64,000 nucleotides of DNA from NCBI GenBank assembly GCA_964035015.1, contig OZ035999.1, positions 1 through 64,000 of the forward strand, read 5' to 3'. How positions within the stretch are numbered: position 1 is the first letter of the stretch; each line of letters opens with the position of its first letter. The DNA comes from Corallium rubrum. Its lineage: Eukaryota > Cnidaria > Anthozoa > Scleralcyonacea > Coralliidae. The position numbers and the translations under genes were made by a program. Under the pieces are notes generated by a model. The model worked only from the letters and a program-made list of their open reading frames with translations, was not told where the DNA came from and searched no databases. Of the stretch, positions 1 through 64,000 are shown one piece after another.

Positions 1-430
1 AAATGGCCTGTAGCTAGGACTTCCAGTATTTGTTGTTGTTGTTGGTGGTGGTGGTGGTGGTGGTGGTGGTGGTGATGATTCATGTTATTAAGTAAATGGC
101 CTGTAGCTAGGACTTCCAGTATTTGTTGTTGGTGTTGGTGGTGGTGGTGGTGGTGGTAGTGGTGGTAGTAGTGGTGGTAGTGGTGGTGGTATTGGTGGTA
201 GTAGTGGCGGCAGTGATGGTGGCAGTGGTAGTAGTGGTAGTAGTGATGGCAGTGATCGTGGTAGTAGTGGTGATGGTAGCGGTGGTGGTGGTGGTGGTGG
301 TGTGGTAGCAGTGGTGATGTTTGTAGTGTGGTGGTAGTGGGAACAGTGGTGAAAGTAGTGGCGGTAGTGATGGTGGTAGTAGTAGTGGTCGTGGCAGCAG
401 CACAGGCTGTGGTGGATCATTGAAACGTCA
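1..430. repeat. GTG/GGT trinucleotide repeat in a CNOT1 intron
   Basis: Imperfect GTG-rich microsatellite upstream of the first recognisable CNOT1 exon. A segment of about 93 bp beginning AAATGGCCTGTAGCTAGGAC occurs at position 1 and again at 94, so part of the block is a direct tandem duplication. Open frames through it are pure low complexity on both strands and I do not regard them as coding. Confidence 0.9.
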
Positions 431-493
431 GTCACTACTACTAACACAAAGTTTGATTTTAGTTTTCACCATCAATACAATTTTATCTTGTAG

Positions 494-3400
494 GTTGAGT
501 ATCTTTTACGAGAGTGGGTTCGCTTGTATCACCAACCTGCTGCAGGAAAAGAAAGTGAGAAAGCATTTTCATCATTCGTTGCTATGGTAAGAACACACAG
601 TGGCTATGAATAAGCTTTATTATAATAGTGATTACTTAGATTGTCCAGAACATTAAGAGATATGGAGTGGCCCAAGCTGTTAGCGCACTGCTTCTCACTG
701 TTGAAGTTAAGCCAGGTTGAGTAGGGTTAGTAGTTGGATGGGTGACCAACGTAGCTTCATGTGAGTAGGGTTGTTGGTTCTCTCCTGTCCCTCAAGGGTA
801 TTTCACCGGGTTCTTTGGTTTTTCTCTCACCGCAAATCAGCACCATAGTTTACCCAGTACATTTAACAAACTACTTCCATCAAAGATTGAGGACCATTGG
901 ATTATCAGTATCTAACTAATGTCATACTTACTAGCGTACCGAAAGTCGGAGCTTTAACCACATTGGGTTTTTTATTAACATATCAGATGATTGAAGCTTA
1001 TTGATTTGTTTTCCTTATTTCATATTATTCAGCTTCATCAACATGGGATACTCAAGACAGATGACCTTATAACACGATTCTTCCGCATTAGCACAGAGCT
1101 GTGTGTTGAGGTGACCTACCGAGCTCTTATTGATCATGTAAGCGAGAAGAAAACTTTTTTTAATAGCTGAAATAAAAGATCTACAGTAAAACACATACAT
1201 GACGTTTTATTGTTGTTTTGTTTGTTGCAGTCAACCAACAGAAGCCATGCCCGAGCAAAATGTTTCAATACGTTGGACGCTTACTGTCGTTTGATAGCGT
1301 TGCTGGTTCGTCATTCTGGAGACGCCAGCAACAGCGTGACCAAGATTAATTTACTCACAAGGGTACGTCAAAGGCGTTTGGAAAGACCGGAGTTGAAATT
1401 GATATAGACACATATTTTTAAAAAAAAATCAGCAGCTTAGCTTTTCTTCCATTTGTTGAAATTGTGTACATTGCAAGCGACTTTTTATTTGCAGGTGTTG
1501 GGCACTGTAGTACAAGTTTTGATCCAAGATCATGAAATACGAAAAACAGATTTCCACCAGTTGGCATATCACAGAATATTTATAATATTATTACTAGAAC
1601 TTAACCAACCTGAACCTGTTCTTGAAGCAATCAATTACCAAGTACTACAAACGTTTAGGTAGGCAATTTACTGTATTTTTACCCTTGTACTGGATATCGT
1701 AGTGGTGGTGGTGGTGGTGGTGGTGGTGGTGGTGGTAGTGGTCGTCATAGTAGTGGTTGTGGTGGTGGTCATAGTAGTGGTTGTGGTGGTCATGGTGGTT
1801 GTCGTGGTGGTGGTGGTGGTGGTGGTGGTGGTGGTCATAGTAGTGGTTGTGCTCGTGGTGATGGTGGTGGTGGTCATAGTGGTTGTCATGGTGGTGGTGG
1901 TGGTCATGGTGGTTGTTGTGGTGGTGGTCATGGTGGTAGTCGTGGTGGTGGTTATGGTGGTTGTCGTGGTGGTGGTGGTGGTCGTAGTAGTAGTAGTGGT
2001 GGTGGTGGTGGTGGTCATTGTGGTTGTCGTGGTGGTGGTTGTCGTGGTGGTGGTGGTGGTCATGGTGGTTGTTGTGGTGGTGGTGGGCATGGTGGTTGTC
2101 GTGGTGGTGGTGGTGGTGGTGGTCATGGTGGTGGTGGTGGTCATGGTGGTGGTGGTCATGGTGGTTGTTGTGGTTGTGGTGGTGGTCATGGTGGTTGTCG
2201 TGGTGGTGGTGGTGGTCATGGTGGTTGTCGTGGTGGTGGTGGTGGTCATGGTGGTGGTCATGGTGGTGGTGGTGGTGGTCATGATGGTTGTTGTGGTGGT
2301 GGTGGTGGTCATGGTGGTTGTCGTGGTGGTCATGGTGGTTGTCGTGGTTGTGGTGGTGGTGGTCATAGTAGTGGTTGTGGTGGTCATGGTGGTGATGGTG
2401 GTCGTCGTGGTCATGGTGGTAGGAGTGGTGGTAATTGTTGTTGTATGTAAGAACCTTTAAATGCAAGGAGTTCACCTTTATGTTTGTTACGTTATTTATA
2501 CGACTAGTGACATATTTTTTATTTATTTCTTTTAGACCATTTTCCATTTACCATAGTAGTGGTTGTGGTGGTCATGGTGGTTGTGGTGGTGGTGGTGGTC
2601 ATAGTAGTGATTGTGCTCGTCGTGGTGGTGGTGGTGGTGGTCATAGTGGTTGTCGTGGTGGTGGTGGTCATGGTGGTTGTTGTGGTGGTGGTCATGGTGG
2701 TAGTTGTGGTGGTGGTTATGGTGGTTGTCGTGGTGGTGGTGGTCGTAGTAGTAGTAGTGGTGGTGGTGGTGGTGGTCATAGTGGTTGTCGTGGTGGTGGT
2801 GGTCATGGTGGTTGTTGTGGTGGTGGTGGGCATGGTGGTTGTCGTGGTGGTGGTGGTGGTGGTGGTCATGGTGGTGGTCGTGGTGGTGGTCATGGTGGTG
2901 GTGGTCATGGTGGTTGTTGTGGTGGTGGTGGTGGTCATGGTGGTGGTGGTCATGGTGGTTGTTGTGGTTGTGGTGGTGGTCATGGTGGTTGTCGTGGTGG
3001 TGGTGGTGGTCATGGTGGTTGTCGTGGTGGTGGTGGTGGTCATGGTGGTTGTCGTGGTGGTGGTGGTGGTCATGATGGTTGTTGTGGTGGTGGTGGTGGT
3101 CATGGTGGTTGTCGTGGTGGTCATGGTGGTTGTCGTGGTTGTGGTGGTGATGGTCATAGTAGTGGTTGTGGTGGTCATGGTGGTGATGGTGGTCGTCGTG
3201 GTTATGGTGGTAGGAGTGGTGGTAATTGTTGTATGTAAGAACTTTTAAATGCAAGGAGTTCACCTTTATGTTTGTTACGTTATTTATACGACTAGTGACA
3301 TATTTTTTATTTATTTCTTTTAGTACCATTTTCCACGCTCTTCGTCCATCGCGAGCACCAGGTTTCGCCTACGCTTGGCTTGAATTGATCTCACATCGTC

Positions 3401-6400
3401 TATTTATGTCCAAACTGTTACTAAACACACCACAACAAAAGGTCTGACTTTTAAATTACATGAATCCTAGTATATTAAAAGGATATCCGCATGTTTGAAC
3501 AAATACGCATCATTGCCGCCACCATCTTGGATTTAATGATGTCAAATGTTTGCCCTTATTGTCCTGAAACAATGAAACCATTGTCTTGGAATAATAACTA
3601 CAACTATGTTACGTCATCAATTCCAAGATGGCGACGCCCATGAGGCTTACAGCGGATTCAGATTGAGCAACTGATTAATTATATGAAGTTTCCAGGCAAA
3701 ATATCAGACGTTGCTGGTCGGGGCTTTTACAAGTTCTTAGTAAATGCACACGCAACGCTGATATTTTTTGACAGAACGTTGTAAGTCCCGCCCAGCAACG
3801 TCTGACATTTTGCCTGGAAACGTCTTAATTAACTGCTGCAACTAACACGACAATTGTTGTTGTTAAACGCTCAACCTTAATCCATTGTAACTGTTCGCGG
3901 AGGTTCCCTTTAAGACCACAAACTTAGGCTGGTCAAAAACTTAAGATCGGAGATCGGAAAAAACCCCAAAAAATAACATTGTTAAATATGGTGAAAAGTG
4001 AAAACAGAACACTCGATGACAAACTGTGTCAGATATTAAATAGTTAAATAGTTGCTCGTCCATCGCTTGTTCAAAATTACTCAAACCGTATTAATTTCAA
4101 ACAAGGCGAAGTTGATACTGTATATTTTTTTTCTGTATTTTTAAAACAGTTAAATTGGTGTGGCCTAAACGTCGTTCTCAAAACATAACTGATGCAAAGT
4201 TTCTGTTATTTTTTGTAGGGCTGGGTACTTTTCCAGCAACTTTTGATAGACCTGTTTAAGTTTTTGGCTCCGTTTCTCAGGAACGCTGAACTAACAAAAC
4301 CTACACATCTTTTATACAAGGTATTGTCTCAAAAAACCCCATGTTGTTCAACCATGATAGCCACCTTGTTCATATCAACCTAATCTGAAGAAACTTATCC
4401 TTTTCCAGGGAACTTTAAGAGTATTATTGGTCCTCCTTCACGACTTTCCAGAATTCCTCTGTGACTATCATTTTAGTTTCTGTGACGTCATTCCACCGAA
4501 TTGTATTCAAATGCGAAATCTCATACTGAGTGCATTTCCGAGAAATATGAGGCTACCTGATCCTTTTACTCCTAATCTTAAAGTTGATTTACTAACTGAC
4601 ATCGCTCATTCTCCTCGTATTTTGACTAATTTTGCCAACGCTATTCAACCAGCAACATTTAAAAAGGTACAGTATGTAATGCCACTGGGGTTGTTTTTCT
4701 AGCTGCAGTATCAACTGAGGCTGTTTCAGCTTTTTGTCAATACAATAATCATAGAGAATGACGGGTTTTTTGGGTTATTTTGCATTTTCTTTAAATATTT
4801 CTGTCATTTGACAAATTCAAGGAATTGGATTCATATCTAAAGACGAGAGCACCTGTAACATTTCTGACAGAATTGAGGTCACATTTGCAGGTGAAGAATT
4901 ATATTTCACTTAAATATAGTAGGGATTGGATAGCATAGGATAAGCCAGGACAGGATAGGGTAGGGTAGGGTAGGGTAGGATAAGCCAGGATAGGATAGGA
5001 TAGGATAAGTCAGGATAGGATGGGATAAGTCAGGATAGGATGAGATAAGTCAGGATAGGATACAATAATCCAGGATAGGATAGGACAGGATAGGATAATC
5101 TAGGATAGGATAAGATAAGCCAGGATAGGATAGGATAGGATAGGCTAAGATAGGATAGGATAGGATAAGCCAGGATAGGACAGGATAAGTCAGGATAAGA
5201 TGGGATAAGTCAGGATAGGATAGAATAATCCAGGATAGGAGAGGACAGGATAGGATAATCTAGGATAGGATAAGATAAGCCAGGATAGGATAGGATAGGA
5301 TAGGCTAAGATAGGATAGGATAAGCCAGGATAGGACAGGATAAGCCAGGATAGGATGGGATAAGTCAGGATAGGATAGAATAATCCAGGATAGGATAGGA
5401 CAGGATAGGATAATCTAGGATAGGAGGGTATGAGGAGAGGTTGAGGCTCGTGTTTTCAAATGCATAACAAATAGACTTAACTTATCATTAAATTGGACAT
5501 AAACAACTAGTGTATTAACTTTTTAAAAGCATATTGTACACTGTAAATTTCAGGGAGTAAAAATTACTCCAATTTGAAGGGCATACAATTGTCTGAATGT
5601 AGGGGAGTATTTCATAAATATATGTTAATTTTCTCATCTGTGACAATTTATTATGCTGTGTTTAATATAAAAATCTTATGTTTGTTTTCAGGTTGCAACA
5701 GAACCAGGAACTCGTTACAATGTGCCATTAATGAACGCCTTAGTTCTGTACGTTGGAACCCAGGCTATTGCATACATTCATAGCAAGAGTGGGACACCAT
5801 CTATGTCAACAATTACTCATTCATCGCACATGGATATCTTCCAGAACCTTGCTGTAGATTTGGATACTGAGGGTATAAACACTACTAGGGTCGAGGGTAT
5901 AAAGCCTGTTTTCCACCAGGCGGAATTTTGCGCGCGGAGCGGAAATTTTCTTTGTCTTGTGATTTCTTGGGTAGAACTAATTAGAAAAGACAAATTCCGC
6001 TCCGCGCGCAAAATTCCGCCAAGTGGAAAACCGGCTTAAGGGATGACCCATCCAGCGGGTCAAAATTCAGAGTTGGAAAAAAGCTGCGGGTATGCAGGTA
6101 CCACCCGGAGGAAGGTTTACTTTAGTGAGGAAGGTTTAAAATGAAAACACGTGAAACAACACATTCGGTAATCTGAGAAAGTTACAATTGATCAAGCAAG
6201 GTGTCGAGAAGAAAAGCGATTTGCAGCAAAACATTGGCTAACCAACAATAATGCAGCACTGTGGCAGTGGCAGCAGTTACATATGTGAGACATGTACACT
6301 GATGTCTGCTGTGATGTCTATCTTCGCAGCAGTCGAGGGTAGTTACAGCGGTCAGTTATTAGTAGCTATTGTAGTATGCCAAAGCTTACCTAGGAAAACC

Positions 6401-8040
6401 TAGAAAACCAAGGTACTGTAAAAGTCACGCAGTATTTATGAACGTTGCAAAACACAAAATTCTCACTATATATTTTGAGGAAGGTTATCTAAACTTAAAA
6501 ACCCATCCGGAGGAAGGTTGAATACTTTTTCCAACTCTGTCAAAATTTAAGTCTTGTCTGTGGAAACTGTAATCTAACTTCGTTTTCTCACAGTCTTTTA
6601 ATCTATTAGTGCTTCTATTTTACCCCGAGTGTTTTATTTTTTGTTTTCAGGTCGTTATCTCTTCTTGAATGCAGTTGCTAACCAGTTACGATATCCTAAC
6701 AGCCACACACATTACTTTAGTTGTGTTTTGCTTTATCTTTTTGCTGAGGCGAACACTGAAGCTATTCAAGAACAGATCACCAGGTACTGCACCAGGAAGG
6801 AAAATGTTGTAATAGTGGCACCTTCTTCCGTTGCATGGTAGTTTCTCGTTAAAATGTTTATAAAGTGAAAAAATCGTTGGTATTTTTTGTTCAGTGTAAT
6901 GAGTAATGATTTATTTAACGTCGTTAAACACAGGATGTGGTCGCCCAATCATCCGAGCCAGAGGCTCATGATTAAAGTGCACGACACAAACTAAGACCTA
7001 AGTGTTGATTTTACGGAGGGAGGAAAACCGCAGAACCCTGCGAAAAACCCTCGAAGCAAAGGAGAGACCAACTGAAAGGAGAGACCACATGAAATTCAAG
7101 TTCAAGAACGGGGTTATTCCCAGATGGTCACCCATCCAAGTACTAACCCCGTTTAACTGGGTTTAACTACAGCGGTGAGAGGCAGCGCCCTAACAGCACA
7201 CGCCAGCCGTGCTTCCTTAGTGTTTTAATGACAGAAGAGCATTTACAGAGAATCTGATGTATAGTGTCATGGCTAGTTCATTTCTGGAGGAATGTGGGCT
7301 CTCTGTGTCAATGGCTTATGACGGTTTATAATGCTATGTAATCGAGTGAAATGCCCAATATTACTTATAATATACCCAATTCTCTCCTGGCATCACCACC
7401 TTAATGTATACAGAACTCGCGATCAAGCTCTTGGCAACGGCCTCTGTGGCTCAGTGGTCAGAGCGTTGCACTAGAATCGCAAGGTCGTGTGTTCAATTCC
7501 TACCGGAAGGCCTGTGTAGTTGCATTTTTCGCAACTGGTCCCGGTTGGTCTTAAAATGAATATATTCTACACTCGAATTTTCCTTCACCCAAAATCCTTA
7601 GAACATGCTATGTAATCGAGTGAAATGCCCAATATTACGTATAATATACCCAATTCTCTCCTGGCATTACCACCTTATTATATATACAGAACTCGCGATT
7701 AAGCTCTCGGCAACGCCCTCCGTGGCTCAGCAGTCAGAGCATTGCACTAGAATCGCAGGTCGTTGGTTCAATTCCTGCCGGAAGGCCCAAAAACCAATTA
7801 GCCTTGGAAAAAATTAAATAGTTCACAACTGTTATGATTTTTGTGCTCTTTTTTCTATAATTGATTGGGGTTTTTTGGTATGTTTTTTTTCTTTCTATTA
7901 GGGTTTTATTAGAACGACTTATCGTAAACAGACCTCATCCGTGGGGGTTATTGATTACGTTTATTGAACTGATCAAGAATCATCAATATAAGTTTTGGAC
8001 TCACGACTTTGTTCATTGTGCTCCGGAGATAGAGAAGTAA
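494..8040 (+). CDS. CNOT1: CNOT1, C-terminal part (CCR4-NOT transcription complex subunit 1), 11 exons
   Basis: Scaffold of the CCR4-NOT deadenylase, which binds the NOT modules and the nucleases and drives cytoplasmic mRNA decay. The gene enters from the left. Exons: 494-586, 1033-1137, 1231-1362, 1495-1658, 3324-3441, 4219-4320, 4409-4666, 4822-4890, 5692-5872, 6651-6783 and 7902-8040. All introns have GT...AG ends and the phases join in frame, giving 497 residues. The peptide follows the C-terminal region of animal CNOT1 (NOT1 domain) almost without gaps; landmarks are [78 protein letters not shown] and [10 protein letters not shown]. The frame closes with TAA straight after EIEK, about 25 residues earlier than in vertebrates. 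GTAAAT at 8036 could instead be a splice donor to a last exon, but I could not find that exon. I saw no AATAAA between 8041 and 8600. Confidence 0.96.
656..960 (+). mobile_element. 5S rRNA-derived SINE, copy 1
   Basis: The left part (about 665-745) reads like a decayed 5S rRNA internal-promoter region, with GTTAAGCCAGGTTGAGTAGG followed by GTTAGTAGTTGGATGGGTGACC. The body after it shares the CAAGGGTATTT..GGGTTCTTTGGTTTTTCTC..AAATCAGCAC segment with two minus-strand copies at about 6907-7216 and 21430-21716. It lies in the intron between the 494-586 and 1033-1137 exons of CNOT1. The SINE3-type origin is inferred from the 5S resemblance; the exact ends are approximate. Confidence 0.75.
1699..3323 (+). 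repeat. Two-copy tandem duplication of a GGT-rich minisatellite block in a CNOT1 intron
   Basis: Two blocks (about 1699-2534 and 2555-3323) consist of GGTGGTCATGGTGGTTGTCG-type units in nearly the same order. Each is followed by the same unique segment of about 110 bp, beginning ATGTAAGAAC and ending in the polypyrimidine tract TTTATTTCTTTTAG. The intron has therefore been lengthened by a segmental duplication of about 790 bp that includes its own 3' end. Long frames through the block (poly-Val, Thr, His/Asp, Trp, Gly/Cys) are translations of the repeat. Confidence 0.9.
2443..2546 (+). other. Duplicated intron 3' end with a decoy splice acceptor and the first bases of a CNOT1 exon
   Basis: This stretch repeats the segment just before the real exon at 3324, including branch-point region, pyrimidine tract, TTTTAG, and then ACCATTTTCCA. 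The real exon starts TACCATTTTCCACGC, so the copy carries about the first 11 exon bases minus one T. Splicing to 2535 would join the preceding exon (ending in a phase-2 AG) in a frame that stays open through the Gly/Cys/His repeat to 3238. Whether the decoy is used cannot be told from the sequence. Confidence 0.8.
3676..3830. mobile_element. Foldback MITE in a CNOT1 intron
   Basis: Terminal inverted repeats of about 40 bp: GTTTCCAGGCAAAATATCAG at 3688 and its near-perfect inverse ending at 3821 (CTGACATTTTGCCTGGAAAC). The element is non-coding and its superfamily is not determined. Confidence 0.75.
4915..5430 (+). repeat. AGGAT-based minisatellite in a CNOT1 intron
   Basis: About 500 bp of AGGAT pentamers with regular higher-order units of the form AGGATAGGATAAGCC and AGGATGGGATAAGTC. 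A larger block of roughly 190 bp is itself repeated (about 5040-5170 resembles 5225-5345). It lies between the exons ending at 4890 and starting at 5692. Confidence 0.9.
5902..6037. mobile_element. Foldback MITE with GCGCGCGGAGCGGAA arms
   Basis: The left arm AAGCCTGTTTTCCACCAGGC continues into CGGAATTTTGCGCGCGGAGC. The right arm is its inverse, ending GGAAAACCGGCTT at 6037. The inverted repeats of about 45 bp flank only about 45 bp of unique sequence. It begins 30 bp after the CNOT1 exon ending at 5872. Confidence 0.8.
6907..7216 (-). mobile_element. 5S rRNA-derived SINE, copy 2
   Basis: On the minus strand the head contains GGGGTTAGTACTTGGATGGG followed by TGACCATCTGGGAATAACCCC, which is the conserved 3' half of 5S rRNA. 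It is followed by the family body (TTGCTTCGAGGGTTTTTCGC, GGTTTTCCTCCCTCCGTAAA, AATCAACACTTAGG) and ends in a TTAAATAAA-like tail near 6907. It is the clearest copy for recognising the 5S origin. Confidence 0.82.
7330..7800 (+). mobile_element. tRNA-derived SINE, tandemly duplicated
   Basis: Two tRNA-like heads of about 74 nt lie at 7439-7512 and about 7714-7787. Each has a box A-like TGGCTCAGTGGTCAGAGC (first copy) and a box B-like GTTCAATTCC (GGTTCAATTCC in the second). The ends GGCCT/AGGCC of the first copy can pair. The roughly 109 bp before each head are also duplicated (7330 and 7605, starting ATGCTATGTAATCGAGTG), so the unit of about 275 bp is tandem. Anticodon-stem pairing is imperfect, which argues for a SINE rather than a working tRNA. 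Confidence 0.65.
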
Positions 8041-8059
8041 ATAGTTTTGTTGTTTCCTC

Positions 8060-8353
8060 AAGATGCTGTTACACGATGCGATTTTTCTTGCAACTTACAA
8101 CAAATCACTGAATGTTGAAAGTTGCATAAAAAATCGCACCGTGTAACACCCCGTAGCAACTTGCGATTTTGTCATTTTTGCCGTGTTGCAAGTTGCAAGA
8201 AAAGTTGGATGTGTTCTACTTTTTGCTGCAACTTACAACAAAAATCGCAAGTTGCTGAACGTGTAACACCCTTCCTGAAACTTTCGATTTTTTTTCCATA
8301 TGTAAATTTGTTGCAAGTTGCAAGAAAAATTGCATCGTGTAACAGCACCCTTA
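8060..8353. mobile_element. Foldback MITE related to the GTGTGACA/TTGCAAGTTGCAAG family
   Basis: Inverted ends GCTGTTACACGATGCGATTT (8065) and the inverse AAAATTGCATCGTGTAACAGC near 8346. Internal runs of TTGCAAGTTGCAAGAAAA alternate in both orientations. Its layout matches the MITE found in array units B, C and D (34422, 44252, 54545), with different outer bases, so it looks like a distant relative. It lies 20 bp after the CNOT1 stop codon. Confidence 0.7.
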
Positions 8354-8659
8354 GTGTTGACGAAAATTCAAAAGAAACGAATGTTTAATCAGGTGTTGTG
8401 AATCGGATACAAATTCGTTCTGATTTACATAAACTTTCTGATCGATTTTCTCACTAATAACAAGAAGCCTGGAACGAGTAAAAAGTTGTCCCGGTTACTA
8501 ACTATTAGCGTCCTTGTAAACACGACAAACAGAAAAAAACAAGAAATGCACGAGAGCTGTGGGTAACTTTACCTCCTTGTAAATAGGCCCTTAGATGTGT
8601 ATAGATTAGATAAAGTGATACGCAGTATTCGCGTTTCAACGGCAACTGGCAGCACGTAC

Positions 8660-8699
8660 GGCCGGCGGCAGCGGCAGCGGCGGCGGCGGCGGCGGCAGC

Positions 8700-8791
<92 letters not shown>

Positions 8792-8794
8792 ACG

Positions 8795-8831
<37 letters not shown>

Positions 8832-8848
8832 ACGGCGCCGCCGCCTGC
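8660..8848. repeat. (CGG)n trinucleotide block
   Basis: About 190 bp of CGG/GGC repeats with CAG, CACGG and CGGCACGG interruptions, ending in an inverted GCCGCCGCC. It is extremely GC- and CpG-rich in an AT-rich region and ends only about 20 bp before the (TTA)n array. Predicted Gly, Arg, Ala and Pro homopolymer frames are artefacts of the repeat. Confidence 0.95.
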
Positions 8849-8866
8849 TCATACAAATACGAATTC

Positions 8867-14754
<5,888 letters not shown>

Positions 14755-14843
14755 GTCATTTTCTAACAATGTCTAATTTAGCGTGTTTTTCAAATTAATA
14801 AAAAGCAAACCCAAGCTTGCGTACTTTTGTCTCTTCAATTAGG

Positions 14844-15030
14844 TTTTTTGAAAACGCAACTTTTTGTTACGGATTGGCCTTCCGTCCACACGTAAACGAT
14901 GAAGCGGTTATCAAAAACGGAACTTTCGAAAACGGTCTCCGAAATGGAACTTTTTGAAAACACCGTTTTCCTGTTCTCTTGTGGACGAGGATTTTTTTGA
15001 AAACGGATAAAAAAAGTTGCGTTTTCAAAC
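14844..15030. mobile_element. Foldback MITE with TTTGAAAACGCAACTTTTT arms
   Basis: The left arm begins TTTTTTGAAAACGCAACTTT at 14844. The inverse right arm, AAAAAAAGTTGCGTTTTCAA, ends near 15030. The inner part is also partly self-complementary (CCGTCCACACG against GTGGACGAGG). It is non-coding. Confidence 0.75.
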
Positions 15031-15147
15031 GAACACGGATACGTGTTGTGTCTTACGCACGTTCTGATTGGTCAGTTACCGTGTTTATATCAGGCTTTGC
15101 AAACACGGTTGTGACATTACGGCACATTGCTTAGTCTTATTTCATAA

Positions 15148-15328
15148 AAGAAATAGAAAATAGACGCCCCGTGTTTATATAACCTGGTGCAGGCACTCGA
15201 GTGTGTTCAAAATTACTTATGTAAACACTCACCTACGGCTAAAGTTCACATAAACTTTCAAATTCTTCCAACTCACTCTCGTGTTTGCATCCGGCTATAT
15301 AAACACGGGCGGCGATTTTCTATTTCTT
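15148..15328. mobile_element. Foldback MITE with AAGAAATAGAAAAT arms
   Basis: The left arm AAGAAATAGAAAATAGACGC continues to CCCGTGTTTATATA. The right arm TATATAAACACGGGCGGCGA continues to TTTTCTATTTCTT at 15328. The inverted repeats are about 36 bp with a few mismatches. No open frame of note. Confidence 0.78.
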
Positions 15329-15406
15329 AATCACAAAAGTTTTGTTTTCAGGTAGTTGACAATGTGATTGGTTACTTTTAGCCAATCAGAAAACTAATTA
15401 TTAGGT

Positions 15407-15585
15407 CTTTAGTGCAGTGCTTCCACTTTTTATTTGCATAGCCCAGTCACTATGGGGGAGGGTTTAGATAAACAAGAGAAACAAAGAACTTTTGCAAAGA
15501 AGGCTAATAATATCTGACCCCTCCCCCCATGGTGACAGGCCCATGGAAGGAAATTTCCTTGCAAAGTGGAAGCACTGCTTTAGTG
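15407..15585. mobile_element. hAT-type MITE with a perfect 8-bp target duplication
   Basis: The element occupies 15415-15577 (163 bp) and has 15-bp terminal inverted repeats CAGTGCTTCCACTTT. It is flanked by identical 8-bp direct repeats CTTTAGTG at 15407-15414 and 15578-15585. An 8-bp duplication with CAG-starting ends is the hallmark of hAT transposition. It has no coding capacity, so it must have been moved by an enzyme encoded elsewhere. Confidence 0.9.
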
Positions 15586-16180
15586 GGTCATAGCGTTGAT
15601 TTGATTGGTTGCAGAGGTTCTGGAGATCATGTGATGTTTAGGCGGGAAAATTTCTGGCTTGATTTTAAATTTTGAATGAAGGTATACAGTTTGTCTTCCT
15701 TATTAAGCGAGGCAAATAAACGCCTAAACAAGTTCAAAGATAAAGAACAAAACGAAACAAGCTCAAAGGTAAGGTGAACGGCAACATATGAGTGCAAACG
15801 CATCGCTGAAAACGAACCGAAAACCATACAATAAATTCCTTATTAACTTCGTTGGTTTTGTGTGTTCCTGGGAGATATTTGCTTTTGTTGTTATTTTTCG
15901 CATAAAACTCGCTGCTTCGTCACTCAGTCTGTAGTCTGTACAAAAAGTACTAAACTCGGCCAAGAACCATCGTTTTATTCGTAGGCATTGGGGCTCAATT
16001 TTTATTTGGGAGAGAAAGTCAGAAAACTGAAACGGTTTTTTGAAAATACCTTGAATATTGATATTTTGCTGTATACAATTAAACCATTCACTGGTATATA
16101 TTTATTCCAAAAATGACCAATGACGTGATTTCAAATTAAAGCTTTTGAAAGGCTTTCAAAATAATTTTTATTGGTTATTT
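15586..16180. other. Intergenic sequence 3' of GPX
   Basis: AT-rich sequence between the hAT MITE and the GPX 3' region. Short open frames on the minus strand (15627-15827 and 15763-15963) show no motif I recognise. I see no RNA gene here. Confidence 0.6.
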
Positions 16181-16190
16181 GGAATCGTAC

Positions 16191-16237
16191 ATCTAGAGCT
16201 TTTTTTCTCTGCAATGAATTTTTAAAAGCTCCTTCAT
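16191..16237 (-). promoter_or_regulatory. Candidate SECIS element of the GPX mRNA
   Basis: About 78 bp after the GPX stop, the minus strand reads ATGA (16237-16234), AG, GAGCTTTT (16231-16224), an A-rich apical loop, AAAAGCTC (16203-16196), TA, GAT (16193-16191). This gives the non-Watson-Crick U-U, G-A, A-G core of a SECIS, an 8-bp upper helix and unpaired A residues at the loop entry. A lower stem TTTGG/CCAAA lies outside. The 3' core reads AGAT rather than the more usual TGAT. The fold was made by eye. Confidence 0.62.
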
Positions 16238-16314
16238 TAGCCAAACAATTTTATAAAAATTATTAAATTTAATTTTTCCAAAAATAATATAAAGTCAATT
16301 TAGTTATATCTTTT

Positions 16315-18108
16315 CTACCCAAGAAGTTGTTCAATATCTGAAGACAGCTCAATTGTTGGAAATGTTTTTCCATAACGTCGATAAGGTTCACCATTCCTGT
16401 CCACCAAAAATTTCTCGAAATTCCATCTGATGTCATTTCTACGAATTGGCTTCCACAAAACTCGAGCTGGGTTGGTGGTGAATTCACCATTCATATCCTC
16501 GTTGTGAGGTAGGGGGAGGGTGGTTTTCAGCAATTGAAAGACTGGGTGATTATCTTCACCATTCACATTGACTTTCCTGAACATTTCTATCTTGGGTTCA
16601 AAACCATTGCCAGGTCGGACATGTTTTAGTAAACTGAGAATTTCTTCATTTTTACAGTTTTCTTGATGCCCAAACTGGTTGCAGGGAAATCCCAGGACAA
16701 CGAGACCCTTGGAATGGTATTTATCCATGAGTTCATTCATCTGGAAAGTAGAAGAAAGGGAAATAATTCATCACAGAAGAATATAAGGTATGAACACTCA
16801 TGTGTGCACAGTATGCGACAAGATGTATATAACAGACAGAATTTCTCAATCTGTTTTACACTTGTTTTATGCTAATTTTGAGTGGACATTTTAAGCTGAA
16901 ATCTTAAAACAACATCGAATGTAGGTGTCACTGTGATGTAGTCTGTCTTGGTTCTCTTCTACCTGAAGAATCGCCTTAAATATTTATAGCATCATTAAAC
17001 TCTAATAATGAACATTTAAAATAAATTCCCTTGCAAAAAATCTCCCATCTTCACTATAAAAATTGCTTCAACAATCACCTCCCCCAAATATTACATGTAT
17101 AAGCTCACAGCATTGCCATAAATTGGTAAATATGGTAAAATTTAGTTGGTCGGCAAAATAGGCCCCAGTACCCCTAGCGTATTAAGTGGTGTGATTTTGG
17201 CTGCAACATGTCCTCTCACTTGAGTATATCATGATAATCATCATTTCTTGACACAGTCGAATATGATGATTATCATGATACTCAAGTGAGATTCTGTCTC
17301 ACATGCTGGATGTTAAACTAAATTGCATATAACAAAAGAACCATTAGGGGTGTTGTGGTCGGGGTCTGAGAGGTGGGACGTTTTTCTGGAGGGTTGTGGT
17401 TAGGGTTAGGTCCAATGGGGGGTTGTGGTTAGGGTTAGGGTTGTCAGGGGGGTTGTGGTTAGGGTTAGGTTTAGAGGTGGGGGTTGAGTTGGAGGTTTGG
17501 GGGTTGGGAATTCTTTTTTTAAAATGATGATTATTGTTAATTCAACAACATCTCACAAATGACGATAATCATCATTTCAAAATGAGAGGATATGCTGGAT
17601 TTTGAAGGCCCTTTCTAGAAATTCCCGACTTTCCTGGGGTTGGGGGACCAGGGTGGTGCGGATTAAAACGCCCCAACAAAATCATAAGGCAAGGCAACAT
17701 GTGAAACTTGTGTTACAAAGCCCTGCAGTTTAAACTCAAAATCTGATTTAGTGCCATAAATCCTACATTAAAATCAGTATGTTCTATTTGGCTAGTTTTA
17801 ATCATAAAAAGTAAAAAAACTCCAGACGCTTCTGTCATCATCTTTTTTATGTAAAATTTTAGTAACGGTATTAAATTCAGGATTAAGGAAATCCTTTTGA
17901 AACCCTTTCTCAAATCTTTCTCTACCTGGGTGAAATCCCTGATCGTCGTTCCTCACAAGGACGCCGTGTTTTGGATCAACACAACTTTTCCCTTGTACTG
18001 CGAGAATTGAATTTCTTCACCATTCAAAGCAATTGCACTCAATTTATAAAAATCTCCAGCCAATGAACTTACAAACCGCTTCGTACCTCGTGAAAAAACA
18101 AGAGCCAT
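16315..18108 (-). CDS. GPX: Selenocysteine glutathione peroxidase (GPX1/GPX2 type)
   Basis: Reduces hydrogen peroxide and organic hydroperoxides with glutathione. Two exons, 18108-17926 and 16740-16315, with a GTAGAG donor and a TTTCCAG acceptor, join in phase 0 to give 202 residues. Exon 1 ends ..VVLIQNTASLUGTTIRDFTQ, where U is an in-frame TGA at 17955-17953 (residue 52), in exactly the place of the catalytic selenocysteine. Exon 2 supplies GFPCNQFGHQEN (Gln83) and RNDIRWNFEKFLVD (Trp167, Asn168), completing the Sec-Gln-Trp-Asn tetrad. The start ATG at 18108 gives the usual family length; no strong signal peptide is visible, so a cytosolic or mitochondrial form is likely. A SECIS candidate lies downstream. 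Standard gene callers would stop at the TGA or lose exon 1. Confidence 0.95.
17160..17600. repeat. Hairpins and telomere-like repeats in the GPX intron
   Basis: A strong inverted repeat, CTCACTTGAGTATATCATGA at 17215 and its inverse ATCATGATACTCAAGTGAG ending near 17290, is followed by four groups of GGTTAGGGTTAGG separated by GGGGGTTGTG (about 17395-17475). A second inverted ATGATTATTG / CGATAATCATCATTT pair is at about 17524-17578. Together this looks like an inserted foldback element with an internal TTAGGG-like minisatellite. Confidence 0.65.
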
Positions 18109-18946
18109 ACTGTGTCGATGTTTAGATACAGCATACGTTCACTGTGAACTTTTAATAATACACGTGAAATGTGAATATTGCTGGCTCTTGTCGTTTTCTA
18201 ACCAATCAGCCAATTAAGATAGTTCTTTTATGCTAAATGAACCAATCACAGAAACTTATATACAAAGCTGCGTTTTAAATGCGACTCTAACATGAAGTAT
18301 TGGATTTGGGTATGAGTATGGAGACATACTTGGAATGATTATAATAATCGCACCATTTTTCAAAGAAACTGGCAAGCTCCACTCAAAGTAAACATACTGT
18401 TGAAGATAAACAAAGTATAGATACAGTTTCTGGATGTTTAATACTGTTATTATTCTGCTGTTGTTGGCCATTGCTTACTTTGTGGGGAGCCCACCATTTC
18501 CTTTGCAAAACGATGCGTGCACGTACAACACCCTGAAACTCGCCTATTGTTCAAACAAAATAATTGCAAATGTTCAGCCCCTTTATCAAGGTATTACAGT
18601 ATATAAGGCATCCAATATGTACTCTAACTTTATAATTTATCTTCTAATAACATTACGTGAGTGTGTAATTTTAAACATACATGTATAGAGTGCAAATAAA
18701 AGTGTTGTATATATTTTTTATAATAATAATACACAGTATACTGCTGCACACTAAAACTTAAATATGAACTGCGCAATATATTTTTTCAGTGTTTCACAAT
18801 GTACATCATAAGTATAATATAGACTCATAGCTGTTGGTTCCATCTCACAGTCCAGTTTGCCTGAAAATTGATATCGGGGGGGGGGGGGGGGGGGGATCTG
18901 TTGCTGTGTGGTATGCTTCACTTGTTTGTTGCAGCTGTGGGACTCT
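18109..18946. other. Region between the 5' end of GPX and the 3' end of EXOSC7
   Basis: The GPX promoter should lie here; two CCAAT motifs occur in AACCAATCAGCCAATTAAG at about 18199-18217, roughly 95 bp upstream of the GPX ATG. The rest is AT-rich and holds a run of about 18 G at 18877. A plus-strand open frame at 18434-18688 has a hydrophobic start but no family resemblance I can name. Confidence 0.5.
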
Positions 18947-23605
<4,659 letters not shown>

Positions 23606-23644
23606 TTTGGAATCACCCCAGACCCCACGAGTTTCACACGGTCG

Positions 23645-24277
23645 ATGATCATTTCATCATTATCACTTTCATCATCATCACCATCATCATCGTCATCACC
23701 ACCATGATCATCATCATCACCGTCATCATGATCACCTCCATCATTATCACCATCCGATCATCACTCATCACCATCATCACTATCATCATCACCATCATCA
23801 TCATCGTGATCACCATCATCACCATCACCATCATAAGCACCATCACCATCATAATCACCATGATCATGATCGTTACCATCATGATCATCATGATCATCAC
23901 CGTCATCAGTATATATTATCATCATCACCACCATCATTATCATCACCATCATCATCACCAACACCATCATCATGATCACCATCATCACTTTCATCATCAC
24001 CACCATTACCATGATCATCATCATCACCGTCATCATGATCACCTCCATCATTATCACCATCCGATCATCACTCATCACCATCATCACTATCATCATCACC
24101 ATCATCATCATCGTGATCACCATCATCACCATCATAAGCACCATCACCATCATAAGACCACCACCATCATAATCACCATGATCATGATCATTATCATCAT
24201 GATCATCACCATCATCAGTATATATCATCATCATCATCATCACCACCATCATTATCATCACCATCATCAGTATATAT

Positions 24278-24309
<32 letters not shown>

Positions 24310-24335
24310 CCGTCATCATCATCATCATGGTTACA
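23645..24335. repeat. (ATC)-rich microsatellite at the left edge of the tandem array
   Basis: About 690 bp of ATC/ACC trinucleotides. A block of about 300 bp is repeated inside it (the CATCACTTTCATCATCACC segments near 23661 and 23983). It starts about 40 bp upstream of the EXOSC7 ATG and takes the place, relative to unit A, that the ACC-rich blocks take in units B, C and D. Confidence 0.92.
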
Positions 24336-24510
24336 GGCACTTTATTACTATACTGAATCATATAATACTAACTTAAAAACACTATTTAATATACAGTCAA
24401 AAGCTACCCTAATAAGTTGCAATTTAATTATTTACAAGCGGAGTGACAATGCTTCAGATGCTTGCACAGTTCAGTCATGATTTACTCGGAATAGTCCTAT
24501 AAGTAATTGT

Positions 24511-24587
24511 TTAGCCTCCTTGAGCAGACGTTAGTGAGGGAATGGAGTGACGGAAGCGACTCAACAACGTCTGCTCAAGGAGGCTAG
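24511..24587. mobile_element. Short foldback MITE (TTAGCCTCCTTGAGCAGACG)
   Basis: TTAGCCTCCTTGAGCAGACG at 24511 and its inverse CGTCTGCTCAAGGAGGCTA ending at 24586 enclose about 37 bp. It is present in unit A only; the matching places in B, C and D lack it. Confidence 0.78.
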
Positions 24588-25191
24588 TAATTGTTGTTTT
24601 CTAATATATTTTACAGTAACTTACAAAAAAGTGCATCACTAAGGAATTTTGTCAATAATCATGTGAGTAAACTAAATGTTTTTCAAATTACTATATAGCT
24701 AAATCATATCAAAAGTTATCAGACTGTATTGCTGAACTTCTACATTTTCTACTTAGTTATTTAGCAGTGTAAAGACAAGATTATGTGATATTTAATTTTA
24801 CTAAACATATAAAACGCAACAAAACCTACCTAACCTTTGAACATAAAGAAACATAAACGTGTTTTCAACTTCGTAAAAAGTTCGTAATATAATAAATTGC
24901 AAAAAAATGTCTTTTGACAGAATTCAGTTAAAACGGCAAAACATTTTCCAAAAGGCTTCTGGAGGAATCGCGTTTTCCGTTTGCGATCTCTCTCATTCTA
25001 ATTTTTTTTTTCAATTGGTGCTCTCTTTCGAAATTTCTAGATCCGCTCCTAAGAGCTTTAGTTCGTGATGTTTTTTTTGTGTGCTGTTCAGCTTATTTTA
25101 AATTTTTGTTAAAATTTCTTTTTTCTTGTTTTTTTTTCTTCCTATTTTTCTTTACTCTGTATAAGAGTTAGAACTGGGTTATAGTTTTCCC

Positions 25192-25328
25192 GTCATGGCA
25201 GAAACTGGCTTGCAGCTCACAGCGAGTACTTACATCTAATAAAAAAGAACTCAGAGTGAAAAAACAAGCACTGTGAGTTAGTTTGAATTAGATGTAAGTA
25301 CTCACAGTGAGCCAGTTTCTGCCATGAC
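25192..25328. mobile_element. Foldback MITE family 1, unit A copy
   Basis: GTCATGGCAGAAACTGGCTT at the left is answered by CCAGTTTCTGCCATGAC at the right, with inverted arms of about 50 bp running on to GAGTACTTACATCTAAT / ATTAGATGTAAGTACTC. Orthologous copies in the other units are at 34240, 44070 and 54363. Confidence 0.82.
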
Positions 25329-25420
25329 TGGAAAAGAGGCTTTATATAGGTTCTGCTTAGTCTGCTTCGCAGAGACCTCTTCGGCTCCAACACAAGGAAT
25401 AGCAAGTTTATAATATAGAA

Positions 25421-25633
25421 GTTAAGTCACGTTGGCCTGAAAAACAGAGAAAAATCTTCTCGACGTTTCGAGCGAAGGCCCTTCGTCAGGAGAAATTTCT
25501 CCTGACGAAGGGCAAAATCTTCTCGACGTTTCGAGCGAAGGCCCTTCGTCAGGAGAAATTTCTCCTGACGAAGGGCCTTCGCTCAAAACGTCGAGAAGAT
25601 TTTTCTCTGTTTTTCAGGCCAACGTGACTTAAC
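25421..25633. mobile_element. Long near-perfect palindrome, unit A only
   Basis: About 213 bp, starting GTTAAGTCACGTTGGCCTGA and ending TCAGGCCAACGTGACTTAAC. The core TCTTCTCGACGTTTCGAGCG / AAGGCCCTTCGTCAGGAGAA occurs more than once in both directions. It is absent from the same spot in units B, C and D. This is a snap-back element or the product of an inverted duplication. Confidence 0.8.
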
Positions 25634-25892
25634 ACTGGTAATATTTGGATTTCAACCATGGCCGACGCTGTCCTAAAAGCCTTTAACTATAATATAGAGG
25701 GCCTTATACGCAATGTAGAAAACTAGAAATACAAATCGAAAATGTTTAAAAGGTTGGTGTATTGCATGAACTCATTAAGGAGGGCTAACGTTTTTAGCGT
25801 AGGACGTAGGTCCTTCGTAAAAGAGAAATTTGTACTGAAATAAAAGTACAACAATATATACAATATTCTTTTAAATTTCACTACACTACACA

Positions 25893-26010
<118 letters not shown>

Positions 26011-27142
26011 CTTTCTCTCTCTCTCTCTGATGAAGGATCTTCGCTCAAAATGGCAAGACCTGCTTCGTGAGTATTTCAGCTATACACTAACTTTTTATTG
26101 TCAAACCGGATGTCCTCTTGCGTGCGACTTTGCAATATTGATTAATGGATTCAATCAGCAACCTGCAAACACTTTATCACGATTCCTCGACGGGTTGCCC
26201 TAAAAAATCGTTTTAAATGCCAAACTTTGGATAATGCGAAATTCTACATAAAGTTAGAGCCATTACCTTCAAGTATAACATAACATTCGTGTGTTGTTTA
26301 ATGTTTAAACTGACCAATATTTTAAGCAACCCGAATCGTGATAAAGCGTTTGCAAGTTGCTGATTGAATCTGCCAATCAAAATTGCAATGTTGCCTATCA
26401 ATATTGCAAAGTCGTATAAGAGAACATCCGGTTTGACTATAAAAGGATTTCCTCGTTTGAACAAGTAGACATCAAAATGTTGGCAATGTCGTCTATCTTG
26501 AAAATGCGTTGAATTTTATCATGGGAGCCGCCATCTTGGATGATGACGTCAAATGGTTGCAAGCGAAGAGCAGCATGACTACTAGACCTGGTTGTTGGAA
26601 AAGATTATAATTCGATGGCTTCAGACTGATTTTTTGTCATAATATGAAGCATAATGACCTTTTCATTTAAAACTGATGTAAGGTTTAGGTTATAGTTATA
26701 GGATTAGAGGGTTAGGATTAGTATTTACGCAATGTCACTGCGAGGTCAGCGAATTAATTTCTTCCCTGGTTGTTTTCCTGTTTTCTTCAAACCCTTTCTC
26801 GTCGGTGGATTTTCGTGGATGAGTAAAATCGTCTGACGTTAGCTCAGAGTAAAATACATAAGACTTGATAGTCTAATGCTGCTTAGAAATGGTTAAGAGA
26901 AAGGTGTGAAAAATAACTTTGTTTCTTCTAAATCGTTTTCCAGTGTAGATTTGTGCTTCATTCTAGTTCCTTACATAGCTCTAGTGTCAGTGCTGATAAT
27001 TAAAAAGTCTTTTTTTACATTTGCAGCGTGTGTGTATCTGCCATCTGGAGAAAAATTACATTTATTGTAAAATACAAACTTAATCCAAATTAGAATTTCG
27101 GAACTTTCTTGAACCGGAATATTTCTTCGCTCCTGAGAACTG

Positions 27143-27246
27143 GGCCCCTGAGAACGGAGGATCCCGTAATGGAGCCACAAGCTCTGTGGGATTTCCCTGC
27201 CATTTTTGGCAAAGCTTGTAAATAAATAAATAAAAATAAATAAATA
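27143..27246 (+). mobile_element. Short non-LTR retrotransposon 3' end (unit A)
   Basis: An insertion of 104 bp relative to unit B, flanked by AACTG on both sides (27138-27142 and 27247-27251). It ends in an ATAAATAAATAAAAATAAAT tail, as expected of a strongly 5'-truncated LINE. The body includes ATTTCCCTGCCATTTTTGGC. Confidence 0.75.
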
Positions 27247-27673
27247 AACTGTGGACTAATACTTTCAAGAGTAACACTAGGGCTGTGCAAGGAACTAGAA
27301 AATAAAGCACAAATCTACGCTGCAAAATGTTTTAGAAGTTTTTCCAGACTTCTAGTTTTAGATAAAGTTAAACAAAAACATTAAAACAATCAGATCTGAC
27401 AGTCATTGACAGTCATGCTACTATTCAGTTTGAAGTTATATGACGTCATTATTCAAGATGGCGCTTCTCGTGGTAAGATTAGCTTTTATACTTGTAAATG
27501 TGTATAATCTTTTGGAAAAGTAAATTATTTTTTAATTTCTTACAAGGCATTTTTAAAATAGACGATGCTGACATCATTTTGATGCCATTGTTCAAATAGT
27601 CGGAGATCCTTTTTGACATTTTCGATTTGTATTTTGACTGTGAGCGTGCGTAATGTGTTGTCAGCGGTATTAC

Positions 27674-30600
27674 TCAGTAAAATACTTCTATTTCAGTTGG
27701 AGTAAACTTGTGACTTCCAGCCAGAAGAGATCTGATTTGTGCAGTGCCACGTTGGTATCCTGGGGGTGGTTGATATGAGTAGCCAAGGTTGGAGTATGAT
27801 TGTTGATTGTGATTGGAGTTATCACTGATGCGGAAATCACGACCTCCACCAAAGATTGGTCCCCAGTTAGGATTGCTGTAGATTGCATGTTGCTTGTAGT
27901 GAATATCACATTTGAATGCAGGTATGTCGTCTTTATTTTTTAACGAAAACAAAAACGAGGAGTTGGACTGTTTATAACCTTGACCTGAAATAAAATGTAA
28001 AACATTCACTCCATGTGTTCATCATATTTTGTTTTACTTTGTCATTGACTTTAAAAAACATTTTAAACCAAAACAAAGAAAACTTTTTAAACGGTTCTGT
28101 CATTGAATTATCTTGAATGTACAGTTTTAGCAGAACACTATAATTTTCTACATGTTTGATATAAAATACAGAAATACAGAAAGGAAATTGAACTTCTATA
28201 AAAGACTAAACGTAAGGTTTTAGTTTTTTAAAATAAAATGTTATTTATATTCAGTATTAGATATACTAGTGTACCTTAATTTACTACTAACTAACTAACT
28301 ATACTACAGTATATTATTCTTTATAACTAATGCAGGGCAATACTCTGGGGAATTGTAATTTTTTCTCAAGTTCATTTTCCTACCCCCAAGCAAAGCTGAA
28401 AAAATAATATAAGAACTAACACATAATTTACACTATCAACTGCAAAGTTATTTTTGAACATGAAATGAAATAATGTAAAATTAAACAGTGGCTCATTTCT
28501 GTTGCTGTATGTCTATATGCCACACGTTTGGAATATTTTCATGAAAAATCCTTTAATTTCATCCCCATTTTTGAACACATGGAAGAAAGAAATGTTTAGT
28601 TACCAGGCTCCCCATGCACATCTCTTCATATTGAGATTGATCCCAGCCTATTAGGGTTAGGGTACCCCTGGGATAAAATTAATAAAACAATGCCCCAGCT
28701 GGGGGGGGGGGGGGGGTTACAAGAAGAATTGACTCGTGCATAAATAAATTATATACTGTGATTACTACTAAATATACTATATATAAAATATACTGATCTT
28801 TTCTTTTATTATTAATTTAATTATTCTTGAAATTATCCTGTGTGGTCCTGATTCAAACTTGAATACTAAACTATCAGAAACTTGCTGCATTTTTCATTTT
28901 ACAAAAATATCACAATCATTTTAAATATTTAAAGTAATAATCATCAATGCATGTTTTATGGGCTATAATATTATAAATAGGTTTTCTATTCCCCGAGAAA
29001 GGATACTAATTGCAACCAGTGTAAAGTCGCACACACCAAGTGACAGTGTACAAGGTGGGCCAAATTTTGAATTGAGTTTACATGTATTTATTATCTTTGA
29101 ATTTTGTGCTGCCACCTTTGATCTAAATGGAGAATTGGATGTATTTTATCCACCAACAGACTAAAGATATTGCATTTTTGAAAATGTAGAGTACATCACA
29201 TTAGACCTCTCCTCAGAGATTAAGACAAGATCATTATCCAGGGTAGCCTGGGTACAGTAGCTGGCAGTATTAGGGGTTACGGCATCGGGGCTTGGGACTG
29301 AGCAGCTACACAGGTTTGCTCTAGTGAAAATGATCAAGATTTATGTCTGTGCGATAAGTGTGGTGTTGAAATACGAGTTTCTATTTTTAAAGAAGACTTG
29401 ATGTTAAGAAATTATCTTTACGGTTACCTTCCCAGTTCTGGTCTGTATATCCACCAAAAATATAATCCCCAACTTTTACTAACGTTACTGTAGGACCCTT
29501 GTTGTCACAACATCTGTGAAAATCTTGTCCACCCCATCCATCTCTGCCAGCTCGATAACAAAGACGCCATTGAAACTGATCATCCAACCACTCTTCCATT
29601 TGTTTGCCATATTCCAAATGACCATTCAAAATAATTGAGGTATTACATAATTCACAAGGAACTGCTGCAGGACGACATGCTAGATAAGAAAGTAAATTAC
29701 ATATGATCAGCCCATTCCTGCCTGAGGCTGAGCTGGCCAATTACCATAGTAAAGGGCGGTGCCCTGTTTATTAGCCTCAAGAACGTTGCATCAAAAACGT
29801 CGCGTTAAAAAACGTCGCGTAAAAATGTCACTTGCTATGGACTCCGCGCTAGCCTGCGTGCAGACTTCCTCCGTTTCCGTTCCCCGACGGAAACGGGGGA
29901 AGTCTGCACGCTGGCTAACTCCGCGCGAGCGATGAACGAACGAACTCGCAGACACAATTCTGAGGCGAAGCGTTAATAATTAGCCCGCTTGCAACACTCC
30001 AAGTATCAAATAGCAAAGTGCTGAAGCTCCTAAGTAAGAGTTTGGACGCATGAGCTAGGCTTGGTTCGCTGCGCCGCTAACTCATCAGGGCATCGCAACA
30101 GACCTAGAGAAAATACCTCAGACCTTGTGAAGGTTTTATCTGGGGTTGAATCAACTACAACATGTACCATCTACCTTTCGTTAATTTTTATTTATTTTTA
30201 GTTTTATAATCTTACCAACTTTTCCCAGAACGAGCTTATCCAAGAACGTCGTAACATTGTGGTTGATTGGGGTGCTTTGATATTCAATGTTGCCATCGTG
30301 AACAGGTTTCATACTTCGCGGTCGCTCTTGTTTCATTCTTTTTATATTCTCGTCAATCATATTTTGCGACGAAAGAATTTCTTCATCGTTGCCTTTCTCA
30401 AGAAGGTTCTTGGCTAGATTGAAAGAACCTTTTACTTTATCCACGTGACGTTTCACTTCGGTTTCTTGTTCCACAAGTGGTTCGTGGGTTTCTTTGTATT
30501 TCTTCTCCACTTCATTCATCATTAGTTTGGCTTTCTCTTCCAGCTTTTGGGTAAAGATTTTTAAAACTTCTTCTTTCTGCCGAGTGATGTCTTTCTTTGC

Positions 30601-31350
30601 TTTCTTTGTATTGTCTTCCAGAGACTGTTTGGCATTTGATATCAACTCTAATGTGTCGTTGCCTTCATTCAGTCTTTCTTGCAAGATTGTACAACGCGAT
30701 GCTAATACTTCTCTTTGCTTCGCAGCTACGTCTACTAGTGGCAAACATAAATGATCTGGACGTACATGTTGAACCTCCATGCAATATCTGCAGACGAGTT
30801 CTTTACATGTTTCGCAATAGAACTTAAGGGTCTTGTTCTCATGTTTCTTGCAGTAAAGTTTTGCTCTGATCTTTGCTTGGTTCTCAGGTTGACTCAACTC
30901 GTTTACTGATAGCACAGCGTGTTTCTTGTTGGCCTGGCTGTACCAAGTTTCATGAGCTTCGAAACATTTTTCGCACATGAACACCTCACAAGTTGTACAT
31001 CGACTAACGGCTGCCTCTTGGCAACGAGAACATTTAGAAACCTTTGCTTGTCGTTGAATCGCCATCACATCCAACATGTTTCGGATAAAATGACTGCTCG
31101 CCATTCCTGCTACTTCATCTTTTGATTTCAGATTAAATTCTGACCGACATGTTGGACAGTTGAATACTTCAATCTTTTTACCAGCTGCTTCCTGACGATG
31201 GCGTTTTACAAACTTCTCTAAACATACTTTGCAGAAAGAATGGAAGCAAGGCAATGTTCGAGGTTCGTTCAAAGTTTCCAAGCAGATTGGACATGTCAGT
31301 AAGGATTCTAGTTCATCAACTGGAACGACGTCGGTCGAAGAAGTAGCCAT
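27674..31350 (-). CDS. TRIM-TLDc gene 1: RING, two B-boxes, coiled coil, TLDc
   Basis: Predicted E3 ubiquitin ligase with a C-terminal TLDc domain. Exons 31350-30216, 29679-29428 and 27984-27674, GT/AG introns, both of phase 1; 565 residues. RING Cys20-Cys68 (CPIC..CFHSFCKVC..CPTC, C3HC4), B-box 1 Cys107-His144, B-box 2 Cys167-His200, coiled coil about 205-325, TLDc about 393-565 (RDGWGGQDFHRCCDNKG, YIFGGYTDQNW, DFRISDNSNHN, LLAGSHKFTPTEIEVFY). I chose the ATG at 31350 (ACAATGGCT, strong context); an upstream TTG extension is not a likely start. RING proteins of this kind transfer ubiquitin; TLDc proteins such as OXR1 and NCOA7 bind the V-ATPase, but the role of this fusion is unknown. Leftmost of four copies; exon 3 is highly diverged from its paralogues. 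Confidence 0.93.
29850..29917. mobile_element. Foldback element in intron 1 of TRIM-TLDc gene 1
   Basis: TAGCCTGCGTGCAGACTTCC is followed by CCGTTTCCGTTCCC and its inverse, ending GGAAGTCTGCACGCTGGCTA. It is present at the same place in the other genes (39738, 50992, 62153), so it predates the duplications. Confidence 0.8.
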
Positions 31351-31453
31351 TGTAGACAAGGTTTTCTTCAAAAAGTGTAGTAGTTTCTCGTAAACTTAAT
31401 CAGCAAACGAAACTAGAAATCGTTTGACTCAGTTCAGATCTTGGAAGTCTTTC

Positions 31454-31463
31454 TTTCGGTTTC
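31454..31463 (-). promoter_or_regulatory. IRF/ISRE-like motif upstream of TRIM-TLDc gene 1
   Basis: The minus strand reads GCGAAACCGAAAGAAAG, containing the IRF-element core GAAANNGAAA, 104 bp upstream of the ATG. A second GAAACTAGAAA lies closer to the gene. The arrangement is conserved in genes 3 and 4. Binding by an IRF factor is an inference. Confidence 0.5.
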
Positions 31464-31828
31464 GCAATAGCCAATTCTCAGTAAATGGCAATATGATTCC
31501 TTATTTCATGGTAAACTATGTAATATCCTGCTGTGATTGGTTTTCTATTTTAATATTTCCATATTCTTAGGAATCCGCCCTGGCCTGCACCACATGCATA
31601 CCATGCAGTACATGCGTATTGAACAGTACCTAGCAACACGATTAGGTTCAAAACCTTTCTTTTTATCTTAATTTAACGTGTAAAGCAAGGCGATATAACA
31701 CAAGCGGTTTTATTTACAGGTACGATTATACTTAATTGAAGATGTATTCAACGAAGTGATTTATTCCTGCATTTCATTATGTTAAACACCGCAATATGAC
31801 CTGTCTGGCTGTCTCACAATACCTGGGG

Positions 31829-32405
31829 GTATTAAACGAACGAACGAACGAACGAACGAACGAACGAACGAACGAACGAACGAAACGAACGAAACGAACG
31901 AAACGAACGAAACGAACGAAACGAACGAAACGAACGAAACGAACGAAACGAACGAAACGAACGAAACGAACGAAACGAACGAAACGAACGAAACGAACGA
32001 AACGAACGAAACGAACGAAACGAACGAAACGAACGAAACGAACGAAACGAATGAAACGAACGAAACGAACGAAACGAACGAAACGAACGAAACGAACGAA
32101 ACGAACGAAACGAACGAAACGAACGAAACGAACGAAACGAACGAAACGAATGAAACGAACGAAACGAACGAAACGAACGAAACGAACGAAACGAACGAAA
32201 CGAACGAAACGAACGAAACGAACGAAACGAACGAAACGAACGAAACGAACGAAACGAACGAAACGAACGAAACGAACGAAACGAACGAAACGAACGAAAC
32301 GAACGAAACGAACGAAACGAACGAAACGAACGAAACGAACGAAACGAACGAAACGAACGAAAGGAACGAAACGAAACGAACGAAACGAACGAAACGAACG
32401 AACGA
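31829..32405 (+). repeat. (CGAA)n and (CGAAACGAA)n repeat between units A and B
   Basis: About 12 CGAA tetramers are followed by about 530 bp of a nonamer CGAAACGAA, with rare T or G variants. The plus-strand frame through it spells Arg-Thr-Lys repeats and is not a gene. In unit C the same site (52946) is pure tetramer. Confidence 0.95.
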
Positions 32406-32487
32406 ATTAATTAATTAAATCATATTACATCAAGGTAACACATGAAAAGTATTTTACTGTTATTGCGTTTAGGATGTTATCATTATA

Positions 32488-33136
32488 TTATCATCACCAC
32501 CACCACTATCATCAACACCACTACGATCAACACCACTACCATCATCATTATTACCACCACCATCACTCATCACCACCAAGAACAACACGACCCACCACTA
32601 CTATTACCACCTCTACCACCATAACCATCACACCACCGTTACCACCACCACTATTGCCACCATATAACCACCACCACCATTACCACCACCACCCACCACC
32701 ATTACGACGTGCACCACCATCATTACCACCATTACGACGACCACCACCATCATTACCACACCATCATTACCACCATTACGACGACCACCACCATCATTAC
32801 CACCATTATGACGACCACCACCATCATTACCACCATTACGACCACCACCATCATTACCACCACCATCATTACCACCATTACGACCACCACCACCATCATT
32901 TCGACCACCATCACCATATCATTTCGACCACCACCACCATCATTACCATCATTACGCCGACCACCACCATCATTACCATCATTTCCACGACCACCACCAT
33001 CATTACCACCTTTACAACCACCACCATCATTACCATCATTTCGACCACCACCATCATTACCACCGCTATTACCACCACCACCATCATTACCATCACTATT
33101 ACCACCACCACCATCATTACCACCACTATTACCATT
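32488..33136 (+). repeat. ACC/ATC-rich minisatellite between units A and B
   Basis: Imperfect array of units like CCACCACCATCATTACCACC with ATTACGACC and TTTCGACC variants. The frames through it are low complexity (His/Tyr, Thr/Ile, Pro). Confidence 0.92.
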
Positions 33137-34021
33137 ATCGTCATTTATTGACAGACTTTATTGGTATACTAAATCTTGTAATGTTATTAAATCAAAAACT
33201 CTATTTAATATACAATTAAGAACTACCCAAAGTTAAAATTTAATTATTTACAAGAGCAACAATGCTTGTACAGTTCATGATTTAATAGTCATATAAGTAT
33301 AATTCTTGTTTTCTAATATTTTTACAGTAAATTACAAAAAAATGCTAGCTCACTAAGAAATTTTGTCCATAATCATGCTAGTAAATGTTTTTGAAATTAC
33401 TATGTAGCTAATCATATTAAAAATAACCATTGTGTATTTCTGAACTTCTACATTTTCTAATCTTGTCTTTACACTGGTTCATAACTAAGTATGTATAAGT
33501 AGTAACAGTTGATATTTTACGAAACATATAAAACACAACAAAACCTACCTAACTTTTGAACTTAAAAGAAACATAAACGTGTTTTCAACTTCGTAAAAAG
33601 TTCGTAATATAATAAATTGCCAAAAAAATGTCTCCTGACAGAATTCAGTTAAAATGAAAACATTTTCCAAAAGGCTTCTGGAGGAATCGCGTTTTCTGTT
33701 TCCGATCTCTCTCATTCTAATCAGTTTTTTTCAATTGGTGCTCTCCTTTCTAAATTTCTAGATCCGCTCCTAAGAGCTTTAGTTTGTGATGTTTTCTGTG
33801 TGCTGTTGCACTTGTTTTAAGTTTTTGTTAAAATTTCTTTTTTCTTCGTTTTTCTTTTTTTCTTTCTTTACTCTGTAGGAGTTAGAACTTGGTTATATAG
33901 AGTTAGGGTTATAAGACAACGTTTTAGGGTTGGTTGGGATAGGATTTTGTTCAACGACATGACCTAGGTTCTTTATAAGTGTAAACAATTGAGTGCTGTG
34001 TGCGTAGTGTTTTGGATAATA

Positions 34022-34236
34022 GCAAAGCGAAATGGTGGCGAACTGCTGAGATTTCAGAAACGAAATACTGACGTTTCAAGCACAGCCCTGCATCAGAGTT
34101 TACTTAAGAAAACTGATAAAGGTTTCCGCTCCTACTGACATCAGTTATTCGTTACTGTCATAAAAGACTCTGCTCGAAACATCAGTATTTCGTTTTTAAA
34201 ATCTCGTCAGCTTGCCATCTTTTCATTTTATTAAGT
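34022..34236. mobile_element. Foldback MITE family 2, unit B copy
   Basis: GAGATTTCAGAAACGAAATA followed by CTGACGTTTC on the left is answered by GAAACATCAGTATTTCGTTT followed by TTAAAATCTCG on the right. The arms, of about 60 bp, extend outward to GCGAAATGGTGGCG / GCCATCTTTTC. Copies are also at about 43853-44066 (unit C) and 54142-54356 (unit D); unit A lacks the segment. Confidence 0.75.
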
Positions 34237-34239
34237 CTG

Positions 34240-34397
34240 TTTTCCAGTCATGGCAGAAACTGGCTTGCAGCTCGCAGCGAGTACTTACATCTAATTAAAA
34301 AGAACTCAGAGTGAAAAAACAAGCACTGTGAGTTAGTTTGAATTAGATGTAAGTACTCACAGTGAGCTGCAAGTCAGTTTCTGCCATGACTGGAAAA
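34240..34397. mobile_element. Foldback MITE family 1, unit B copy
   Basis: Same element as at 25192, here with complete arms TTTTCCAGTCATGGCAGAAA / TTTCTGCCATGACTGGAAAA. Confidence 0.82.
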
Positions 34398-34421
34398 GAG
34401 GCTTTATATAGGTTCTGCTTA

Positions 34422-34688
34422 AGGCCATGTGACACGAGGCAATTTTCCTTGCAACTTGAAACGCAATGGCGTTGTATTGCAAGTTGCAAGAAAGATTTCC
34501 TCGTGTGACACCCCATGTTTGCAACTAGTCTCGCAACGAAAAATTGTGTTGTGAGTCGCAGAGAAAGTAGAAGCAGCTTCTACTTTTCGCAACGCTACGA
34601 GACAAGTTCCAGCGTGTGACACCCCCACTGCAACTTGCAAAAATTGCGTTGCAAGTTGCAAGGAAAATTGCCTCGTGTGACATGGCCT
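34422..34688. mobile_element. PIF/Harbinger-type MITE, unit B copy
   Basis: Terminal inverted repeats AGGCCATGTGACACGAGGCA / TGCCTCGTGTGACATGGCCT are flanked by 3-bp TTA direct repeats (34419-34421 and 34689-34691). Unit A keeps the empty site GCTTAGTCTG at about 25358, which proves insertion with TTA duplication. The interior carries inverted TTGCAAGTTGCAAG runs. Confidence 0.85.
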
Positions 34689-36572
34689 TTAGTCTGCTTC
34701 GCAGAGATCTCTTCGGCTCCAACACAAGGAATAGCAAGTTTATAATATAGAGGGCCTTATAGGCAATGTAGAAAACTAGAAATACAAATCGAAAATGTTT
34801 AAAAGGTTGGTGTACTGCTGAATTGAAATACTCATCAAGGAAGACTAACGTTTTTAGCGTAGGTCCTTCCTCAAAGAGAAATTTGTACTGAAACAGAAAT
34901 ACAACAATTATACAATTTTTAAATTTCACTACACTACTCTCCTACTCTCTCTTTCTGATGAAGGTTCTTCACCCAAAACGGCTACTGACCTGCTTCGTGA
35001 GTACTTCAGCTGTACACCAACTTTTTATAGTCAAACTGGATGTCCTCTTGTGTGCGACTTTGCAATATTGATAGGCATCATTGCACTTTTGTTTGATGGA
35101 TTCAATCAGCAACCTGCAAACACTTTATCACGATTCCTCGACGGGTTGCCCTAAAAAATCGTTTTAAATGGCAAATTTTGGATAATGCGAAATTCTGCAT
35201 AAAGTTAGAGGCATTACCTTAAAGTATAACATCACATTTATGTGTTGTTCGATTTTTAAAACCAATATTTTAAGCAACCCGAATCGTGATAAAGCGTTTG
35301 CAAGTTGCTGATTGAATCTGCCAATCAAAATTGCAATGTTGCCTATCAATATTGCAAAGTCGTATAAGAGAACATCCGGTTTGACTATAAAAGGATTGCG
35401 CTGTCTGTTTGAACAAGTAGACATCAAAATGTCGCCATTGTCGTCTATCTTGAAAATACGTTGAATTTTATCATGGGTGCTGCCATCTTGAATGATGACG
35501 TCAAATGGTTGCAAGCGAAGAGCAGCATGACTACTAGACCTGGTTATTGGAAAAGATTATATTTCGATGGCTTCAGACTGATTTTTTGTCATAATATGAA
35601 GCATAATGACCTGATCTAAGGTTATAGTTATAGGATTAGAGGGTTAGGATTAGTATTTACACAATGTCACTGTGAGGTCAGTGAACTAATTTCTTCCCTG
35701 GTTGTTTTCCTGTTTTCCTCAAACCCTTTCTCGTCGGTGGATTTTCCCAGAGATGAGTAAAATCGTCTGACGTTAGCCCAGAGTAAAATACATAAGACTT
35801 GATAGTCTAATGCTGCTTAGAAATGGTTAAGAGAAAGGTGTAAAAAATAACTTTGTTTCCTCTAAATCGTTTTCCAGTGTAGATTTGTGCTTCCGTCTAG
35901 TTCCTTGCATAGCTCTAGTGTCAGTGCTGATAATTGAAAAGTTGTTTTTTTAGATTTGCAGCGTGTGTGTATCTGCCATCTGGACAAAAAATATTCTTAA
36001 AGATTTTATTCGTCGATTAAAATAGTTGTTAAAAAGATTAAATAATATAAAATGTGGACAAAAAAATAGATTTATTGTAAAATACAAACTTAATCCAAAT
36101 TAGAATTTCGGAACTTACTAGAACAAATATTTCTTCGCTCCTGAGAACTGTGGACTAATACTTTCAAGAGTAACACAAGGGCTGTGCAAGGAACTAGAAA
36201 ATAAAGCACAAATCTACACTGCAAAATGTTTTAGAAGTTTTTCCAGACTTCTAGTTTTAGATAAAGTTAAACAAAAACATTAAAACAATCAGATCTAGCA
36301 GTCATTGACTGTCATGCTACTATTCAGTTTGAAGTTATTTGACGTCATTATTCAAGATGGCGCTACTCGTGGTAAGATTAGCTTTTATGCTCGTAAATGT
36401 GCGTAATCTTTTGGAAAAGTAAATTATTTTTTAATTTCTTACAAGGTATTTTTAAAATAGACGATGCTGACATCATTTTGATGTCATTGTTCAAATAGTC
36501 GGGGATCCTTTTTGACATTTTCGATTTGTATTTCGACTGTGAGCATGTGCAATGTGTTGTCAGCGGTATTAC

Positions 36573-39500
36573 TCAGTAAAATACTTCTATTTCAGTTGGA
36601 GTAAAGTGGTAACTTCCAGCCAGAAGAGATCTGGTTTGTGCAGTGCCATATTGGTATCCTGGGGGTGGTTGATATGTGCTGCCAAGGTTGGAGTATGAGT
36701 CTTGATTGTGAGTGGAGTTATCACTGATCTGGAAATCACAACGTCCAAAGACTGGTCCGTAGTTAGGACCACTGATGATTGCACATTGCTTGTTGTGAAT
36801 ATCGCATTTGAATGCAGGTATGTTGTCTTTATTTTCTAACGAAAACAAAAACGAGGAGTCGGACTGTTTCCATTCACCTTGACCTGAAATAAAATGTAAA
36901 TTATTTACTCCTTGTGTTCATCATATTTTGCTTTACTTTGTCATTGACTTTAAAAAACATTTTAAACCAAAACAAGGAGAATTTTTAAAACAGTTCTGTC
37001 ATTGAATTCTCTTGTACAGTTTTAGCAGAACATTATAATTTTCTACATGTTTGATATAAAATGCAGAAATATAGAAAGAAAATTCCACTTCTAAAAACTA
37101 AAGTAAGGTTTCATTTTTTTAAAGTGTATATTTACTACTAAATATACTATATACTGTAATTACAACTAAATATACTATTATAATTATTTCTTTTTAATTC
37201 TACTCTAAATTATTTTCTTATTAAATTTAATATTTTTTCTAAATTATCATGTGTGGTCTTGATTCAAACTTGAATACTAAACTATCAGGAACTCAGATCA
37301 CTGCATTTTTCATTTTTACAAAAAAAATCAGTAATTCTCAATTCTTGGTTTGCACTTGACATCATGGTGGCCATGTTGGAGGAACTTTAACAAAAGAATC
37401 TCATTAGCAGCTATTGTATTTGAAGTATGTTTTCCTCCAACATGACCACTGTATCTTTGTCTCCTAAATCTCAAGGGATTGATTGCAAACCACCAATATT
37501 TAAAGTAATCATGGCCTCTGATTAATCTGACATATATTTTGACCTATAATAGAAAAGACTTTTTATGACTTTTTGAATCTTGTGCTGCAACCTATGCTGT
37601 TAACTCATTGCTGCCTAGGATGTCTGAGGGTTCTCCTTTTGGCTAGTAAAATTGTCTGGTGTTAGACAGAGTGAAACAATAAAGGTGCCATTTTTGAGCA
37701 GCTCAGGCATGAATGCTGTATTTCATGATGTATGTATTTTATCTGCCAACAGACTAAAAATATTTCATTTTTGAAAATGTAGAGTACATGACATCAAACA
37801 CTTCCACAAAGATAAGATCTCACTCCAGGATCAAGGTGGTCTGGGTTACTTAAGCTGGCAGTCTTAGGGCTTGGGAGCAGCTGTGAAGACTATTGTAATT
37901 CCTGGGAAAATGATGATAAAGACTTTTTACAATTATGTATGTGTTTTATAGCATGCTTGGACTGGCCTATGTGCCATTGTGCCAATAATAATAATTAGTA
38001 TAAATACACAGGTGATTATAGAAAATCACGCGCGCTGATTGGTCGAGCTACTTCAGATTAATTTTCAATAATCACCTACAGCGTTTAGTCATAATGGCCA
38101 CCAGCCAAAGTTGTCAATGCGACAGACAAGGAAATTAACAATTTTAAAGAAAATACACTTCCTAAAAGTACGAAAATGTGTATTTATACTAAAACAAATA
38201 TTCGCCTCAGGCTCAGTGAATATCGGTGAATAATAACCCCGATTTCGTCTCGGTTATTATACACCGATATTCACCTTGCCTTCAGTGAATAATTGTTAAA
38301 TAATAGTATAATAAAAAATTTTATTTAATCATGGTAATACAAACTCAGCTGAGCTGCTTTTCAAGTAGCCATGAAATAAACTGTAAAACTAATCTATTTA
38401 CATCAATTATAATATACATTTATTAATTATTTATATATGTATATATATGAAGTTATTTAAGATAATAAGGACAAAAAGTACTAAAAGAACAAAACATTAA
38501 TATTGGAAATCAATCTGGTATGCACTCAGAAGCATTCGTTAACAGCAGCTTTAAAAGATAGCAAAGAGGGAGAATCTTTTACTGAACTGGGCAACTGATT
38601 CCACAATTTCACTCCACTGTAGCTGAAGCTCTTTTTAGATATTCACTATTTGGACGTGGCATGAAATAGTTATTTTGAGTGACACTCCGTAAAGCATATG
38701 TAGTAGTTTGGGAACTCTTTGTAAACATGTCTGTCAAGTGGCATTGGCACATGCACCCACCTTTAGAATACCTCTACTGCGTCCCGTGAACTAATTATAA
38801 TTGCTAAAATAGGTATTAAATGATATGGCTGTCCATTACATGTAGTTTGTTACTGAATAATATTCTGCTTTCTTAAATTCATGTTGTTTGTGGTAGCAAG
38901 GGGTAGACAGGAGAGTTGCTGTTTCATAAGATATATTTTCTTCCAGCAAATGGTAAGCCTGTTGGCCTGCACTTTTGTGCTGATTTTATATAAAGTTTCT
39001 GTGAGTTAATCATACATGGGAGAACAATAATGGCAACAACAATCACCAATTTTGAAATATTTCTATTTACAGAGGCTTGTGGGCAAATTTGTCTGTAATG
39101 TACCAAGTAGGCGAATGTCATTTTTATTAATTTATTTTTTTAACTGCACCCCTCTCCCTAATGCCACTGTCCCTAATACAAAGCAAGTTCTGTTGAACAA
39201 TTTTGAATTTAAGAACATACCCGCCCTGGTGTTGAAATACAAGTTTCTTTTTTAAGAACTTACCTCTAGGATGGTTATTTGCCCAGTTCTGGTCTGTATA
39301 TCCACCAAAAATATAATCCCCAACTTTCACAAGTGTCACTGTAGGTCCCTTCCTGTCACAGGATCTGTGAAAATCTTTTGCACCCCATCCATCTCTGGTA
39401 GCTCGATAACAAAGACGCCATTGAAACTGATCATCCAACCATTCTACCATTTGTTTGCCATATTCCAAATGACCATTCAAAATAATTGAGGTATTACATA

Positions 39501-41163
39501 ATTCACAAGGAACTGCTGCAGGACGACATGCTAGATAAGAAAGTAAATTACATATGATCAACCCATTCCTGCCTGAGGCTGAGCTGGCCAATTACAGTAG
39601 TAATGGGCGGTGTCCTGTTTATTAGCGTCAAAAACGTTGCATCAAAAACGTCGCGTTAAAAAACGTCGCGTAAAAAATGTCACTTGCTATGGACTCCATC
39701 AATGTGATTTCTTTTCATGTCTGTTTGCTTTCCGCGCTAGCCTGCGTGGAATGGAAACGGGGGAAGTCTGCACGCAGGCTAACTCCGCGCGAGCGATGAA
39801 CGAACGAACTCGCCGACACAATTCTGAGGCGAAGCGTTAATAATTAGCCCGCTTGCAAGAGTTTGGACGCAGCTAGGCTAGGTGCCCTGCGCAGCTAACT
39901 CGTCAAGGCATCCCCAATAGACCTAGAGAAAATACCTCAGACCTTGTGAAGGTTTTATCTGGGGTTAAATCAACTACAACATGACCATCTATCTTTAGTT
40001 AATTTTTATTTCTGTTTAGTTATATAAATCTTACCAACTTTTCCCAGTTTATCCAACAACGTCGTAACATCATTGTCGTTGATTGGGGTGCTTTGATATT
40101 CAATGTTGCCATCATGAACAGGTTTCATATTCCGTGGTCGCTCTTGTTTCATTATTTTTATATTCTCGTCAATCATATTTTGCGACGAAAGGATTTCTTC
40201 ATCGTTGCCTTTCTCAAGAAGGTTCTTGGCTAGATTGAAAGAACCTTTTACTTTATCCACGTGACGTTTCACTTCGGTTTCTTGTTCCACAAGTGGTTCG
40301 TGAGTTTCTTTGTATTTCTTCTCCACTTCATTCATCATCAGTTTGGCTTTCTCTTCCAGCTTTTGGGTTAAGATTTTTAAAACTTCTTCTTTCTGCCGAG
40401 TGATATCTTTCTTTGCTTTCTTTGCATTGTTTTCCAGAGACCGTTTGGCATTTGATATCAACTCTAATGTGTCGTTGCCTTCCTTCATGCTTTCTTCCAA
40501 GATTGTACAACGCGATGCTAATACTTCTCTTTGCTTCGCAGCTACGTCTACTAGTGGCAAACATAAATGATCTGGACGTACATGTTGAACCTCCATGCAA
40601 TATCTGCAGACGAGTTCTTTACATGTTTCGCAATAGAACTTAAGGGTCTTGTTCTCATGTTTCTTGCAGTAAAGTTTTGCCCTGATCTTCGCTTGGTTCT
40701 CAGGTTGACTCAACTCGTTTATTGATAGCACAGTGTGTTTCTTGAGGGCTGGCCAGCTTTCGTGAACTTCGAAACATTTTTCACACATGAACACCTCACA
40801 AGTTGTACATCGACTAACCGCTTGCTCTTGGCAACGAGAACATTTAGAAACCTTTGCTCGTCGTTGAATCGCCATGACGTCCAACATATTTCGGATAAAA
40901 TGACTGCTCGCCATTCCTGCTACTTCATCTTTTGATTTCAGATTAAATTCTGACCGACATGTTGGACAGTTGAATACTTCAATCTTTTTACCAGCTGCTT
41001 CCTCACGATGGCGTTTTACAAACTTCTCTAAACAGACTTCGCAAAAAGAATGAAAACAATAAGGCAATGTTCGGGGTTCGTTCAAAGTTTCTAAGCAGAT
41101 TGGACATCTCAGTAAGGATTCTAGTTCATCAACTGGAACGACGTCGGTTGAAGAAGTAGCCAT
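36573..41163 (-). CDS. TRIM-TLDc gene 2: RING, two B-boxes, coiled coil, TLDc
   Basis: Exons 41163-40035, 39530-39264 and 36883-36573, phases as in gene 1; 568 residues. It shares the family architecture and is intact, with two local peculiarities. The RING reads LPYCFHSFCEVC, one residue (Tyr) longer between Cys pairs than the other copies. Exon 2 runs five codons further (NNHPR after DQNW) to a shifted donor, putting an insertion into the TLDc domain between its two halves. Exon 3 most resembles gene 4 (HNKQCAIISGP, GPVFG, one codon shorter there), with 18 replacement and no silent codon differences from it. The promoter region differs from the other three copies. Predicted ubiquitin ligase; substrate unknown. 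Confidence 0.92.
37978..38790 (-). pseudogene. Decayed LINE reverse-transcriptase end in intron 2 of gene 2
   Basis: Remnant orthologous to the better preserved copy at 49575-50240, with the (AAT)n tail at the left. A foldback element sits in the tail (about 37996-38305), containing the pair AGTGAATATCGGTGAATAAT / ATACACCGATATTCACC. Frames are broken. Confidence 0.65.
39738..39781. mobile_element. Foldback element in intron 1 of gene 2, partly deleted
   Basis: TAGCCTGCGTGGAATGGAAA then CGGGGGAAGTCTGCACGCAG: the left arm has lost its middle compared with the copies at 29850 and 62153. Confidence 0.7.
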
Positions 41164-41242
41164 TGTAGACAACGTTTTCTTCAAAAAGTGTAGTAGTTTC
41201 TTGTGTTTATACTCAGTTTATAGTTAAACTGCAAGGCTGACG

Positions 41243-41252
41243 GAAAGCGAAA
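41243..41252 (+). promoter_or_regulatory. IRF/ISRE-like motif upstream of TRIM-TLDc gene 2
   Basis: The plus strand reads GGAAAGCGAAAGTG, which contains GAAANNGAAA, about 80 bp upstream of the ATG. It is in a different flank and the opposite orientation from the motif in genes 1, 3 and 4, so it is not simply the same ancestral site. Confidence 0.48.
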
Positions 41253-41560
41253 GTGTTGTAAATCGTTTTCTCGCAGAAAGTCGTTTTGTCTGATTCTGAA
41301 TTCTCAGTAAATGGTAATACGATTCTTGGTAAACTATCAAATATCCTGCTGTGATTAGTTTCCTATTTACATATTCCTGTTTATATTTGCATCTTTATAA
41401 TCATACACTCAGCCTGGAGTACAATATATATAGAACATCGCTCTGCTTTTGCCAAGGAGGAAAATGGCCGAAACGTGAATTTCTTGCATAACGAATTAAA
41501 TCATAATACATCATGGTGACACATGAAAAGTATTTTACTGTTATTACGTTGAGGATGTTA
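41253..41560. other. 5' flank of gene 2
   Basis: No gene seen. It lacks the CGAA microsatellite and much of the 5' flank shared by genes 1, 3 and 4, and leads directly into the ACC-rich block. Confidence 0.6.
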
Positions 41561-42915
41561 TCATTATCATCAACACCAGTACCATCATCACCACTACCAT
41601 CATCACCACTACCATCATCAATCATCACCACCACTACTATTACCACCTCTACCACCATAACCACCACACCACCACACCACGATTACTAGCACCACCATTA
41701 CCACCACCACCATTACCACCACCACCACTTTTCCTTCCATGACAACCATCATCATTACCACTACCATTACCACCACAACTATTCTCTCCATAACCACCAG
41801 CATCATTACCACCACCACTATTCCTACCACCACCACTACCACTATTCCTACCACGATTAACATAACCACCACTATTCCTACCACCACCACCACTACCATT
41901 ACCACAACCGCCACTATTCCTATCACGATTAACATAACCACCACTATTCCTATCACCACCACCACCATTACCACAACCACCACAATTCTTAGCACCATTA
42001 ACGTAACCACCACTATTCCTACCACCACCACCACCATTACCACAACCGCCACTATTCCTACCACGATTAACATAACCACCACTATTCCTACCACCACCAC
42101 CATTACCACAACCACCACTATTCCTACCACTATTATCACAACCACCACTATTCCTACCACGATTAACATAACCACCACTATTCCTACCACCACCACCATT
42201 ATCACAACCACCACTTCCTACTACCATTACCACAACCACCACTATTCCTACCACCACCATGCACCATTACCACAACCGCCACTATTCCCACCACCATTAA
42301 CATAACCACCACTATTCCTACCACCACCACCACCATTACCACAACCACCACTATTCCTACCACCACCACCACCACCACTATTACCACAACCACCACTATT
42401 CCTACCACCATTACCACAACCACCACTATTCCCACCACCGCCATTACCACAACCACCACTATTCCTACCACCACCACCACCACCACCACCATTACCACAA
42501 CCACCACTATTCCTACCACCATTACCACAACCACCACTATTCCTACCACCACCACCAGCATTACCACAACCACCACTATTCCTACCACCATTACCACAAC
42601 CACCACTATTCCTACCACCATTACCACAACCACCACTATTCCTACCACCACCATTACCACAACCACCACTATTCCTACCACCATTACCACAAGCACCACT
42701 ATTCCCACAAGCATTACCACAACCACCACTATTCCTACCACCACCACCACCATTACCACAACCACCACTATTCCTACCACCACCACCACCACTATTCCTA
42801 CCACCATTAACACAACCACCACTATTCCTACCACCACCACCACCACTATTCTCTCCATAACCACCAGCATCATTACCAGCACCATTACCAGCACCATTAC
42901 CACCACCATTACAAT
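41561..42915 (+). repeat. ACC-rich minisatellite between units B and C, about 1.35 kb
   Basis: Array of units like ACCACCACTATTCCTACCAC with CATTACCACA spacers, in which units of 24-42 bp are repeated many times. Frames on both strands (Thr/Ile, Val/Gly, Gly/Asn) are low complexity. Confidence 0.94.
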
Positions 42916-44069
42916 GATCGTCATTTATTAACATACTTTATTAGTATACGGAATCTTGTAATGTTATTAAATCAAAAACTCTATTTAATATACAATTAAG
43001 AACTACCCTAAGCTAAAATTTAATTATTTACAAGAGTGACAATGCTTGCACAGTTCATGAATTTAATATTCCTATAAATTCTTGTTTTTAATATTTTTTT
43101 ACAATAAATTACAAAAAAAAATGCTAGATCACTAAGGAATTTTGTCCATAATCATGTGAGTAAATGTTTTTCAAATTACTATATAGCTAATCATTCTGTA
43201 GTTCTGAACTTCTACATTTTCTAATCTTGTCTTTACACTACTAAATAAGTAAGTACATTTAAGTAGTAGCAGTTGATATTTTACTTTAAACGTTTAAAAC
43301 GCAACAAAATCTACCTAACTTTTGAACTTAAAAGAAACATAAACGTGTTTTCAACTTCGTAAAATGTTAAAAAAACTTTTATAGTTGAAAGAAACATAAA
43401 CGTGTTTACAAATAAGCCGTTAAAATGTCGTTTTTCAGCTTCATAAAAAGATATAATAAATTGCAAAAAATTCCTTTTAACGGAATTCAATTAAAATGGG
43501 AAAACATTTTCCAAAAGGCTTCTCGAGGAATCGCGTTTTCCGTTTGCGATCTCTCTCATTCTATTTTTTTTTTCAATTGGTGCTCTCCTTTCGAAATTTC
43601 TAGATCCGCTCCTAAGAGCATTAGTTTGTGATGTTTTCTGTCAGTCCTGTTGCACTTGTTTTAAATTCTTGTTAAACATTCTTTTTCTTCTTTTTCTTTA
43701 CTCTGTAAGAGTTAGAACTGGGTTATATAGAGTTAGGGTTATAAGACAACGTTTTAGGGTTGGTTGGGATAGGATTTTGTTCAACGACATGACCTAGGTT
43801 CTTTATAAGTGTAAACAATTGAGTGCTGTGTACGTAGTGTTTTGGATAATAACAAAGCGAAATGGTGGCGAACTGCTGAGATTTCAGAAACGAAATACTG
43901 ACGTTTCAAGCACAGCCCTGCATCAGAGTTTACTTAAGAAAACTGATAAAGGGTTCCGCTCGAACTGACATCAGTTATTCGTTACTGTCATAAAAGACTC
44001 TGCTCGAAACATCAGTATTTCGTTTTTAAAATCTCGTCAGCTTGCCATCTTTTCGTTTTATTAAGTCTG

Positions 44070-44227
44070 TTTTCCAGTCATGGCAGAAACTGGCTTGCAG
44101 CTCACAGCGAGTACTTACATCTAATAAAAAAGAACTCAGAGTGAAAAAACAAGCACTGTGAGTTAGTTTGAATTAGATGTAAGTACTCACAGTGAGCTGC
44201 AAGTCAGTTTCTGCCATGACTGGAAAA
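44070..44227. mobile_element. Foldback MITE family 1, unit C copy
   Basis: Arms TTTTCCAGTCATGGCAGAAA / TTTCTGCCATGACTGGAAAA as in unit B. Confidence 0.82.
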
Positions 44228-44251
44228 GAGGCTTTATATAGGTTCTGCTTA

Positions 44252-44534
44252 AGGCCATGCCACACAAGGCAATTTTCCTTGCAACTTGCAACGCAATGGC
44301 GTTGTATTGCAAGTTGCAAGAATGATTTCCTCGTGTGACACCCCATGTTTGCAACTAGTCTCGCAACGAAAAATTGCGTTGTGAGTCGCAGAGAAAGTAG
44401 AAGCAGCTTCTACTTTTCGCGACGCTACGAGACAAGTTGCAGCGTGTGACACCCCCACTGCAACTTGCAATATTTTTTTTCGACAAAAATTGCGTTGCAA
44501 GTTGCAAGGAAAATTGCCTCGTGTGACATGGCCT
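44252..44534. mobile_element. PIF/Harbinger-type MITE, unit C copy
   Basis: Ends AGGCCATGCCACACAAGGCA and TGCCTCGTGTGACATGGCCT, in the same site as in units B and D; the right flank has an extra TATA next to the TTA duplication. Compared with unit B it carries an additional TATTTTTTTTCGAC near 44470, shared with unit D. Confidence 0.82.
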
Positions 44535-45374
44535 TATATAGTCTGCTTCGCAGAGATCTCTTCGGCTCCAACACAAGGAATAGCAAGTTTATAATATAGA
44601 GGGCCTTATACGTAATGTAGAAAACTAGAAATACAAATTGAAAATGTTTAAAAGGTTGGTGTACTGCATGAACTGAAATACTCATTAAGGAAGACTAACG
44701 TTTTTAGCGTAGGTTGTTCGTCAAAGAGAAATTTGTACTGAAACAGAAATACAACAATTATATAATTTTTAAATTTAACTACACTACTCTCCTACTATCT
44801 CTCTCTGATGAAGGATCTTCGCTCAAAACGGCTAGACCTTCTTCGTGAGTATTTCAGCTGTACACCAACTTTTTATAGTCAAACCGGATGTCCTCTTGCG
44901 TACGACTTTGCAATATTGATAGGCAACATTGCAATTTTGATTGATGGATTCAATGAGCAACCTGCAAACGCTTTATCACGATTCCTCGACGGGTTGCCCT
45001 AAAAAATCGTTTTAAATGCCAAACTTTGGATAATGCGAAATTCTACATAAAGTTAGAGCCATTACCTTCAAGTATAACATCACATTCGTGTGTTGTTCGA
45101 TGTTTAAAACCAATATTTTAAGCAACCCGAATCGTGATAAAGCGTTAATTTTGCAAGTTGCTGATTGAATCTGCCAATCAAAATTGCAAAGTCGTATAAG
45201 AGAACATCCGGTTTGACTATAAAAGGATTTCCCCAACTGTTTGAACAAGTAGACATCAAAATGTCGCCAATGTCGTCTATCTTGGAAATGCGTTGAATTT
45301 TATCATGGGCGCCGCCATCTTGAATGATGACGTCAAATGGTTGGAAGCGAAGAGCAGCATGACTACTAGAACTG

Positions 45375-47203
45375 TTTAGTTTAGTTTAGTTTAATAAATT
45401 CGCCAAGAAATTACATACAAGACAAACACTGGAAAAATTTACATACAATAGTTACAATATGTGGCAGGGAGTGGAAACAGGACCAAAGTCCCAATTGACA
45501 TCCAATCCCCTTACAATGAGACAACACAATAAGATATATTTACAAAAGTTTAAGCATGCATATATAGTTAACGCGAGCTTCCAGGGAGGCAATATGTTTC
45601 TAATTTAGATTTATACTAGAAATACATAAATGCAATAACCCCTCGCCCGCTTTTACAGCAACCCTTTGCGCTCTTTTTTTATTGGAGGCCTGGAAATAGC
45701 TACTCCTGTCGGAATGAAAATATAGTTTTAATTCTGGTAGAATATTTGAAATAAAAAACAAAAACTCTATTTTTTTAAAGAAAAATGCAACAAAAAAACA
45801 AAGAAAAATTTAAGGATGATATTTCGTAAAATATATTGAGATGAAAAAAATTGCATGTCGCCTCCCAGGTTTCGAACTCGATCTCGTTCGCGTGCAAGCC
45901 GACGATGTTTACCACAACACTACTGAAGCAGGCGACAAAATTTTATCAAAACATTAGGGTTATATTGTACAGTTCTTTCTTTCCATGTTTACAAAGACCA
46001 TTGCTTGGTATCTAAAAATATTTGCATTTTGAAACTACTCAAACTGCCTGGCTGGTTTTCATTTATGATATTTTAAATTTATTTAAACAAATATAACAAA
46101 AACAGTTTTTCATTTCGAAATCTGAATTGCTGAAAATGTTTTCACACACATGTTAATGCCAATGGGCCTTAATAAATATTTCAACAGCATTTGTACGTTT
46201 TAAAAAAATGTTCCTTTTCCATTTTTTATGCTAAATTATAAACAACCGCTAAGTCATATTAAGTAATTTTACAAAAAGAAAACTATTTAAAAGAAGATAA
46301 GACGGCAGCCACAGGTAAAAAATACAACGGGCATCGGCAAGAAAAAACATGCAATTATGGATATGATACGTTTAAAACGGACTTCAAGGACACACAAAAT
46401 GTCATAATATAAAACAAAATTAACAGTCATAGATGTAAACAGGGAAACTCGAACAGTTTTGCTACTAAGTGTTCGTGATTACTGAGAGCGACTGCTCTAT
46501 ATTTTTACCGTAGCTTAAACTTTTCGGCCTTTGTCATCGTTGGTTTTCTATATCTTTTTCCCTCTTTCGAGGTTTGGTTTGACGGGTTTCCTTTAGTCAA
46601 GACGTTGATTTGTTTCTGTTCTTTTGAAATGAATGTACGTATCCCCAAAACTCCTTTCAAGTCTTTTTGTCAAGAATATATTACTTCAAATCTTTTTTGT
46701 CAAGAACTATATTGTTTCCAGTGCCCTACAATCTTCACCGCGCGTGGTCCGTCCACACATATATATATATATATATATATACAAATATTCAAATCGCTCA
46801 AACTGATTCGCATTTGAACACGCGTGTAAAGTGGACTCCACGCATGTCGAGATTAGCACCCTCACCGGGCTCCGGGCCTTCGGCCCTACGCCCGGCTCGG
46901 GGATAACTTAATTAGTTTGGATTTAAAAAGTGGAAATGAGTAACATTCCTTTAAACCAGAAGGCAAGTCATTCCAAAGCAAAGCAGATCTAATAAAATAC
47001 GATTTCCGAAAATAGTCCTGTTTGTGCTTGATGATCAGATTGTAGTTATTAGGATGAGAATTACGAGTCCGATAGGGCGATACAAAGGTTTCCAGAATGT
47101 TATTTACATCGGTAACAACAAGACCGTTTCTAGACTTGAAAAGTAGTAACAGGTCAGATATTTCTCTTCTTGATTCTAGAGGTAAAATGTTTAATTGTTG
47201 GAA
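45375..47203 (-). mobile_element. 5'-truncated LINE with reverse-transcriptase C-terminus (unit C insertion)
   Basis: Present only in unit C, flanked by AACTG (45370-45374 and 47204-47208). On the minus strand an unbroken frame from 47202 to 46886 reads QQLNILPLESRREISDLLLL, then YRTRNSHPNN, RKSYFIRSALLWNDLPSGLK and FPLFKSKLIKL. This is the typical C-terminal tail of CR1/L2-like non-LTR reverse transcriptases. The 3' end carries a (CTAAA)n tail (TTTAGTTTAGTTTAG on the plus strand at 45375). The middle (about 45640-46880) contains other sequence, including a TA run and a tRNA-like segment, probably nested insertions. Confidence 0.8.
45857..45936 (-). pseudogene. tRNA-like sequence within the unit C LINE insertion
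   Basis: An 80-nt segment with a perfect 7-bp acceptor-like stem GTCGCCT/AGGCGAC, a box B-like GAGTTCGAAACC and a box A-like GTAGTGTTGTGGTAAAC. The T-arm does not pair properly and the anticodon stem has a mismatch, so I take it as a tRNA relic or SINE head, not a working tRNA. Confidence 0.45.
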
Positions 47204-48209
47204 AACTGGTTGTTGGAAAAGATTATATTGCGATGGCTTCAGACTGATTTTTTGTCATAATATGAAGCATAATGACCTTTTCATTTAAAACTGATCTAAG
47301 GTTATAGTTATAGGATTAGAGGGTTAGGATTAGTATTTACGCAATGTCGCTCTGAGGTCAGTGAATTAATTTCTTCCCTGGTTGTTTTCCTGTTTTCTTC
47401 AAACCCTTTCTCGTCGGTGGATCTTTCCAGAGATGAGTAAAATCGTCTGGCGTTAGCCCAGAGTAAAATACATAAGACTTGATAGTCTAATGCTGCTTAG
47501 AAATGGTTAAGAGAAATGTGTGAAAAATAACTTTGTTTCCTCTAAATCGCTTTCCAGTGTAGATTTGTGCTTCATTCTAGTTCCTTGCATAGCTCTAGTG
47601 TCAGTGCTGATAATTAAAAAGTCTTTTTTTACATTTGCAGCGTGTGTGTATCTGCCATCTGGACAAAAAATACATTTATTGTAAAATACAAACTTAATCC
47701 AAATTAGAATTTCGGAACTTTATTAGAACAAATATTTCTTCGCTCCTGAGAACTGTGAACTAATACCATAGAAGGTCTTTTATTTCTATGACTAATACTT
47801 TCAAGAGTGACACAAGGGCTGTGCAAGGAACTAGAAAATAAAGCACAAATCTACGCTGCAAAATGTTTTAGAAGTTTTTCCAGACTTCTAGTTTTAGATA
47901 AAGTTAAACAAAAACATTAAAACAATCAGATCTAGCAGTCATTGACAGTCATGCTACTATTCAGTTTGAAGTTATTTGACGTCATTATTCAAGATGGCGC
48001 TTCTCGTGGTAAGATTAGCTTTTATACACGTAAATGGGTATAATCTTTTGGAAAAGGAAATTATTTTTTAATTTCTTACAAGGCATTTTTAAAATAGACG
48101 ATGCTGACATCATTTTGACGCCATTGTTCAAATAGTCGGAGATCCTTTTTGACATTTTCGATTTGTATTTCGACTGTGAGCATGTGCAATGTGTTGTCAG
48201 CGGTATTAC

Positions 48210-51200
48210 TCAGTAAAATACTTCTATTTCAGTTGGAGTAAAGTTGTAACTTCCAGCCAGAAGAGATTTGGTTTGTTCAGTGTGAGGTTGGTATCCTGGG
48301 GGTGGTTGATATGTGTGGCCAAGGTTGGAGCGTGAGTCTTGATTGTGATTGGAGTTATCACTGATGTGGAAATCAGGACCCCAACCAAAGCGTGGTCCGC
48401 AGTTAGGACGGCTGCAGATTGCATGTTGCTTGTCGTGAATATCGCATTTGAATGCAGGTATGTCGTCTTTATTTTTTAACGAAAACAAAAACGAGGAGTT
48501 GGACTGTTTATAACCACCTTGACCTGAAATAAAATGTAAAACATTTACTCCATGTGTTCATCATATTTTGCTTTACTTAAACGAAAACAAAGAAAACTTT
48601 TTAAACTGCTCTAGATCTGTCATTGAATTATCTCGTACAATTTTAGCAGAACATTATAATTTTCTACATGTTTGATTAAAATACAGAAATATAGAAAGAA
48701 AATTCAAACTAAAGTAAGGTTTCATTTTTTAAAGTGTAAATTTCCTACTAAATATACTAATATACTGTAATTACTAATTACAACTAAATATACTATTATA
48801 ATTATTTCTTTTTAATTCTACTCTAAATTATTTTATTATTAAATTTAATATTTTTTCTAAATTATCATGTGTGGTCTTGATTCAAACTTGAATACTAAAC
48901 TATCAGGAACTCAGATCACTGCATTTTTCATTTTTACAAAAAAAATCAGTAATTCTCAATTCTTGGTTTGCACTTGACGTCATGGTGGCCATGTTGGAGG
49001 AACTTTAACAAAAGAATCTCATTAGCAGCTATTGTATTTGAAGTATGTTTTCCTCCAACATGGCCACTGTATCTTTGTCTCCTAAATCTCAAGGGATTGA
49101 TTGCAAACCACCAATATTTAAAGTAATCATGGCATCTGATTAATCTGACATATACTTTGGCCTATAATAGAAAAGACTTTTTATGACTTTTTGAATCTTG
49201 TGCTGCAACCTATGCTGTTAACTCATTGCTGCCTAGGATGTCTGAGGGTTCTCCTTTTGGCTAGTAAAATTGTCTGGTGTTAGACAGAGTGAAACAATAA
49301 AGGTGGCATTTTTGAGCAGCTCAGGCATGAATGCTGTATTTCATGATGTATGTATTTTATCTGCCAACAGACTAAAAATATTTCATTTTTGAAAATGTAG
49401 AGTACATGATATCAAACACTTCCACAAAGATAAGATCTCACTCCAGGATCAAGGTGGTCTGGGTTACTTAAGCTGGCAGTCTTAGGGCTTGGGAGCAGCT
49501 GTGCAGACTATTGTAATTTCTGGGAAAATAATGATAAAGACTTTTTACAATTATGTATGTGTTTTATAGCAGCCTTGGACTGCCCTATGTGCCAATAATA
49601 ATAAATAATAATATAATAAAAATCTTTATTTAATCACAGTAGTACAAACTCAGTTGAGCTGCTTTTCAAGTAGCCATGAAATAAGCTCTAAAACTAATTA
49701 TCTATTTACATCAATTATAATACATTTATTAATTGTTTACATATGTATATGAAGTTATTTAAGATAATAAGGACAAAAAGTACTATAAGAACAAAATATT
49801 AATATTGGAAATCAATCTGGTATGCACCCAGAAGCATCCGTTAACAGCAGCTTTAAAATATAGCAAAGAGGGAGAATCTTTTACTGAACTGGGCAATTGA
49901 TTCCACAATTTCACTCCACTGTAGCTGAAGCTCTTTTTTAGATATTCACATTCACTATTTGGATGTGGCATGAAATAGTTATTTTGAGTGACACTCCTTA
50001 AACCATATGTAGTAGTTTGGGAACTCTTTGTAAACATGTCTGTCAAGTGGCAATGGCACATGCACCCACCTTTAGAATACCTCTACTGCATCCTGTGAAC
50101 TAATTATAATTGCTAAAATAGGTATTAAATAATATGGCTGACCATTACATGTTGTTAATATGAATAATATTCTGCTTTTTTAAATTCATGTTGTGTGTGG
50201 TCGCAAGGGGTAGACGGGAGAGTTCAATGCTGTTCCATAAGATATACTAATTTTATTCCGGCAAATGGTAAGCCTGTTGGCCTGCACTTTTGTGTTGTTT
50301 TTATATAAAGTTTCTGTGAGTTAATCATATATGGGAGAACAATAATGGCAACAACAATCACCAATTTTGAAATCTTTCTATTTACAGAGGCTTGTGGGCA
50401 AATTTTTCTGCAATGCACCAAATAGGTAAATGGTAATTTCTATTAATTTCATTTTTTTAACTGCACCCCTCTCCCTAATGGCACTGTCCCTAATACAAAG
50501 CCAGTCTGACTCTGTTTTATAGTATGGTGTTGAAACATTTTTGAAGAATTTTGAATTTAACAACATACCTGCCCAGTTCTGGTCTGTATATCCACCAAAA
50601 ATATAATTCCCAACTTTCACAAGTGTCACTGTAGCACCCTTATTGTCACAACATCTGTGAAAATCTTTTGCACCCCATCCATCTCTGGTAGCTCGATAAC
50701 AAAGACGCCATTGAAACTGATCACCTAACCATTCTTCCATTTGTTTCCCATATTCCAAATGACCATTCAAAATAATTGAGGTATTACATAATTCACAAGG
50801 AACTTCTGCAGGACGACATGCTAGATAAGAAAGAAAATTACATATGATCAACCCATTCCTGCCTGAGGCTGAGCTGGCCAATTACAGTAGTAAAGGGCGG
50901 TGCCCTGTTTATTAGCGTCAAGAACGTTGCATCAAAAACATCGCGTTAAAAAACGTCGCGTAAAAAATGTCACTTGCTATGGACTCCGCGCTAGCCTGCA
51001 GACTTCCTCCGTTTCCGTTCCCTGACAGAAACGGGGGAAGTCTGCACGCAGGCTAACTCCGCGCGAGCGATGAACGAACGAACTCGCAGACACAATTCTG
51101 ATGCGAAGCGTTAATAATTAGCCCGCTTGCAAGTAAGAGTTTGGACGCAGTTAGGCTTGGTTCGCTGCGCAGCTAACTCGTCAGGGCATCGCATTAGACC

Positions 51201-52443
51201 TAAAGGAAATACCTCAGACCTTGTGAAGGTTTTATCTGGGGTTGAATCAACTACAACATGTACCATCTACCTTTCGTTAATTTTTATTTCTTTTTAGTTT
51301 TATAATCTTACCAACTTTTCCCAGTTTATCCAACAACGTCGTAACATCATTGTCGTTGATTGGGGTGCTTTGATATTCAATGTTGCCATCATGAACAGGT
51401 TTCATATTCCGTGGTCGCTCTTGTTTCATTCTTTCTATACTCTCGTCAATCATCTTTTGCGACGAAAGGATTTCTTCATCGTTGCCTTTTTCAAGAAGGT
51501 TCTTGGCTAGATTGAAAGAACCTTTTACTTTATCCACGTGACGTTTCACTTGGATTTCTTGTTCCACAAGTGGTTCGTGAGTTTCTTTGTATTTCTTCTC
51601 CACTTCATTCATCATTAGTTTGGCTTTCTCTTCCAGCTTTTGGGTAAAGATTTTTAAAACTTCTTCTTTCTGCCGAGTGATGTCTTTCTTTGCTTTCTTT
51701 GCATTGTCTTCCAGAGACTGTTTGGCATTTGATATCAACTCTAATGTGTCGTTGCCTGCCTTCAGGCATTCTTCTAAGATTGTACATCGCGATGCTAATA
51801 CTTCTCTTTGCTTCTCGGCTACTTCTGCTAGTGGCAAACATAAATGATCTGGACGGACATGTTCAAAATCCATGCAATATCTGCAGACGAGTTCTTTACA
51901 TGTTTGGCAATAGAACTTAAGGGTCTTGTTCTCATGTTTCTTGCAGTAAAGTTTTGCTCTGATCTTTGCTTGGTTCTCAGGTTGACTCAACTCGTTTACT
52001 GATAACACAGCGTGTTTCTTGTTGGCCTGGCTGTACCAAGTTTCATGAACTTCGAAACATTTTTCGCACATGAACACCTCACAAGTTGTACATCGACTAA
52101 CGGCTGCCTCTTGGCAACGAGAACATTTAGAAACCTTTGCTTGTCGTTGAATCGCCATGACCTCCAACATATTTCGGATAAAATGACTGCTCGCCATTCC
52201 TGCTACTTCATCTTTTGATTTCAGATTAAATTCTGACCGACATGTTGGACAGTTGAATACTTCAATCTTTTTACCAGCTGCTTCCTGACGATGGCGTTTT
52301 ACAAACTTCTCTAAACATACTTTGCAGAAAGAATGAAAGCAAGGCAGTGTTCGAGGTTCGTTCAAAGTTTCCATGCAAATTGGACATGTCAGTAAGGATT
52401 CTAGTTCATCAACTGGAACGACGTCGGTCGAAGAAGTAGCCAT
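48210..52443 (-). CDS. TRIM-TLDc gene 3: RING, two B-boxes, coiled coil, TLDc
   Basis: Exons 52443-51312, 50820-50569 and 48523-48210, GT/AG, phases as in gene 1; 565 residues. RING CPICMETL..CFHSFCKVC..CPTC, B-boxes and coiled coil as in gene 1. The first exon is closest to gene 4, with about ten residue changes, some silent changes and GAA/GAG-type wobble differences. The last exon is closest to gene 1 in backbone, yet differs from it at 19 residues with only one silent codon (TGT/TGC). Unusual residues in exon 3 are a free Cys in AICSRPNCGP and a Trp in FGWGPDF. Predicted E3 ligase with a diversified TLDc domain; partner unknown. ATG context ACAATGGCT. Confidence 0.93.
49575..50240 (-). 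pseudogene. LINE reverse-transcriptase C-terminal fragment in intron 2 of gene 3
   Basis: The minus-strand frame 50061-49783 reads TTYGLRSVTQNNYFMPHPNS, then EYLKKSFSYSGVKLWNQLPS and SSVKDSPSLLYFKAAV, the familiar C-terminal end of a non-LTR reverse transcriptase. An (AAT)n tail lies at its 3' end near 49590. Orthologous, more broken copies sit in genes 2 and 4; gene 1 has none. Confidence 0.82.
50992..51055. mobile_element. Foldback element in intron 1 of gene 3
   Basis: TAGCCTGCAGACTTCCTCCG and the inverse AAGTCTGCACGCAGGCTA, orthologous to 29850; the left arm has lost GTGC. Confidence 0.75.
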
Positions 52444-52546
52444 TGTAGACAACGTTTTCTTCAAAAAGTGTAGTAGTTTCTCGTAAACTTAATCAGCAAA
52501 CGAAACTAGAAATCGTTTGACTCAGTTCAGATCTTGGAAGTCTTTC

Positions 52547-52556
52547 TTTCGGTTTC
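52547..52556 (-). promoter_or_regulatory. IRF/ISRE-like motif upstream of TRIM-TLDc gene 3
   Basis: The minus strand reads GAAACCGAAA, 104 bp upstream of the ATG, identical in position and sequence to gene 1. Confidence 0.5.
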
Positions 52557-52945
52557 GCAATAGCCAATTCTCAGTAAATGGTAATATGATTCCTTATTTC
52601 ATGGTAAACTATGTAATATCCTGCTGTGATTGGTTTTCTATTTTAATATTTCCATATTCTTATATAGCCTAATGTTATTTCATTGGAGGAATCCGCCCTG
52701 GCCTGCACCACATGCATACCAGTACATGCGTATTGAACAGTACCTAGCAACGCGATTAGGTTCAAAAGTTTTCTTTTTATCTTAATTTAACGTGCAAGCA
52801 AGGCGATATAGCACAAGCAATTTTATTTACAGGTGCGATTACACTTAATTAAAGATGCACTCAACGATGTGATTTATTCCTGCATTTCATTATGTTAAAC
52901 ACCGCAATATAACCTGTCTGGCGGTCTCACAATACCTGGGGGTAT

Positions 52946-53106
52946 TGAACGAACGAACGAACGAACGAACGAACGAACGAACGAACGAACGAACGAACGA
53001 ACGAACGAACGAACGAACGAACGAACGAACGAACGAACGAACGAACGAACGAACGAACGAACGAACGAACGAACGAACGAATGAACGAACGAATGAATGA
53101 ATGAAT
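52946..53106 (+). repeat. (CGAA)n microsatellite between units C and D
   Basis: About 37 CGAA tetramers with TGAA variants at the right end. This is the pure-tetramer counterpart of the nonamer array at 31829. Confidence 0.95.
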
Positions 53107-53179
53107 TAAATCATATTACATCATGGTGAAACATGAAAAGTATTTTACTGTTATTGCGTTCATGATGTTATCATTATAT

Positions 53180-53298
53180 TATCATCATCACCACCATCAT
53201 CAATCATCACCACCAACACCACCCACCACTACTATTACCACCTCTACCAACCATATAACCACCACACCATCATTACCACCACTATTACCATTATCGTC
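53180..53298 (+). repeat. Short ACC-rich block between units C and D
   Basis: Only about 120 bp of ACC/ATC repeat, against about 650 bp and 1.35 kb at the other two junctions. Confidence 0.88.
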
Positions 53299-54362
53299 AT
53301 TTATTGACAGACTTTATTGGTATACTAAATCTTGTAATGTTATTAAATCAAAAACTCTATTTAATATACAATTAAGAACTACCCAAAGTTAAAATGTAAT
53401 TATTTACAAGAGCAACAATGCTTGTACAGTTCATGATTTAATAGTGATATAAGTATAATTCTTGTTTTCTATTATTTTTACAGTAAATTACAAAAAAAAA
53501 TGCTAGATCACTAAGGAATTTTGTCCATAATCATGCTAGTAAATGTTTTTAGAATTACTATATAGCTAATCATATTAAAAATTGTCATTCTGTATTTCTG
53601 AACTAATACATTTTCTAATATTGTCTTTACACTGCCAAATAACTAAGTATATTTAAGTAGTAACAGTTGATATTTTACTAAACATATAAAACACAATCTA
53701 CCTAAAGAAACATAAACGTGTGTTTAAAAATAAGCCGTTAAAATATTGTTTTTCAACTTCGTAAAAAGATGCGAGAAATGCCTCTTAACAGACTTCAGTT
53801 AAAATCAAATAATTTTACAAAAGGCTTCTGAAGGAATCGCGATATTTTTCAATTGGTGCTCTCATTTTCAAATTTCTAGATCCGCTCCTAAGAGCTTTAA
53901 GTTTGTAATGTTTTCTGTGTGCTGTTGCACTTGTTTTAAATTTTTGCTAAAATTTCTTTTGCTTGTTTTTTTTTTTTTATTCTTTTTTCTTTACTCTGTA
54001 AGAGTTAGAACTGGGTTATATAGAGTTAGGGTTATAAGACAACGTTTTAGGGTTGGTTGGGATAGGATTTTGTTCAACGACATGACCTAGGTTCTTTATA
54101 AGTGTAAACAATTGAGTGCTGTGTACGTAGTGTTTTGGATAATGGCAAAGTGAAATGATGGCGAACTGCTGAGATTTCAGAAACGAAATACTGACGTTTC
54201 AAGCACAGCCCTGCATCAGAGTTTACTTAAGAAAACTGATAAAGGGTTCCGCTCCAACTGACATCAGTTATTCGTTACTGTCATAAAAGACTCTGCTCGA
54301 AACATCAGTATTTCGTTTTTAAAATCTCGTCAGCTTGCCATCTTTTCGTTTTATTAAGTCTG

Positions 54363-54520
54363 TTTTCCAGTCATGGCAGAAACTGGCTTGCAGCTCGCAG
54401 CGAGTACTTACATCTAATTAAAAAGAACTCAGAGTGAAAAAACAAGCACTGTGAGTTAGTTTGAATTAGATGTAAGTACTCACAGTGAGCTGCAAGTCAG
54501 TTTCTGCCATGACTGGAAAA
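54363..54520. mobile_element. Foldback MITE family 1, unit D copy
   Basis: Arms TTTTCCAGTCATGGCAGAAA / TTTCTGCCATGACTGGAAAA. Confidence 0.82.
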
Positions 54521-54544
54521 GAGGCTTTATATAGGTTCTGCTTA

Positions 54545-54824
54545 AGGCCATGTCACACGAGGCAATTTTCCTTGCAACTTGCAACGCAATGGCGTTGTAT
54601 TGCAAGTTGCAAGAATGATTTCCTCGTGTGACACCCCATGTTTGCAACTAGTCTCGCAACGAAAATTTGCGTTGTGAGCAGAGAAAGTAGAAGCAGCTTC
54701 TACTTTTCGCAACGCTACGAGAGAAGTTGCAGCGTGTGACACTCCCACTGTAACTTGCAATATTTTTTTTCGACAAAAATTGCGTTGCAAGTTGCAAGGA
54801 AAATTGCCTCGTGTGACATGGCCT
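54545..54824. mobile_element. PIF/Harbinger-type MITE, unit D copy
   Basis: Ends AGGCCATGTCACACGAGGCA / TGCCTCGTGTGACATGGCCT with TTA duplications at 54542-54544 and 54825-54827. Confidence 0.85.
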
Positions 54825-56199
54825 TTAGTCTGCTTCGCAGAGATCTCTTCGGCTCCAACACAAGGAATAGCAAGTTTATAATATAGAGGGCCTTATAGGC
54901 AATGTAGAAAACTAGAAATACAAATCGAAAATGTTTAAAAGGTTGGTGTACTGCTGATTTGAAATAATCATTAAGGAAGACTAACGTTTTTAGCGTTAAG
55001 GTCCTTCGTCAAAGAGAAATTTGTACTGAAACAGAAATACAACAATTCTACAATTTTTAAATTTCACTACACTACTCTCGTACTCTCTCTCTCTGATGAA
55101 GGGTCGTCGCTCAAAATGGCTAGACCTGCTTCGTGAGTATTTCAGCTGTACACCAACTTTTTATAGTCAAACCGGATGTTCTCTTGCGTGCGACTTTGCA
55201 ATATTGATAGGCAACATTGCAATTTTGGTTGATGGAATCAATCAGCAACCTGCAAACGCTTTATCACGATTCCTCGACGGGTTGCCCTAAAAAATCGTTT
55301 TAAATGCCAAACTTTGGATAATGTGAAATTCTACATAAAGTTAGAGCCATTAGCTTCAAGTATAACATCACATTTATGTGTTGTTCGATGTTTAAAACCA
55401 ATATTTTAAGCAACCCGAATCGTGATAAAGCGTTTGCAAGTTGCTGATTGAATCTGCCAGTCAAAATTGCAATGTTGCCTATCAATATGGCAAAGTCATA
55501 AATGATTCCACGTCTGTTTGAACAAGTAGACATCAAAATGTTGGCAATGTCGTCTATCTTGAAAATGCGTTGAATTTTATCCTAGGTGCCGCCGTCTTGA
55601 ATGATGACGTCAAATGTTTGCAAGCGAAGAGCAGCATGACTACTAAACATGGTTGTTGGAAAAGATTATATTGCGATGGCTTCAGACTGATTTTTTGTCA
55701 TAATATGAAGCATAATGACCTTTTCATTTAAAACTGATCTAAGGTTATAGTTATAGGATTAGAGGGTTTGGATTAGTATTTACGCAATGTCACTGCGAGA
55801 TCAGTGAATTAATTTCTTCCCTGGTTGTTTTCGTGTTTTCTTCAAACCCTTTCTCGTCGGTGGATCTTCCAGAGATGGGTAAAGTCGTCTGACGTTAGCC
55901 CAGAGTAAAATACATAAGACTTGATAGTCTAATGCTGCTTAGAAATGGTTAAGAGAAAGGTGTGAAAAATAATTTTGTTTCCTTTAAATCGCTTTCCAGT
56001 GTAGATTTGTGCTTCATTTTGGTTCCTTGCATAGCTCTAGTGTCAGTGCTGATAATTAAAAATTCTTTTTTTTACATTTGCAGCGTGTGTGTATCTGCCA
56101 TCTGGACAAAAATTACATTTATTGTAAAATACAAACTTAATCCAAATTAGAATTTCTGAACATACTAGAACAAATATTTCTTCGCTCCTGAGAACTGTG

Positions 56200-56606
56200 A
56201 AAATGTAAAACATCTACGTATCAGAAATCATTTTTAATTAGGACAACTAGAATCTGGAACGTATTGCCAAGGAACTTAACAATTAAATGTATAACTTTAA
56301 AAGACTTTAAAAAAGGACTATAAATTACTATAATTTAGCACTGGAACACTGTTTTAATGCAGATGATCCACGAACATGGAAATCGATATGCATCAAATGC
56401 AACAAAGATCGTGATCTAACTAAATCGATATCGTGTTGTTTTTAGCTTAATGTTTGTAATTATCTGGTGTACTGTAGTTGTATTTGTTGTAATCTTTGGG
56501 GACCACAGTAATTGGCGTAAGCTGTTGCGGTTGCCTTGCCAGTTGTTTTTGTCGATGTCTGTACGTATTGTTTGAGTATGGCAAAGCAAATAAAATAAAA
56601 TAAAAC
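56200..56606 (+). mobile_element. LINE 3' end inserted in unit D
   Basis: The plus strand encodes TYQKSFLIRTTRIWNVLPRN followed by LTIKCITLKDFKKGL. After one frame shift it continues LALEHCFNADDPRTWKSICI and KCNKDRDLTKSISCCF up to a TAG at 56443-56445. It ends with an AAATAAAATAAAATAAAA tail. These are C-terminal reverse-transcriptase motifs. It interrupts the sequence that is continuous in unit B (GAGAACTGTGGACTAATAC). Confidence 0.8.
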
Positions 56607-57013
56607 TAATACTTTCAAGAGTAACACAAGGGCACTAGAAAAATAAAGCACAATCTACGCTGCAAAATGTTTTAGAAATTTTTCCAGACTTCTAGTTTTA
56701 GATAAAGTTAAACAAAAACATTAAAACAATCCGATCTAGCAGTCATTGACAGTCATGCTACTATTCAGTTTGACGTCATTTGACGTCATTATTCAAGATG
56801 GCGCTACTTGTGGTAAGATTAGCATTTATACTCGTAAATGTGCATAATCTGTTGGAAAAGTAAATTATTTTTAAATTTCTTACAAGGCATTTTTAAAATA
56901 GACGATGCTGACATCATTTTGATGCCATTGTTCAAATAGTCGGGGATCCTTTTTGACATTTTCGATTTGTATTTTGACTGTGAGCGTGCGTAATGTGTTG
57001 TCAGCGGTATTAC

Positions 57014-60000
57014 TCAGTAAAATACTTCTATTTCAGTTGGAGTAAAGTTGTAACTTCCAGCCAGAAGAGATCTGGTTTGTGCAGTGCAAGGTTGGTATCC
57101 TGGGGGTGGTTGATATGTGCGGCCAAGGTAGGAGAATGATTGTTGATTGTGATTGGAGTTATTACTGATGTAGAAATCACAATCTCCAAAGACTGGTCCG
57201 TAGTCAGGACCACTGATGATTGCACATTGCTTGTTGTGAATATCGCATTTGAATGCAGGTATGTCGTCTTTATTTTGTAACGAAAACAAAAACGAGGAGT
57301 TGGACTCTTTATAAACACCTTGACCTGAAATAAAATGTAAATTATTTACTCCATGTGCAGGGGCGGATTTAACGTTAGTCAAACAAGTCAAACGACTAAG
57401 GTGAAAAAAGGCGCAGAAAAAAAATCTCTTTCTATAGTTTTTCCATATATTCACTGCTATACTCTACAAGACTATCCAAGTCAATAATATCTAGTTACTC
57501 TGGTCACGCGAATATATGATAAGCACGCAGCGCCGTGTAAACAGAGCGCGGCTTAGCTTTGTTCTTCATCTTGCCTGATTTGAGCTATTGTATTAGCTGC
57601 GGTGATTGGCTAAATACCTAAAACGAATTCTATTACGCTCGTTCATTGGTTTGCCTGATTTCGTTGTCTTTTTTGCCTGATTTGGACCATTATATGACTT
57701 ATTCTCATTGGTTGAATTTTCGCAGAAGCTCTTTATCATGAACATTGATTGGTTGGCGGCGTTTTACTTTGTAGTTCTTGCCTGGTCTGCCGACTGATCT
57801 GCTGTCGAGACTGCCGATTCTGCCGAACATAAATTATGTATACTAAGAGTCAGACTGGGAGAGCTCTTTCAGTTTTGAACACATTTCGAACATGACTTTA
57901 CAAACGTGATAAAACGTGTAGTATTCACTTCAATGAAACAGCAGTGATGATTCAATTGTCCCGATCGGTAGGTAAGTTTTTTATTATTATCGACACTGGC
58001 TAAGGCCAGAAGGTATTACTCGTTAAAGGATTCTCAGAGTCTTGGCAGTCAGACTCAAACGGCTCAGAACATATCGCGGTAACTAATCCTTTGATTATGA
58101 AACGCGTATATTATAATAATAGTCTTATATATATAGACGCGACGTTTATAATAGTATTCTATTCTGGCTGAATGACTGTATGGGTTAGTAAATTTGATAG
58201 CGCTTGCGAACGTGAATTATTTAAATTGAACCATGTGATGTCTGGTAGTGATAGTTCTGCGTAAATACTGCACAACATGAGAACACATTAGTTTTGTTTG
58301 GTTGCCTCGTGTTCCTCTTGATGTTTCTCACACGACCAGATCTTAGCCTCAGTGGCCTGGAATATCATTCAAAATATCTAAAGTGCTTAATGATTTTGGT
58401 AACATGATTCTTTGATCTTGTCATATGAATGTGTTTAGGGGTGGACCATTAGAAATCAAGGGAGGGGGGTGTGAAAAATATGTGTGCATGAATTTTTTTT
58501 TTCAGCTCAAATTCCCTGCAGGACTTTTTTTTTCAGTGTGCAAGCTCTGCAGGAATTTTTTTTTTATAGGGTTATTTAAGCGATACGCGAAAGGATGCCA
58601 GTCCAAAACTGACCACGTGGCACTTTATAAAAACAGCGAGATGTGGCCTACAAATACAAGTATAACTAGCGATCATATTAAAGTGGTGAATAGCGGCTTG
58701 CACGCTATTAAAAAGACGATGATGATAAATATCAGTGTTCAAAAGTGTTTCTCTGGAGGGTTTATAAAATTGAACCACTCAATAAAAAGTTGCACACATG
58801 GTCATAAGAAGCTTGATAAACTTAGGGGGGGGCAACTCCCACGAGGCGCCACCATGGTTGGCGCCGAGCGTAAAAATTTTGAAAATTTGGAGTCTCTAGA
58901 TCGTTGGAAATGGCATTTTCAGAGTCTTCTCTACCTCTTTCGTTAGGCCCTTTCATTAATTCTTTCATTATGATTTGTGAGTATGCTATCCGTCAGTCAG
59001 GATGGATTATTATTAATAATTGGCCGAAATTAATAATAAATCAATTTTTTTGGGGGGACTGAAAGCTATTCCGGGCCACCCTATAAAATATTGGGGGGGG
59101 GGCAGCCCCCCGGCCCCCCTGCTTCCTACGCTCCTGGTTGCACAAACTCTGAATTCAAGTTTCGCTATTTCGAATTTATTTTGCATCCTCCTTAATTTTT
59201 ATTTCACAATTTTTATTTTTTATTTGAGATAATTAATATAAATGAAATAAGGAAATTTTATATAACAATGAATAATAGATAGTTTGTAGTGTTTGAAACT
59301 ACCTGAAGTTTCTAAATAGTATATTTGACTGTTTAATCAGTGAGCTTTTCCTTTTTATCATATGATAAATTACATAGTGCACTTTGCTTGCACGAATTTT
59401 TTTTTTGTTGTTGATCGTTTGCACGATTTTTTTTTCTTTATCATTTTCCTTGCGCGAATTTTTTTTTGGTAATTGTCACCCCCCCTCCCTTGATTTCTAA
59501 TGGTCCACCCCTTATGTGTACGTTCTGATGTTATTCAGGATTTCCGTCGGGGGTGCATACGTAGCAGCTACCTAAGATTCGATTTATTGGATTTTCCCCC
59601 GTTATTTTCTATAATTTTAAATGCATTTGCATAGCAAAAAGTCCACTTTATCCGATAAATTTATTTGACACCTTCCAGATTTGATAAAATGCGCTATTGA
59701 AAACACGATTTAAAACTTTTAAATCTTTCTCCAAAGTACCGTCAGAATGCAGGAAATGCCATTTCAGAGGTCCAAATTTCAAAAATTTTCAGGGGGGGCA
59801 TGCCCCCGGACCCCCCTAGGAATGGTTTGACTAAGGTGAAAAAAATTCTAGATCCGCCCCTGATGTGTTCATCATATTTTGCTTTACTTTGTCATTGACT
59901 TTAAAAAACATTTTTAAACCAAAACAAAGAAAATTTTTAAAACAGTTCTGTCATTGAATTCTCTTGAATGTACAGTTTTAGCAGAACATAATAATTTTCT

Positions 60001-63000
60001 ACATGTTTGATATAAAATACAGAAATATAGAAAGAAAATTCAACTTCTAAAAACTAAAGTAAGGTTTCATTTTTTTAAAGTGTATATTTACTACTAAATA
60101 TACTATATACTGTAATTACAACTAAATATACTTTTTAATACTACTACAATTAACTGTAAATTATTTTATTATTAAATTTAATATTTTTTCTAAATTATCA
60201 TGTGTGGTGTTGATTCAAACTTGAATACTAAACTATCAGGAACTCAGATCACTGCATTTTTCATTTTTACAAAAAAAAATCAGTAATTCTCAATTCTTGG
60301 TTTGCACTTGACATCATGGTGGCCATGTTGGAGGAACTTTAACAAAAGAATCTCATTAGTAGCTATTGTATTTGGAGTATGTTTTCCTCCAACATGGCTG
60401 CCATATCTTTGTCTCCTAAATCTCAAGGGATTGATTGCAAACCACCAATATTTAAAGTAATTATGGCATCTGATTAATCTGACATATATTTTGGCCTATA
60501 ATAGAAAAGACTTTTTATGACTTTTTGAATCTTGTGCTGCAACCTATGTTGTTAACTCATTGCTGCCTAGAATGTCTGAGGGTTCTCCTTTTGGCTAGTA
60601 AAATTGTCTGGTGTTAGACAGAGTGAAACAATAAAGGTGCCATTTTTGAGCAGCTCAGGAATGAATGCTGTATTTCATGATGTATGTATTTTATCTGCCA
60701 ACAGACTAAAAATATTTCATTTTTGAAAATGTAGAGTACATGACATCCAACACTTCCACAAAGATAAGATCTCACTCCAGGATCAGGGTGGTCTGGAAAG
60801 ATGGCAGTCTTAGGGCTTGGGAGCAGCTGTGCAGATAGCCTGTGTAGCTGATGGTATTAGGGAGTTCAGGTGCAGGTGGTCTGCTCCTGAACCCCCTAAT
60901 ACCACCAACTATGCAGCTGGTGACTGTGGAGACTATTGTAATTCCTGGGAAAATGATGATAAAGACTTTTTACAATTATGTATGTGTTTTATAGCAGGCT
61001 TGGACTGGCCTGTGCCATTCTGCCAATAATAATAAATAATAATATAATAATTTTTTTTATTTAATCACAGTAGTACAAACTCAGCTGAGCTGCTTTTCAA
61101 GTAGCCATGAAATAAGCTGTAAAACTAATCTATTTACATCAATTATAATATACATTTATTAATTGTTTACATATGTATATGAAGTTATTTAAGATAATAA
61201 GGACAAAAAGTACTAAAAGAACAAAACATTAATATTGGAAATCAATCTGGTATGCACTCAGAAGCATTCATTAACAGCAGCTTTAAAAGATAGCAAAGAG
61301 GGGAGAATCTTTTACTGAACTGGGCAATTGATTCCACAATTTCACTCCACTGTAGCTGAAGCTCTTTTTTAGATATTCACTATTTGGACATGGCATGAAA
61401 TAGTTATTTTGAGAGACACTCCTTAAACCATATGTAGTAGTTTGGGAACTCTTTTTGTGTTGTTTTTATTATAAAGTTTCTGTGAGTTAATCATACATGC
61501 GAACAATAATGGCAACAACAATCACCAATTTTGAAATATTTCTATTTACAGAGGCTTGTGGGCAAATTTGTCTGTAATGCACCAAGTAGGCGAATGTCAT
61601 TTTTATTAATTTATATTTTTAACTGCACCCCTCTCCCTAATGGCACTGTCCCTAATACAAAGCCAGTCTGACTCTGTTTTATAGTATGGTGTTGAGACAT
61701 TTTTGAACAATTTTGAATTTAACAACATACCTGCCCAGTTCTGGTCTGTATATCCACCAAAAGTATAATCCTGAACTTTCACAAGTGTCACTGTACGACC
61801 CTTATTGTCACAACATCTGTGAAAATCTTGTGTACGCCATCCATCTCTGGTAGCTCGATAACAAAGACGCCATTGAAACTGATCACCTAACCATTCTTCC
61901 ATTTGTTTCCCATATTCCAAATGACCATTCAAAATAATTGAGGTATTACATAATTCACAAGGAACTGCTGCAGGACGACATGCTAGATAAGAAAGTAAAT
62001 TACATATGATCAGCCCATTCCTGCCTGAGGCTGAGCTGACCAATTACAGTAGTAAAGGGCGGTGCCTGTTTATTAGCGTCAAAAACGTTGCATCAAAAAC
62101 ATCGCGTTAAAAAACGTCGCGTAAAAAATGTCACTTGCTATGGACTCCGCGCTAGCCTGCGTGCAGACTTCCCCCGTTTCCGTTCCCCGACGGAAACGGG
62201 GGAAGTCTGTGCGAAGGCTAACTCCGCGCGAGCGATGAACAAACGACCTCGCAGACATATGACCTTGTTAAAGTTTTATCTGGAGTTGAATTAACTACAA
62301 CATGTACCATCTCCCTTAAGTTAATTTTTATTTATTTTTAGTTTTATAATCTTACCAACTTTTCCCAGTTTGTCCAACAACGTCGTAACATCATTGTCGT
62401 TGATTGGGGTGCTTTGATATTCAATGTTGCCATCATGAACAGGTTTAATACTCCATGGTCGCTCTTGTTTCATTCTCTCTATATTCTCGTCAATCATATT
62501 TTGGGACGAAAGGATTTCTTCATCGTTGCCTTTCTCAAGAAGGTTCTTGGCTAGATTGAAAGAACCTTTTACTTTATCCACGTGACGTTTCACTTGGGTT
62601 TCTTGTTCCACAAGTGGTTCGTGAGTTTCTTTGTATTTCTTCTCCACTTCATTCATCATTAGTTTGGCTTTCTCTTCCAGCTTTTGGGTAAAGATTTTTA
62701 AAACTTCTTCTTTCTGCCGAGTGATGTCTTTCTTTGCTTTCTTTGCATTGTCTTCCAGAGACTGTTTGGCATTTGATATCAACTCTAATGTGTCGTTGCC
62801 TGCCTTCAGGCTTTCTTCTAAGATTGTACATCGCGATGCTAATACTTCTCTTTGCTTCTCGGCTACTTCTGCTAGTGGCAAACATAAATGATCTGGACGG
62901 ACATGTTCAAAATCCATGCAATATCTGCAGACGAGTTCTTTACATGTTTTGCAATAGAACTTAAGGGTCTTGTTCTCATGTTTCTTGCAGTAAAGTTTTG

Positions 63001-63487
63001 CTCTGATCTTTGCTTGGTTCTCAGGTTGACCCAACTCGTTTACTGATAGCACAGCGTGTTTCTTGTTGGCCTGGCTGTACCAAGTTTCATGAACTTCGAA
63101 ACAGTTTTCGCACATGAACACCTCACAAGTTGTACATCGACTAACGGCTGCCTCTTGGCAACGAGAACATTTAGAAACCTTTGCTTGTCGTTGAATCGCC
63201 ATGACCTCCAACATATTTCGGATAAAATGACTGCTCGCCATTCCTGCTACTTCATCTTTTGATTTCAGATTAAATTCTGACCGACATGTTGGACAGTTGA
63301 ATACTTCAATCTTTTTACCAGCTGCTTCCTGACGATGGCGTTTTACAAACTTCTCTAAACATACTTTGCAGAAAGAATGAAAGCAAGGCAGTGTTCGAGG
63401 TTCGTTCAAAGTTTCCATGCAAATTGGACATGTCAGTAAGGATTCTAGTTCATCAACTGGAACGACGTCGGTCGAAGAAGTAGCCAT
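57014..63487 (-). CDS. TRIM-TLDc gene 4: RING, two B-boxes, coiled coil, TLDc
   Basis: Exons 63487-62356, 61982-61731 and 57324-57014, GT/AG, phases as in gene 1; 564 residues. Same domain order as the other copies. B-box 1 has CENCFEVHETW (Asn for Lys), B-box 2 has CKTCKELVCRYCMDFEH. Exon 2 differs from gene 3 by eight residues (for example GWRTQDF, KGRTV, KVQDYTF) and I find no silent change there. Exon 3 groups with gene 2 but has 18 residue differences and no silent one. Intron 2 is 4.4 kb because a hAT-like element of 2.5 kb is inserted 33 bp beyond the exon 3 acceptor; the acceptor and pyrimidine tract are intact, so splicing could persist. Predicted ubiquitin ligase. Confidence 0.92.
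57358..59862. mobile_element. Non-autonomous hAT-like DNA transposon, 2.5 kb, in intron 2 of gene 4
   Basis: Ends CAGGGGCGGATTTA and ATTCTAGATCCGCCCCTG form an inverted repeat, with GACTAAGGTGAAAAAA just inside both ends. It is flanked by 5-bp direct repeats ATGTG (57353-57357 and 59863-59867). Unit C has the empty site CTCCATGTGTTCATC. The CAGGGGCGGAT terminus is typical of hAT elements, though a 5-bp rather than 8-bp duplication points to an atypical group. I see no transposase frame. A second element is nested inside. Confidence 0.8.
58438..59511. mobile_element. Nested PIF/Harbinger-like element inside the hAT element
   Basis: Terminal inverted repeats of about 33 bp, GGGGTGGACCATTAGAAATC and GATTTCTAATGGTCCACCCC, with TTA direct repeats at 58435-58437 and 59512-59514. 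The sub-terminal T-rich runs (GAATTTTTTTTT) are also inverted. The frame 58425-58946 overlaps its left edge and is not recognisable as transposase. Confidence 0.82.
60833..60930. mobile_element. Small foldback insertion in intron 2 of gene 4
   Basis: GGTATTAGGGAGTTCAGGTG faces TCCTGAACCCCCTAATACC, with TAGCTGAT / ATGCAGCTGG outside. It interrupts the sequence GAGCAGCTGTGCAGACTATT that is continuous in gene 3. Confidence 0.7.
61017..61460 (-). pseudogene. Decayed LINE end in intron 2 of gene 4
   Basis: Orthologue of 49575-50240, with the same (AAT)n tail and the same left part. Its 5' side is cut by a deletion that joins GGGAACTCTTT to TTGTGTTGTTTTTAT. Confidence 0.72.
62153..62220. mobile_element. 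Foldback element in intron 1 of gene 4
   Basis: TAGCCTGCGTGCAGACTTCC then CCCGTTTCCG and the inverse, ending GGAAGTCTGTGCGAAGGCTA. This is the most complete copy of the element shared by all four genes. Confidence 0.8.
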
Positions 63488-63590
63488 TGTAGACAACCTT
63501 TTCTTCAAAAAGTGTAGTAGTTTCTCGTAAACTTAATCAGCAAACGAAACTAGAAATCGTTTGACTCAGTTCAGATCTTGGAAGTCTTTC

Positions 63591-63600
63591 TTTCGGTTTC
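63591..63600 (-). promoter_or_regulatory. IRF/ISRE-like motif upstream of TRIM-TLDc gene 4
   Basis: The minus strand reads GAAACCGAAA, 104 bp upstream of the ATG, as in genes 1 and 3. Confidence 0.5.
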
Positions 63601-63987
63601 GCAATAGCCATTTCTCAGTAAATGGTAATATGATTCCTTATTTCATGGTAAACTATGTAATATCCTGCTGTGATTGGTTTTCTATTTTAATATTTCCGTA
63701 TTCTTATATAGCCTAATGTTATTTCATTGGAGGAATCCGCCCTGCTCTGCACCACATGCATACCAGTACATGCGTATTGAACAGTACCTAGCAACGCGAT
63801 TAGGTTCAAAAGTTTTCTTTTTATCTTAATTTAACGTGCAAAGCAAGGCGATATAGCACAAGCGATTTTATTTACAGGTGCGATTACACTTAATTAAAGA
63901 TGCACTCAACGATGTGATTTATTCCTGCATATCATTATGTTAAACACCGCAATATAACCTGTCTGGCGGTCTCACAATACCTGGGGG

Positions 63988-64000
63988 TATCGAACGAACG
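63988..64000 (+). repeat. Start of a further CGAA microsatellite, cut by the window edge
   Basis: CTGGGGGTATCGAACGAACG matches the context that begins the CGAA blocks at 31829 and 52946, suggesting that the array continues to the right. Confidence 0.7.

Follow-up and report, generated by a model that had tools for sequence, protein, structure and literature searches.

Antiviral TRIM proteins such as TRIM5 carry a positively selected C-terminal B30.2/SPRY domain. TLDc is a conserved V-ATPase and oxidative-stress domain, and TLDc domains bind the V-ATPase. Duplication and positive selection in the TRIM family are treated in the consulted parts of PMC2657112, PMC3137616 and PMC3356915, and the excerpted text of PMC8329711 gives seven human TLDc proteins. 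The window analysed here, a stretch of 64,000 nucleotides from Corallium rubrum, contains four genes that resemble TRIM5alpha, TRIM22 and the finTRIMs in having a RING and B-boxes with a probable coiled coil and in being duplicated and positively selected, but they are anthozoan and end in TLDc instead of SPRY. With OXR1/OXR2, NCOA7, TBC1D24 and mEAK-7 they share the domain, both by Pfam and by the fold of a homologue (P0007), and they differ from these proteins in their hypervariable sites and in number, since 124 Pfam TLD matches, counted exon by exon, were found in this one genome. A RING, B-box and TLDc are also combined in Dendronephthya gigantea proteins named "E3 ubiquitin-protein ligase TRIM33-like" in the source, which are 51-55% identical over TLDc and vary at the same columns; no report of diversifying selection in these proteins was found in the literature searched. 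The family is a large anthozoan one, probably of octocorals.

TRIM-like genes with a C-terminal TLDc domain

All four genes lie on the (-) strand, and each encodes a RING/B-box/B-box protein with a C-terminal TLDc in three exons. In gene 1, exon 1 (30216..31350; ATG at 31350, donor after 30216) was read from the sequence and matched above the Pfam cut-off by zf-RING_UBOX, ANCHR-like_BBOX and zf-B_box, in this order (PF13445, PF22586, PF00643), which is the RING and double B-box order of TRIM/RBCC proteins. A probable coiled coil follows: PML_CC matches this region below the cut-off, and the model of P0007 has a long helix (195-309) after the B-boxes, in a block with pLDDT 58-75. Exon 2 (29428..29679, splice sites read) encodes the N-terminal half of TLDc (PF07534, positions 14-78), and exon 3 (27674..27984, stop read, 27984 being the first base after the AG acceptor) its hypervariable C-terminal half (PF07534, 78-167). 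By Pfam, TLD is the only C-terminal domain of gene 1, formed by exons 2 and 3, and no B30.2/SPRY was found there. In genes 2, 3 and 4, tblastn placed the TRIM part at 40027..41163 (92% to gene 1), 51280..52443 and 62324..63487, each with an approximate lower end, and the matched part of the TLDc N-terminal half at 39283..39525, 50573..50815 and 61735..61977; the hypervariable half, placed by codon comparison and tblastn, lies at 36573..36883, 48210..48523 and 57014..57324. TLD scored above the Pfam cut-off in the window genes, exon by exon. We regard these genes as TRIM-like, putative E3 ligases.

The fold assignment comes from structure and profile comparisons. With P0007 (53% identical over TLDc), Foldseek retrieved the TLDc crystal structures 4acj, 7obp, 6r82 and 7u8o (TMt 0.62-0.78). 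A PDB search with a single joined TLDc sequence gave no match, and one with a profile of six TLDc domains matched mEAK-7, Skywalker and NCOA7.

The window genes are four members of an 11-gene tandem array (C12a, C12:27-162 kb), and related copies occur elsewhere in the genome. We distinguish a TRIM-linked subfamily A (sets A1 and A2), with B-box matches adjoining most of its arrays, from a second TLDc subfamily, B. Among the B-box matches listed (150 of 186 candidates scored), none lies near the 31 analysed B copies or near two A copies (C18 and C150). EGF repeats stand up to 5 kb upstream of at least nine TLDc exon-2 matches, at least seven of them among the 31 analysed B copies (150 of 1549 candidates scored). 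The stretches upstream of B exon 2 (n=5) hold EGF exons in one case (L104), heptad-like exons in three (L103, L105, L106) and a mobile element in one (L102). Because of the upstream EGF repeats, the EGF-linked B members probably work outside the cell; no secretion feature was seen in the TRIM-like A genes. EGF-type domains are likewise joined to TLDc in uncharacterised proteins of Paramuricea, Porites, Oculina, Actinia and Montipora; in one form each from Porites and Oculina, a C-type lectin domain (PF00059) is present as well. One copy in the family has a split exon 1.

Diversifying selection in the last TLDc exon

The earlier note had reported that the last exon differs between window genes almost only by replacement changes. 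Our recount agrees: genes 1 and 3 differ at 19 replacement codons, one silent codon (TGT/TGC) and a one-codon indel, genes 2 and 4 at 18 replacement codons and no silent one, and the two-base changes AAT/CGT, GGA/TGG, GGC/CAC and CAA/GAC are present. For exon 2, the eight replacements without a silent change between genes 3 and 4 were found as claimed, but silent differences, 3 to 8 of them, occur in each of the five other pairs, so that these genes show no diversification of exon 2 overall. Over the four genes, pN/pS was 0.35, 0.48 and 2.58 for exons 1, 2 and 3. The replacement excess in exon 3 gave a one-sided Fisher P of 0.003 for genes 2 and 4 alone and 0.045 for genes 1 and 3. Such single-pair tests are weak, and the case is carried by family-wide site models, flanking-DNA comparisons and the second subfamily.

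For the site models, 93 exon-3 sequences (37 A, 9 C, 47 B; two loci appear twice) were extracted from the 100 matches listed. The A analyses used 28 of 37, after removal of truncated, duplicate or divergent copies, the B analyses 31 of 47, after removal of divergent copies, one identical copy and one with a stop, and the C analyses 7 of 9, so that 59 A and B copies entered the models. The likelihood code was our own and not PAML (GY94-type, F3x4, naive empirical Bayes, five beta classes); an HKY+G tree supplied the branch proportions, which were kept fixed. In A1 (17 copies), 2dlnL was 213 for M1a-M2a, 228 for M7-M8 and 223 for M8a-M8; M8 placed 25% of sites in a class with omega 14.7, and M2a returned 19 selected sites. 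M7-M8 gave 95 in A2 (11 copies) and 252, with omega 5.1, in B (31 copies). Simulations under the null, which calibrate M1a-M2a on the A1 set only (n=20), reached a maximum of 3.8 versus the observed 213. Among disjoint nearest pairs, pN/pS was 2.35 in A1 (P 2e-4), 1.71 in A2 (P 0.014) and only 1.19 in B (P 0.054). Four sequences of a further subfamily (E) returned 31 "selected" sites, which we took as overfit and left unused.

Elsewhere the signal was small or absent. Exon 2 had one selected site in 81 codons (11 copies); in the alignment of the four-copy array C12b, about nine leading codons of this exon, with a stop in each copy, are probably intronic. The exonic codons of exon 1 (9 of 12 matches used) had a small selected class (9%, omega 3.6, 2dlnL 23, three sites). 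Positive selection is thus concentrated in the C-terminal domain, as in restriction TRIMs, here TLDc and not SPRY. A control of nine divergent TLDc sequences, picked by hand from copies dropped from A and B, showed no diversification (M0 omega 0.27, M7-M8 1.0); besides being unselected, this group is also older (pS 0.62). In exon 3 the framework of the TLDc half is kept and its codons are conserved, while strong diversifying selection acts on some 18-19 fixed positions. The claim of diversifying selection on this half is therefore upheld by the site models and by cross-checks on close copies, and neither these models nor the window-gene counts brought exon-3 dN/dS near or below 1 once more copies were included.

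Selection was found in the TRIM-linked TLDc, as the earlier note proposed, but it is not confined there. A1 and B have 14 of 17 mapped selected columns in common (3.2 expected, P 1e-10), and A2 and B have six (2.0 expected, P 0.005). Columns picked from B alone gave pN 0.332 and pS 0.128 in A1, a ratio of 2.60 versus 1.09 elsewhere, and a ratio of 2.97 versus 0.65 in A2; columns picked from A1 gave 1.74 versus 0.61 in B. These tests are not circular, because the columns were picked in one subfamily and tested in the other. In ten database TRIM-TLDc proteins, nine of them from Dendronephthya, the selected columns were the most variable (entropy 2.02 vs 0.92, P 2.6e-6), and among 19 database relatives of B, the 15 that could be aligned had an entropy of 1.86 at selected columns vs 0.85 (P 8e-8). 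As A1 and B are homologous, they may have inherited their common sites, and change is in any event tolerated at surface positions.

Alternative sources of the pattern

Selection might be imitated by relaxed constraint together with gene conversion, or by errors of alignment or assembly. Exchange between loci is indeed evident: exon-3 and exon-2 distances are uncorrelated (Mantel r -0.07), and two copies from different arrays (C12a_103387 and C12b_8155) have all but one silent site in common, yet their flanks are unalignable. Recombination inflates site tests; a wrong tree was nevertheless rejected as the source of the signal, since M1a-M2a still gave 148 for the 11 array copies when the tree was built on the 3' flank and not on the exon. 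One copy (C12a_67818, kept with the codon masked) has an internal stop in exon 3 and, as noted above, another has a split exon 1, but this stop is the only one among the 17 A1 copies, and framework codons are conserved. In C12a (11 copies), exon 3 differs by 10.2% and the DNA 10-410 bp downstream by 4.0-4.3%, while divergence in the upstream intron is higher than in the exon (mean 15%, median pair 7.5%, at 20-220 bp, and 25-33% further out); the neutral comparison for this array therefore rests on the downstream side, which may itself be constrained as UTR. In C12b (4 copies), the exon (7.9%) exceeds both the adjoining upstream intron (3.3-4.3%) and the 10-210 bp downstream (5.0%). One recent pair has 13 of 297 exon bases changed, all replacements and none silent, versus 3 of 480 flank bases (Fisher 5e-4). 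Synonymous constraint is an unlikely cause of the high dN/dS, as replacement divergence is higher than that of the downstream flank in C12a and, in C12b, than that of the adjoining flank on either side. Since the two subfamilies also agree on sites, an artefact is hardly credible. A mutational mechanism working on NNY codons, either targeted hypermutation or a template-driven diversifier, would need no protein selection, and was suggested by many variable codons that are diverse at bases 1 and 2 but have only C or T at base 3. However, a plain codon-selection simulation gave 13% third-base changes (2.5-97.5% range 8.5-18.8%) versus 15.5% observed, so the genetic code itself accounts for the frozen third bases. 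Silent divergence is about twice as high inside selected codons (pS 0.128 vs 0.055), which may reflect path counting, and a mild mutational effect could add to it. Mutation as the whole explanation is mostly refuted and highly improbable.

If selection acts on the protein, the question becomes what the selected positions contact. They might be the V-ATPase face of TLDc, escaping or tracking an effector that targets the pump. Of the mEAK-7 contact residues given in the consulted part of PMC9263379, five fall in exon 3, and four of these lie at or beside selected sites in three alignments, the fifth being four residues off. This mapping is not significant, because 40-47% of the exon is made up of positions no more than one residue from a selected site. 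In two of the three alignments, moreover, three of the five contacts are gapped. A form outside the cell would have no access to the pump's cytosolic face either, and we consider a contest over V-ATPase binding quite improbable. Corals are colonial and fuse or reject, and a variable face that serves not pathogen defence but allorecognition, the recognition of symbionts or a range of endogenous substrates would leave the same selection signature. The partly EGF-linked, probably extracellular subfamily suits such roles, while the A genes are TRIM-like and show no secretion feature; we consider this explanation unlikely. As for the arms race proposed in the earlier note, its selection signature stands, but the pathogen as opponent would be only one candidate, since allorecognition, symbiont recognition and diversified endogenous substrates fit the sequence equally well.

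TLDc as a candidate recognition fold

The explanation we favour, and think probable, is that these are TRIM-like E3 ligases in which TLDc serves as a hypervariable recognition face, the copies each catching a different variable partner. The selected positions probably form one ligand-binding face. The partners would most likely be non-self proteins, whether viral, bacterial or from symbionts; once caught by TLDc, they would be ubiquitinated by the RING. In the EGF-linked members of the second subfamily, the same diversified positions would act outside the cell. The immune role, the E3 activity and the secretion are predictions from the sequence of one assembly. Beyond this, anthozoan TLDc may be a general hypervariable recognition fold, deployed on TRIM ligases within cells and on EGF or coiled-coil stalks outside them, with over 50 germline-encoded variants in this one genome, a proposal for which we see the balance as nearly even. 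If true, the domain would play a role comparable to that of Ig, leucine-rich or fibrinogen-type variable receptors. No description of a hypervariable TLDc recognition face was found in the literature searched. The hypervariable positions in two differently built TLDc subfamilies point to an undescribed invertebrate recognition repertoire, name some 18 positions as candidates for ligand binding, and offer a TRIM arrangement whose candidate target-binding module is not SPRY.

Organization of the array and the surrounding window

All four genes of the window lie on the minus strand, and three coding exons were matched for each of them. In gene 1, sequence reading together with Pfam placed the RING, two B-boxes and a probable coiled coil in exon 1 (31350-30216, minus strand), the N-terminal half of the TLDc domain in exon 2 (29679-29428, minus strand), and its C-terminal half with the stop codon in exon 3 (27984-27674, minus strand). 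Eleven exon-2/exon-3 pairs follow one another in order in this array, which reaches C12:162 kb on the contig containing the window (C12). One array exon 3, near 67.8 kb, carries an internal stop, and exon 1 of the last gene is split across 157.8-162.2 kb. Another four copies, in plus orientation, occupy C12:575-645 kb and make up the four-copy array below.

The rest of the window includes about 6 kb of almost pure TAT/ATT-type trinucleotide repeat (8600-14800, with long Tyr/Ile/Leu/Asn frames) and more long simple repeats at 1650-3240 and 41600-42930 (poly-Val/Gly/His/Thr frames). Two minus-strand frames resemble a glutathione peroxidase exon (16315-16767) and the first exon of an exosome subunit (23246-23653).

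Replacement change in exon 3

The C-terminal half of TLDc is hypervariable in these genes, and this sequence finding is solid. The earlier note had reported a large excess of replacement over silent differences in exon 3, and a recount from the sequence found its counts to be exact within the exon boundaries it used. Over the six pairs of window genes, pN/pS reached 2.58 in exon 3, against 0.48 in exon 2 and 0.35 in exon 1 (exonic codons; 0.39 if the alignment overruns into the intron). For exon 3, pN exceeded pS in 48 of 55 pairs from the 11-copy array and in 6/6 from the four-copy array; the corresponding counts were 27/55 and 0/6 for exon 2, and 0/66 and 0/6 for exon 1, where broken copies were included.

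Codon site models, run with our own likelihood code, were cross-checked by null simulations, a flank tree and codons picked in the other subfamily. For exon 3, the M7-M8 comparison gave 2dlnL of 228 and 95 in A1 (17 copies) and A2 (11 copies), two subsets of the window-gene subfamily A, and 252 in a second TLDc subfamily, B (31 copies). Subfamily C, the third and a small one with 7 copies, scored 29, and nine divergent TLDc copies scored 1.0 (M0 omega 0.27). Exon 2 gave 17 in the 11-copy array, from one site, and 0 in the four-copy array. Exon 1 gave an M1a-M2a 2dlnL of 23, with three supported codons close to where the first B-box ends (alignment positions 133, 136 and 142 of the exon found at window 30216-31350 in gene 1).

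These differences were set against neighbouring sequence. In the 11-copy array, divergence is 4% over the 400 bases that immediately follow exon 3 and 4.4% in the framework codons of the exon; the selected codons differ by 38%, a figure that is circular because they were picked as variable. Divergence in the upstream intron averages 15% (median pair 7.5%) and rises farther out, so that the intron is unusable as a yardstick there. In the four-copy array, exon 3 differs by 7.9%, and the adjoining flanks are both lower (3.3% and 5.0%). A non-circular test, with codons picked in the other subfamily, gave pN/pS of 0.332/0.128 in A1 and 0.373/0.214 in B. Among single pairs, the clearest comes from the four-copy array: all 13 differences in exon 3 are replacements and none is silent, with 3/480 bases differing in the flanks. 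Many variable codons keep a fixed third base, a pattern that simulation showed to follow from the genetic code under selection for replacement.

Exon-3 distances were uncorrelated with exon-2 distances of the same genes (Mantel r -0.07), and one copy of each array (C12a_103387 and C12b_8155) differ in exon 3 at 1 silent site only, with unalignable flanks; exon-sized pieces have therefore probably been exchanged between copies. Between exon 3 and the 3' flank, Mantel r was 0.31 (P 0.08).

Copies across the genome and in relatives

Searched exon by exon, the 474 Mb genome matches the Pfam TLD model at least 124 times and exon 3 of gene 1 at least 100 times. The best Pfam TLD match is a host mEAK-7-like TLDc gene at C12:17.46 Mb. 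Subfamily A, close to the window genes, yielded 37 exon-3 sequences. Among the best 150 of 186 B-box candidates, adjoining matches were found for A copies on C12, C1, C8, C15 and C23, and none nearby for those on C18 and C150 or for the 31 analysed B copies. Subfamily B yielded 47 exon-3 sequences, from C13, C46, C47, C202 and other contigs.

At one B locus (L104), EGF exons lie upstream of exon 2, one of them above the cut-off for PF12947 and PF07645. Among the best 150 of 1549 candidates, very similar repeats occur within 5 kb upstream of at least nine TLDc exon-2 matches, 7/9 of them members of the 31 analysed B copies. C46 has five of these matches (near 496, 1055, 1405, 1602 and 1985 kb), C1 three (near 19.68, 26.09 and 59.46 Mb) and C23 one (near 10.47 Mb). 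In two more cases the repeats lie farther upstream, at a distance of 15 kb on C39 and of 23 kb on C46 (1.18 Mb). Judging from the EGF repeats, the linked TLDc proteins may be secreted. Three other B loci (L103, L105, L106) carry heptad-like exons in place of EGF, with no Pfam match above cut-off. Upstream of another B-type TLDc exon (L102:1-5700), large frames with ATPase-like and integrase-like motifs resemble a Maverick/Polinton-type element.

The named proteins of highest identity come from octocorals, Dendronephthya for A, and Paramuricea and Dendronephthya for B; stony-coral and anemone relatives show lower identity. Ranked by E-value, the top two come from Oculina and Nematostella and contain several TLDc copies each. 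These affinities place the genome in the Anthozoa and probably among the octocorals. The database homologues P0001, P0065 and P0066 comprise an Oculina protein with tandem TLDc and Porites and Oculina proteins combining C-type lectin, EGF and TLDc. Full-text searches of open PMC papers listed none that describes diversification of TLDc domains.

A candidate recognition face

In A1, the selected exon 3 positions (consensus numbering) are 2, 3, 29, 32, 35, 37, 40, 43, 46, 48, 51, 61, 63, 68, 78, 79, 84, 91 and 92. Between 29 and 51 they are spaced two or three residues apart and never adjacent, and 14 of the A1 positions are selected columns in B too. In the model of a database homologue (P0007), the TLDc blocks have pLDDT of 67-89 and match TLDc crystal structures, and so the fold is probably kept. 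On it, the selected sites would form a single patch. That they make up a putative recognition face is well supported, subject to the caveats already noted, by the recurrence of selection at the same sites. We infer that this TLDc face may bind ligands and may serve an immune role.
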